Shown one piece after another: positions 1 to 64,000 of a DNA stretch of 64,000 bases. This DNA comes from Tethya wilhelma (lineage: Eukaryota; Porifera; Demospongiae; Tethyida; Tethyidae). The stretch covers positions 22,288,776 through 22,352,775 of the forward strand of contig CAXIPT010000001.1 of NCBI GenBank assembly GCA_964030475.1. Reading direction: 5' to 3'. The position numbers and the translations under genes are program-made. The stretch's first letter is position 1. Each line of letters begins with the position of its first letter. The notes under the pieces are model-generated. The model saw only the letters and a list, made by a program, of their open reading frames with translations, was not told the origin of the DNA and did no database searches.

Positions 1-802
1 TTTACTCCGAATTTTGCAAAAAGTGTAGCATATTCTGTCAGACTTTCAGGTAGTACAAAAAGGTAAGGCTCCAAGTTATGTTGAAATGTAGGATTAAAAT
101 TGAACGCAACCATTTTTGGACTTACAAAGCTGTTGTGCCTTTTAAAGTAAATCCATTTCTTAATGTTGCTTAATGTTATGATGTCATGATTACTCAAAAT
201 ACTGTTCAAAAAAGAATAGATGTTGACTACAAGCTGGTTTAAATGATCTGCTGACAGCATATCTTTATGTTTAATTATTTGTTTAAAATGGGATAAAACA
301 TGTATTGTTAATTGATGTTTCTCAAAAAGCTCAACAACTGTTTGAGATTCAATAGAAACAACAAACATTTGAGATCCAACAAGACAGGAGATAGTTTCAA
401 CATCATTGGGACCCACAACTACCACTTCACTGCTCAGTGAAATGAAGTGGCTATCATAACCTCTTCCTCGCCATGGGAGACAAGAAGGGTAGCTAGTAGG
501 GGGGTTGGCCAGTACTTGAAGCCAAGATGATGTCTTAGCAAGATGATTTATAGCTGTTTGGAAAGTTAACTGTTGGAATCCAGAGATAATGCAGTATGAA
601 GAATATTGGTGTTGTGATTCTACAGTTCCCATGTGGCAAAGAACTGCTTTCGACCTAGACATCTTTAGCTGGTCAACTTGTTTTGGCACTGAACTTGTTG
701 GTGTACTAATTTCACTAACAATACTGACAATCTCTTGTGGAGTAACTGTAGTACGCAATCCACACTGTCTGAGTACTTGTAAATACTTTTGTTTGTTAAA
801 TG
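1..802 (-). CDS. Sacsin-like protein fragment, open at both ends
   Basis: Reading the minus strand from 802 to 1 gives one uninterrupted frame of about 267 codons with no stop, running off the window edge. It begins FNKQKYLQVLRQCGL and includes MVAFNFNPTFQHNLEPYLF, then LPESLTEYATLFAKFGV just before the edge. The pattern of a WI...FV.P..V.F strand, then EPYLF.LP, then LF...GV is what I associate with the repeated regions of sacsin-like chaperones, which are expanded in sponges and fish. Function in sacsins is co-chaperone-like, with Hsp90-type ATPase modules, but no ATPase module is visible in this part. The frame ends abruptly at 802, where the inverted repeat of a DNA transposon begins. I could not find the missing upstream part beyond 7466, so this is a truncated gene, an exon cut by the insertion, or an assembly junction. 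The family call is from motif memory only. Confidence 0.65.
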
Positions 803-1135
803 GTATGAAGTGTTATTAGTGCCAAAATTATGCGATTATACTATGAACAATATGAACATGGTTTGCATGATTCACAAGGCGGTCTTGATCATATCATGAA
901 GGTGCTACTGCCTTTATGAAGGCGGTCTTGCTCTGCATGAAGGCGCTACTGCCTTTATGAAGGCGGTCCTGCTCTGCATGAAGGCGCAAGCATCTTTGAT
1001 GAAGGCGGTCTTGCTTTAGATGAAGGCGCTACTGCCTTTATGAAGGCGCAAGCATCTTTATGAAGGCGGTCTTGCTTTAGATGAAGGCGCTGCTGCCTTT
1101 ATGAAGGCGGTCTTGCTCTGCATGAAGGTGTGCTT
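803..1135 (+). repeat. Left terminal inverted repeat with internal minisatellite
   Basis: The outer 100 bp is unique inverted-repeat sequence. From about 892 the arm is made of units such as ATGAAGGCGGTCTTGCTCTGC and ATGAAGGCGCTACTGCCTTT, alternating two or three variants about a dozen times. The right arm has the same units on the other strand, in a different number. Such subterminal repeats are often transposase-binding arrays; here that is an inference. Confidence 0.85.
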
Positions 1136-1223
1136 TGCCGGTTAGGGGAAGGGTTGACCTTTGAACCTAGTCTCTAGGTAAGGGGTCATCAAAGCGAAAA
1201 ATTGGCTAGCAAATATTTACAGC

Positions 1224-3331
1224 ATGGAGTCTGATTCTCAAGTAGCTATATCTACTGTATGTGGAGCTGTTGTCAGAGCAGTAGAAAAGTTCGAGGAAGA
1301 TCGTTCACCAACCTCACTGGACACCCTTACATTCGTTTGCAGTCAGCTGTACAGACTTTTGCTTGTGTACTGTGAGGATGATCTTCTTGTTGAACAAGTG
1401 GGAATGTGCCACAGTCTACTTGTTGATATAGAACAGCATATGGAAGAACCAGATAATGTGGGATACACAGCGAGTTTCATGCAAGAGTGTGATGATTTAC
1501 AGAGGCCTAGAGGACGGCCAAAGTTTGATATCCCCAAAGAACAGCTTGAACATCTCCTACAGTTACATTTCAGTTGCCCAAAGATTGCCTCTATACTTGG
1601 TGTGTCTCTACGTACAGTAAGGAGAAGAATGACCCAATATGGCTTGTCAGTGTCTGATCTCTACTCAGATATCAGTGACTCTGAGCTAGATAGATTAGTG
1701 GATGACATTCACAATCTCTTCCCTAATTGTGGTTTTCGAATGATGGATGGTCACCTTCGCCAGCGAGGAATAAGAGTAATTCATGCCAGAATCAGGAGAT
1801 CCATGCACAGGATTGATCCAGAAGGTGTGGCTCTTCGATGGAGAGATACAATACACCGCAGGAAGTACAGTGTTTCAGGTCCTCTGTCCTTATGGCACAT
1901 TGACGGAAATCATAAAATGATTCGGTAAGTTTAGATCAGTTTGTGGTGTTTGTGTATTTGCATGTGTCATGAATATGTGTGTGTTGTGTACTTGTGTGTA
2001 TGTATGTGGGTGTGGGGTGAGGGCGAGAAGAAAACATAGCTCATGGTTATGACAGTTCCTCATACTATACTGTGTGTGTATGTGTATGTATACTAGCCAT
2101 TCTCCAGGAGTGTACAGTTGCATGGCTCAGGCACCTGCCTAGTGCACAGGCATGCTGGCTCGACCAGCTTGGCATTACCTCTAGGGTAGCTGAAGGATTT
2201 ATTTTGTGTGGGTGTGTGTGGGTGGGTAGGTGTGTGTGTGTATACACGTGTATATAATTATATGGGTGTATATGTGAATATATTACTTGTCAATGAGTTT
2301 AACCATGTAATCATGTTTAATGTGGATGTTTCACTAAAGTAAAGAAGGCAATAATATTATTTTTATGTTTAGTGCATGCATAGGTATAATTGTAATAATA
2401 CATGCATGTGGTTACTGGTATAGGTTACAATGTATGTAATTATGTGATGTGAGTGTGTTTTTGGTTACGGTGCAATACTGTTCATGAATTTCAGATGGAG
2501 AATGGTTGTACATGCCGGAGTTGATGGGTATTCTCGTGTACCTGTTTATTTATGTTGCTCAAGCAACAATAGAGCCAGTACAGTAATGGAGAGTTTTTTG
2601 TCAGCTGTGTCAGCGTGGGGATTGCCATCTCGTGTACGGTGTGACAAAGGTGGGGAAAATGTTGACGTGGCTTGGTTTATGTTGTCACATCCGAACCGAG
2701 GTACTGGAAGAGGATCTGTGATTGCTGGCAAAAGTGTGCACAATCAAAGGGTTGAAAGGCTCTGGAGAGATGTCTACCAAGGAGTTTTGCGATTCTATTG
2801 TGATTTATTTCATCACATGGAGGATTTGGAACTCCTCAATCCCGTGAATGAGCTACATCTCTTCTCGTTACATTACATTTTTATTCCACGAATTAATCAG
2901 CATTTACAGGAATGGAAACAAGGGTGGCTTATGCATCCAATGAGCTCAGAGAATAACCAGACACCATATCAACTTTGGACGAGTGGAATGCAACACCTGT
3001 CAGGATCAACATCACTTGTTGGGATGGAGATGTTTGAACAGCTTAGTCAGGTATAATATAACAGAGTAACTTGACCTACCCAACTTAAAACATTTTCCTT
3101 CTTCCTAATGCATGGATCTGCACGATTGTATAGGATGAATTGGACAGTTATGGAGTTGACTGGGAAGGGCCATTTCCTTGTGAAGAACCTGATGATCATG
3201 ATACAGTAGAAGTGCCCGAAACACCAGTACCTGATAATGTTTCCCTTGATGAACTTGTAGACCCTTTAACAGCTAGCACTGAATATGGAATTGATTTATA
3301 CCTTCAAGTTTTGAATACAATAGTGTCATAA
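1224..3331 (+). CDS. DDE integrase-like transposase, 3 exons
   Basis: Exons are 1224-1924, 2495-3050 and 3134-3331; the donors are GTAAGT and GTATAA and the acceptors TTTCAG and TATAG, and the reading frame is kept across both junctions. The first exon has an acidic N-terminal part and then a helix-turn-helix around residues 110-145 (the stretch with [17 protein letters not shown]). A retroviral-integrase-like core follows with the three expected acidic residues: D in [10 protein letters not shown] in [10 protein letters not shown], and E in [11 protein letters not shown]. After this comes a region typical of uncharacterised 'integrase core' proteins of fish and cnidarians (NRGTGRGS...NQTPYQLW). 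The third exon is acidic and has no known domain. The likely job is cutting and joining the element's own ends. All catalytic residues are present and there are no stops, so it could be active. Confidence 0.8.
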
Positions 3332-3715
3332 TAGCATATTAGGCAGATTATATGTAACATAATAACAGCACATAATGTCACTAACAATAACAAGAAACTT
3401 ATGATGAAAATTATAATACTCACTAGTCAAACGTATTCAATTAAGTTCAGCGGGTCTGGAACACATAAGTACGAAATGATGATAACAATTAATGTCTGAA
3501 GAACACATTCATACCGGCCTTCAAGTTTTGAATACAGTAATTCAAAAGTGTCATATTTGCATGTTAGGTTGCAAAACCAGCATAATGTCACTAACAATAA
3601 CAAGAAATTATGATGATGAAACAGGTAATATATACTTATACTAGTCAAACAAAGTTCAGTGGAACACATAAGTACGAAATGATGATATTATGATAACAAT
3701 GTCCGAAGAACACAT

Positions 3716-3720
<5 letters not shown>
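3300..3720. repeat. About 210-bp imperfect tandem duplication at the tail-to-tail junction
   Basis: The stretch from about 3300 to 3512 recurs at about 3522-3720. Both contain CTTCAAGTTTTGAATACA, CATAATGTCACTAACAATAAC and CACATAAGTACGAAATGATG. The unit starts inside the last codons of the transposase gene and ends near the stop of the HECT gene, so the shared 3' region of the two genes has been doubled. Confidence 0.8.
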
Positions 3721-7047
<3,327 letters not shown>

Positions 7048-7179
7048 AATTGCTCTGATCTGGCTCTAGCCACGTGCTGAGCCACGTGTACATTGCGTGA
7101 TAATTTTCATAGCTGCGCATGCGCGTGAGCTGTGCTGCTGGCCGGCCGGCCGACCGTGGCGCTGTCTCGATCTCTGCAG

Positions 7180-7466
7180 CCGCCTTCATCTAAAGCAAGA
7201 GCGCCTTCATGCAGAGCAAGACCGCCTTCATAAAGGCAGTAGTGCCTTCATCTAAAACAAGACCGCCTTCATAAAGGCAGTAGCGCCTTCATGCAGAGCA
7301 AGACCGCCTTCATAAAGGCAGTAGCGCCTTCATGCAGAGCAAGACCGCCTTCATAAAAGCAGTAGCGCCTTCATAATATGATCAAGACCGCCTTGTGAAT
7401 CATCAAACCATGTTCATAATATTGAGAGTATAATCGCATAATTTTGGCACTAATAACACTTCATAC
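7180..7466 (-). repeat. Right terminal inverted repeat with internal minisatellite
   Basis: It mirrors the left arm: GCGCCTTCATGCAGAGCAAG and CCGCCTTCATAAAGGCAGTA units from about 7180 to 7375, then the unique outer part ending GGCACTAATAACACTTCATAC at 7466. Confidence 0.85.
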
Positions 7467-7924
7467 AACAAAGCCTGATCCGTGTGTCAGCCTAGTTCTG
7501 AGCCAATAGATCGGGCTCAGTAAGAAAATCAATGGAATGGTAAAACTTGAACGGTTATACTAATGTTTATACTGCTCTAAAGCTGATATTCAGCTAGCCT
7601 GAACCATTCAGGCCACACTGCCATGACATGACTCATGATGAAGCAACTGTGACTGACACACTTGAAGTAAGTGTAAAATATCGGAATTCTCTTGGCTACC
7701 CTGCTCCAGCTTTCATGCAGTCGCTCAACAAGATTGACAGCAATAAACTTTCTTTCTTTCAAGTGAAGTACTGAGACAATAACAGCCCTGAAAGGGTGCT
7801 CTTTTATAGTGTGCACACATACATGAATATTAATAACAGGAATAGAGACTGTAACACAATAACAGCAATTATTGCATGCCTATGGCTATTGTATCAATGT
7901 TCAATAGTAATGTAGTCTCCAACA
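7467..7924 (-). repeat. 3' LTR of the BEL/Pao element
   Basis: On the minus strand the pol frame ends, then a purine tract TGGGGGAGGA (7925-7934) is followed by TGTTGGAGACTACATTACTA at 7924. Purine tract plus TGTTGG is the usual start of a 3' LTR. A TATAAAAG box lies at 7801-7808. The far end is uncertain (7467-7477) because the DNA transposon starts at once. A short open frame at 7577-7816 lies wholly within it and is probably not a gene. No second LTR is found in the window. Confidence 0.65.
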
Positions 7925-7958
7925 TCCTCCCCCACGTTGACCACTCGTGGTCAACCGA

Positions 7959-10900
7959 TCAGTCGGAGTCGTCGCTGAGTTCAGCTATTGCACTAGCCTT
8001 GATCTGATCTCGTGCTTGAACTGCTTTGACTCGGGAGTTTCGGGGTTTGGGTGTTATTGCTTCCTCATCTGTGTTGTCCTCACATGAGACCTCATTCAGC
8101 TCTTGGTCTTCAACATCTTGTGCGTGGACTTCCAGAGGGTAAAGTAGCTGTAGGGGTCGTTGCAATGTTGTGGTCCTACCATCTTTGGTGGGAACTCTCA
8201 CGACTGCTCCTCTATTTTGTCCATCCTTTCCAGTGATGACCTTCTCAATTTTTGCGAGTTTCCAAAAGCTCCTGGGTTGGCTCTCGTCATTGATTATAAC
8301 TACATCTCCGACGGCTACGGAAGTCGGTGTTTGAGCGCCTCGGCTGTAACGGTGAGTTTCTCTCAATTCGAGAAGATATTCTCGTTGCCGTCGTTTCCAG
8401 AAGTGGTTTAGGACGGTATTGAGATGTTTGGCTCGTCTGTTGAGTTGAGAGGGTGTCACTTCAAAATCTTCATCTTCATCATGCTCATCCGACTGACTGT
8501 TTAGATTGTCAGGGAGGCTTAGTAGACGGCGTCCCACTAGTAAGTGTGAAGGTGTCAGAGGTTCTTCGCTGTCATAAGCTGAGACGTAAGAGAGGGGATG
8601 AGAATTGATGATCGCTTCCACTTCAGTGACCACAGTTAGTAATTCATCGTAAGTGAATTTGGCCTGGGCAATCATCTTTCTCAGACAGCGCTTGGTAGAC
8701 CTGATCAGTCTCTCAAAGATTCCTCCCCACCAGGGTGCTTTTTCCAAATTGAAGTTCCACTCAATCCTGTGGTTGGAGAGGTACTGCAGGACTTCTGTGT
8801 TAGCCATGATGTTCCCAATTGTTTTCGCTGCTGCCTTGAAGGTCTTCCCATTGTCTGAGATGACTTTATGTGGTAGTCCTCTTCTTGCACAAAACCTTTT
8901 AAATGACCTGATGAAGGTTACAGTTGACATGTCAGGGAACACGTCAAGGTGAACTGCTCTGGTGACGCAACACGTGTAGAGGCAAATCCACACCTTTGTT
9001 GTTGCCGTCTGGTTGACTCCATGAGTCTTGACATACAAAGGTCCTGCGAAGTCTACTGCTGTGTAAGAGAAGGGGGGTGCTTCCCTGACACGGAAGCTTG
9101 GAAGTGGAGGTGGAAGTGGTGGCCGAAAGGGAATTCCTTCGAAACGTCGGCAGGTGACACAGTGATTGATCACCATCTTCACCAAACTCCTTCCTTTCAC
9201 GATCCAGTACTTGGACCTCAGCTCCGTCAGAGTTTCCTTCACTCCATTGTGTTGAACTCTGTTGTGAGCGTCCTTCACCACCAATGCCGTGAAGTGGTGA
9301 GCTCTGTCCAATATTACTGGGTGTTTGGATGAGTAGGGTAGCTCAGCGTTGGAGAGTCTTCCTCCACATCGCCATAATCCTGCTGAGTCAAGGAACAGAT
9401 CGAGCTGTCGTCTCCAAACTTCGAAGTTTTTGTCGTGAATCAGCGACGATTGTAGCTCAATGATCCAAATCCTTTCAGCTCTACTTATTTCACTGGGTCG
9501 GAGAAATTTGTCTACAGGTTCCCTGTGTTCTCTCGACTTTCTTTTAAGTAGATCAATGTACTTGAGGACATAAGCGGTAACTCTCAGCAACCTAGAGAGG
9601 GAGCTGTAGTCTTCACTCTGAATTACTTGTCCTATCCCAGTTGGGGTGATGGACGTCAACAGATTGTGTGCCATGGCTCTTTTTGACTTTGAGCTCAATT
9701 CAGCTGAACATTCCTCTGGCATTTCTTTCACTTGCTCTTGCATTTGTTCTGTACATTCACTTAACCAATCTGGGCCTGTTCTCCACAGTGTATTTACTGA
9801 CAACTCGATGGGGGTTGTACCTCTGCTAGGTATGTCAGCAGGGTTTCCTTTCCCAGGACAGTGATTCCAAAACTCTGGTTGCACCAACTTGCGTATTTCA
9901 CTGACTCTGTTCTGTACGAAGGGTTTCCAAGTTTTCTCGAGACCTTGGATCCAGAACAGTGTCACTTTTGAATCTGTGAAGCAGCTGGGTTTACTGAGCG
10001 TCAACTGGGAAGACAGACTGTCAGATACTGTGGACAGGAGTCGTGCCAGAAGGAGTGCTGACAATAGTTCTAGCCTCGGAATTGTCTGCCGAGTTGTGAT
10101 CGGGGCCACTCGAGTCTTTGAGGATACGAACTTTACTTGTGTGTCTGTTTCTGTTTCTATGGCCAGGTACACAACTGCGGCATAAGCCTGCAGGGAACTA
10201 TCACAGAATCCGTAAAGACGACAGGATTTTACGCCTTCTGTCACATCTGAGAAGTAACTCCGTGGAATTGAAATGGGCTGTGCCTCCTTGAGGTCTTGCA
10301 CAAGTGCTTGCCATTTGCTGAGTGTGGCTCCATTGAGAGGTTGATCCCATTCCATCTTTAGCTCACACAACTCTTGGATCAGGACTTTAAAACGAATGAT
10401 GATGGGTGATAGGTATCCCAATGGGTCATAAAATCGTCCTGACAGACTGACAACATTTCTTTTTGTTGGTTCCAATTCTGTGGCTAGCCTTGCAATGCCA
10501 CTAAGGTTGAACAAGATTCGGTCGGAAGAAACGTTCCACAAAATCCCAAGGATTTTCTGTTCTCCTGGTTCGGGTAGTGTGTCTCCCAGTACAACTTTTG
10601 CATATGTTTCACTGACTGCACTGGTCTCGAGACCTTCGTTACTATTGATCATCTCTTGGAGAGATGATGAGTTGGTGACGAACTTTCTCAAGTTAAATGA
10701 GCCGTCTTTCAGTATTTTCTTGGAGTCAGCATACATCTGATATGCACTCTCTTCATCGTCAGCACCAAACACAACATCATCCACATATATCGAGTTCAGG
10801 AACTCCTTCACCAACTTAGGGTGGGATTGTGAATACTTTTCCATGTGATGTTTGATTGTTGCGTTTAGGAGAAATGGGCTTGACGAGACTCCAAAGACAA

Positions 10901-12356
10901 CCCTGGTGAATCTCAGTGTGATGAACTTGAGATCAGTCTGGGTGATGTCATCAACCCATAAAAACCGGAGAACATCTCGGTCTTGTTCAACTATAGAAAT
11001 CATTAGAAATGCCTTTTCTATGTCAGCTGTGAGTGCAACCTTGTTGGTGCGAAATCTCAACAAAATGTCAAAGATCTTCTGGTTGAATTTGGGACCCGTG
11101 TATAAACAATCGTTTAGTGATGGCCCATTACATCTTGCTGATGCATCATATACAATCCTGACTTTTGTTGTCTCTCTGTCCTGACGTATCACAGCGTGAT
11201 GTGGTAAATAGTGTACTTTGTGGTCTTTAGGCTCTTCTGTTTGATTCACTACTTGCAATATGCCATCTGAAATCTGTTGTTGTATGATTGCATCATATTC
11301 CTTTAGAATCTCTGGGTTCTGCTGCAGTCGACGCAACAGACCTTGCAACCGTTTCACACTCAGGTCATAATTTGTTGGCAATGGTGCATGAGCTTCTTTC
11401 CATGGCAGCGATACTTCGTATCTGCCTTCCTTAAATTTGACATTGCGGTCAAAATCTTCCTCACATAGTGAATCATCTGTCTTGTTAATTCCCAATGATT
11501 CTAGCTTCCAGAAGGAGCTTAACAAGGTTTCCAATTCCTTTGTCTGACAACAACTTCCATTGAATTTCAGTGAGTGAGTTGTGATTAGACTAGTACTTGA
11601 AGGTGACTGGGATAGTGTGGTTGGGCCAGAGAGAACCCATCCTAGCTTGGTATGTATTGCAACTGGGCCTGATGCTCCACGTCTGATTTTCCCAGTTGTA
11701 AATTCCCAGTAGTAATCTGAGCCTATTAGTAGGTCAATTTCCAGCTGTGCTCCTTCATTGGAAGTATCAGCGAGATCTAGATTTGAGAGATGACCATACA
11801 ATTCAGCACAAAGGGAAATTGGCTGAGTGACTAACGGGTCACAAATGTGTGGAACTGTAAAGAGTATGAGCTCTTTGTCAGGACCAGGTTGCCTCACTTT
11901 GGCTCTGATTCGCACAACTTCGCACAATTGTGATTCTCCTCTACTAGATCCAAATGAAGCGATAGAAAGGTGATGCTCACTATCGGTGTTTAATTGAAGA
12001 GCCTGTTTCACCCTTGTGGTAACATATGAGTGTTGACTGCCACTGTCAAACACTATGCGAACCTTCAACATGAGCTCTGGAGCTTCGGGATTGTAAATCT
12101 CTGCTGTAGCTGTTTGTAGCAGTACAGTTTTGTTTGCTTCTGCATACAAATTTGTGGTGGGTTGAATGTCAAATGAGGCAGCACTTGGATTGAGACTTGA
12201 GTGTGAACTGGTATTTGCAGCACCCGATTCTTTACCCGATTGGGTTAGTGAAACATTGCTCGTAGATGGGGTACTAGACACTCTTTGTGGAACTGTATCC
12301 TGTGTGCTCCTCATACAAATGCTGCTGTGGTGACGACCACCACACTGTTGACATTT
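7959..12356 (-). CDS. pol: BEL/Pao LTR retrotransposon pol polyprotein, 5' truncated
   Basis: The minus strand carries an open frame of about 1,465 retained codons without a stop (1,512 if counted from an ATG in the neighbouring element at 12497). In order it has: a partial zinc knuckle (CQQCGGRHHSSIC, around residue 50); an aspartic protease with DSGSQHSYVT (about 150); reverse transcriptase with the YVDD active site (about 570); an RNase H region; an H2C2 zinc finger ending INHCVTCRRF (about 1110); an integrase core opening at AVDFAGP (about 1150) with ISDNGKTF and the late glutamate in WWGGIFERLIRSTKR; and the C-terminal BEL-type domain (SHLLVGRRL). These act in reverse transcription and integration. 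Gag and the 5' LTR are absent because a CACTG-ended element begins at 12357, so the copy cannot move alone although pol is intact. Confidence 0.92.
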   Translation of the reverse strand, partial: KCQQCGGRHHSSICMRSTQDTVPQRVSSTPSTSNVSLTQSGKESGAANTSSHSSLNPSAASFDIQPTTNLYAEANKTVLLQTATAEIYNPEAPELMLKVRIVFDSGSQHSYVTTRVKQALQLNTDSEHHLSIASFGSSRGESQLCEVVRIRAKVRQPGPDKELILFTVPHICDPLVTQPISLCAELYGHLSNLDLADTSNEGAQLEIDLLIGSDYYWEFTTGKIRRGASGPVAIHTKLGWVLSGPTTLSQSPSSTSLITTHSLKFNGSCCQTKELETLLSSFWKLESLGINKTDDSLCEEDFDRNVKFKEGRYEVSLPWKEAHAPLPTNYDLSVKRLQGLLRRLQQNPEILKEYDAIIQQQISDGILQVVNQTEEPKDHKVHYLPHHAVIRQDRETTKVRIVYDASARCNGPSLNDCLYTGPKFNQKIFDILLRFRTNKVALTADIEKAFLMISIVEQDRDVLRFLWVDDITQTDLKFITLRFTRVVFGVSSSPFLLNATIKHHMEKYSQSHPKLVKEFLNSIYVDDVVFGADDEESAYQMYADSKKILKDGSFNLRKFVTNSSSLQEMINSNEGLETSAVSETYAKVVLGDTLPEPGEQKILGILWNVSSDRILFNLSGIARLATELEPTKRNVVSLSGRFYDPLGYLSPIIIRFKVLIQELCELKMEWDQPLNGATLSKWQALVQDLKEAQPISIPRSYFSDVTEGVKSCRLYGFCDSSLQAYAAVVYLAIETETDTQVKFVSSKTRVAPITTRQTIPRLELLSALLLARLLSTVSDSLSSQLTLSKPSCFTDSKVTLFWIQGLEKTWKPFVQNRVSEIRKLVQPEFWNHCPGKGNPADIPSRGTTPIELSVNTLWRTGPDWLSECTEQMQEQVKEMPEECSAELSSKSKRAMAHNLLTSITPTGIGQVIQSEDYSSLSRLLRVTAYVLKYIDLLKRKSREHREPVDKFLRPSEISRAERIWIIELQSSLIHDKNFEVWRRQLDLFLDSAGLWRCGGRLSNAELPYSSKHPVILDRAHHFTALVVKDAHNRVQHNGVKETLTELRSKYWIVKGRSLVKMVINHCVTCRRFEGIPFRPPLPPPLPSFRVREAPPFSYTAVDFAGPLYVKTHGVNQTATTKVWICLYTCCVTRAVHLDVFPDMSTVTFIRSFKRFCARRGLPHKVISDNGKTFKAAAKTIGNIMANTEVLQYLSNHRIEWNFNLEKAPWWGGIFERLIRSTKRCLRKMIAQAKFTYDELLTVVTEVEAIINSHPLSYVSAYDSEEPLTPSHLLVGRRLLSLPDNLNSQSDEHDEDEDFEVTPSQLNRRAKHLNTVLNHFWKRRQREYLLELRETHRYSRGAQTPTSVAVGDVVIINDESQPRSFWKLAKIEKVITGKDGQNRGAVVRVPTKDGRTTTLQRPLQLLYPLEVHAQDVEDQELNEVSCEDNTDEEAITPKPRNSRVKAVQARDQIKASAIAELSDDSD

Positions 12357-13689
12357 CACTGTAAAAAATGATGGGTTAAAATAACCTATAATTTTGGGTT
12401 GAATGGGTTGCAATTCAGGCCACCATATTTTGGATTGTTTTAACCCAAAATATAAGTAGTTATAATAACCTTCGAAATGGCTCGGTATTCTAAACACTTT
12501 TTTTAATGGTTAAAGTTACCAATAGTAGTTGGTTAAATGTTTTAGCAGTCATGGTTTAAAGTAACCTTTATACAAAAGTTAATTATTTTGCTTAATCCTT
12601 GTTCGTTTTAACCAAATGATGATCAAAATTACTAACAATCCTGGTTTGGAGTAATCTTGCACAAGAGATAAAAACTTCACAAATAAGGATTTGTAACAGT
12701 TTTTGTTTTGGTATACTTTTAACTCTGTATATAGGTATTTTAATCTTGTTGAAAGAGTTACTGTTATTGTTTCTTTTGACCTACAAGTAAGAAATCAAAG
12801 AATTCAGTTTTAAAATCAGTCTGCTAGCTAAAAGCATGACAAGCAATTTACCTCTCAAGTTCAGCTACTTCTTTCTTAGAGTTTTGTTCTGTCTCTCTTG
12901 ATCCACTTAGCTTTTTTGACAACTAAGCAAGGTTAGAAGCACCACATATAGATAATCAGAGATTGCAGTCAGTGTTTACTCACCTTAATTAACACTAGTA
13001 CTCAAGTTTTTGTTGTTGTCCAGCTTCTTTTAAATTTTTTGTTGTCTTCTTTTTCCACTTCTTTACTTCTCAGTTTCTATATAAGTTCAAAAAAAAAGTC
13101 AACAATCATATGATCACCCTGGAATTGGCTGTTGTCAGTGTTGTGACAACTTATTTTCAAGTCTTACCTCAAGTTTAATACTTGTTTGTGCTGTTTACAA
13201 CGTTGGATACCTCCTTTTACCAAAAAGACAGNAGTGTTTTGATGTGTTCTTTCAAGAGTTTTTCAAGAATTTTTTGTCTACTTCTCTGACAGCTGCCAAG
13301 TTTCAAATTGTGTTACTGAGCATGCCCGGTAATGATGTCATTATTTTAGATACAGCCATTTATTTTAACCCAATAGAGCAGTTTTAACCAAACGAGATTC
13401 ATTTAACCACAAAAGAATTTGATTGATACCCAAGTTAGTAGTTATAACCTAGTTTTGGTTATTTTCACCAAGGATGGCTGGAATAACCCATTGATAGGTA
13501 GTTGTACCGCTTATTGTAAGTGTTATTTCAACCTATGATGGTTATAATAACCAACTTAGTAACTATAACCTAATTTTTGTTATTTTCACATAGAATGACT
13601 GACATTACCCATTAATGGGTAGTTGTACTATTATTGAAAAAAGTTATTTTACCTATGTTGGTTGAAATAACCAATCATTTTTTACAGTG
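12357..13689. mobile_element. CACTG-ended non-autonomous DNA transposon (EnSpm/CACTA-like)
   Basis: The ends are inverted repeats: CACTGTAAAAAATGATGGGTT at 12357 and the reverse complement of AACCAATCATTTTTTACAGTG ending at 13689. There is no coding potential. The ends are rich in TTAACC/GGTTAT motifs such as GGTTATAATAACC. CACTG termini suggest the EnSpm/CACTA group, which makes 3-bp duplications, but the flanks (TTT left, TAT right) do not match. It separates a BEL pol from a GH7-like gene, and the contig is joined by a single N at 13232, so the two halves may come from different copies. Confidence 0.7.
13435..13675. repeat. Two tandem units of about 120 bp inside the CACTG element
   Basis: The unit TAGT...TATAACCTA.TTTT.GTTATTTTCAC...ATTACCCATT..TAGGTAGTTGTAC...GGTT...ATAACC occurs twice in a row with about 80% similarity by eye. 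Confidence 0.7.
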
Positions 13690-14419
13690 TATCAGTGTGA
13701 ATGGGAACAGTGTTACACTTCGAAAGGGAGGGAGAGTCTATCTTGGAGATTCACCAAGTCTTAGCATGAACTCTTTCTATCAAATGAACCTTCTTGGAAG
13801 AAGATTGAAGTTTGATGTTGACATGAGCAATGTTGGGTGCAACTGTAATGGAGCTCTCTATTTGGTTCAAATGCCTGCCTACAACTCCAACCAACAACCA
13901 CAGCCAGGAAAAGATGGAGAGTATTACTGCGATGCTAATCAAGTTGGTGGAACCTACTGCCCAGAAATGGACGTCATGGAAGCCAACAAGTATGCAATGG
14001 CGTCTACTGCTCACACATGCAACTATGTTTCTCCTCACTATTACCCCACATGTGATCGAGGAGGCTGTGGAACAAACGTCCTCAATGCTGATGGCGGACA
14101 ATATGGGCCTGGGAAGTACATTGACACAAACAAACCATTCACTCTTTCCGTGTCTTTCATCAAAGGAGGAGACGGTAAACTAGCAACCATTAACAACTAT
14201 TTCTATCAAGAAGGAAGGCACATCGACTTCAATGCTTGCAATCACGACTACCTCCAGTGGATGGGCTACAGTCTACCGGGGATTGTTCTCACTATGAGTC
14301 TGTGGGGGACAGGAGATGGTGGAATGTCATGGCTGGATGGAATGTCAGGTTGTCGTGGTGCGTGTAATCTTGCCGGATCAAGTGTCACATTTTCCAACCT
14401 AGAACTACAAACTTTGTAA
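13690..14419 (+). CDS. GH7-like glycoside hydrolase (cellobiohydrolase family), 5' end missing
   Basis: The frame to the stop at 14417-14419 is open for about 243 codons. It includes GCNCNGALYLVQMPAY, then CDANQVGG, then YCPEMDVMEAN, a disulfide-rich stretch with HTC and CDRGGCGTN, YGPG, and a final all-beta part. The E-x-D-x-x-E pattern in PEMDVMEAN matches the catalytic residues of GH7 cellulases (nucleophile, assisting aspartate and acid/base). Known GH7 enzymes cut beta-1,4-glucan chains, but this protein is shorter and may act on another polymer. The signal peptide and first exons are not seen; the transposon ends exactly where the exon starts. The junction TTTTTTACAG could serve as a splice acceptor. 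A partial paralogue lies at 18222-18884. The GH7 call rests on the motif and the fold-like pattern, not on an alignment. Confidence 0.6.
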
Positions 14420-14806
14420 TTCCTTACCGGTCCTATTAACTTATTATTTTAGATCTATAGGATTGCATGCATAAACTAAGAGTGATCAGTGTATTTGCCA
14501 GACACACTATCTGTAGTAGTGTTATACGTATGCCATGAGATACATTTTCTAAAAAAACTAAAATTAATAATGTTGAGATTATGCAAGATAACAATCAGTT
14601 ATACAGTTCAATTTCTCCAACTACTATATATTACTGACAACAATGTCAAAAGACTTATAGTATAATAATAATTATAACAGATAAATTTGTATCCATAAGA
14701 GCACACTATGAATGTTACTATAACAATACATTAAGAATTATTGTTATGGCTAATGTACATAGGATTAATAATTGTTATTCTCAGATTAAGATCATGCATG
14801 GAGTGT
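14420..14806. other. Intergenic spacer between convergent genes
   Basis: AT-rich sequence of about 390 bp between two converging genes. I see no gene or repeat in it, only stretches of TAATAATAATTATAA. Confidence 0.6.
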
Positions 14807-15807
14807 CTAAAAAACAGAAACTACTTTTAGGGTCATCAGAGCAGTAGTAACCAGCACTCCTATAGCTACATGCGGATGTATGTCAATTATAATAATTGTA
14901 ACAACAACAACAATAATAATTAATTTTTAAGATTAATTTTGGAGGTAGTATAATATTATAATAACAATTGTAATTATAATGATGCTATACTTATGAAACT
15001 GCAACTTACAGACGTGGATTCCAGGTGCTCCATTCCCCATGACTACAAACATGATTATGCAAAAAAAAAGTTTATTAAATTCTATTCATTCAAGTGGCTA
15101 TATGTACTATATACCTTTTAAAATAACTGTCATGTGCCACCATGTGAACAGTTACAACAGTTACTACTACATGCAGTTACAATAATAGCTCTATACATGT
15201 ATGTGGCATAATGATTGCGTCAGTTATAATATATGCATAAACAGTACAAACCTCGAGTTTGCCGCTGCTCTCGAGCAAGTTGGTTGATGTCATCCATATC
15301 CTCCGATGAGATGCAATTGGCACACTCATCATAGGCAGATCCAAGGCAATTGAAACATTGGGGCGAACCAAATCCGTAGCGAACACACACTTCAAAACAA
15401 TCAACAATGACAAAACTGCCAACACATTTTACCCAGCTATTTGTATCACAACCTGTAAATTTGAAGCAAATAATAGTATAGTCACTGAGTTGGTTTTTGT
15501 ATATCAGAACTTGTCAGCATTCATGCAGTCCACATGGCATTGCTTTGCAGTAACTTTTTAAAACTTGACTGATTAAATTTCTTACTTTCTGGTATGTCTT
15601 CCTGACTCTGTACAGCTGTGTCAAGTGGAAGACAGCCAATGCATTGCTCATATGCTCCTCCATAGCAGTTCATGCACTGATTCGATGTAGGCCCATTTGC
15701 CCTGCATATTGCAGCACATTCACTTACAGTGATGGCGCATTCCACCCAATCCCATGGAGTACAAGTGGTTTCAATTCTTGGGTTGTCAGGAACTGTATGA
15801 AAAAACA

Positions 15808-15901
<94 letters not shown>

Positions 15902-15933
15902 NNNNNNNNNNNNNNNNNNNNNNNNNNNNNNNN

Positions 15934-15978
<45 letters not shown>

Positions 15979-16886
15979 TACAATTGCTTATAATTTGATG
16001 TGCATGTGCATGCTTGTAATAAACAGTTAAAATAATAATAGTATACTATAGCATAATAATATTAGCCTCGTTCCCAGGCCCCCAACATGAGGCCTGGGGA
16101 TGAGGCTAATAAATTATATACTTAGGCTCCATGGATGCATGGCAATTTTTGGTACATGCATATGCATTATGCAATTACTTACTGCATAGGTCTGTTCCAT
16201 TTATAATTACTGGTCCAATTCCATGAGGAACTATGCAGTTAATACACTCATCGAATGATCGGACGCAATGTTGGCAGGGTAGCACAATACAACCAGATCG
16301 TTTGTCACAAGCAAGTTTGCACCTAAAAAATTCAGCACTACACTTGAGCCAGGTGTAAGGATTACAAAATGGGATTGGAATTATCCCAATGGTATTGTTA
16401 TCCGAGCCTGTAAAATTAATATTCATTTTTAGTAATAATCTTGCAAGCATGCATAAATTTATGGAGTTCATGTTGACACACTGTAATAATAATACATTAT
16501 ACTATAAACATTACGCACTGCAGCCACATGTATACAACGTACATTGATATACACAATATACCTTGTCCAATCACTAAAGAATCCAATTGTTCAGTTAGTG
16601 GAAGACAACTGATGCAATCATCATACAAGTCACCAAAACATGCCCTACAAGCTGAACTATCTCGATCTAATACACAGTTATCCACACAATTCACAACTGC
16701 AACACCACACTTAACCATGTCGAAGACACTACAGCAGTAAGCTGTATGAAAAAAAAAAAGAATGATAATTATTATAAGAGTATTTAGTTAGTCCAAGCAT
16801 GCAGTTATTGCTTTTGTACCTGAACTTGTCAGCATTGCAATCATAGAGATGAAAACTGTGACTGTCTTTGCGGACATTTTCACCAT
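14807..16886 (-). CDS. Secreted cysteine-rich four-module protein, probably GPI-anchored, 7 exons
   Basis: I can build a full model on the minus strand: exons 16886-16820, 16741-16562, 16407-16183, 15792-15586, 15452-15252, 15042-15010 and 14865-14807. They total 972 bases, or 323 residues plus a stop. All six introns are phase 1 with GT-AG ends. Exon 1 is a signal peptide (MVKMSAKTVTVFISMIAML). Exons 2 to 5 each encode one module of about 60-75 residues with the pattern W/D-x-V-K-C...C...C.......C..C.....YD-x-C-x2-C. The last exon gives a hydrophobic tail with no charged end (SIGVLVTTALMTLKVVSVF), typical of a GPI-anchor signal. The module family is not one I recognise. The protein should sit on the cell surface or be secreted. 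It converges on the GH7-like gene, and the pair is duplicated at 18.2-19.6 kb. Confidence 0.72.
15810..15977. repeat. (CA)n microsatellite with a 32-base gap
   Basis: CA repeats fill 15810-15901 and 15934-15977, with N between them. It lies in an intron of the cysteine-rich gene. Confidence 0.95.
16061..16110. repeat. Short foldback repeat, ATTAGCCTCGTTCCCAGGCC type
   Basis: A near-perfect 50-bp palindrome: ATTAGCCTCGTTCCCAGGCC pairs with GGCCTGGGGATGAGGCTAAT. Related foldbacks are at 18985-19051 and 46932-47015. Confidence 0.8.
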
Positions 16887-18221
16887 TTTTTGCCAATAAT
16901 ATAATTATGTAAATCTATCACTGTAAAAGTGGTAATTTCGAACGTTAACTCAGCCTGGTAATTTGGGAAAGCAGTCACACATGTAGCTGCTAGGCCTGCT
17001 TGGTGAAATCGTTACTCAAAAGGAAGGTTTTTATATAGCGATCGCCTCATGCATGCACGCACATACTACAATGTGCATGCGTGACCAGCTAATTAAGTCA
17101 ACTTCAAAAAGAATCTGATCGATGCGTATACTATACTGTGTAATATCACCTGATCCCGATCATAGATGATTATGGAGACGTGATTCTATTATTACTAAGT
17201 CTTAATCCATGAATGAATAACAAAGTTTTGCACTATTATTATATTGTATACAGGAAGTTTTAGGAATGTGGGTGGGCTGTGCTGTAGTTATGCTCTATAT
17301 TATAGCCAATAAATACTGATTATTCTCGCATGATTTGTTTCCACATGCATGTATAATATAGCTGCACATCACAAAGTTATCACTGCATGCACTTCTATAC
17401 ATAAGCCGGTACATGGATATATTTATGCAAGAATGCTGCATGAGCTATATAGTCGAATCATGTGTTGAAACTGAGACATGCATGCCTGCATGATTGACAG
17501 TGATCGTTTCATACTTACAGCATTATAATCATAAATTATAACAAGTATAGTAAAAATATCAAAATTTACTACTATATATACGTATGACAATAATAATCAT
17601 GAACATATATTATACATGTACAAACAGAATCAGAAATAGAAAACATGTATTGTAATACTTATACTAATTTTAAAGGTCTGGCATAATTATTATTGAAAAA
17701 GATTCCTATATAATTATACATGTCATCCTTCAGGAATAAAGGATGGAATTTTACAACTGAAATATAATATATTATGTATAACTACCAACAATTACTGTGC
17801 ACAACAGGCATATAATATTGATTGACAAAAACCTTTTTTGTTATGAAACTACAAAGTAACTATAAATTATGTTATGGTTTTTTTTAATAATTATTATTGA
17901 TTGACAAAAAGCCTTTTAGACGAATTCCTAGGAAAGTTGGCGTCAAATTAATTTGCACTATCAATAATTATCAATCATCAGTTAGAACAGCATACTAGAC
18001 AAACAGATTTTGTCCAATCAGGTTCTTCTAATAATTGGGTGATAGTTCCTGTTACCATTTCCTCCATTTTTCTAATTCTTTTTAAAAATCATACGATTTC
18101 CTCCATTTTTCTTGAGGCTCAGAGCTAGGCTTTATGACCGATTACTTGATGCATGCCTAAAGCTGAGAGAAATTAACTTTGAGCACTCGTAGGAACTAGG
18201 AAGCCAGAATAGTCTCATAGA
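16887..18221. other. AT-rich intergenic stretch
   Basis: About 1.3 kb upstream of the cysteine-rich gene. No convincing gene is seen. The phrase ATTGATTGACAAAAA occurs twice (about 17818 and 17898). At 18001-18075 the minus strand can be read as ...QLLEEPDWTKSVC, which shares LLEEPDW with the HECT gene, but it is too short to call. Confidence 0.5.
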
Positions 18222-18884
18222 CTTCATGCAACGCTTGCAATCACGACTATATCTCCAGTGGATGGGCTACAGTTAGGCCTTGATTGATTATGCTCAAGAC
18301 TCTGCTTATTTTTCTTTTCTTTTATGCTCAAAGAATGGCCCTATATTATGCTCCAAATTCTGCCTATTATGCTTATAGCTACCAAATAATTTTTATTATG
18401 TCGCAGAAATTATCAATTTTCAATGAGCAGAAGCACAAACAAATTGAAAGACTATATAGTTTCAGCAGCCACCTATATTGTCGGTTACTCATTAATTCTT
18501 TAGTATTCCTTTGAAGAAGCAGGTTGACTCACTCACAAAGTGTGCAACTCTACAGGGAATTCAATCCAGTCAAATGTTGCTATATAATCCAACAAAATAC
18601 AAGCCCATTATGCTGGGATAGTCACAAATTTGAGCCTATATTATGCTAGCATTATTCTTGATGCTCAATTAAGAGTACCTATTATGCTCGAAATTATGCT
18701 GGCATAATCTATCAAGGCCTAGCTACAGTCTATACTGCATGGGGATTTTCACTAGTACTATGAGTCTGTGGGGACGGGAGATGGTGGAATGTCGTGGCTG
18801 GATGGAATGTCAGGTTGTCATGGTGTGTGTAATCTTGCCGGATCAAGTGTCACATTTTCAAACATAGAACTACAAACTCTGTAG
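18222..18884 (+). pseudogene. Decayed 3' part of a second GH7-like gene, split by a MITE
   Basis: The sequence CGCTTGCAATCACGACTA... and, after the insertion, CTATGAGTCTGTGGGGACGG... through CTACAAACTCTGTAG follow the last 65 or so codons of the gene at 13690-14419. A 448-bp insertion sits in the middle and small indels break the frame. Only the 3' end of the gene is present. Confidence 0.85.
18274..18721. mobile_element. hAT-like MITE with 8-bp target duplication
   Basis: The ends are TAGGCCTTGATTGATTATGC and the reverse complement of GCATAATCTATCAAGGCCTA. The 8 bases GCTACAGT lie on both sides (18266-18273 and 18722-18729). The intact paralogue at about 14266 has this 8-mer only once, so it shows the empty site. 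An 8-bp duplication points to the hAT superfamily. There is no intact gene inside. The words TTATGCTC and ATTATGCT recur throughout. Confidence 0.9.
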
Positions 18885-18984
18885 TTCACAACATGCATAC
18901 ATCAGTATTATTTTTTATAATGTGCATGTGACTGCATGCTAGTATAGTTCTGACTTTCTTTTCACTATTTTCAGGATCATGCAT

Positions 18985-19051
18985 ATAGCCTCGTACTCGC
19001 AGGCTAGCTCTCTCCTTTTTCGAGGAGAGAGGGGCCTGGGTACGAGGCTAT
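18985..19051. repeat. Short foldback repeat, TAGCCTCGTAC type
   Basis: ATAGCCTCGTACTCGCAGGC at the left pairs with GCCTGGGTACGAGGCTAT at the right, with a GAGAG/CTCTC core. Same family as 16061-16110. Confidence 0.75.
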
Positions 19052-19361
19052 AGGTCATGCATACATCTTATGAAATAAGTTTATGCACTCAGCTGGGCAA
19101 TTGAAGGTCAGAACCATAATAATAGTTAATATTATGTTACAGTAAATGGGCACTCATGGAATTATAGCATTATAGAGTTACATGTTCAAATGACAAAGTA
19201 TACAGGAATACTAGTTGTCACAAACTCCTGAGTTTCGTCTTTAATAGCTATACAAACAATAATTGTCAGTGTCATATGTTTGTTTCTAAAAATAAATTTC
19301 TACTTCTAAATTTAGCAAAAGTTCTCAGAGTTATTTTTATTAGTATCATGGAGTGCTTGCC

Positions 19362-19558
19362 TTAAAACACAGTAGCTGCTTTTAGAGCCAAGACAACTGT
19401 TACAATCAGCACCCCTACAGCTGCATGCATGCATGCATGCATGTATATACATGCATACATAATATGACATTGCCATTATGTTTATGTCATTGATATTCAA
19501 AAACAGTGTAACTTACACAATTGTACAGCCGGTGCTCCAGCACTACTGGTCCCCAAGG
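19362..19558 (-). pseudogene. Last two exons of a second cysteine-rich GPI-type gene
   Basis: Exons 19558-19517 and 19420-19362 match exons 6 and 7 of the gene at 14807-16886. The final exon has exactly the same length (59 bases) and the same phase, and again encodes a hydrophobic tail (SVGVLIVTVVLALKAATVF and a stop). No cysteine modules are found upstream, where the long inverted repeat and unrelated sequence start. It is probably a truncated duplicate rather than a working gene. Confidence 0.7.
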
Positions 19559-19725
19559 CTAATAGATAATCATTAAAGAAAGTTTGATATTAATAATGCA
19601 TTTAAAATAGGTATGGCATGCATATGTATCCAGCCAAGCAGGGTATTAGGTATAATAATTATTGTATGCATTTGCATCATGGAGTAGTGGGATTTTATAT
19701 TGTGGACCATTTGTATTTTATTATC

Positions 19726-19993
19726 ACAAGTAAAAAAAACATTGGAAATGTAATGAGACACAGGAATGGCTAAATCGTAAAAAGAACGCAAACAAGATGG
19801 AATGGCTGTTGAGAGTGTGTAAGGAATTCTTCCTGTATGGGCTGCATTTAACAATCTCCTTATTGAGTCTCTCATTTTGCCCACAGGAAGAATTCCTTAC
19901 ACACTCTCAACAGCCATTCCATCTTGTTTGCGTTCTTTTTACGATTTAGCCATTCCTGTGTCTCATTACATTTCCAATGTTTTTTTTACTTGT
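19726..19993. repeat. Perfect 111-bp inverted repeat with a 46-base loop
   Basis: Arm 19726-19836 and arm 19883-19993 are exact reverse complements over 111 bases by my reading; the spacer is 19837-19882. The sequence is not AT-simple and includes AATGGCTAAATCGTAAAAAG. A transcript would fold into a long hairpin. It may equally be a foldback element or a read-chimera artefact. Confidence 0.9.
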
Positions 19994-20528
19994 TTGTTCT
20001 CATTTTTCCATATTTCTACAAATTACATTTGAGTTGGTGTGTGTAGCTAGCTACTGAGCTAGTAGTCCGGCAAGCCAGACTCACTGAGCCAGCGGCGGGC
20101 TGCTGAGCTGGTACTTGAAGTCACAACTGACTTGTCAAGTTGTGTAGCCTGCTTGATACTGAAGTGAAACACACATCCCAGTCATTTGGAGGCAGGAGCT
20201 GTATCATAAGATTTACTTGTCTTTCTATATGTTATGATAATCAAAGTCCTGATTCATCTCTTAAGAAGAGCAACCAGGTATCATAAAATAGTTCCAGGCA
20301 ACTTCAGTGCATTTAATTCCAAATAACGCACACTTTTGTCTGTGGAAAGGGTCGTCAATTCAAATTTTCTAGAAGCTAATGAATTATTCATGAGTGTAGA
20401 AATTAATGGCGGCCATATGGAGGAGGCGCTTTTCGCCTTGTATCTAGCTACTCAATGAGAGGCGCTAAAAACCGATGGCAAAAGCGACTGTACCGGAAGA
20501 AACCAAGTTCGTTCGTTCAAGAATCAGN
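19994..20528. other. Non-coding stretch up to a contig join
   Basis: I see no gene here. The single N at 20528 appears to join this sequence to the broken receptor copy 1, because receptor similarity starts exactly after the N. Confidence 0.5.
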
Positions 20529-21937
20529 TATATGCTGTTATTGTTGAGTGTACTAGAGACTATAGTGATATTTGGACATGAAATAACACAGAATGCTCCA
20601 CCAAACCCAATCCGACCTCCACTAATAGTGTTGCTATTGACAGTGCTATTGATCACTGCGATATTAGGACTTGAGACAGCATACACTGCTCCACCCCGTC
20701 CACCTTGATCTCCTGTAATAGTGTTGCTATTGAGAGTGCTATTGACCACAGCAATATTAGGACCTGAGACAGCATACACTGCTCCACCCCGTCCACCTTG
20801 TTCTCCACTAATAGTGTTGCTATTGAGAGTGCTATTGATCACAGCAATATTAGGACTTGAGACAGCATACATTGCTCCACCCTGTCCACCTTGATCTCCG
20901 GTAATAGTGTTGCTATTGAGAGTGCTATTCTTGATAGTGATATTAGGACTTAAGTGAGCATACACTGCTCCACCATCTCCACCTTGATCCCCACTGATAG
21001 TGTTGTTGTTGAGAATACTATTGACTATAGTCAGATTATGACTTGAGTCAGCAATCATTGCTCCACCACCTCCAAACTGATCTCCACTCACAATATTGTT
21101 GTTGAGAGTGCTGTTAATTATAGTGATATTTGGACTTGAGTCAGCAGCCACTGCTCCACCACTTGCAAACTGATCCCCAGTCACAATATTGTTGTTGAGA
21201 GTACTATTGATAATGACAACGTTAGGACTAAAGCTAGCATGTATTGCACCACCATATCCATTCTGAACTCCTTTAACAATGTTGTTATTCAGTGTACTAT
21301 TGACTATAATGATTGGACATGAATTAGTGTAGACTGCTCCACCACCCTGGTCTCCATTCATTTGTCCAGTGTTATTTCTAATTATGCAATTCAAAATACT
21401 AGTACTCTGTGTACAGTTGAAAACACTAATTGCTCTATCAAGAAAAAAATAGAAAGTGCTTCTATCAATGTTAGCTGTCAACACATTTACGAGATTCAGT
21501 CCAGTTCCATTAAGTCCCTGACCATTAAAACTACAATTGTCTATTGTAAATTCTCCGATCATTTTGACTTTATTATTCACACATCCAAGGAGTGTTAATC
21601 CTCTTATACTTGCAAGATTCATAAACTGAAAGTCAAATCTAGCAAAGTGAGAGCAGCTTATTAAAGTATCTTTGTGGGAACTTGTGTTTGATACAACAGA
21701 CAAACTTGTGATATTTTGAATGGTCAGTTTTGAATCCAAGCTGTGGTTCCCAGCTAGAAGGATAAGAGTGGTGTTGAAGGCAAAGTAGTTGCTAGATCTG
21801 TTAGCATACTGGGAGAGAGTGAAGCAAGGCACACCTTCTTCAGGACATGGGGTGTTTGGTGATGGTATGACATAGTAGGTCTCAGCAGATGTGAGCACCA
21901 TCAGTGTTAAAAATAGAATAATTTTGATCATAGCCAT
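20529..21937 (-). pseudogene. Receptor family copy 1: N-terminal half, cut at a contig join
   Basis: It starts at MAMIKIILFLTLMVLTSAET (signal peptide). A conserved block follows (NTPCPEEGVPCFTLSQYANR), then an N-glycosylation-rich region. After that come nine 31-residue repeats of the type SPNI-x-I-x-NSTLN-x-N-x2-x-GDQ-x2-x-GGA-x-YA-x-S. This is the beta-helix repeat seen in chlamydial PMP-like proteins. Similarity stops at the N at 20528, inside the ninth repeat. The rest of the beta-helix, the linker and the membrane part are missing. It is called partial because the break is more likely an assembly gap than a biological truncation. Units at about 20690-20920 are nearly identical in DNA. 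Confidence 0.85.
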
Positions 21938-22113
21938 CCAACCCTTTTGCTCTATATGTCCAATACAGGATTTTACAGCTTGTTAAATTGTATTAATTGG
22001 ACTGGATAAACTATCAATTATTCAGCAATTGATTGTCTCGTTAACTAGAAGTAACAGTAGAGCTCTGACACAGCCACCTATACTATTAACTTAGTGACGA
22101 TTTACCACGAAAT

Positions 22114-22839
22114 TCCTGCAAGTATTAGCAATGTGAAGTTTACTCATCTAGTTTAGGGCAATTTACTTAATCAATAACAGAATATGATATGCACCTGAAC
22201 AGCATGACATTTGTACCTATTTTATATACTTGTGTGGTATGCATGCTGAGATCATGCATGATGATAGTTTTTAGTATAAGTCATTGCCCAAAAATTTAAG
22301 TGATATAAATTGTACATAGTAATAAAGTTAAATATGCATGCACTATACCCATCATTTTCCCAACCTGTATTGTTGATCACAGCTTGCTTTCTCTCTTGTC
22401 TTTGGTTATCAGAAAACTGTAACGTTATGTATGCATAACTTTGAGTTTTATTATAATTAGACATGCCTTTAACTGTTACCTGTCTTAATTACTTCCTGTA
22501 ACCTTAAAATACTATGCTTGGTTTATTGTCTAATGTTGTGAAGGGTTGAAATGATGAACTGAATAGAAGTTAATGTCATAGAGACATTCAAACTGGCAAC
22601 AAATTTGGTCGCACCTGAGAAGCTCGATGATTTATCGTATGACTTTAGTAACAAAGAAGCTGAGAGACCACTTCAAACCATAGCCAAACAAGATCATTGA
22701 ACATTTTCTCGCTAACAGCAACAAAACCAGGAGAGAGTATTGCTGACTGCCTGGCCAGGCTTCAAAGGTTAGCAGTTACTTGCGAGTTTGGTACATTTTT
22801 GGATGAAACACTTTTGGACAAGCTGGTCTGTGCTCTCCA
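22114..22839. repeat. 726-bp block identical to 45685-46410
   Basis: The block matches 45685-46410 at a constant offset of 23,571 bases with no difference at the places I compared. It covers the 5' flank of receptor copy 1 and the start of the gag relic. The sequences on both sides diverge at once. Confidence 0.85.
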
Positions 22840-23265
22840 CAAAGAAAGCGAAATGATTATTGCAGAAAGTCACACTGTATACTGAAACGCACCAACCTCA
22901 TGCAGTTATTTTATCGATGGTTGGGAATTATACGGTGAAATGCAGGTACAAGAACACTAGCATGCAAGCAAATCCCTTCCAGTCCCATCAGCATAAAAAC
23001 AAACACACTAAGTTGAAGCCATTACTGAGGAAACACATATTAACTAGACTAAAGCACTGAAAAGCCAGTCAACTTGTGACAACACCCAAAATCCATGCTC
23101 CCAGCCCTGTCAGCATAAACACAAAACACACCAAGTTGAAGCCATTACTGAGGAAACCCATGCAAGCACACTATATTCTGAAGAAGATACTATAATGTTG
23201 CAGACACAGTACAAGTACAAGCTCTCTCCCAATTGCAAGTAACTCCAAATAATGTACAGACTATA
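22540..23265 (+). pseudogene. Ty3/gypsy-like gag relic (relic A, left part)
   Basis: The plus strand reads PGESIADCLARLQRLA and CEFGTFLDETLLDKLVCAL, which fits the gag region of Ty3/gypsy-like elements. The frame is soon broken. The right part of the same relic continues after 28650, so the 5.4-kb transposon has landed inside it. Confidence 0.7.
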
Positions 23266-23765
23266 TAGTCCATGAGCCAGAGCCCCAAATTTTGGACATT
23301 GGTACCAGTTGAGGGGATTAAAGCTCATAGTATTTTTTGAGAAGACATATGCCCCTAGAGTTGCAAAATGCCTGATAGCATTGCAGCATTAGTAGTTTTA
23401 TAGGTTTTATCACCTTATTTTAATAATAACATGCATAATCATGCTATTATAAATTTTTGAGTATGCTGCACAAGTTTTAGTCCACTAAACTTGAAACAAA
23501 TAAAGTTAACTCTTTTTTTTTGTAAATTACTACAAATAAACTAATTATTAATATAATTAGTACTGAAGGTGTGGTCACAAGGCCACGCCCAATTGCTTTA
23601 TGCTGACTCATCATATTTAAGCACATGTCAGGCTCAGTGTCAAGAGTTTTCAAGTTGGTTGCTGTCTTCAAAGGTGAATATTGCAAACAGGAAACAAGAC
23701 AGGTATTTATAATTACTATGAATATGCTAGCTACTTACATATAAATGGTTTGTGTGGAAATCTGA

Positions 23766-25796
23766 ATGAAAAATTGCACTGTTTTCTATTTAGAGAACAC
23801 CACTGAGTCACATTGCTTTGTGACTATCATGGCTGTGGATAAGCAGGAACTATGCATTATATGCTCACAAGGTCCCACAGAAATGGATGGCCATTTAATC
23901 ATTCCTCAAACACATGAATCATGGCAAACATTGCTTAGAGCAGCTGAAATAAGAAACTACACTCCAATTATAGATGCAGCCAAACAAGTTGAAGAAAATG
24001 TAACTCCTAAAGTCTATTATCATCGAAAGTGTAGAAGTGTATTTACAATGAAAAGAGATTTAAACACTTTGATGAAAAGAAAAGCTGAAGCAACCTCTGA
24101 CAATGAATCTTCCAGTGAATGTAGTTCAAAACGGTACAGCAGAAGACCATCAGAATCACGGGTGTACAATCCAGAATGCATTTTCTGTGGTAAAGTAAAA
24201 TATATCAAAGGTTCAAAAACCCGGGAAAAACTAACTCAAGCTGTCCAACTGCGTGCAGACAAAACACTGAGAGAATTTGCTACTCAGAAAGGAGACAAAA
24301 AGATCCTCGCAGTTACAAGTCGAGATATAGTTGCTGCTGAGGCCCACTATCACCATTCATGTTATAAGAATTACACGAGAGTCAAGTCAAAGGAGTCTTC
24401 TACTTCTAGTGAGATAACAGATGAAGATAGTGCATACCAATGTGCTGAAAGTGAAGCTTTTACTGATCTTTTTGAGTATATCAGAACTGATATCATTCCT
24501 AACAAAAAGATAGTGCCTATCACTTCTCTGACTGCAAGACTGGAATCCTCAATGCTCTCTGCTGGAATTGAGCGTGTACGTGATTCAACAAAGAAACACA
24601 TCCGCAGGAGACTAGAAGCAGAACTGTTGACTTCAGTCCACATATTTCCTGATGACAAGGGAAAGCTGTTGATGGTTCCTGATAGTGTAACTCTACAGGA
24701 TGTTGTCCTAGAAGTACAATGTCTGCGCAGAGAACTTGGGATTTGGAAAACAAAAGTAACAAACCTCAACAAGATTACAGATCAAGTCTCATCAAATATC
24801 AGGTCAGCTATTAAAGAGAGTATGACACCAACCCCTTTTCCTTTCCATCCTTCTGATGTGATTAATACTCACTTGTGCATACCACATCAACTGGAGAGGT
24901 TTCTGATTGGTCTCATCACTGGTGATCCTGATGCCAAAACTCTGTCTAACAGAGTCAGCACTCTACTACAGTCATTCAGCCAGGATCTTATATATGCTGT
25001 AACATGTGGGAAACATAAACCACCAAAGCATATGCTGCTCCCATATGCAGTCAAAACCCTGACTGGAAATGTAGAGATCCTCCAGATGCTTAACAAGTTG
25101 GGCCATGGTGTCTCCTACTCTCAGCTAGAAGAGAATGAAACTGCTTTGTGCCTTCAAAAGCTAGCAACAAGTCTCAACCAGAAAATTCCACTTCCAGCCT
25201 CTATCATACCGTACGTCTTCACGAATCTGGCTTGGGATAATATAGATCGACTTGAAGAGACTCTCACTGGAAAGGGCACTTCACATCGAGTCAATGGCAT
25301 TGCTGTACAAGCAAATGTTTTTGGACCTCATCTCCCCAGAGCTGAACTTCCTCGCATTGAAAAAAAGCACAAAAGAAGATCGATCAGTGTTGAGCAGAAA
25401 GAACTGAGTGTGTATGTAGCAGGTGTGCGTGTAGGCCCTCAACCACTCCTAACGAAGGAGAATCATGGCCAAGAAAGTTTAAAAGCAGCTCAAGTTGCAC
25501 GCAAGAAAAATCTGGTTTGGATTCTTGCAAGGATTTCTGGTGAAGCTATCCCCAGCTGGACTGGTTTTAACATTCTAACTAGAAATGAAGAGCCAGTTTC
25601 CAAAGATGTTATTGGATATTTGCCAACAATCAATGCCCCAGCTACAGAGTTAAACACAATTTTCGAAGTTCTTAACAAGTCAGAAGAAATCAGAAAGGAT
25701 CTCTTCCTAGAAACCATTGTAGTAGTTGTTGATCAAGCAGTCTATGCTAAAGCAACTGAAATTGTATGGAAACGAAAAGACCAGTTGCTGGAATAG
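23766..25796 (+). CDS. Academ-like element protein, first part (676 codons)
   Basis: The frame is open for 676 codons and ends at 25796. The first in-frame ATG is at 23766; the ATG at about 23829 (MAVDKQELCIIC) is a better start because a zinc-ribbon-like CIICSQGP follows at once. A second cysteine cluster (CIFCGKVKYIKG) comes at about residue 137, and a HHSCY motif at about 197. The middle is helical and unassigned. The end (VVVDQAVYAKATEIVWK) is followed in related animal proteins, as I recall, by a conserved segment that is missing here. The next frame starts 31 bases upstream of this stop. Together they look like one former protein of about 1,560 residues broken by a small deletion. Confidence 0.7.
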   Translation: MKNCTVFYLENTTESHCFVTIMAVDKQELCIICSQGPTEMDGHLIIPQTHESWQTLLRAAEIRNYTPIIDAAKQVEENVTPKVYYHRKCRSVFTMKRDLNTLMKRKAEATSDNESSSECSSKRYSRRPSESRVYNPECIFCGKVKYIKGSKTREKLTQAVQLRADKTLREFATQKGDKKILAVTSRDIVAAEAHYHHSCYKNYTRVKSKESSTSSEITDEDSAYQCAESEAFTDLFEYIRTDIIPNKKIVPITSLTARLESSMLSAGIERVRDSTKKHIRRRLEAELLTSVHIFPDDKGKLLMVPDSVTLQDVVLEVQCLRRELGIWKTKVTNLNKITDQVSSNIRSAIKESMTPTPFPFHPSDVINTHLCIPHQLERFLIGLITGDPDAKTLSNRVSTLLQSFSQDLIYAVTCGKHKPPKHMLLPYAVKTLTGNVEILQMLNKLGHGVSYSQLEENETALCLQKLATSLNQKIPLPASIIPYVFTNLAWDNIDRLEETLTGKGTSHRVNGIAVQANVFGPHLPRAELPRIEKKHKRRSISVEQKELSVYVAGVRVGPQPLLTKENHGQESLKAAQVARKKNLVWILARISGEAIPSWTGFNILTRNEEPVSKDVIGYLPTINAPATELNTIFEVLNKSEEIRKDLFLETIVVVVDQAVYAKATEIVWKRKDQLLE

Positions 25797-28420
25797 TTGC
25801 TGAAGGATCCATCAATGGAGTCCTAGATGGCAAACACTACAATCGAGCTGTCCGAGTGCACAAATACATCTATGAAGCACTAATGAAAATGGTGTGGGCA
25901 GAATTCTTGCTTTGGGCAGAGAATGATCTGGAGGCTAGTTCTACTATCAAGGTGTTTATCAATAAAGTTGAGTGCATAACGTGTGATCTCAATCAGCAAA
26001 CATTTGATGGATTGTTGAACAGTACAGCGTTAACCAAGCTTATGACCCTGTGGAGTTCTTTCCTGGAGTTCTTGCACTGTGATAATGGAGACCTATCAGC
26101 TTACTGGATGTCCTACATCGATATGGTTGAGAATGTCTTACTTCTTCTTTTGCGTGGTTCTCGAGAAGGAAACTGGAATTTGCATCTCTATGCAAAACGA
26201 AGTATGATACCATGGTGCTTTGCCTATGACAAGGTTAACTATGCCAGGTATCTTTCTGCATACTATGCTGAAATGACAAATCTGTCTGAGGAAAAACCTT
26301 ATGTGTATGAGGCTTTTCAAGCTGGCCAATTCTCAGTGCAAATGTCTAACAATAACCCCTTTGGACGCATTCCTATTGATCAGACAACCGAAGTTACAGT
26401 AAACAAAGACACTCAAACTCCTGGTGGTACAACTCGTTTCAGTTTAAAAGCTGGAGCTGTCAAAAGATACTATCTGACAGCTGAGCACCGTAGTGCGTTT
26501 CTGAGGCAGATTAGAAGTATGGTACAAGGAAAGGAGTCCAAACATTGCCACCCTGAGCTTCAAGCGAGAAGAATGGAAAAAGATACAGAAGCAGTATCTT
26601 CAGTGTTACAGCTTATCCAAGGATGGGTAAACCCCTTTGCAGCAAACCAAAGCTTAGTGAGCATCTCCACTGCAAGAATAGCTCCTAGTGATATCTTGTC
26701 TGACTTGATGAAGGCACATGAAGTTGGTGAGCAATGTTATTCTGCTTTCAAAGGTGAGAGGCTAGAAAAGGATCCACCGATAAAGAAATTTCATGACCCA
26801 ATCACAAAAAATAAATTGAAAACCTTCAGCAATTTGTGTAAGAAGAAGGAGGTTAAGTCAAATGGGAGAGTGATTATTTTGAAAGCAGACAGGTCCCTGT
26901 TTGGTCGTATCATAGTAATGGCACAAGGACGGGATCTCAAGATGGAAAATATTCTCTCTCATCCACTTGGACCATTACCCTGGGCTCTGTCTACTCCTGA
27001 TGGCCTATTGAGAAAGACAAACAAAGCCTCTTTAGCTACAACTCTCCAGAAAAATGTAGCAATAGCAGAGCAGTTTCCAGAAAATTCTGCCTCAGTAATT
27101 GATGGAATGAATTTGGTTCAGAGGGTGAAAGGAGACCAAACTACATTTGGAGATGTTGCTATTGCAGTATTATCAATGGCACTACGAGAAGGTAGCCAAA
27201 GCAAACGGATAGATGTTGTGTTTGACGTTTACCAGGAAAATTCTATCAAAAACAGTGAGCGATCAGTACGAGGTGAAGAAACGGGGCATCAGCTAGATAG
27301 CATTACAAGCACACAAATTGTAAGACAGTGGAGATCTTTCTTGTCAAGAATATCAAACAAATCAACACTGATTGCCTTCACTGTCAGTGAATGGAGGAAA
27401 GCACATTGCAGAGAGAAACTGCATGAGAAGGTGTTGTATGCAACTACTGGTGAGAAATGCTTCAAAATAACCTTTCAAGGAAGCATGGAATTTTCTGGTC
27501 TCCAGTGCTACCAAGAAGAAGCTGATGGTCGCCTACTATTGCATGCTAATCATGCAGCAGAAGAGGGGTATGAATCTGTAGTGATATGCTCTGAAGACAC
27601 TGATGTTTTTATAATGTCCTTAGCATTCCATGACAGGATACAAGCATCCTTATTTCAACAGTGTGGAACAAAAACTCGGAGAAGACTTGTTGACATCAGA
27701 AAAGTTGCTGCTACAGTTGGTATAGATGTGTGCAGAGCTCTTATTGGCTTGCATGCATTCACTGGATGTGACACTGTTAGTGCTTTTGCAGGCAAAGGAA
27801 AAGCAAAAGCACTGAAATCATTGATTAGCAACAAGCAGGATCAAGATACTTTCCTCAAGTTAGGTCAAGATTGGGATATCTCTCAGGAACTTACAGAGAA
27901 ACTTGAAGAGTTTACATGCCGTCTCTATGCCCCAAAAGTTTCATCCAATAATATCAATGATCTCAGATATAATCTTTTCTGTGCTAAAAAGGGAGAGATT
28001 GAGAGTCATCAGCTTCCACCATGCAAAGACTGTTTAATGAAACATGCATTAAGAGCTAACTACCAAGCTGGAATTTGGAGGAGATGTCTGGAGCAGAATC
28101 CTCATGTGCCAAGCCCCGTCAGTAGGGGTTGGAAAATGGAAAAGCAAGAATCTGATGAATATCTAGTTGTGGACTGGATGAATGGTCAACCTGCTCCTCA
28201 AGCTATTCTTGATTTACTTGCATGTACCTGTAAAAAGAAATGTGAGCTTCCCAAGTGCGAGTGCATGGCAAGTGGACTCAAATGCACAGACATGTGTACA
28301 TTGCAAAACTGTGAGAACCAGCCAAACCAGGAAGACAATGAAGATAGTGAAACTGAAGTTGATAGTAATGAAGTAGTTGAAGACTCTGATGATAATGATG
28401 AGATTGAAGAAGATTTTTAA
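25766..28420 (+). CDS. Academ-like element protein, second part: FEN1/XPG-like nuclease with CXC motif
   Basis: The frame of 884 codons begins with an accidental METKR; the true homology starts near residue 9 (GIVAEGSINGVLDGKHYNRAVR). Around residue 486 is FDVYQENSIKNSERS-x-RG. From about 580 a nuclease-like core appears: EEADGRLLLHA, then SEDTDVFIM, then LIGLHAFTGCDTVSAFAGKG followed by KAKAL. This order of acidic EAD, acidic D-x-D, and a GCD..S..-GKGK-KA helix-hairpin is the FEN1/XPG PIN-domain pattern. At about 819-849 a cysteine-rich CXC motif (CTCKKKCELPKCEC...LKCTDMC) resembles tesmin/TSO1 DNA-binding motifs. The tail is highly acidic. Its role would be DNA binding and cleavage in transposition; this is inference. 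Confidence 0.7.
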   Translation: METKRPVAGIVAEGSINGVLDGKHYNRAVRVHKYIYEALMKMVWAEFLLWAENDLEASSTIKVFINKVECITCDLNQQTFDGLLNSTALTKLMTLWSSFLEFLHCDNGDLSAYWMSYIDMVENVLLLLLRGSREGNWNLHLYAKRSMIPWCFAYDKVNYARYLSAYYAEMTNLSEEKPYVYEAFQAGQFSVQMSNNNPFGRIPIDQTTEVTVNKDTQTPGGTTRFSLKAGAVKRYYLTAEHRSAFLRQIRSMVQGKESKHCHPELQARRMEKDTEAVSSVLQLIQGWVNPFAANQSLVSISTARIAPSDILSDLMKAHEVGEQCYSAFKGERLEKDPPIKKFHDPITKNKLKTFSNLCKKKEVKSNGRVIILKADRSLFGRIIVMAQGRDLKMENILSHPLGPLPWALSTPDGLLRKTNKASLATTLQKNVAIAEQFPENSASVIDGMNLVQRVKGDQTTFGDVAIAVLSMALREGSQSKRIDVVFDVYQENSIKNSERSVRGEETGHQLDSITSTQIVRQWRSFLSRISNKSTLIAFTVSEWRKAHCREKLHEKVLYATTGEKCFKITFQGSMEFSGLQCYQEEADGRLLLHANHAAEEGYESVVICSEDTDVFIMSLAFHDRIQASLFQQCGTKTRRRLVDIRKVAATVGIDVCRALIGLHAFTGCDTVSAFAGKGKAKALKSLISNKQDQDTFLKLGQDWDISQELTEKLEEFTCRLYAPKVSSNNINDLRYNLFCAKKGEIESHQLPPCKDCLMKHALRANYQAGIWRRCLEQNPHVPSPVSRGWKMEKQESDEYLVVDWMNGQPAPQAILDLLACTCKKKCELPKCECMASGLKCTDMCTLQNCENQPNQEDNEDSETEVDSNEVVEDSDDNDEIEEDF

Positions 28421-28654
28421 TGTTATAGACATATCAAATACCCTTCAAGGAAACTCTAATTTTTAGTTTATGAATTATTAATTAAGACTTTACTGATAAT
28501 TATATACTTTACACTTAAAAAACAAAAGCTACCACAAATTCACTGCTATCATGCATTTTCTATCTCTAAGGACAGGTACCCTTCCAAAAATAACCATAAA
28601 CCTTAATCCCCCCTCATGGTACCAACAACCCCCTATGGCTCATGGTCTAATATA

Positions 28655-30440
28655 TCTGTATAGGTGAATGGTACATAGTTTGGTTATAGTGAAGCCATGC
28701 ACATAGGCAGACAAATTAATTGGGAAAACCACAGTTACAATCTTGCACATCAGAGCTATCCAAACAGAGGACTCAAAGTGTTTGAAGTACAAGGAAAGAA
28801 GCCACATTACTTCTAGTTGTGGTTGAGGGGAGTGGAAGTGCATATTCCAGTAGAAATTGGCTATACCAGGTGAACTGCATGGATGGAGGTAACATGACAT
28901 ATATAAATGAGATTGCCAGGCCTGTAATAGAAATACTTTTCGTTTTTCAAAAGTACAAAAGGGTATTCCAAGAAGGTTTGGGGGAGGGGTTGTAAGAATG
29001 TGAAAGCTCATTTATATGTAAAACCTAATGCAACCCCCAATTTTTTCCAATCCCATTTAAAATTTGGTCCAAAGTAGAGGAAGAATTGGAGAGGGAAGAG
29101 AAACAGGGTATATTGGAGAAAGTTGAGGTCTCTGATTGGGCAGTACCCATAGTACCTGTACCAAACCTGACAGGAGCGTAAAGGTTGTCCATGGTCTCAA
29201 CCAAATGACCCAATTGCATATGGAGTAGCATATACCCCTTTAATATCCAGCAGATTATGGACCAGCTCCTGACAATGATACCTGGAATATAGCATGCTCC
29301 ATGGATGATAATTATTATCACAAGGAAGGATAGAGCTGAACATCATGGAATGGTTAGAAGCAGTCTTAATGATCCTTTTGGCAGAGTCCAATGAGTCTTT
29401 GCCTGTAGCTACGTGATGGAAATGTGAATTAATGACTTGAAGAACTCTGTTGATTAGATACCTAGGTCAGATCGTCAGCAAGGGGGTAGCAGTCCCTCTC
29501 TGAAGAAATTGTAGCAATCTTGGAAGTCAATTAAGCTAAGCCTTCTCATGCAAAATGTCAATGAGCTTAGATCATTCTGGTACGTAAGCTTGTGGATTAC
29601 TTGAAACAGCATTGTCATTGCTGTAGCAATTATATGTACAATGTGGACATTCTTAACTCCATTGCCATACACCTTCACCACATAGTGTGTTTGCCTCTGG
29701 TGCTTGGTGTATCCAAGGTTGCCTTAATTGATAGCAGAGTGGTCTGTGAACATGGTAACTGAGTTCAGTGCCATATTGAGGTACATTTGGAAATGGCTCA
29801 TTGCCCACACCACAGCCAGTACGTATCTTGACCTTCATAATTCCATTAGTTTTATTCTTGTGGAGCAATTTAAAGCTTCTGCATGCACTGCTGAGTCTAA
29901 TTCCTCGTTTTCCTGGGAAAGGATTCTTCCCAACCCTTGTTGGCTTGCATTGATTTCTTCTCTTTATGTATATATAGCTGGACATTTGAGTTTCAAATCT
30001 GACACGATTAGTTTTGAGCTACTGGAACTTGTGCTCTTCTTTATAAAGGTCTTCACACACCACACTGAAGTGCCCTGTAGCTTCACCTCTTTTGTGGCAC
30101 CCTTTTGGCCTTTATTTGCAAATTATTCGAAAGTTGCCAATTAGGTTCAACTTTCTATAGATCATGCACTGCGAACCTTAGTGGCTGGACCTGCATGTAT
30201 CATTCAGTCCAGAAGAAAATCCTGGCTGTCACTGTATAGCTGTTTGCTCCTTCTACAACTTAGCCAGGCTGTTCTCAATACTTACCGACCCCCTTTGGCC
30301 TGAAGGAGAATAGGTGCTAGCTCTCAGGGTGCTATAGGATTAACTCAGTTAGTTTCCCCTGTAACTGCTCTAGTTACTGATCAGTGGCTTGTCTCTCACT
30401 TCACAAATCAGGTCCTGACCTCATGAAATTAGTTAGGCCA
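28655..30440 (+). pseudogene. Ty3/gypsy-like pol relic (relic A, right part)
   Basis: At about 29060-29170 the plus strand reads KVEEELEREEKQGILEKVEV followed by SDWAVPIVPVP, the N-terminal part of a gypsy reverse transcriptase. Stops and shifts follow. From about 29650 to 30430 the sequence matches 48660-48960 and 52950-53610 (for example TTTGGAAATGGCTCATTGCC), so three relics of one family are present. Confidence 0.75.
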
Positions 30441-31244
30441 ATTTTGTTATAGTACTAGTAGTACACATAGTGCGTGATGTGCCTCGCGCAGAGTCTGTAA
30501 TATTATCATAGCAGAGCACAGCTAGTACTGTAGTTCTGTAGATAATACGTAGTCAGTCACTGTCAGAATGACAGTACGGTGAATCAGTGATTTTCTCAGA
30601 TGCATTGCAGCATTTGCTGGACAAAAATGTATCTACATTTACCTGTCTTCAAATTCAGCTTTTGTGGATAGCTAAATTATCATAGTCAATAAAATTGAAG
30701 CTTGACTTCAAACCATGCACCAGGACACACGAGCCTAGAGTCCTAGACTTCACCAGAGACTCCACCCCACGCTACAGATCTCGTGCGTGTCTTATAGCTG
30801 ACACTGATGTGACTAATCTAGCACAGTGTAGTTCAGATTGCAAGTGCAAGATCGTTCTCAGAGGTTGATTGAAGGCCCAAATTTGTGCTTATGAAGAGTA
30901 TACGATCTTTTCACTTGATTCTTTATGCCATCGCTTCAATCTTGAGATCGTAAACTTTCTCTTTCTTTGAGAAAACGGTGATAATTAGCATAAAACCAAT
31001 CATAATAACTTTCATAACTTGCAATAGCGCTAATGCGCTCGGCAATAATCAATAATAATATTAATATACCAATAATGGCATATTGCTTACATCATTGCAG
31101 TAACTCAACACAAGGCAGAATAATAGCATTACACTATACAGAATTGTTGTCCTTGCTTTTCGTTTCCACTTCCTCCATATTGCTCACTCTCTTATTGATG
31201 AAAGAACTTGTGTTGTTCTGTGGTGGTACGTGTTCCATCGGCTG
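30441..31244. other. Intergenic stretch
   Basis: No gene recognised. The part around 30990-31130 resembles 53985-54060 (CATTGCAGTAACTCAACACA), so it belongs to a shared flank of relics A and C. Confidence 0.5.
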
Positions 31245-31720
31245 AACTGTTGCTGCCACCTTTCATTAAATTTTAGCAAGGAATCGTCTGAGGAGGGTTC
31301 CTCTAAATGTTGAATTTGTGATACCAAATACTTGAAAATTTCTTCTGCCAGCTAACTATTCTCTAGGTTTTTATCAGGAGGCCATTTGAGATACAAACGG
31401 CGAAACTCTCTTTCTCTCTTCCTTCGGGAGCTTCCATATCTCTCAATCTATTTATTTCTTTCAAGCTCTTACTTAAATTTAGCTGGATCATTTGTTGGTG
31501 TACTTGTATCTCTTGCTCCATCATAAGTTTGAACAGCATTTTAGCTTTCTGTTAATGATGGTTTTGTCAATCATCTTCAGAACTTGTACAAGTCGATGAC
31601 ACTTACTTCAATCCCTTCCTAATCGCTATTTTGGTTAACAAAGACTTTGTATTCGGTAGCCTCAGATAAAACGTAAATGATAGGTGTCCAAACTTTGTTT
31701 CATTTTTTCTCTGAGTTGTT
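31245..31720 (-). pseudogene. Sacsin-type J-domain pseudogene fragment
   Basis: The minus strand in shifting frames reads YVLSEATEYKVFVNQNSD, a stop, EGIEVSVIDLYKF, then REFRRLYLKWPPDKNLENS, a stop, LAEEIFKYLVSQIQHLEEP and later FNERWQQQF. This resembles the C-terminal J domain of sacsin, RLYLKWHPDKN, with the HPD motif changed to PPD. At least two stops and one frameshift break it. With 1-802 it is the second sacsin-like remnant in the window. Confidence 0.65.
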
Positions 31721-32600
31721 CTCATGCAGGGATCTTTCCGCCATACCATTAATCCTCAGATTTATCAATGTGTAATGAATTTAGTGACCGAGATGCTCGA
31801 ATTATTCACATCTGAAACAGCACTTCTGTGGTTCGACCTACAGGTCAGCTTCTGTGAGGCATTGCAAAACCAGTTGGATGTGTTCTAAGTACGTGCTCTT
31901 ACAGAGTTTTGGAGAAGATTAGGGATATCCTATCATCAGTGAATCTGTGAGTCTGTTATATAGCTCTTTACTGTGAGTGAATGTATCTCTGTAGCCATTG
32001 TGATCTACAGCCGGAATTTTTGATGGAGATTATAATTGATTTTTTCAGTCTAAGTCCAAATGGTCAAATTTAAGTCTTCCAATATTCTTTAGCCACCGTA
32101 TATGCATGTACTATGCGCATGCGCAAATTGTCAAATTTAGCTTAATCCATAATTATTGTAGTCAATACTCAAACTCAGTGCATAACTTCATACTCAATTC
32201 AGTAATGTCATTGGCTTTTGAACAATATTATGTATAACGTCCATTTGTGTTTGAGCTGACTGCATGTTATGATCATAGACAAAGTAAAAATATTTATCCT
32301 AAAAATTACTGACAACAGACAATAATGTATAATTATAGAAAGCTGATTGTGAATTTGCACATAGCAAGTTTGAATGTTTTGTACTTTGTGCTTGTGAGTA
32401 TAAGTATGTGGGTGTATGTCTAATTGTGTATAAAGAAATGTGTACAGATGCATAGCCAAAACAATGAGTTACTTTGTATTCCACTCCCTGAATGAAACTG
32501 AATCATCAGAAGGCTTGTTTTGATGCATTATACAGGTGATACGTTTTTTTTTTATTATTTTGTGTAATAATATTATGTGTAGTGTGTTTTGTTTGAAATG
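31721..32600. other. Intergenic; 3' flank of receptor copy 2
   Basis: The part near 32460-32520 (ACAATGAGTTACTTTGTATTCCACTCC) matches the 3' flank of copy 3 at about 39550. No gene is seen. Faint sacsin-like reading may continue to about 32000. Confidence 0.5.
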
Positions 32601-35600
32601 TCACTTCAATAAAGGAGTGTGTTCATCATTATCCGACTGGTAGTACTCTTCCTGAGAATGATTTGTTTGCATTTCTACTGATAATGGTTGGAGGAGTTGA
32701 GGTGTAGTAGAGCATTGACCTCCAGACTCCAAAGTATTCAACTCTATTTCAATAGGAATGTCTTGCTGCTTAGGTGTGTCCCTGTTTGGGTCATCCTGAT
32801 TGATCTCATCCTGTATGATGGTTATCTGATGAGGTGTTTCAAGTGTAATCAAAGTGTTTGCTGTAGGAATGGTAGTTGGAGGGTGATCATCAATTGGGAG
32901 TGGTCGAGTGTTTCGCTCTGTCTCAGTGAGCAGCACTTCAACTAATTCACTATCATGTTCTTCTGGTGTAGGAATGGTATCCAAGGGTTCTGGTAAGGCA
33001 TCTACTTCAGTCTCACTCTCTGCAATTGACTCTTTAATCAAATGATGTAGAGGAGTCAATCTATCATTGATTTCCTCATTCACTCTGTGGAACTTGCAAA
33101 ACTTAAGCCTCATCTTTTCTAATTGCTCATTGCAAACAAAAGATTTCACATGGTGTGTAAGGATAGCTAGAAATGTTGCAAAGGCAATGCCAGTTGAAAT
33201 GTAAGCAACCACTGTCTGGTACTTAGCTGCATTTGTAAACAAGGTGGCAACGGATAGAGCAATGAGGTTCAAGAGAGAAATGATGTCCAGCATATTGTTA
33301 CGTTTCTTTTTGTGTATAAAGTTATGCCTCCATTCAGTTATAAGGATCTGAAATGTAAGAATGCCAGTGATCACTACAGCTATGCTGAGGAGGTTGATAC
33401 GAGGATCTCCGAGAACATTCACACTTGATATAAGATACAAGACAACTCGAACTAAAAATAGCAGTCCAATCCAATAACGATGGTCTTTGTTGTAGGGATT
33501 GTGGTAAGCATCAATAAATGCAATAAATTTACCATTTCCAATGATCCATTTTAAAGGTCCTTTGTTTGGACAGTAGACAAGCCACTGCCAAGAAAAGAGT
33601 ACAAGTGTGAATGCTGTACCAACTACGAGAATGATAAGAGCTGTGATAAATAGAGGGATGTGTTTTTCTCTGAGGTATGGAATATTGGCATCAACTAGCC
33701 ATACCAGTTCACTTGTACCATCAGAGTATTGGAGTGTTGTAAATTGCAATGCAGCAATGATTGTACGAAGGAGCTTTGTATAGGAGAGTAGAATAAGAGT
33801 AGCCAGTGTTGCTATTGGGTTCTTTCCAACAAAGAGCATTGCAAACTTTGTAGAATGATCACTGATGACGATAATTGCAACAACCAGGGAAATGACACAG
33901 AGTGGAAATGCTAGTTGTAGCCAGGTTTTTACATAGGCATCCATTCCATCAAATAAACAGGTTTCAAATCCAAAGTCTAGATTACTCCATGCTATTAAGA
34001 TAGACAGTATCCTTGTTTCATCATGTGGGAAGAAAATAGCACGATTTGCAGCAATAATGTTAACGTATAAGATCAGAGCATTAAAAGTTCCTTCAGCTAC
34101 CACAAAGTTTACTTTCAGAATAAAAGCAATCAGTACTACACCAGCAAGAGCAAAGACAATGAGTAGTGCAAGCCAGTTGTTAGAACATAGCTTACAGTTT
34201 GAAGTTCCAAGAGAGAGACTGAGACCATCTCCACAAGATCCACAGAGCTTTCCTGAGCGATTGAATGCACACATTTTATTGGTACCATTTTCAGTGTTTT
34301 TCAGTGCACACCAGTTGTACTGAATGCTATGGAGTTGTTGATATGGTCGACTGCAATAAGTGACACTGTAAATTTTTGTCCTTTTGTTACATACTTTGGT
34401 AGAGGATGGTACCTGCAGTCTGGTTGATTGTCTTTACAGAAACAAAGTCGAACTGGATCAGATGATATTACTTTAGTTGAGTTGAAGTCTTGCACCCTAA
34501 GATTGGTAATGCTTAATATTGCGGTAATGTTGCCTAGTACAGATATTGTAAGAGCATAAGATTCACCTGCTTCAGCCATGAGGCTTACTCCACACCTGTC
34601 TAATAGCCCACCGTATAGAACATCTCCTGCTATTTCAGCTGAATTGTCAATAAAGTATGTGCTATGTTGAATGCTTTCTAGATGATTGATAAGATTCTGA
34701 TCATGATCTTTTGTGTAATGATTAGGATAATTTAATTGTTCTTGAATGAAGCATTCATTGTTGATTGTGGTTTTACTGACAAATGAAGTAGGAGTGGTGT
34801 AGCAAGTTGTAGAAGCTGTTTGATCAGCCACAAATATAGCCCCTCCATAGGTGGCAGTGTTATTGTTGAAAAGTAATGATATCCATGCTGATGATGAGCA
34901 CTTAAGATAGGTACATTTAATCACATCTTTAGTTTTTATCAAGTAGACTTTAGAACTTCCTTCCATGTACATTCCACCTCCCATTTTAGCATGATTAGTA
35001 GTGATGTAAGCTTTGGATCTATCTGTTAATCTTGTTGCTGAACTAATAGCATGAATGCCTCCACCGCTGATTCGTGCAAAATTTCTACTTATGTTTATCT
35101 GATTCTCGATATTGAGTTCACTCTGAATTGTATATATGCCTCCTCCAGACTCTGATGCTTTGTTGTCAGATATAGTTAGAATTCCATAAATGTAAAGTTT
35201 GCTTTCTGTAGCTGCAATTGCTCCACCTCTTATAGCCCTGTTGTATGTGAGGTAGACTTTATCCATAAAAACTATATCACTTTGAAAGACACTTATTGCT
35301 CCTCCTTCTTCAGATGTGTTGGAGTTCTCAATGCTAGTGTACCCTGTGAATGTCACATTGCAAGAGTGAAGAAATAGAGATCTAGTGTTGTTTTTTAGTG
35401 TTGAATTACCTGAAAACTTTAATGTACTTTGAATGGCATATATTGTACTTTGGCTAGTGATTTTATTTTCAACAATGAGCGAACTGCTACTGTAGAATCT
35501 TGTAAAAGCAAGGTAAAATACTGAACCTATATCTGCAATGTTGTTACTGAAAATATTGCTCATTATTATGACAGTTACTGGTACCTCTTCTCTACTCACA

Positions 35601-38053
35601 GCATACACTGCCCCTCCAAAAGATTGACTATCTGCCCTTACAAGGTTGCTGTTGAATGTACTATTGATTAGAGTGATATTTTGAATTAAAACAGCATAGA
35701 TTGCTCCACCAGTTGCATACTGATCTACAGTCACACTGTTGTTGTTGAGAACACTGTTGACTACTGTGATAGAGTAGTTTGGACTTGATATCTCATACTC
35801 TCCTCCACTAGCTCCAGAATGATCTCCAGTTATAGTGTTGTTTATGAGAATACTATTATTGTATAATATAGCAACAAATTTCGTAGTTGAGACAACACAC
35901 ACTGCTCCCCCACTCCCACTCTCACCTCCAGTTACAATGTTGTTGTTTAGAGTACTATTTGCTATAGTAAAATTTGGACTTGAGTCATCAACCAATGCTC
36001 CACCCAGTCCACCTTTATTTGAACTCACCCTGTTGCTATTGAGTGTGCTGTTCACTATAGTAATGTTAGGACTTGATTTAACATTCACTGCCCCACCAAC
36101 TCCACCCTGGTCTCCTATCACAGAGTTATTGTTGAGTGTGCTATTGACTATAGTGATATTTGGACTTGAGGAAACAAACATCGCTCCTCCAATTGCTCCC
36201 TGATCTCCAGTCACAGTGTTATCATTGAGTTTAGTATTGACTATATTGATATTAGGACTTGACCAAAGGTATATTGCTCCACCACCTCCACCATTAACTG
36301 TTATTGTGTTGTAGTTGAGTGTACTATTGACTATGGCCATAGTAGGACTTGATGTAGCAACTATTGCCCCACCATATCCACTCTGACCTCCTGTCAAGGT
36401 GTTGCCATTGAGAATAGTGTTGACTATAGTAACATATGGACTTGAAAATGCAAACAATCCTCCACCTTGAATCTGATTTCCAGTCGTATTTATAATGTTG
36501 TTGTTGAGTATACTAGTGTCTATTGTGATATTTGGATATGAATTGTCAAACAATGCCCCACCTAATCCGCTCTGGTTTTCAGTAAGAGTGTTGTTTTTCA
36601 GTGTACTGTTAACTATGGTGATGTTAGGACTTGATCCAATGCTTATTGCGCCACCAGCTCCACCAGCTCCACCTTGAGCTCCAGTTATTGTGTTATAGTT
36701 GAGTCTACTATTGACTATGACCATCGTAGAACTTAAATGTGCAAATATTGCCCCACCAGATCCAACCACAGTGTCGCTATTCAATGCATCACCTTGACTC
36801 TTATTTCCAGTCATATTTATAATGTTGTTGTTGAGTGTACTAGTATCTATAGTGAATTTTGGACATGAGACAATGAACAATGCCCCACCTAATCCGCTCT
36901 GATTTCCAGTAAGAGTGTTGCTATTGAGTGTACTATTGAATATAGTGATATTGGCACTTGATTGAACGTATATTGCTCCACCACTGGCACCTCTGGATCC
37001 ACTCTGAACTCCTGTGACTGTCACAGTATTGCTACTGAGTGTACCTTTGATCATTGTTATGTTTGGACTAAAATAAAGAACTAATGCTCCACCAAATCCA
37101 ATCTGATTTCCAGTAATAGTGTTGCTGTTGAGAGTACTGTTGATTATAGTGATATTAGGACTTGAGTACACAAACATTGCTCCACCACCTGCACTTTGAT
37201 CTCCAGTCACACTGTTGTTGTTGAGTGTACTGTTAACTATAGAGATATTGGGACTTGAATCAGCAATCACTGCTCCACCAGCTCCGAACTGATCTCCAGT
37301 TGCTTCATTGTTGTTGAGAGTACTATTGATAATGACAACACTAGGACTAAAACTAGCATGTAATGCGCCACCATATCCATTCTGACTTCCAATAGCAGTG
37401 TTGCTGTTTAGTGTACTATTGACTATAGTGACAGGACATGAAGTTGTTCGTACTGCTCCACCACCCTGATTTCCAGTCATATGTACAGCATTGTTTTCAA
37501 TTATACAATTTATAATACTAGTAAGATGTGCACAGTTGAAAATGCTAATCGCTCTATTAAGAAAAAGAATGAAAGTACTCTTAATAATGTTTGCAATCAA
37601 TACATTAGTAAGAATCAATCCAGTTCCATTATGCTCTTGACCATTGAAACTACAATCGTCTATTGTAAAATTTTCAACATAGTCAACTTCATTATTAACG
37701 CACCCAAGGAGTGCTAATCCTCTTATGCTGGCAACATCGATATACTGAAAATCAAATCTAGCAAAATGCGAGCAGCTTATTGAAGTATCAGTGTGGGAGC
37801 TTGTGTTTGACGCAACAGACAGACTTGTGATATTTTGAATGGTCAGCTCTAAATCCAAGCTGTGGTTCCCAGATAGAAGAATAAGAGTAGTGTTGAAGGC
37901 AAAGTAGTTGCTGGATTTGTTAGCATACTGTGAGAGAGTGAAGCAAGGCACACCTTCTTCAGGACATGGGATGTTTGATGATGGTGTGACATAGTAGGTC
38001 TCAGCAGATGTGAGCACCAACGGTGTTAAAATCAAAATTATTTGGATAGTCAT
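32601..38053 (-). pseudogene. Receptor family copy 2: full-length gene broken by a deletion of about 430 bp
   Basis: Two frames, 38053-34301 (1,250 codons) and 34274-32601 (557 codons), together match copy 3 from signal peptide to tail. The first has the signal peptide (MTIQIILILTPLVLTSAET), the cysteine block and about 20 beta-helix repeats. The second has the SGKLCGSCGDG linker, eight or nine hydrophobic helices and the cytoplasmic tail ending in EHTPLLK. Between them, about 430 bp present in copy 3 (41302-41732), coding for the CPIGF...CPFDYC cysteine region, are missing and the frame is shifted. The first protein would end at ...SFSTTGVH-like sequence without a membrane anchor, so a secreted beta-helix product is possible. 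The loss may be a null allele or a real change. Confidence 0.85.
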
Positions 38054-39650
38054 TGAACCTTTTGGTTTATCCAGAAGTTTATCCGTAGCTTATTAAATGG
38101 CACTTAATGGACTGTGTAAAGTACTATTATTATGTTGATTTAGCATGCAAATAAATGACTGTCTGGTAAACTAGAGGCAACAGCCGTGTATCATGTACAA
38201 TTTTATGATCCTAATGCTATCAATCATTTCACTTACCTAAATATGATCATTACTTCTTTCCTTTGGTTGTAAGAAAAACTATCACCATGTCAAGATATAG
38301 CTTTATGATTAGCAGTTATCCACTGCTATGCTATTATTGCATAATATTATGTCTTTATGTCTATAACAGTCAGTATACATGCTATAATTGTCTTATACAG
38401 ACTGTTATTTAAAACATGCAGTCTGAGGTATATCCCTATGTAGTCATGTGGCTTGATGTTATGTTGTACAGATCTGTTTTGTGATAGTTTATTAAATTTC
38501 ATCTAATGTATTCCACCCATAATATGAAGACTTAGTTATGTTTCATACCTCCATTACTCTGAGAATATAAAAGAGTATAGTTATGGTCATCTGCATGGTT
38601 ACGTACAATAATTGTGGAATTAAAATTGAAATCATGAAGGCATTGAAGGACTGCAAGCAAAAATTCAAAACATGAAGGCATGAATATACAATATCAGTAC
38701 CACCATAGCAATAGCTATGAATGTGTATAGTATAGATATCACGTAATTATTATGATCAACTGATTAGCCTGGTTCTCAATATCATACGTACGATAGTACG
38801 TATAGTAGGAATGGGTCGAATGTCCCATAGGCACAATACAAAATGTTTATGATCATAAAAATCTAACAAAACAAAATTGAGTCTTCAAACTTGCTCACAG
38901 TCTCTCACTGACAGATTACCAATCTATTATGTCTATTATGGCCCCACCAATGGGTATTTTTGATGTTTGTAATACCTACACAATTAATTAAGTTTAATAA
39001 CCTTGTATGTCATCTGCAATTACGATCTGATCGTATCATTATCAATCATTTTACCTACCTATTGTACATTGATCACAACTTTCTCTCTTTTCTTTTAATG
39101 TAAAAAAAAATATCACCATAGCTTTATGATTATCTGTCATCCACAGCTATTACTATTACTACAAATTCCCATTAGATCAAATCTACATTGCTTCAACAAA
39201 AACCAGAAGGTCATATAGTTTCAAAGTATCGCCAAATTTTTCTTGAAAGCTCAGATATATAAGTTTATTCTTTCAATGTTAACATTTACTAGTACATTAT
39301 TCAGTTGGGAATTTTATTAATGGAATTTAAGTTTAACGTAGTCTTTACTCTGTAAGGAGCCGATGATATTTCATGGAAGTTTATGATTGTAAGACAAAGA
39401 CAGTGTAAAAGTATTAATCCTAAAAGTTAATTAACAACAGACAAAAAAAGGAAAAGTGATGCGTATTAATTATTAATGTGCATATTGTACTTGTGATTGT
39501 CTACGTCTAATTGCATATAAAGGAATTGTATACAGATACATGGCCAAAACAATGAGTTACTTTGTATTCCACTCCAAAAATACGACTGGATCATCTTGTA
39601 GTGATGTATATATTTTCAACTTTGTATAATATGTGTAGTGCACTTTGTAA
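38054..39650. other. Spacer between receptor copies 2 and 3
   Basis: About 1.6 kb with no gene. It holds the dispersed repeat at 38785-38930 and the conserved 3' flank of copy 3 (about 39480-39650). The promoter of copy 2 should lie in the first few hundred bases above 38053, but no clear box is seen. Confidence 0.5.
38785..38930. repeat. Dispersed repeat, copy also at 51098-51240
   Basis: TCATACGTACGATAGTACGT followed by ATAGTAGGAATGGG and later CTCACTGACAGATTACCAAT recurs at 51098-51240 with about 88% similarity by eye. The start has an inverted GTACG/CGTAC core. Confidence 0.8.
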
Positions 39651-42600
39651 TTACTTCAATAGAGGAGTGTGTTCATCATCCTCCGACTGGTAGTACTCTT
39701 CCTGGGAATGACTTGTTTGCATTTCTACTGATAATGGTTGGAGGAGTTGAGGTATAGTAGAGCATTGACCTCCAGATTCCAAAGTGTTCAACTCTATTTC
39801 AATAGGAAAATCTTGCTGCTTAGGTGTGTCCCTGTTAGGTTCGAGTGTGATCAAAGTGTTTGCTGTAGGAATAGTGGTTGAAGGCTGATCATCAATTTGG
39901 AGTGGTGGAGTGTTTGGCTCTGTCTCAGTGAGCAGCACTTCAACTAATTCACTATCGTGTTCTTCTGGTGTAGGAATGGTATCCAAGGGTTCTGGTAAGG
40001 CATCTACTTCAGTCTCACTCTCTGCAATTGACTCTTTAATCAAATGATGTAGAGGAATCAATCTATCATTGATTTCCTCATTCACTCTGTGGAACTTGCA
40101 AAACTTAAGCCTCATCTTTTCTAATTGCTCTTTGCAGACAAAAGATTTCATATGGTGTACAAGGATAGCTAGAAATGTTGTGAAGGCAATGCCGGTTGAA
40201 ATGTAAGCAACCACTGTCTGGTGCTTAGCTTCATTTGTAAATAAGGTGGCAACGGATAGAGCAATGAGGTTCAGTAGAGAAATGATGTCAAGTACATTGT
40301 TGCGTTTCTTTTTGTGTATAAAGTTATGCCTCCATTCAGTTATAAGGATCTGAAATGTAAGAATGCCAGTTATCACTACAGCTAAGCTGAGGAGGTTGAT
40401 ACGAGGATCTCCGAGAACATTCACACTTGATATAAGATACAAGACAACTCGAACTAAGAATAGCAATCCAATCCAATAACGATGGTCTTTGTTGTAGGGA
40501 TTGTGATAAGCATCTATAAATGCAATAACTTTACCATTTCCAATGATCCATTTTAATGGTCCTTTGTTAGGACAGTAAACAAGCCACTGCCAAGAAAAGA
40601 GTACAAGTGTGAATGCTGTTCCAACTATGAGAATGACAAGAGCTGTGATAAATAGAGGGATGTGTTTTTCTCTGAGGTATGGAATATTGGCATCAACTAG
40701 CCATACCAGTTCACTTGTACCATCAGAGTACTGGAGTGTTGTAAATTGCAATGCAGCAATGATTGTACGAAGGAGCTTTGTATAGGAGAGTAGAATAAGA
40801 GTAGCCAGTGTTGCTATTGGGTTCTTTCCAACAAAAAGCATTGCAAACTTTGTAGAATGATCACTGATGACGATAATTGCAACAACCAGGGAAATGACAT
40901 AGAGTGGAAATGCTAGTTGTAGCCAAGTTTTTACATGGGCATCCATTCCATCAAATAAACAGGTTTCAAATCCAAAGTCTAGATTGCTCCATGCTATAAA
41001 GACAGACAGTATCCTTGTTTCATCATGTGGGAAGAAAACAGCATGATTTGCAGCAATGATGTTGGCATATAAGATCAGAGCATTAAAAGTTCCTTCAGCT
41101 ACCACAAAGTTTACTTTCAGAATGAAAGCAATCAGTACTACACCAGCAAGAGCAAAGAGAACGAGTAGTGCAAGCCAGTTATTAGAACATGACATACAGT
41201 TTGAAGTACCAAGAGAGAGACTGAGACCATCTCCACAAGATCCACAGAGCTTCCCTGAGCGATTGAATGCACACAGTTTATTGGCGCCATTTTCAGTGTT
41301 TAAATTGACTGATACATTTTCAGTTGGTGAATGGCAGTAGTCAAAAGGACAGTGTTTATGTAGTACATAGTCATGGTATTCTGTGGTGTTCAGATGAGTA
41401 AACCAAACATTGTCTTTTCTCTGGACTGTTTCTGTTTGTATGGAACATGTTAAAATGTAGTCAGGATAGATTATGGGGTCACATTTACAACGTAAACTGT
41501 CATTTGTTTCAGTGAATCCAATTGGACATGGTTTGATGTTTACTGTGAGATTTGCTATAGATATTCCAGCATCTTTACAGGGGCCATCAGCATAAAGATG
41601 AAGTTCCTCAGTGTTGTGTGGAGAGAGAATACTGTAAACCATATCAGTACAACTACCATCTCCATTAGTCTCTTGAATAGACTGTCCCTCACCAAGTTGT
41701 GCCTCTACTGATACATATGCATGTATTTTAGGCACACCAGTAGTACTGATTGCTATAGAGTTATTGATATGGTCGACTGCAACAAGTGACACTGTAAATG
41801 TTTGCCCTTTTCTTACATACTTTGGCTGAGGATGGTAACTGCAGTCTGGTAGGTTGTCTTTACAGTAGCAAAGACGAACTGGATCAGATGATATTGTGTT
41901 AGTCGTGTTGAAGTCTTGAACTTTAAGATTGGTAATGCTCAATATAGCGGTAATGTTACCTGTTATAGAAATTGTAAGAGCATAGGTTTCAACTGTTTCA
42001 GCCATGATGCCTACTCCACACCTGTCTAATAGTCCACCGTATAGAACATCTCCTGCTATTTCAGCTGAATTGTCAATAAAGTATGTGCTACGATAAATGC
42101 TCCCTAGATGGTTGACAAGATTCTGATCATGATCTTTTGTGTAATGACTAGGATAATTTAATTGTTCTTGAATGAAGCATTCATTGTTGATTGTGGTTTT
42201 ACTGACAAATGAAGTAGGAGTGGCATAGCAAGTTGTAGAAGCAGTTTGATCAGCCACAAATAGAGCCCCTCCATAGGTGGCAGTGTTATTGTTGAAAAGT
42301 AATGATATCCATGCAGATGGTGTGCACTTAAGATATGTACAATTAATCACATCTTTAGTTTTTATCAAGTAGACTTTAGAACTTCCTTCCATGTACATTC
42401 CGCCTCCCATTTTAGCATGATTAGTAGTGATGTAAGCTTTGGATCTATCTGTTAATCTTGTTGCTGAACTAATAGCATGAATGCCCCCACCACTGATTCC
42501 TGCAAAATTTCTACTAATGTTTATCTGATTCTCGATATTGAGTTCACTCTGAAGTGCATATATGCCTCCTCCTGATTCTGATGCTGTGTTGTCAGATATA

Positions 42601-45482
42601 GTTAGAATTCCATAAATGTAAAGTTTGCTTTCAGTAGCTGCAATTGCTCCACCTCGTACAGCCCTGTTGTATGTGAGATAGACTCTATCCATGAAGACTA
42701 AATTACTTTGAAAGACACTTATTGCTCCTCCTTCTTCAGATGTATTGGAGTTTGCAATGCTAGTGTACCCTGTGAATGTCACATTGCAAGAGTGAAGAAA
42801 TAGAGATCTAGTGTTGTTTTTTAGTGTTGAATTGCCTGAAAACTTTAATGTACTTTGAATGGCATATATTGTACCTTGGCTGATGATTTTGTTTTCAAAA
42901 ATGAGTGAATTGTTACTGAAGAATCTTGTAAAAGCAAGGTAAAATACTGAGCCTATATCTGCAATGTTGTTACTGAAAATACTGCTAACTATTATGACAG
43001 TTATTGGTACCTTTTCTCTACTCACAGCATACACTGCCCCTCCAAATGATTGACTATCTGCCCTTACAAGGTTGCTCTTAAGTGTACTGTTAATTAGAGC
43101 GATATTTTGAATTAAATTAGCATAGATTGCTCCACCAGTTGTATACTGATCTGCAGTCACACTGTTGTTGTTAAGGGCACTGTTGACTACAGTGAAAGAG
43201 TGGTTTAGACTTGACATCTCATGCACTCTTCCACTAGCTCCAGAATGATATCCGGCTATAGTGTTGTTTATGAGAATAATAGAATTATTGTATTTAGCAA
43301 CAAATTTTGTAGTTGACACAGCATACACTGCCCCCCCACCCCCACTCCTATTTCCAGTTACAATGTTGTTGTTTAGAGTACTATTTACTATAGTGATATT
43401 AGGAGTTGACTCTGAGTCAACAACCAATGCTCCACCCACTCCATCTCGATTTGAACTCACTCTGTTGCTATTGAGTGTGCTGTTCACAATAGTAATATCA
43501 GGACTTGATTTAACATTCACTGCCCCACCGGAACTTGCGCCCTGATCTCCTATCACAGAGTTATTGTTGAGTGTGCTATTGTCTATAGTGATATTTGGAC
43601 TAGAGGAAGCAAAGATTGCTCCTCCAATTGCTCCATGATCTCCAGTCACAGTGTTATCGTTGAGTTTAGAATTGACTATACTAATATTAGGACTTGATTC
43701 AACATATACTGCTCCACCACTTCCACCATGAACTCCAATAACTGTGATTGTGTTGTAGTTGAATGTACTATTGACTATGACCATAGTAGGACTTGAATGA
43801 GCAACTACTGCCCCACCATATCCTCGCTGATCTGCGACCACAGTGTTGCCATTGAGAATAGTGTTGACTATTGTAAGATATGGACTTAATCTAGCAACTA
43901 ATGCTCCACCTTTAACCTGATTTCCTGTCATATTTATTATGTTGTTGTTGAGTGTGCTTGTGTCTATTGTGATATTTGGACATGAGTTAACAGACAATGC
44001 CCCACCAAATCCGCTTTGGTTTTCGGTAAGTATGTTGCTATTCAGTGTACTATTAACTATGGTGATGTTAGGACTTGATTCAATGCGTATTGCTCCACCA
44101 ACTCCATCCTGAGCTCCAGTTATTGTGTTATAGTTGAGTGTACTATTGACTATGACCATCATAGGACTTAAGAATGCGTCTATTGCCCCACCAGATCCAG
44201 CCATAGTGTTGTTATTCAATGATTCATCTTGACCCTGATTTCCTGTCATATTTATAATGTTGTTGTTGAGTGTACTAGTATCTATGGTGAATTTTGGACA
44301 TAAGACAATGAACAATGCCCCACCTAATCCATTCTGGTTTCCAGTAATAGTATTACTATTGAGTGTACTACTGAATATAGTGATATTGGCACTTGATTGA
44401 ACGTATATTGCTCCACCACTGGCACTTCCACCCTGAACTCCTGTGACTGTCACAGAATTGCTACTGAGTGTACTTTTGATCATTGTGATGTTTGGACTAA
44501 AATTAACAACTAATGCTCCACCAAATCCAATCTGATCTCCAGTGATAGTGTTGTTGTTGAGAGTACTGTTGATTATAGTGATATTAGGACTTGAGTACAC
44601 AAACATTGCTCCACCACCTGCACTTTGATCTCCAGTCACACTGTTGTTGTTGAGAGTACTGTTAACTATAGTGATATTGGGACTTGAATCTGCAATCACT
44701 GCTCCACCACCTCCAAAGTGATCTCCAGTTGCAACATTGTTGTTGAGAGTACTATTGATTATGACAACATTAGGACTAAAACTAGCATGTAATGCGCCAC
44801 CATATCCATTCTGATCTCCAATAGCAGTGTTGCTGTTTAGTGTACTATTGACTATAATGACAGGGCATAAAGTTGTTCGTACTGCTCCACCGCCCTGATT
44901 TCCAGTCATATGTACAGTGTTGTTTTCAATTATACAATGTGAAATACTAATACTTAGTGTACAGTTAAAAACACTTATAGCTCTATTAAGAAAACAGTGG
45001 AAAGTGCTTCTAGTAATGCTCGCAGTTAGCACATTAACAAGATTCAATCCAGTTCCATTACGTCCTTGACCATTAAATCCACAATTGTCTACTGTAAATT
45101 TTCCGATGTAGTCAAATTCATTATTCACACACCCAAACAGTGTTAATCTGTTTATGCTAGCCACATTGATATACTGAAAATTGAATCTAGCAGACTGGAA
45201 GCAGGTGATTAGAGTATCAGTGTGGGAGCTTGTGTTTGATACAACAGACAAACTTGTGATATTTTGAATGGTCAGCTCTGAATCCAAGCTGTGGTTCCCG
45301 GCTAGAAGAATAAGAGTGGTGTTGGAAGCAAAATAGTTGCTGGATTTGTTAGCATACTGGGAGAGAGTGAAGCAAGGCACACCTTCTTCAGGACATGGGG
45401 TGTTTGATGATGGTGTGAGATAGTAGGTCTCAGCAGATGTGAGTACCAACACTGTTAAAAATAGAATTATTTTGATATCCAT
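39651..45482 (-). CDS. Receptor family copy 3: beta-helix multi-pass membrane protein, intact (1,943 aa)
   Basis: Single-exon frame with no stop. Residues 1-18 are a signal peptide. NTPCPEEGVPCFTLSQYANK is near 30. About 20 or more repeats of 31 residues (SPNITIVNSTLNNN-x-V-x-GDQ-x3-GGA) run from about 190 to 880, then a less regular beta-helix with SGGGI turns to about 1150. The linker has CPIGFTETNDSLRCKCDP, CPFDYC and SGKLCGSCGDG. Hydrophobic helices follow from about 1440 to 1780; the conserved core has WSNLDFGFETCLFDGMD, KTWLQLAFPLY, SYTKLLRTIIAALQFTTL and KHIPLFITAL. A cytoplasmic tail of about 165 residues ends in DEHTPLLK, an acidic dileucine sorting motif. It is probably a heavily N-glycosylated surface protein for adhesion or recognition. 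I know of no assigned function for this architecture. Upstream there is a block shared with copy 1. Confidence 0.88.
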   Translation of the reverse strand: MDIKIILFLTVLVLTSAETYYLTPSSNTPCPEEGVPCFTLSQYANKSSNYFASNTTLILLAGNHSLDSELTIQNITSLSVVSNTSSHTDTLITCFQSARFNFQYINVASINRLTLFGCVNNEFDYIGKFTVDNCGFNGQGRNGTGLNLVNVLTASITRSTFHCFLNRAISVFNCTLSISISHCIIENNTVHMTGNQGGGAVRTTLCPVIIVNSTLNSNTAIGDQNGYGGALHASFSPNVVIINSTLNNNVATGDHFGGGGAVIADSSPNITIVNSTLNNNSVTGDQSAGGGAMFVYSSPNITIINSTLNNNTITGDQIGFGGALVVNFSPNITMIKSTLSSNSVTVTGVQGGSASGGAIYVQSSANITIFSSTLNSNTITGNQNGLGGALFIVLCPKFTIDTSTLNNNIINMTGNQGQDESLNNNTMAGSGGAIDAFLSPMMVIVNSTLNYNTITGAQDGVGGAIRIESSPNITIVNSTLNSNILTENQSGFGGALSVNSCPNITIDTSTLNNNIINMTGNQVKGGALVARLSPYLTIVNTILNGNTVVADQRGYGGAVVAHSSPTMVIVNSTFNYNTITVIGVHGGSGGAVYVESSPNISIVNSKLNDNTVTGDHGAIGGAIFASSSPNITIDNSTLNNNSVIGDQGASSGGAVNVKSSPDITIVNSTLNSNRVSSNRDGVGGALVVDSESTPNITIVNSTLNNNIVTGNRSGGGGAVYAVSTTKFVAKYNNSIILINNTIAGYHSGASGRVHEMSSLNHSFTVVNSALNNNSVTADQYTTGGAIYANLIQNIALINSTLKSNLVRADSQSFGGAVYAVSREKVPITVIIVSSIFSNNIADIGSVFYLAFTRFFSNNSLIFENKIISQGTIYAIQSTLKFSGNSTLKNNTRSLFLHSCNVTFTGYTSIANSNTSEEGGAISVFQSNLVFMDRVYLTYNRAVRGGAIAATESKLYIYGILTISDNTASESGGGIYALQSELNIENQINISRNFAGISGGGIHAISSATRLTDRSKAYITTNHAKMGGGMYMEGSSKVYLIKTKDVINCTYLKCTPSAWISLLFNNNTATYGGALFVADQTASTTCYATPTSFVSKTTINNECFIQEQLNYPSHYTKDHDQNLVNHLGSIYRSTYFIDNSAEIAGDVLYGGLLDRCGVGIMAETVETYALTISITGNITAILSITNLKVQDFNTTNTISSDPVRLCYCKDNLPDCSYHPQPKYVRKGQTFTVSLVAVDHINNSIAISTTGVPKIHAYVSVEAQLGEGQSIQETNGDGSCTDMVYSILSPHNTEELHLYADGPCKDAGISIANLTVNIKPCPIGFTETNDSLRCKCDPIIYPDYILTCSIQTETVQRKDNVWFTHLNTTEYHDYVLHKHCPFDYCHSPTENVSVNLNTENGANKLCAFNRSGKLCGSCGDGLSLSLGTSNCMSCSNNWLALLVLFALAGVVLIAFILKVNFVVAEGTFNALILYANIIAANHAVFFPHDETRILSVFIAWSNLDFGFETCLFDGMDAHVKTWLQLAFPLYVISLVVAIIVISDHSTKFAMLFVGKNPIATLATLILLSYTKLLRTIIAALQFTTLQYSDGTSELVWLVDANIPYLREKHIPLFITALVILIVGTAFTLVLFSWQWLVYCPNKGPLKWIIGNGKVIAFIDAYHNPYNKDHRYWIGLLFLVRVVLYLISSVNVLGDPRINLLSLAVVITGILTFQILITEWRHNFIHKKKRNNVLDIISLLNLIALSVATLFTNEAKHQTVVAYISTGIAFTTFLAILVHHMKSFVCKEQLEKMRLKFCKFHRVNEEINDRLIPLHHLIKESIAESETEVDALPEPLDTIPTPEEHDSELVEVLLTETEPNTPPLQIDDQPSTTIPTANTLITLEPNRDTPKQQDFPIEIELNTLESGGQCSTIPQLLQPLSVEMQTSHSQEEYYQSEDDEHTPLLK

Positions 45483-45684
45483 CCAACCCTTTTGCTCTAA
45501 ATATCCAATCCAGATACAGTTAGACTTTATTGGACCAGATAAACTATCAAGGTCAATTGATTCAGCAAATAATATCAGTCAAGTTAATTGAGTCAATTTG
45601 ACTGTCAGGTTAACTATATAGAGGTAACAGCAGAGCTCTGACACAGTGACCTATATTATTATAGTGACAATTTTGCCAGGAAAA

Positions 45685-46410
45685 TCCTGCAAGTATTAGC
45701 AATGTGAAGTTTACTCATCTAGTTTAGGGCAATTTACTTAATCAATAACAGAATATGATATGCACCTGAACAGCATGACATTTGTACCTATTTTATATAC
45801 TTGTGTGGTATGCATGCTGAGATCATGCATGATGATAGTTTTTAGTATAAGTCATTGCCCAAAAATTTAAGTGATATAAATTGTACATAGTAATAAAGTT
45901 AAATATGCATGCACTATACCCATCATTTTCCCAACCTGTATTGTTGATCACAGCTTGCTTTCTCTCTTGTCTTTGGTTATCAGAAAACTGTAACGTTATG
46001 TATGCATAACTTTGAGTTTTATTATAATTAGACATGCCTTTAACTGTTACCTGTCTTAATTACTTCCTGTAACCTTAAAATACTATGCTTGGTTTATTGT
46101 CTAATGTTGTGAAGGGTTGAAATGATGAACTGAATAGAAGTTAATGTCATAGAGACATTCAAACTGGCAACAAATTTGGTCGCACCTGAGAAGCTCGATG
46201 ATTTATCGTATGACTTTAGTAACAAAGAAGCTGAGAGACCACTTCAAACCATAGCCAAACAAGATCATTGAACATTTTCTCGCTAACAGCAACAAAACCA
46301 GGAGAGAGTATTGCTGACTGCCTGGCCAGGCTTCAAAGGTTAGCAGTTACTTGCGAGTTTGGTACATTTTTGGATGAAACACTTTTGGACAAGCTGGTCT
46401 GTGCTCTCCA
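45685..46410. repeat. 726-bp block identical to 22114-22839
   Basis: See the partner block. It spans the 5' flank of copy 3 and the start of gypsy relic B. Confidence 0.85.
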
Positions 46411-46931
46411 GAGACAGCTCTTATTGGAAAGCGAACTAACATTGGAAAAAAGTACTAATGCTATAGCCCAGATTATAAAAGTAGTTGAGAAAAGCTAAAA
46501 AAGCAAAAGCACCAAAATTTAATGTGATGCTGAATTATGATGCAGAGAGTCACACAACAGATGCATCAACCTCAGTCATGTTATTGATGCCTAGGAACAT
46601 ATACAAGAACACTAAGATGTACATATACATAACTGTAGATCGAGTTGTTAGACACCTAGCTTAGAAAAGCCGGTCAACCTGTGACAGCATGCAAACTTAA
46701 TCTCTCCCAGCCCCTGTTGCACACATAGTGCAAGTACAAGCTGTCTCCCAAGTAACTCATAATGGTACTAGCTTTCTGTATAGGTGAATGGTGCACCAAT
46801 TACTATGAAATCAGACAGGAGAGCAGCTGTGAGTGAAGCCACATGGACGGACAGGTTGGGAAAACTACCATAACAACCTTCCCACATCCTGCTACAAAGC
46901 AACCCAAACAAAAGAGTTAATGCTTGGTGAG

Positions 46932-47015
46932 TAGCCTCGTTCCCAGGCTCTCACCTTGACCTTACACTCACCGTGAGTGTAACGGTGAGAAAGGTGAGAG
47001 CCTGGGAATGAGGGT
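46932..47015. repeat. Foldback repeat, TAGCCTCGTTCCCAGGCTC type
   Basis: TAGCCTCGTTCCCAGGCTCT pairs with AGAGCCTGGGAATGAGGGTA, and the core CACCGTGAGTGTAACGGTG also folds. Third member of the family; it lies inside relic B and is absent from relic A. Confidence 0.8.
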
Positions 47016-47533
47016 ACTTGGTGAGTGCTTAACCACAGTAAAAGTACATGGGAAAGAAGCCACATTACCTCTAGTTGTGGTAGAGGGGAGTGGGGAAGTG
47101 CATTGTTGGTCAAAATTGGCTGAGAAAATCCATGCAGCTGAACTGGATGAGACTACCAGGCCAGTAAAAGAAATAGAGTGTTTAGTTTGAAAGTACGAAA
47201 GTGTATTCCATGTAAAACCTGATGCAACCCCCAATTTTTCAGCCAAGACAATCCCCCTTAGTATGAGGTTCAAAGTAGAGGAGGAATTGGAGTGCGTGAT
47301 TACCAAGTTACCATCAATCCTAACCTGGACATGATCAGTACCCATTACCCAGAGCAGAGGAGCTATTATCTACCTTAAATGGAGGAGAACAGTTCAAACT
47401 AGATCTCTCAGAGGCTAGCTTACTTGCAAATCAAATTGGACAAAGAATCCAAACAATACCTTGTTATAAGCACACACACAAATGTCTCAACTGAATGAAA
47501 TAGCATGCTCCATTGATGATATCATCACCACAA

Positions 47534-47731
47534 AGGATGGAGTTGAACACCTAGAATGGGAAGGATAGAGTTGTACACCTAGAATGGGAAGGATAGAGTT
47601 GTACACCTAGAATGGGAAGGATAGAGTTGTACACCTAGAATGGGCAGGATAGAGTTGTACACCTAGAATGGGAAGGATAGAGTTGTACACCTGGAATGGG
47701 AAGGATAGAGTTGAACACCTGGAACGGTTAG
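47534..47731 (+). repeat. 28-bp minisatellite, about 7 units
   Basis: Unit GGGAAGGATAGAGTTGTACA plus CCTAGAAT, repeated about seven times with few changes (one GGGCAGG unit, one GAACACCTGG). It grew from a single gypsy RT motif, since relic A has the same words once near 29320. Confidence 0.9.
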
Positions 47732-49009
47732 AAGCAGTGACATTTAATTTGAGGAGGCTTGACCTCCAAGATTGCTAGCTACAACTTTCTTTAGAGAGAG
47801 ATTGATACCATCCTTGCTGACGATCTGACCTAGGTAATCAACAGAGTCCTTTAAGTCATAAATTCATTTCCTTAGCTTCTGGCAAAGATTATATAGACTC
47901 TGCAAGGCTCATTAAGACAATGAACTTAGATCATTTTTGGGAATGGTAAACCATGCACTGTGGAAGGTTTGTTGAATTTTTGGCCAATCTCATGCTCCAC
48001 TACTACCACACCTATGATAAGTTCACTATATATGATTCAAGCTTGCCCCTGGAAGTAGCTTGTGATGCTAGTGCAGTCAAAATCAGTGGAGCAGTGCTGT
48101 TTCATTGATATGAAGATGGCAGTGAAAGACCTATTGTGGATGCCTCGAAGAGCTTGACAACAGCTGAGAGGACTATATTCTCAGATTGAATGAGAAGCAC
48201 TTAGTATTATATACGGAGTCCAAAAGTTCCACCAATACTTGTAGGACTAGAAGTTTCTGCTGCTGACAGACCACAAGCCTCTTTTTGTAATTTTCGGGGA
48301 GCACAAAAGTAATCTCAGTGATGGCAGCCAGCTGACTACAGAGGTGGCCATCATATTGGCAGCTTACTCATACACCATTGAGTATGTCCCTACAAAGCAA
48401 CTTGGAAATGTAGACTGCCTCCCAGCATCAACCGTCCAACATCCAGTTTGAAAGTACAAGCACAGCATGAAGTGGTCCACAAGGTTCAGGAAGCCTACTT
48501 ACTTAACCCAGTCACCATAGATGCAAACGATGTGATGAAAGCAACTAAAGATCATGAACTCTTGCAATGGGTAATCAAAAATGTGCAACAGGGCTGGCCT
48601 AGATCAGCTCCAGAAGAGCTCCTGCCATAATATTATATCACTGCAGATTCTAGTTAACCACCATTCTGGTTTGTAAACTAGTGGATTGCTTGAAACAGCA
48701 TTGTCATTGCTATAACAGTTGTTCTTGCCAGAGTGATAAACATGTACAATGTGGACACTTTCAACTCCATTGTCATACACCTTTGTTCACCACATTGTAT
48801 GTTTGCCTCTGGTGCTGGTGCATGTCTCCAAGATGGCCTTAATTGATTGCAGGGTGGTCTGTGAGCATGGTAACTAAGTTGCCATACAGAGCTATGCTTG
48901 GAAATGGCTCATTGCCCACACGACAGCCAGTACGTATCTTGAGCTTCGTAATTTCAATAGTATTTAAATACCTATTTAAATACAGTTAACAAGGGAGAGG
49001 CTCACCTGG

Positions 49010-49860
49010 GCCCAGTGCTCTGTGCGCTCGCGAGGCGCGTATTCAATAGTTATTGGGTAAGGGTTGTTAGCTGTTCATGCAATATACGCATTTATTTAGC
49101 AGAAAGCACGTGAGGGAGTTTCCTACCTCGTGTTGGCAGATAAGAAGTATACGGTACTAAGCGAATTTGGGTGTAAGTTCTTCTCTCTCTGCTCTCCTCC
49201 CACCGTTTACTACGATAAAAAACGATGCCAAAGGCAGCGAAGAGATCCACAGCAGCAGGCAAGCGAGCATCTCGGGGCACCACGAGCGCTGCAGCCAAGC
49301 CAAGACCCACCGCTCCTAGACGGTCAGGTCGAGCCTCCACGCAGGCAGCTACCCGGAGTTCTCAACCTGAATCTGGACAAAGCTCTTCCTGTCTCGCCCC
49401 AGGTGTACCACCCAACCTTCCCACGACGATTGAACAGGACCCGCCAGCATCCGGGGCACAATTACTAACCCAGCTCATGGACATGGTGCGCGAGCAGGTT
49501 AGAGCCGAGATCAGGATACAGACGACCCAAGGAGAGACAGGACAGGGAGGCGAGGCGTCTTCCTCCGCAGGCACCACTCCCGCAGCGAACCACACTTCAC
49601 CCCCGGTGGGACTGGGCTTGTTGCCTCCACCAGCATCACTGATCTCAATCCCTCTGCTCAGCCAGACGCTCTGTACAGACCCGTTCTCACTCGTCCAGAG
49701 CAGCATGCCTAGCAGCACCATGATCACCACCCCCTCCTCTCTGGCGGGCCCTATCTCAACCTGCCAACCACTGCAGTCCACAAGCACACCCCATTCCGGG
49801 ATGGTCATCTCACCATCAGCAGCCCCATTCCCAAGGAAGTTGGTGGAAAAGGTNACATTT
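49010..49860 (+). mobile_element. GC-rich 5' end of a retroelement, gag-like ORF cut at a contig join
   Basis: An ORF starts at 49225 (MPKAAKRSTAAGKRASRG) and runs 209 codons to the N at 49853. It is lysine/arginine-rich at the start, then rich in proline, serine and threonine, with a short helix LLTQLMDMVREQVRAEIR. The last residues, SAAPFPRKLVEK, recall a motif I associate with ORF1 proteins of DIRS-like or similar elements in sponges and corals. Base composition is clearly more GC-rich than the surroundings, a sign of a recent arrival. The histone-like look of the first 30 residues is only composition. Confidence 0.5.
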
Positions 49861-50157
49861 CAATTGAATTATTAACGATTGATGTTCATGTATCTTGTGA
49901 TTTACTGAGGTTAATAATTATTAATGACAGAATACATACACTTTAACAGCATAACATCTGTATTATACTATTGTGGTGTGCTGAGATCAGGTTGGATTTA
50001 GGTATGGCATGTTTTGTTGTGTCAGGAAGAACATGCTGGTCGTGTATTTGCATCATAAGGGTCATGCCATTACATGTAGGCCTTGAGATCCGGAAGTCAA
50101 CTAGTGTCTATGAATTGTCGTATAATTACTACGATTTTCTGCTCCAATGCCAATGAG
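49861..50157. other. Spacer after the contig join
   Basis: AT-rich sequence beginning right after the N at 49853. Phrases near 49920-49990 (ACAGAATACATACACTTTAA, TGTGGTGTGCTGAGATCA) resemble the receptor 5' flanks at 22180 and 45750. This suggests a further, lost receptor copy nearby. Confidence 0.45.
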
Positions 50158-50231
50158 TTCTAGCAGCTCAATTGTAAGAGCATTCAACTAGAATTCAAAA
50201 AACCTGGGTTCGAATCCCAGCTAGATCTCAA
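50158..50231 (+). tRNA. tRNA-like sequence, probably pseudogene or SINE head
   Basis: A D-arm-like AGCTCAATTGTAAGAGC is followed by a good T-arm, CTGGGTTCGAATCCCAG, which includes a perfect B box (GGTTCGAATCC). The outer stem GTTCTAG/CTAGATC pairs six of seven. The anticodon stem is poor and bases 8-9 read CA instead of TA. A working tRNA is unlikely; a Pol III-derived repeat is more probable. Confidence 0.5.
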
Positions 50232-51679
50232 GATTTTTTCCAATGAACTTTGAAATTCAATGACATGCGTAATGGCAGTTTTCAGTATAGTTTTGCCCAA
50301 AATTTTGGTAACATTGCACTATAGTTATTGTGATATATATATCCATGCACTATCAATCATTTTATACCTACCTATGTATATTGTTGATCACAGTGAGCTT
50401 TCTTTCTTGTGTTTTGGTTAGATTATAATCACCAAACTGTCAGCATAATATTATTATCAACTGCAACTTTATGATCATCAGTCATTCTAAGCTGTACTAT
50501 TACATTGTCTGCATTCCACTAGGAGTCAGTATGTAGTGATTTTAGCAAATGATATTCATTGCTCTAGTTTCCTTTTGGAGTATTTGAGAACAGTTTCAGG
50601 TGAATATCCCAATTAGCTGTGGCCTGCAGGATGTATTATAATTCAAATCCCTTTGCATTTGATGATTCATTATATACTTTGTATAAATCCCATATAATGC
50701 ATTAATTTTTCTCCCACATTATGAAAGTTGTGGTTATGTCTCATTACTTCCTCCCTCTGGGAAAAATTAATGGTGCTTGTAATTATGATTCACCATAACA
50801 TAATATTATATGTGTGTTCCATGCACAATGCATTCAGATCAATATTCAATTAGCTATTTTCACTTTGCATGCTTTCAAAATAGTTGCAAGTTTGCAGCTT
50901 CTGACGGTCAGTTGTTTGGCATGCATAGTGTATAAAGTACTACAACTAACTGTGAGGTTACAGTAAATTCAGTTGGTTAATGGTGATCAATATCCCTCTA
51001 CATGACCATTAACTATTCTTATTTACAGCATGCTCTGCATGTTTTGCTGTGAGTATAGTTTTTGTAATGTTAGCATTTCCCTAGCTTATCCTTCTTTGTC
51101 ATACGTACGGTAGTACGTATAGTAGGAATGGGCCGACTGTCCCATAGACACAATACAAAATGTTGGTCACTATAAAAATCTAGCAAAACAAAATTAAGTC
51201 TTCAAATTTGCTCAGAGGCTCTCACTGACAGATTACTAATTGCATGCAAGGCCTAACACTCACAAAAACTTTCCTCAGCGCTCGTAGAGAGCGCTAGTGG
51301 GAAGCCACAAGAGTGCTATTTTTGTTCATCTAACTTACTTACTTCCTAACTGACTTACTTGAAAAGCATTTCCAGAGAACCAGAATGTGTTGAGCCAACT
51401 TTGACAGCACAAAGTAAGTTCTTTTCATAGGTACTACATTCCTTTATACCCGTTTTCAACACAAATAAGCCTAAACAAAAACTAGAGAGCTTTGAAACTT
51501 AGAGTATAAATTCATGTACTTCAATGTAGCCATCTTTTAGGTAGAGTCCAAAGGTCATTTATCCACGTGGCATTTAATGCGCATGCGCATTAGCTGCTAC
51601 TCAGACAACTCAAGCTTTTTGTAGGGACTAACCAGTCTCTGATTGTCTCCACACTGTAGTGTTGAAAAAAGTGAATGAA
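50232..51679. other. Repeat-rich intergenic stretch
   Basis: No gene seen. It contains the dispersed repeat at 51098-51240, and short palindromes such as GCGCTCGTAGAGAGCGC (51279) and GCGCATGCGC (51581). The part 50280-50480 again resembles receptor 5' flanks (TATTGTTGATCACAG...CTTGC/GAGC). Confidence 0.5.
51098..51240. repeat. Dispersed repeat, second copy of 38785-38930
   Basis: TCATACGTACGGTAGTACGT through CTCACTGACAGATTACTAAT; see the partner. Confidence 0.8.
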
Positions 51680-52070
51680 CAAGTAGTAAAAATTTTTAAA
51701 AATAAGCAGTGTAGGAATGGGCAGTGCTGTAAAAAGTATTGGAACAAGGAATGGTCTCAATTTCGGCACATGACTACTTCATTTTTTGTACCCAGGTCTG
51801 GGCCAGTAATCTAATCCTGCCAGCTATGCTTTATCCAACTTTTTAGCAGAATGGCAAAAATTTGAACCATTACATTTAACGTGATAAAATCTGATATTCA
51901 AGTACAGATCACTCTTTAAAGCATTTAACTTTATAACAATTAGCTATGAGGGCAATCAAAACTGAAAATGAAGTAGTCATGTGCCGAAATTGAGACCATT
52001 CCTTGTTCCAATACTTTTTACAGCACTGCCCATTCCTACACTGCTTATTTTTAAAATTTTTTACTACTTG
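51680..52070. mobile_element. 391-bp MITE with 107-bp inverted arms
   Basis: Arms 51680-51786 and 51964-52070 are almost perfect inverted copies. The phrase CAGTGCTGTAAAAAGTATTG inside the arm is typical of Tc1/mariner ends, though it is not at the outermost border. The core of about 177 bp has no gene. Confidence 0.85.
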
Positions 52071-52940
52071 TATTTTAAATTAACAGTCTAGCTGAGCCTA
52101 TATATTGACTGCTTTATATACTGTTATATTTACATTGGAGATAGCAAAGTCTTACCAGAGTGGTATATTATTCTAGTACTATAAAAATAATCATTGGTCA
52201 GCCTAGGTAACTAATATAAGACAGGATAGCTGGTATAACTTGCAGGATACTTTTTCAGCCCATCATAATTATAACTATATCGGATAATTATGATGTAGTA
52301 TCATACAGATCTGTTTGTGATGGTTCATTACTTTGTATAAATTCTGTACTTCTCCCACATGAAAGTTGTGATTGTGTCTCATAACTCACACCCTGTGAGA
52401 AATAACAGAGTATAGTTATGGTTGTCTGGTTATGTACAATAACTATGAAAACATGGAAGTACAACTGTGAACAAAAACTGAAAAGCATGAAAGGGTGCAT
52501 AAACAATAGCCGTGAATAATTATTAAAATGAAATACTGTAACAATAGCTGTGAATATATATAGTATAATGACATATGATAAACTGTAAGACTCAGCAGCC
52601 TGATGATCAATACCAGGGTACTCCCTAAAGTTGTGATCATCAATTTACTTTGATGTGGTTCATTTTAATTGAAAGAATGTATTAAAAAAATACAAAAATG
52701 CTTTGATGTTTTCTCTGTTACTACTTTGAACAACTTATCAAGTCATCCTTGGGAGAATCCTGTAAGAGTGTGTTATGCTGTGATGCAGTATAGCCATTTT
52801 GACTTCCCCTTGACCAGTCATTTCCTTGCTTTAAATTCTGGTATGTAAGGTATTGTGATATGGCATCATCATGTATTGCATGCTGTTGTTCTTGCAAGTA
52901 CAAGAAGTAAACATACCACTAGGTGGTGAATAAAGTTATA
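52071..52940. other. Intergenic stretch resembling receptor flanks
   Basis: No gene seen. Phrases such as GTACAGATCTGTTTTGTGATAG (38467) and ACAGATCTGTTTGTGATGG (52305) show that this region is related to the 5' flank of copy 2. Confidence 0.5.
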
Positions 52941-53610
52941 ATATAGCAATGGAATTGAGAATGTCCACATTGCTCATCATCTTGGTGTCTCCAAGATGGT
53001 CTTGATAGCAGAGTGGCCTAGGCCAAACAGGCCTGTAGCATGTAACTAAGTTGCCATATATAGAGGTACATTTGGGAATGGCTTATTTGCTCCTATGACA
53101 GCCAGTGCCTTGAGTATTGTAATCCCATGGCCCATTGGGTTTGTTGTTGTGGCTTCACCAACACTTTAATTTGTGGTACCCTTTTTGGTCTTTATTCGGA
53201 AATTTTCAGCATTAGATGTAACTTCCCATAGATCATGCACTGGGAACCTAAGTGGCTGGACCTGCATGAATCATTCAGTCCAGATAAAAATCCTGACTGT
53301 CACTACTGCACAACGGTTTTGCTCCTTCAACAACTTAGCCAGGCTGTTCTCAATACTTAATAATCCCCTTTGGTGTGAAGGAGAACAGGTGCTAACTCTC
53401 AGAGGGCTACAGAATTAACTCTGTCAGGTTCCCCTACTGCTCTAGTTGCTGATTAGTGACTCATCTCTCACTTGAATTATAAGCTTGGCAGGACCTTTCA
53501 GTGGTATAGTAAAGCGGTTCACCAACTAGCAATTTTGGTTCTCATTCTTTGACAAGCACACACAGCATACAGCAACTAGAATAACAAAAATCAGGTCCTG
53601 ACCTCATAGA
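52941..53610 (+). pseudogene. Ty3/gypsy-like relic C, 3' part only
   Basis: It matches relic A at 29650-30430 and relic B at 48660-48960 (GGAATGGCTTATTTGC, ACTTAGCCAGGCTGTTCTCA, AATCAGGTCCTGACCTCAT). No polymerase motif remains. Confidence 0.65.
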
Positions 53611-54299
53611 AGTACGTAGTTATATAGGCCTAGATTCAATTAGGCAAACAAACAATACGCTGTATGATTTAAGGGTATACTCTGTTGAGAAAAGAGTAGA
53701 GCATTACATTCAGCTAAACGATCCTAAAAATTTATTACTTTCACATCTGTCAGAGTGTCAGTCAGTCATGCATACACAGTGGTTATGTTCTAAGCATTTA
53801 CATTGCAAGTGGTGAGCATTTTCATGTACTTTGATTACATGCATGGTTTGTGTGGGGTATTTATTCATTAATGAAACTGTACGCTATATGTGAAATTGCG
53901 AATTGTTAGCATACAAACTAAATTTTTTATTACTATTTTCTTGTCTGCTTTAGTGTAATCATAAAATTCAGTATCATAATCATAACATTGCAGTGATAAT
54001 TGCATAATATACTTACATTATTGCAGTAACTCAACACAACAGAATTTAGTACTGATCTACATAACAATAGATTTTAATCACAATGCTTGGCAACTCAAAA
54101 CAAGGTTAATTATATTAGCATAATTTTTCTACCTTTTCCTATACTACACACCAGAAACTTTTGTATTTTAAACTATAACTATGACTATAGTCACTGCGGA
54201 CTTGGCAAACTAGTTTTGGTTATAAAGAGTTTGTACTACCTCCAAAACTTGCTGAGCATGCTTCTTTGCATTGTTTGCTTCAACTTCACCAAATGTTTC
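53611..54299. other. Intergenic stretch up to a contig join
   Basis: No gene seen. It shares short phrases with 30990-31130. The single N at 54300 ends it. Confidence 0.5.
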
Positions 54300-54300
54300 N

Positions 54301-56623
54301 TGAAACTTATGTTTTTACTATTTCCTTAGTAAACAGCATTTCCTATATAGTAAACATTACTAATCTTAGGGTGCAAGACTTCAATTCAACCAAAACAATA
54401 TCATCTGATCCAGTTCGACTTTGCTTCTGTAAAGACAATCAACCAGACTGCAGTATCAATCCCCCAACAAAGAACGTTAGAAAAGGACAAACATTTACAG
54501 TGTCACTTGTTGCAGTTGACCATATCAACAACTCTATAGCAATCAGTACCACTGGTGTGCCTAAAATACATGCATATGTATCACTAGAGGCAGAACTTGG
54601 TGAGGGACAATCTATTCAAGAGACTAATGGAGATGGTAGCTGTACAGATTTGGTTTACAGTATTCTCTCTCCACACAACACTGAGGAGCTCCATCTCTAT
54701 GCTGATGGTCCATGTAAAGATGCTGGAATGTCTATAGCAAATCTCACAGTAAACATCAAACCATGTCCAATTGGATTCACTGAAACAAATGACAGTCTAC
54801 ATTGTAAATGTGACCCCATAATCTATCCTGACTACATTTCAACATGTTCCATACAAACAGAAACAGTCAAACGAAAAGACAATGTTTGGTTTACTCATCT
54901 GAATACCACAGAATACCATGGCTATGTACTACACAAACACTGTCCTTTTGACTACTGCCATCCACCAAGTGAAAATGTATCAGTCAATTTAAACACTGAA
55001 AATGGCGCCAATAATATGTGTGCATTCAATCGCTCAGGAAAGCTCTGTGGATCTTGTGGAGATGGTCTCAGTCTCTCTCTTGGTACTTCAAATTGTAAGC
55101 TATGTTCTAACAACTGGCTTGCACTACTTGTTCTCTTTGCTCTTGCTGGTGTAGTACTGATTGCTTTTATTCTGAAAGTAAACTTTGTGGTAGCTGAAGG
55201 AACTTTTAATGCTTTGATCTTGTATGTTAACATCATTGCTGCAAATCGTGCTGTTTTCTTCCCACATGATGAAACAAGGATACTGTCTGTCTTTATAGCA
55301 TGGAGCAATCTAGACTTTGGATTTGAAACCTGTTTATTTGATGGAATGGATGCCTATGTAAAAACTTGGCTACAACTAGCATTTCCACTCTATGTTATTT
55401 CCCTAGTTGTTGCAATTATCGTCATCAGTGATCATTCTACAAAGTTTGCAATGCTTTTTGTTGGAAAGAACCCAATAGCAACACTGGCTACTCTTATTCT
55501 ACTCTCCTATACAAAGCTCCTTCGTACAATCATTGCTGCATTGCAATTTACAACACTCCAATACTCTGATGGTAAAAGTGAACTGGTATGGCTAGTTGAT
55601 GCTAATGTTCTATATCTCAGTGGAAAGCATATCCCTCTCTTCATCACAGCTCTTATCATTCTCATAGTTGGAACAGCATTCACACTTTTACTCTTTTCTT
55701 GGCAGTGGCTTGTTTACTGTCCTAACAAAGGACCATTAAAATGGATCATTGGAAATGGTAAAGTTATTGCTTTTATTGATGCTTATCACAATCCCTACAA
55801 CAAAGACCATCGTTATTGGATTGGACTGCTATTCTTAGTTCGAGTTGTCTTGTACCTTATATCAAGTGTGAATGTTCTCGGAGATCCTCGTATCAACCTC
55901 CTCAGCATAGCTGTAGTGATCACTGGCATTCTTACATTTCAGATCTTTATAACTGAATGGAGGCATAACTTTATACACAAAAAGAAACACAACAATATGC
56001 TGGACATCATTTCTCTACTGAACCTCATTGCTCTATCCGTTGCCACCTTGTTTACAAATGAAGCTAAGCACCAGACAGTGGTTGCTTACATTTCAATTGG
56101 CATTGCCTTTACAACTTTTCTAGCTATCCTTGTACACCATGTGAAATCTTATGTTTGCAATGAGCAATTAAAAAAGATAAGCCTTGAATTTTGCAAGTTC
56201 CGCAGAGTGAATGAGGAAATCAATGATAGATTGATTCCTCTACATCATTTGATTAAAGAGTCGATTGCAGAGAGTGAGACTGAAGTAGATGCCTTACCAG
56301 AACCCTTGGATACCACTCCCACATCAGAAGAACATGATCAGCCTCCAACCACCATTCCAACAGTAAACACTTTGATCACACTTGAAACACCTCGACAGAC
56401 AACCATCACACAGGATGAGATCAATCAGGATGACCCAAACAGGGACACACCTAAGCAGCAAGACTTTCCTATTGAAATAGAATTGAACACTTTGGAATCT
56501 GGAGGTCAATGCTCTACTATACCTCAACTCCTCCAGCCATTATCAGTAGAAATGCAAACAAGTCATTCCCAGGAAGAGTACTACCAGTCGGATGATGATG
56601 AACACACTCCTCTATTGAAGTAA
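54301..56623 (+). pseudogene. Receptor family copy 4: C-terminal half, plus strand, cut at a contig join
   Basis: From the base after the N at 54300 the plus strand matches copy 3 from ETYALTISI onward. It then has ITNLRVQDFNSTK, the full linker (CPIGFTETNDSLHCKCDP, CPFDYC, SGKLCGSCGDG), the hydrophobic helices and the tail ending EHTPLLK. The frame is open throughout (about 770 codons). The signal peptide and beta-helix are absent, because the contig join falls exactly where similarity begins. It could be the missing half of another copy, placed or orientated wrongly by scaffolding. The tail lacks about 20 residues present in copy 2. Confidence 0.85.
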
Positions 56624-57322
56624 AATGAACATTCACAACAAAAAGCACTATACACGTATTACACAAAGTAAAAAAAAGAACCACCTGTATACAATATACA
56701 TTACAATAAGCCTTCAGTCTCATTCATGGAGTGAAATACTAAGCGATTCATTGTTTTGGCTATGTATCTGTAACTATTTCTCAATTATAATTGTGCATGC
56801 ATATTGAGTTGTACTTTGTACTTATATGCATAGGTGTATTTTTGATTGTGTATTAAAATGAAGCTTTACATTTAGATTTTTTCACTGTCTTCCTCTTATG
56901 ATTATATACTTTGTACACAATTTTAGTAAACCATAGGTATTGACTTTTGAATCATATCTGTATTATCCATTAGTATACATGCTGACTTTAATGTACTGAG
57001 TTTGGACAAACTAAATATTATGGATAATGAAGGGCTATTACTATTGGTGATGCATGGTTATTGCTCTAACTCTGAATTAATTTTATGTCCTGCAAATTTA
57101 AATCTAGTAATAATAATATTGTGTATTTGCACTCAGTATTCTTATTGCACAAGGTACGGTGCCTAGCTGTCACCCTAATACATAGATCACAATAGCTACA
57201 GGATGAGTTCACTCATGGTAAGTAGCTATCACAACTTGTAATCTATATACCGATAACAGGGTGTACGTAGTCATCAACTATATTCAGGTAACTATCCAAG
57301 GGCTTGTGATGACACCTCACGG
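56624..57322. other. 3' flank of receptor copy 4
   Basis: The part to about 56880 is related, on the opposite strand, to the 3' flanks of copies 2 and 3 (GGAGTGAAATAC, TCATTGTTTTGGCTATG). No gene is seen after that. Confidence 0.5.
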
Positions 57323-57532
57323 CTACTGATCTCTGCACAACTGGTCAAACGCAGATGGAATTCTATAGAAAGCCTTGTCTGCATGTTGATCTCTTATTGC
57401 CAAGAGGAAGGTGGCAGCAACAACTTTATGGGAGTCCCGGACTACACTGTAGAACTCAATACAAGTTCTTTTCATTACTGAGAGTGAGTGACATGAAGGA
57501 ATAACTAAGAGACATGTCCCGTTCATGGCACA
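57323..57532 (-). CDS. Possible terminal exon of an unknown gene
   Basis: After a possible splice acceptor (CAACTTAG, 57533 upward) the minus strand reads CAMNGTCLLVIPSCHSLS, then EFYSVVRDSHKVVAATFLLA, then HADKAFYRIPSAFDQLCRDQ and a stop. The balanced composition and well-formed helices look like real protein. I do not recognise the family, and earlier exons were not found with confidence. Confidence 0.35.
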   Translation of the reverse strand, partial: CAMNGTCLLVIPSCHSLSVMKRTCIEFYSVVRDSHKVVAATFLLAIRDQHADKAFYRIPSAFDQLCRDQ

Positions 57533-57892
57533 CTAAGTTGCAGAGAAGAATACTCTGGATTAAAAAGTGGTCTCATTGATAGCAACAACATGCAGACAAC
57601 ATACATGTTTATACTTCACAACTGTGATTAGACTTGCTGGCACATGTCCATCCAACTATCTGAATCCTAGCTTGCTTATACCTCAAATAATGCCAAAAAG
57701 CACCAGCCAAAACATTTGGTGTAGTTGAAGCAAACAGTGCAAAGGAACATATTCAAAAGGTGTGAAGGTATCTACAGACATGCAGATAAACAGAACTAGA
57801 CTATGAGTTAGCCAGTCTACAACAGCATAGGTCTATATTTTTTACCCTAAAGATAATTATTTTCTGGGAGATTTCTATATGTACCAATCATT

Positions 57893-58102
57893 TACCATAT
57901 GGCGGGAAATTTTCGTGGGGGAAAATTTTTGCGAATTTTGCGGTTTGGCAGCTTTCCGCAAAAAATTTCCTCCACAAAGTTTGTAAGTTACGAGGTCATC
58001 ACGTAATGTCGAGACGCAATCCACAAAAATTTTCCCAGCGAATTTCTATATAGGACAAAAACGCAAAAATTTTCCCCCACGAAAAATTCCCGCTATACAG
58101 TA
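57893..58102. mobile_element. About 210-bp MITE, GCGGGAAATTTTCGTGGGGG type
   Basis: The left end GGCGGGAAATTTTCGTGGGG with GAAAATTTTTGCG mirrors the right end CGCAAAAATTTTCCCCCACG with AAAAATTCCCGC. No coding potential. A related element is at 62772-62960. Confidence 0.85.
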
Positions 58103-58421
58103 TTTGGAATAAATTGCTGTTTTCAGCTGTTTGCTTGGTGTACAATAATAAACCGTTTTTATTACAAAAATAATGGCAGCATTTTTATCCCAAAAATTTT
58201 GGTATAATTTGATTAAACAATGGGAAGAAAAGTACTTCATAACAAATACTTTTAATCAATTACACATTTACAATCAAAACATAATATTATGACACGTTAA
58301 CAAAAAACAAAATACTCACAGCATTGCATCAGTTTCAAATCGGTGATAAACAGTCAACATCATTGATTTTTCTTGCACAATAACCTTACAACAATGTGAA
58401 ATTTATGATGTGTTAGGTACA
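58103..58421. other. 3' flank of receptor copy 5
   Basis: AT-rich sequence; no gene seen. Confidence 0.5.
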
Positions 58422-61400
58422 CTAGTCAACCAGTAATGGTTCCTTTAACTCAATGGATGAATGTGAAATGTCTGTAGGTGCTTGAACTGTTGAAACAAAA
58501 TATTCTCTCAATACATTGTTTGACACAGTCATTTGTTTGAGTTTAAGTTGAAACTTTTCGTTCAACTGTTTTCCTTTTTTTGTTTCTGATATTTTCAAGT
58601 AAAGATGGTAGAAAGCAATAAAGACAAACTGGCAATACGCTATGCTAACTAATATTGTGCTCATTGTTTGAGAGCTATTGTACAAGTGTGTGCCTATTGT
58701 TAATATTCCGAGGTTAAGCATAAATGATACATCAGTTATGTTTGCCAATGTCGACTCATACACTCCTCCTACCACTACAAGATAGGATAAAATACATAAT
58801 GAGGTCGTTCCAATAGCCATCAGGTTCAGTGAAGTATCTCCAGATACATTTAAAGAGAATGTGAGGAAAAGTGCCACTCTAACTAGTAGTAGTACTCCAA
58901 ACCAGTAGACGTGTTTCTCTTTGAATGGACCAGTGTAGGCATCAAAGAGAGGCTTCAGTTTACCAACCCAACGTAGCAATCTGTGATGGTTGTATTTTCT
59001 TAGCCACTGGATAAAGAGTAGACTAACAGTGTAAGGTATTGATAGACAGAGAAGTACCATGAGGCCAGTAATGAAAAGAGGGATGTGCTTTCCTTTGAGG
59101 TAGTCCACATTTCCATCATAAAGCCACACCCTTCGCCTGTAGCCATCAGGATAAACCAGAGTAGTTGATTGAAAGATTGTGATGATGGTTCGAATGAGCT
59201 TTGCATAGGAAAGCAGGAATAGTGTTGCTAGTACTTGTACAACATTTGAACCACACAGCCTGGTAACAAAGACATAGCGACGACCGAGTGCAATAAGGAT
59301 GATCATGATGGTCCAGATGTAGAGAGGGAAAATAAACTGAAGCCAGGTTTTGACATAGGCATCAAGTCCATTGTAGAAGCACATTTCAATACCCAAGTCC
59401 AAATTTAACCAGGCAGTAAAGTAACTGAGGAATGAAGCTGAATTGAAAAAGGTGGTATTATTCGCTCGAATGATATTGGCATATAAAACTAATCCATTTA
59501 GCATACCAGTGGAAACATTGAGGTTTAAAAAAAGCATTGCAACAATTAGAAGGCATCCGACAACTGCAGCAACTGGAAGCAAAACTAGAATCCATAAGCT
59601 AGAACACTTCATGCATTTAGAAGTTCCAAGTACGTGACTGAAATTGTTTCGACAGCCTCCACAAAGTATTCCAGAGCAATTAGAATCACATTGATCATCA
59701 GGGTGTTCTAAGTCAAGTGCTATGAGTGATGAACTCTCAATACAGTAGTCAAATGGACAGTGATCACTGATGATAACTCCAGTGTCATTGACTAAGTTGT
59801 GATTGAATGTGGCATTGATCCATTTCTGAGTCGGTTTCATAACTCTAAGTGTTTCAAAATCACAGTCATGAATTTGCTGCTTAATTAGTGTTGGGTGACA
59901 AGAGCATATCATTGAATCCTTGTTAAAAGAAAATCCAAGAGGACAATTTTTGAATGAAACAATTACTGACAATTGTTGCTTCAGTATACCAAGCTCAGTA
60001 CGAAGAATCTGAGACAAGTTTGAATCAAGGTTAGAATAGATAAGGCTTTTTTGCAATTTATCTAAATCTGGAGTATTTTCGGTTTTTACTATCAACTTGA
60101 TCTTTTCCATCTTGTTGGATGAAAACATAGTGTACTGCAAACTCGTACAGGTACTGTTCACTTCTTGTATATACTGGCCATTCTTTATGAAACTCTTAGG
60201 ACTGCTTGAAAAATCAGCATGTACAATAGAAGACATTATTCCAAAACTTTGTCCAACAGCAACAACATCCACATAAACAGTTTGCCCTGGATAAGTCCTC
60301 ATATAATGCTCAGTGATGTTACAGTTGGGAACTGATGAGATACACATACAAACACGTACAGGATCTGATGCAATCATAGAAATATTCTCTTGCTCACCAT
60401 AAAAGTCTAGGGTTTCTCCATTATTGGTTGCAGCAAGTGTGTATACAATCCAGCCTCCATATAATGCACTCTCAGCTATATCAGCTGTGTTGTTGATAAA
60501 GTTTATCTTTAGCTTGTCCGAGGAATGTACTTCAATTGCACTCAGTTGAGATTGCTCTAAATCTACCAATGGACTGAAGTAAGTGTTGTCAATAAATACT
60601 GCACCACCTTTCCCTGATGCATGATTATTTGAAAATGAAAGTACCTTCTCTTGTAGTGCACAATTATTAAGGACAAAATCTTCTGAATCCATCCAACGAT
60701 AATGGTCCATTACGTAGGGGAAAAGATATCTATAAACTTTAGCGTACCAAGTAATATTATTATTTTTTGGAAATGATTCAAAGTAGTAACTGTTGTAATA
60801 TTTTGTACTGCAACTTTTAAGTTGTGATCTAGCATAAAATGATAATGCTCCTCCATCTTTTCCAAAGTTGCTATCAAACACTATATTGGCGTTTTCAAAG
60901 ATTTCAAGATTAGAATGAAGTAAAGTAAGTACACTGGTTCCGCTGTTGTTTCTAAAGAGTAAGCTAGTGTTACCTAACAACAAAATATCTGAACTTTCAG
61001 CTTCAAAAATGGGACAGTATAGATAGTTAGTAAAGCAATAATTGTCCTCAAAATTCACAACACTAGTTCTATTGATCAATAAAGTACTGTAATCAGTTAG
61101 CAGGAAACTTCCACTGTTGTTTACAAATAAAAATTGCCCAAGGATTGCTACATTACTTTGCCTAAACACTACTGGTTTTGAAATGTGATGAATTGTTACA
61201 TTACGTACTTCAACATTATACACATTTTTAATTCTCATTGCTCCACAGTGACACTGGCTGTTATCAAAAGTTGTGCTGTTAATACGAACATTCGTCAAAC
61301 GATCACGTTCTAGTTTCATTCTAATAACCACTGATAAACAAGATGCAGGGCCTGTGAAATTACTGTGAGATATTATGTCTATTTTCCCACCAACGGAGGC

Positions 61401-62375
61401 TACTTCAAATCCACCAGAATGAAGATTACACACTTTGAACTTTTTCAGTTCATGACGCAGTTCACGTACAATTTCTTTCATTAGGTTATTTAGTGTGGTC
61501 AACATTTTTAGTTTAGTTATATTCAGTGTTGATGTACTTCCATAGCTACCAGACAATACAAGCAAAAAACTAGGTAGAATGTCAAAATCAGCATTTATTG
61601 TTACATTGTATATATAAACTTCAAAATTACTGGGTTTTAATATTCTTACAAACACATCAACATCATATGGGTATACACTTCTTTTGAAGACAGTATTTTT
61701 AATCGTGAAAGTGAGTGCTCCATCAAAAAAACGCCCAACTCTTTCAAAAAAATCTTTATTCCAGGAACCATTGTCTAGAACAAAATTTCGGGTATTGTAT
61801 GCAAACTCAGAATTGAGTATCTGGACATTTTTGCGAACTCTGTTTAACTGAAGTCCAATACCAATACAATTGTGAACGTAAACCCTATCAATCACGACAT
61901 CAGTTGAGTCATTAATGTAGATATTACTTGACTTAAAATGTTTAGTACCAATATCAAATCCTACACACCCACTAACTTCAAACATACTCAGTGACAGCCC
62001 ATTAACATTACTGAAGTGAAATGCCCCAGAATTGGAGCATTGTAAAACAGGAATCTTTGAAATAGTACCTGAATCTGCAAATCCAACAATAGACAAGTTT
62101 TTTAGGTGTTCAAATATAATTGGAGTCTCCCTGGACAATGTAATGTTGTGTATTCCTGGCAACAGTATAATTTTTGTGTTGGAAGTAATTTTGTATGATG
62201 TTCCAAGTTCCTGCAGAGTGTAGCAGTGACTTCTCAGACACGATAACGTAATCGATTCAAATGGATTAGTGGGAAGAGCATAGATGGTTGTCTTAGCTCC
62301 AACAAAATTCGGAATCCATAAAGCAATTACGACTACCAACAGTGAAATGGTAAAAGGATAACTTGACACTGCCAT
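58422..62375 (-). CDS. Receptor family copy 5: divergent, intact beta-helix multi-pass membrane protein (1,317 aa)
   Basis: Single-exon frame. The N-terminus (MAVSSYPFTISLLVVVIALW) is a signal peptide, followed by a cysteine pair and an N-glycosylated beta-strand-rich domain. The domain has irregular repeats rather than the 31-residue GGA units of copies 1-3; one GKGGAVFIDN turn remains near 600. The linker keeps CPLGFSFNKDSMICSCHP, DHCPFDYC and CSGILCGGC. The membrane part clearly matches copies 2-4: ANII-x-AN, LNLDLGIEMCFYNGLDAYVK, TWLQFIFPLY, SYAKLIRTIITIFQSTTL, GKHIPLFITGL, YWFGVLLLVRVALF. The tail is short and ends in ELKEPLLVD. The beta-helix has therefore diverged far more than the membrane core. 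It is likely an older paralogue of the same surface family. Confidence 0.87.
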   Translation of the reverse strand: MAVSSYPFTISLLVVVIALWIPNFVGAKTTIYALPTNPFESITLSCLRSHCYTLQELGTSYKITSNTKIILLPGIHNITLSRETPIIFEHLKNLSIVGFADSGTISKIPVLQCSNSGAFHFSNVNGLSLSMFEVSGCVGFDIGTKHFKSSNIYINDSTDVVIDRVYVHNCIGIGLQLNRVRKNVQILNSEFAYNTRNFVLDNGSWNKDFFERVGRFFDGALTFTIKNTVFKRSVYPYDVDVFVRILKPSNFEVYIYNVTINADFDILPSFLLVLSGSYGSTSTLNITKLKMLTTLNNLMKEIVRELRHELKKFKVCNLHSGGFEVASVGGKIDIISHSNFTGPASCLSVVIRMKLERDRLTNVRINSTTFDNSQCHCGAMRIKNVYNVEVRNVTIHHISKPVVFRQSNVAILGQFLFVNNSGSFLLTDYSTLLINRTSVVNFEDNYCFTNYLYCPIFEAESSDILLLGNTSLLFRNNSGTSVLTLLHSNLEIFENANIVFDSNFGKDGGALSFYARSQLKSCSTKYYNSYYFESFPKNNNITWYAKVYRYLFPYVMDHYRWMDSEDFVLNNCALQEKVLSFSNNHASGKGGAVFIDNTYFSPLVDLEQSQLSAIEVHSSDKLKINFINNTADIAESALYGGWIVYTLAATNNGETLDFYGEQENISMIASDPVRVCMCISSVPNCNITEHYMRTYPGQTVYVDVVAVGQSFGIMSSIVHADFSSSPKSFIKNGQYIQEVNSTCTSLQYTMFSSNKMEKIKLIVKTENTPDLDKLQKSLIYSNLDSNLSQILRTELGILKQQLSVIVSFKNCPLGFSFNKDSMICSCHPTLIKQQIHDCDFETLRVMKPTQKWINATFNHNLVNDTGVIISDHCPFDYCIESSSLIALDLEHPDDQCDSNCSGILCGGCRNNFSHVLGTSKCMKCSSLWILVLLPVAAVVGCLLIVAMLFLNLNVSTGMLNGLVLYANIIRANNTTFFNSASFLSYFTAWLNLDLGIEMCFYNGLDAYVKTWLQFIFPLYIWTIMIILIALGRRYVFVTRLCGSNVVQVLATLFLLSYAKLIRTIITIFQSTTLVYPDGYRRRVWLYDGNVDYLKGKHIPLFITGLMVLLCLSIPYTVSLLFIQWLRKYNHHRLLRWVGKLKPLFDAYTGPFKEKHVYWFGVLLLVRVALFLTFSLNVSGDTSLNLMAIGTTSLCILSYLVVVGGVYESTLANITDVSFMLNLGILTIGTHLYNSSQTMSTILVSIAYCQFVFIAFYHLYLKISETKKGKQLNEKFQLKLKQMTVSNNVLREYFVSTVQAPTDISHSSIELKEPLLVD

Positions 62376-64000
62376 GTTTCTTAAAACCTTGAATGGGTCA
62401 GCTAAAGCTGCTCTTAACTAACTTGATACTTGAGAGCTGTATATTACTCCGATTGATGGCTTGCATGCTAATTGATTCTACCAAGGAGATTTTATAGAAA
62501 CACACACGTGCACAAGTTTGGGTTGTTGTACCATGGACTTGGGAATTCTAAGTTAATTATGGTACACATGATCCAATTCCCAAGAACAACTTTGGGAAGG
62601 CACAAATAAAGGTTTGTTAACCATTTAACAGTTTTGTTGTCTACTTGGTAAAAACCATAGCTTAAGTTATGAGTTAGACCTAGAAACAGTCCACTCTGTG
62701 TACATGTTCTATTTGCTTACGTAAAAATGATGTGAAAATTTGTACAACGCTTTACTGATATTTATGAGACAGTATACTATACAGCGGGAAAGTTTTGCAG
62801 TGTCAAACTTTCGCTTATGTCTCTAGTCAAGCACTTGTGCGAGCCCATACGTATGTATATACATTACGAAAAAAAATTCACGGATAAAAACTTTCATGGA
62901 TGGATCGTGACCCATGAATACCACAAAGTTAAACCCCGCAAAACTTTACCGCTATACGGTAATTGCATAAAAACAGGTTGAATGAAATAGTTTTTAGTTT
63001 TTTGCTAACTTTTACGATTCTAATAAAAAAATTAACTTAAAGGAATGTTGAATGTTTTATGTGCTTTCATATTCACTGGTCCACAGACAATTTAAAGAAA
63101 ATTGATTATTTTAGACTAAAACAGACCAAAAAAGGCAACCAAAATGGGAGTTACACAAAATTTCACTGCAAATGGAAGGTAAGCCATTATCACATTTTAT
63201 AAGGTAAACAAATGAAACGACAAAAATCATAACAATTCTACAAAGTATCGTCTATAATTAGATTCGGTTCATAAAAAATATTATCTGCAAAAATATATAA
63301 CATATTTGTTCAGATATACACTTCCTGTTCTAATTTTCAAGCAATCAACAAAAGCTTATAGGATCATTAGCTTAAGCTCCACCCATTTAGTGCAAGTAAC
63401 ACCTAAGAGCCTAGACTAAGATCCCTGGGTAGCTTGCAACTGCCATCAAAGCACTAGCACTACTGAATTATAGCACAGACATATCAGACAGGACTCAGGT
63501 ATATTTGATAAGCTCAACAACTGATCAAATAACTTGGTTAACTGAAACGAACAAAAGGTGGGAAGTGCTCCTAGTGCAGTTTTGATTGAGTTTAGTCGAC
63601 TTCAGCAGTTTATATTATTATGCTAAAAATTACACTTAAAGCAGAAAACAAATATCTATGAGGCAAAGTAACACTAACACTGCATTCTTGAAATCTTCTG
63701 AAGTTTCTTCGAAGCTATATGGTTTCTTTTCAGAGTCTTAAACAGAAATAAAGGTCACAGCTATTGTCCTCAGTTTTCCCTTGCTCACATTTCTTCACAT
63801 CATACAATGTCATGAACCGCCAAAAAAGGGTTAATAGTAAAGCTTCTCAGGATATGATCCTAGATAAACCTGTTACCTTAACCGGATTAACATTTTGTAT
63901 TGTGCCACATTATGTAACTGAAGCGGTCGATCAGGCGTGGATCTTTATCATGGTCTTTGGATTGAATACACATTCATGATGCAGTTCAAAATAGTGTGAG
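62376..64000. other. 5' flank of copy 5 and unannotated end of the window
   Basis: No convincing gene. A MITE lies at 62772-62960. A 71-codon frame at 63764-63979 has no recognisable feature. Confidence 0.5.
62772..62960. mobile_element. About 190-bp MITE, TATACAGCGGGAAAGTTTTGC type
   Basis: The left end ACTATACAGCGGGAAAGTTT and the reverse complement of the right end, ACCGTATAGCGGTAAAGTTT, match. Same type as 57893-58102. Confidence 0.75.

Follow-up and report, generated by a model that had tools for sequence, protein, structure and literature searches.

What kind of protein is encoded by a group of giant, related genes on one contig of the sponge Tethya wilhelma? The genes lie between positions 20529 and 62375 of a 64,000-nucleotide stretch of DNA (here called the window; contig C1:22288776-22352775, in a genome of 124.6 Mb and 204 contigs). 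An initial annotation, made from the letters of the window alone, had taken them for a cluster of five intronless genes for recognition receptors under diversification, with allorecognition or microbe sensing as possible roles.

Gene copies and protein architecture in the window

Five members of the family are present where five genes had been placed, but only copies C and E are intact (Table 1). Copy A ends and copy D begins at a single N, and both are thus cut by assembly joins rather than demonstrably short genes. Copy B, which extends over 32601-38053, is broken: compared with C, a segment of 425 bp has been deleted, with 5-bp microhomology, and the reading frame is shifted. An intron behind this break was considered and ruled out, since the piece is absent relative to C and the microhomology is present. 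C, E and four further copies that are readable whole (L014, L015, L023 and L027) each form a single open reading frame, as expected if, judging from these frames, the genes are intronless. Open frames reaching 1943 codons, together with 206 related loci, put the observation far beyond chance.

Table 1 Features of the five family copies, in window positions
Feature	Position	Strand	Remark
Copy A, N-terminal half, with signal peptide and eight β-helix coils detected	20529-21937	-	Ends at single N, 20528
Copy B, ectodomain ORF, 1250 aa	34301-38053	-	Stops at frameshift from 425-bp deletion
Copy B, membrane core and tail	32601-34298	-	Different frame downstream of deletion
Copy C, intact single ORF, 1943 aa	39651-45482	-	
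Copy C, signal-peptide-like N-terminus, about residues 1-17	45432-45482	-	Hydrophobic segment 5-23; boundary by eye
Copy C, Pmp-type coil array, approximate extent, 31-aa period	42807-44915	-	93-bp TRF rows 43471-43739 and 44465-44860
Copy C, membrane core, about residues 1421-1790	40113-41222	-	
Copy C, C-terminal acidic dileucine EHTPLLK ([DE]xxxL[LI])	39654-39674	-	
Copy D, C-terminal half: membrane-proximal part, core and tail	54301-56623	+	Begins after single N, 54300
Copy E, intact single ORF, 1317 aa, diverged subfamily	58422-62375	-	
Copy E, membrane-proximal β-sandwich, residues 668-810	59946-60374	-	Structure model
Copy E, cysteine-rich linker, residues 811-927	59595-59945	-	Invariant cysteines
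Copy E, nine predicted membrane helices, residues 928-1264	58584-59594	-	

The architecture described in the initial annotation is borne out by sequence: a signal-peptide-like N-terminus, a β-helix with many N-glycosylation sequons (57 in C, 29 in E), a cysteine-rich linker, a hydrophobic multi-helix core and a tail with PLL at or near its end. The ectodomain is a Pmp-type β-helix of 31-aa coils, with a DNA period of 93 bp and GGA and LxxN motifs. A scoring matrix gave the coil consensus xGxxxGxGGAVxAxSSPNITIVNSTLNNNxV and 8 to 17 coils per gene. The matrix was seeded with 73 coils selected by motifs, among them GGA and the +6 Asn, and these residues are therefore conserved across coils partly by construction. 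Pfam assigns PF13229 and/or PF02415 to A, B, C and E and has no match to D, a C-terminal half; PF02415 is above the cut-off in E and below it in C and B, where PF13229 is above. In alignment A1, 17 of the 18 members match PF02415 at E values up to 10, the best being 7e-9. Weak matches to DUF7630 (PF24633) occur in 10 of the 18 (best E 0.046) and were not used.

The C-terminal core contains dozens of invariant residues and follows a linker whose cysteines are also invariant. Structure models predict nine membrane helices at moderate confidence (pLDDT 74-78). The core had no match in Pfam, NCBIfam or PDB sequences, and a fold search, itself a weak comparison, returned no significant match; its non-significant weak matches include channels and the exporter XPR1. 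Because the models are only moderately confident, both the helix number and the lack of a known fold carry little weight, and the loop charges of E fit the predicted topology only in part. No 7tm family is among the 13 Pfam families listed for the 18 members (E up to 10) or among the matches of seven window proteins (E up to 1), in searches whose HMMER filters drop most weak matches. Nor do the Pfam matches include the autotransporter β-barrel PF03797, the C-terminus being predicted as an all-helical membrane core. Over this range of searches the core could not be assigned, in agreement with the initial annotation.

Other elements share the window. A BEL/Pao-type retrotransposon polyprotein occupies 7959-12497 on the minus strand (Pfam Peptidase_A17, DUF1758, RVT_1, Integrase_H2C2 and DUF5641). 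Between A and B, on the plus strand at 23766-28420, lies a non-family gene of two overlapping ORFs (676 and 884 aa), the second with a weak tesmin/TSO1-like CXC match (E 0.011). A minisatellite with a 28-bp unit (6.9 copies, 96% matches) covers 47533-47724. A tRNA match in Rfam at 50157-50228 on the plus strand (44.5 bits), with none by ARAGORN, is perhaps a tRNA-derived repeat. In the genome as a whole an integrin-beta domain has 13 matches, against none in 14 control genomes, as would suit an animal or one of its close relatives.

A dispersed family and its relatives

The union of three own-genome searches with different cores comprises at least 206 family loci, a lower bound because each search scored its best 80-97 candidates. 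An ORF of at least 1000 aa is kept in 158 of these; the ORF is shorter than 1000 aa in the other 48, in some of them owing to assembly gaps. A neighbour within 20 kb places 105 of the 206 loci in 38 clusters of at most six, so that clustering holds for this part, but the family is genome-wide and an unrelated gene sits inside the span of the five copies. The codon pattern for KTWLQ, a core motif, occurs at 214 genome sites, whereas its reversed control occurs at 46. Of the 80 loci on contigs C1 and C2, 61 carry the exact pattern, and 62 of the 98 pattern sites listed there fall in a found locus. From this overlap we infer a true family size of roughly 220 loci. One copy of a third subfamily, L064 (2-4540), consists of two ORFs in the same frame split by one in-frame stop.

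Relatives of the family are found on many other contigs. Matches were obtained for 3904 of 7996 scored candidates in a database search with the E core, for 1521 of 7987 with the C core and for 1015 of 7998 in a search for core-sized proteins. A source name is attached to 10 of the best 360 external matches (best 120 per search), and every one is a variant of 'hypothetical protein'. A FastTree rooted at its midpoint was built from 291 cores (56 own and 235 external, leaving out four own and five external proteins in which the core start was not found or the core was cut short). One clade in it unites 28 of the 29 own C-type copies, and own copies fall into 11 own-only clades. A core fragment filed under a proteobacterial MAG (P0353) possibly represents eukaryotic host contamination of that public MAG. 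Among the open-access papers listed in literature searches, none describes this architecture in its title or the opening of its abstract.

Much of the family also shares the end of its tail. Among 30 own loci of each type, the last 30 residues include PLL in 25 of the C-type and 24 of the E-type, compared with 1.3 and 0.6 in shuffled tails; the corresponding counts in external proteins are 58 of 120 (P0001-P0120) and 78 of 240 (P0121-P0360, many of them fragments). The acidic dileucine [DE]xxxL[LI] is present in 26 of the 30 C-type own tails versus 2.8 in shuffles and resembles a sorting signal. E-type own tails have the canonical form in none of 30, carrying [DE]LL or [DE]PLL in 24, and external proteins have it in 2 of 120 (shuffles 7.8) and 39 of 240 (shuffles 14.0). 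Since the canonical motif is absent from the E-type and rare in external proteins, an uptake signal is an idea for the C-type at best.

Divergence of core and coils

Close pairs of copies, drawn from 60 loci (core dS below 0.6, more than 200 ectodomain codons), share sequences and hence are not independent. Among them, the ectodomain exceeds the core in dN/dS in 115 of the 117 C-type pairs and in 10 of the 11 E-type pairs; the remaining E-type pair is saturated. The assertion that the genes differ most in their extracellular repeats, for which dN/dS was the proposed check, is borne out by these counts. Core dN/dS has medians of 0.21 and 0.16 in the close pairs and is 0.25 in B/C, and these low values, together with little change at the ladder positions of the coils, indicate purifying selection.

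Synonymous divergence also changes along the genes. After Bonferroni correction within each group, core pS is significantly lower than pS outside the core in all 11 E-type pairs and in 11 of the 117 C-type pairs; every significant pair points in this direction, and the other 106 C-type pairs are not significant. At the nominal 0.05 level, 55 C-type pairs have the lower core pS and one (L023/L027, P 0.012) the opposite. In L058/L062, pS falls from 0.71 to 0.23 on entering the core; sliding windows, inspected by eye, place the step near the cysteine linker. The simplest cause of this pattern would be gene conversion acting on the core. Synonymous constraint or ectodomain alignment error may also account for it, perhaps in part.

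Within the coils, change is concentrated at fixed positions. Three pairs were compared: C/B (B itself being a broken copy), L023/L027 and L014/L015. In all three, the fastest change falls at six offsets, of which -20, -19, -18 and -16 immediately precede GGA and -11 and -9 closely follow it; L014/L015 has further high values at -10, -6 and +7. Six positions were selected from two pairs at a time and assessed in the remaining one, with pN values of 0.176 versus 0.057, 0.254 versus 0.109 and 0.421 versus 0.230 (cross-validated P 2e-8, 3e-8 and 3e-7); the offsets -18, -16 and -9 recurred in every selection. Between pairs, the pN of individual offsets is correlated (Spearman 0.68, 0.78 and 0.71), as is their pS to a lesser degree (0.43, 0.42 and 0.16). 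In the pair C/A, which again involves C, the ranking of the positions is similar (pN 0.331 versus 0.142), but dN/dS at the fast positions is below 1 (pN 0.331 against pS 0.422). The +6 Asn shows no non-synonymous change in four pairs and is present in 102 of 102 coils, the latter partly by construction through the seeding. The scoring matrix replaced an earlier regular-expression register and the effect persisted; in that register, the single position -9 had a pN of 0.35 and a pS of 0.16, which is suggestive only.

At the fast positions dN/dS is 1.23, 1.15 and 1.30 in the three pairs. The excess over synonymous change is significant in no single pair (P 0.20, 0.24 and 0.08) and reaches a one-sided P of 0.028 when the pairs are pooled. 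Strong positive selection across the whole helix is ruled out by the B/C helix, in which dN/dS is 0.26-0.59 depending on the part. The fast coil positions therefore change at close to the neutral rate, with a slight excess in the three pairs, while the scaffold around them is strongly conserved. A surface under relaxed constraint would be expected to show almost the same pattern at these positions.

Where these positions would lie can be judged by analogy with Pmp rungs. According to PMC10715098, two Pmp motifs, GGA(I,V,L) and FxxN, are predicted to be buried in the rung, and the T3 turn/Omega-loop between FxxN and the next GGA is predicted to protrude, forming a common face in Chlamydia Pmps. 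By our own mapping, the GGAV of the coils is the counterpart of GGA(I,V,L) and LNNN that of FxxN, and the fast positions would then map to the T3/Omega-loop and the adjacent strand of the published rung, probably an exposed face.

Candidate functions and known counterparts

An expanded family with fast coil positions, a conserved core and a sorting-like C-type dileucine is best read as a large set of putative recognition receptors at the cell surface, and we hold the chances that this is right to be evenly balanced. Two features looked for in a receptor family were found, namely a large expanded family with intact members and variation focused on fixed repeat positions. Under this reading, the fast coil positions would form a ligand-contacting face along the rod, with the nine-helix core in the membrane and the tail in the cytosol. 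Ligand binding would be passed on to the core or the tail, and the acidic dileucine of the C-type could drive uptake, perhaps following recognition. Gene conversion would keep the core uniform while the coils diverge. Likely ligands would be external cues that vary, for example microbes or non-self cells. The original proposal of recognition receptors under diversification thus gains from the new data as the best fit, and its part on allorecognition or microbe sensing stays a proposal.

The same data bear on other explanations. The proteins may be adhesion or matrix rods, in which a long glycosylated spacer sticks cells to matrix, surfaces or food particles and the coil surfaces drift with little depending on them. 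The repetitive, sequon-rich rods of C and E and the closeness of the fast positions to neutrality would suit this idea, as would the discussion of Pmps as adhesins in PMC10715098, but a pure spacer has no obvious need for a multi-pass core with dozens of invariant residues or for so many copies, and we regard it as unlikely. Allorecognition proper, in which individuals would differ in these genes and the fate of contacts with conspecific tissue, fusion or rejection, would depend on them, draws on the fast positions, on the conserved core and on the self/non-self discrimination of sponges (PMC5450542). Dispersal over at least 206 loci is unlike the few linked loci of known allorecognition systems, and we regard this role as distinctly improbable.

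The proteins might instead be channels or transporters whose large ectodomain senses or shields; this would agree with the predicted nine-helix core and with the weak, non-significant fold matches to channels and XPR1, and appears slightly less probable still. The least probable alternative is a runaway tandem expansion of little function, its copies duplicating, decaying and drifting. The break in B, the in-frame stop in L064, the near-neutral fast positions and the shorter frames (48 of 206 loci below 1000 aa, some through assembly gaps) are what such an expansion would leave behind, but long ORFs are kept in the remaining loci, core and ladder positions are under purifying selection and related proteins exist on many other contigs, all of which argues against it.

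The nearest known counterparts of the family share some of its features and differ in others. With the Chlamydia Pmps (PF02415) and the Pmp-like proteins of Trichomonas it shares rungs of the GGA(I,V,L) and FxxN type with an asparagine ladder, and variable loops on the T3/Omega side (PMC10715098). It differs from Pmps in its anchor, a predicted nine-helix core in place of an autotransporter β-barrel, in its C-type coils, which read LxxN for FxxN, and in its presence at this copy number in a eukaryotic genome. Like the NLR, SRCR and GPCR expansions of sponges, it is a large lineage-specific family that can be read as recognition or sensing receptors (PMC12909245 and PMC4302439). The scanned copies have no NACHT, LRR, SRCR or 7tm match and are built on another architecture.

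Two further comparisons concern the mode of variation. The family varies at fixed repeat positions and conserves its scaffold residues, as do LRR-type hypervariable receptors such as plant NLRs and agnathan VLRs, in which set positions vary in each repeat, but it is made of β-helix rungs with a multi-pass core. Clustered protocadherins likewise combine diverse ectodomains with a homogenised membrane or cytosolic part; the present genes differ in having no cadherin domain in the scanned copies, in lying at dispersed loci or in small clusters and in being whole genes of single ORFs.

A bolder form of the receptor reading, which we put forward tentatively and think more likely wrong than right, is that these proteins represent a new class of animal recognition receptor. 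The Omega-loop face of a Pmp-type β-helix would serve as a hypervariable ligand-reading surface, the unassigned nine-helix core would be kept uniform by gene conversion, and hundreds of copies per genome would make up the main surface repertoire for non-self sensing in an early-branching animal. If true, some early-branching animals would own a large receptor repertoire that is invisible to Pfam- and GPCR-based surveys, because its membrane core has no model. The family would also provide concrete candidate genes, with defined coil positions, for how such animals may tell microbes or foreign cells from self.
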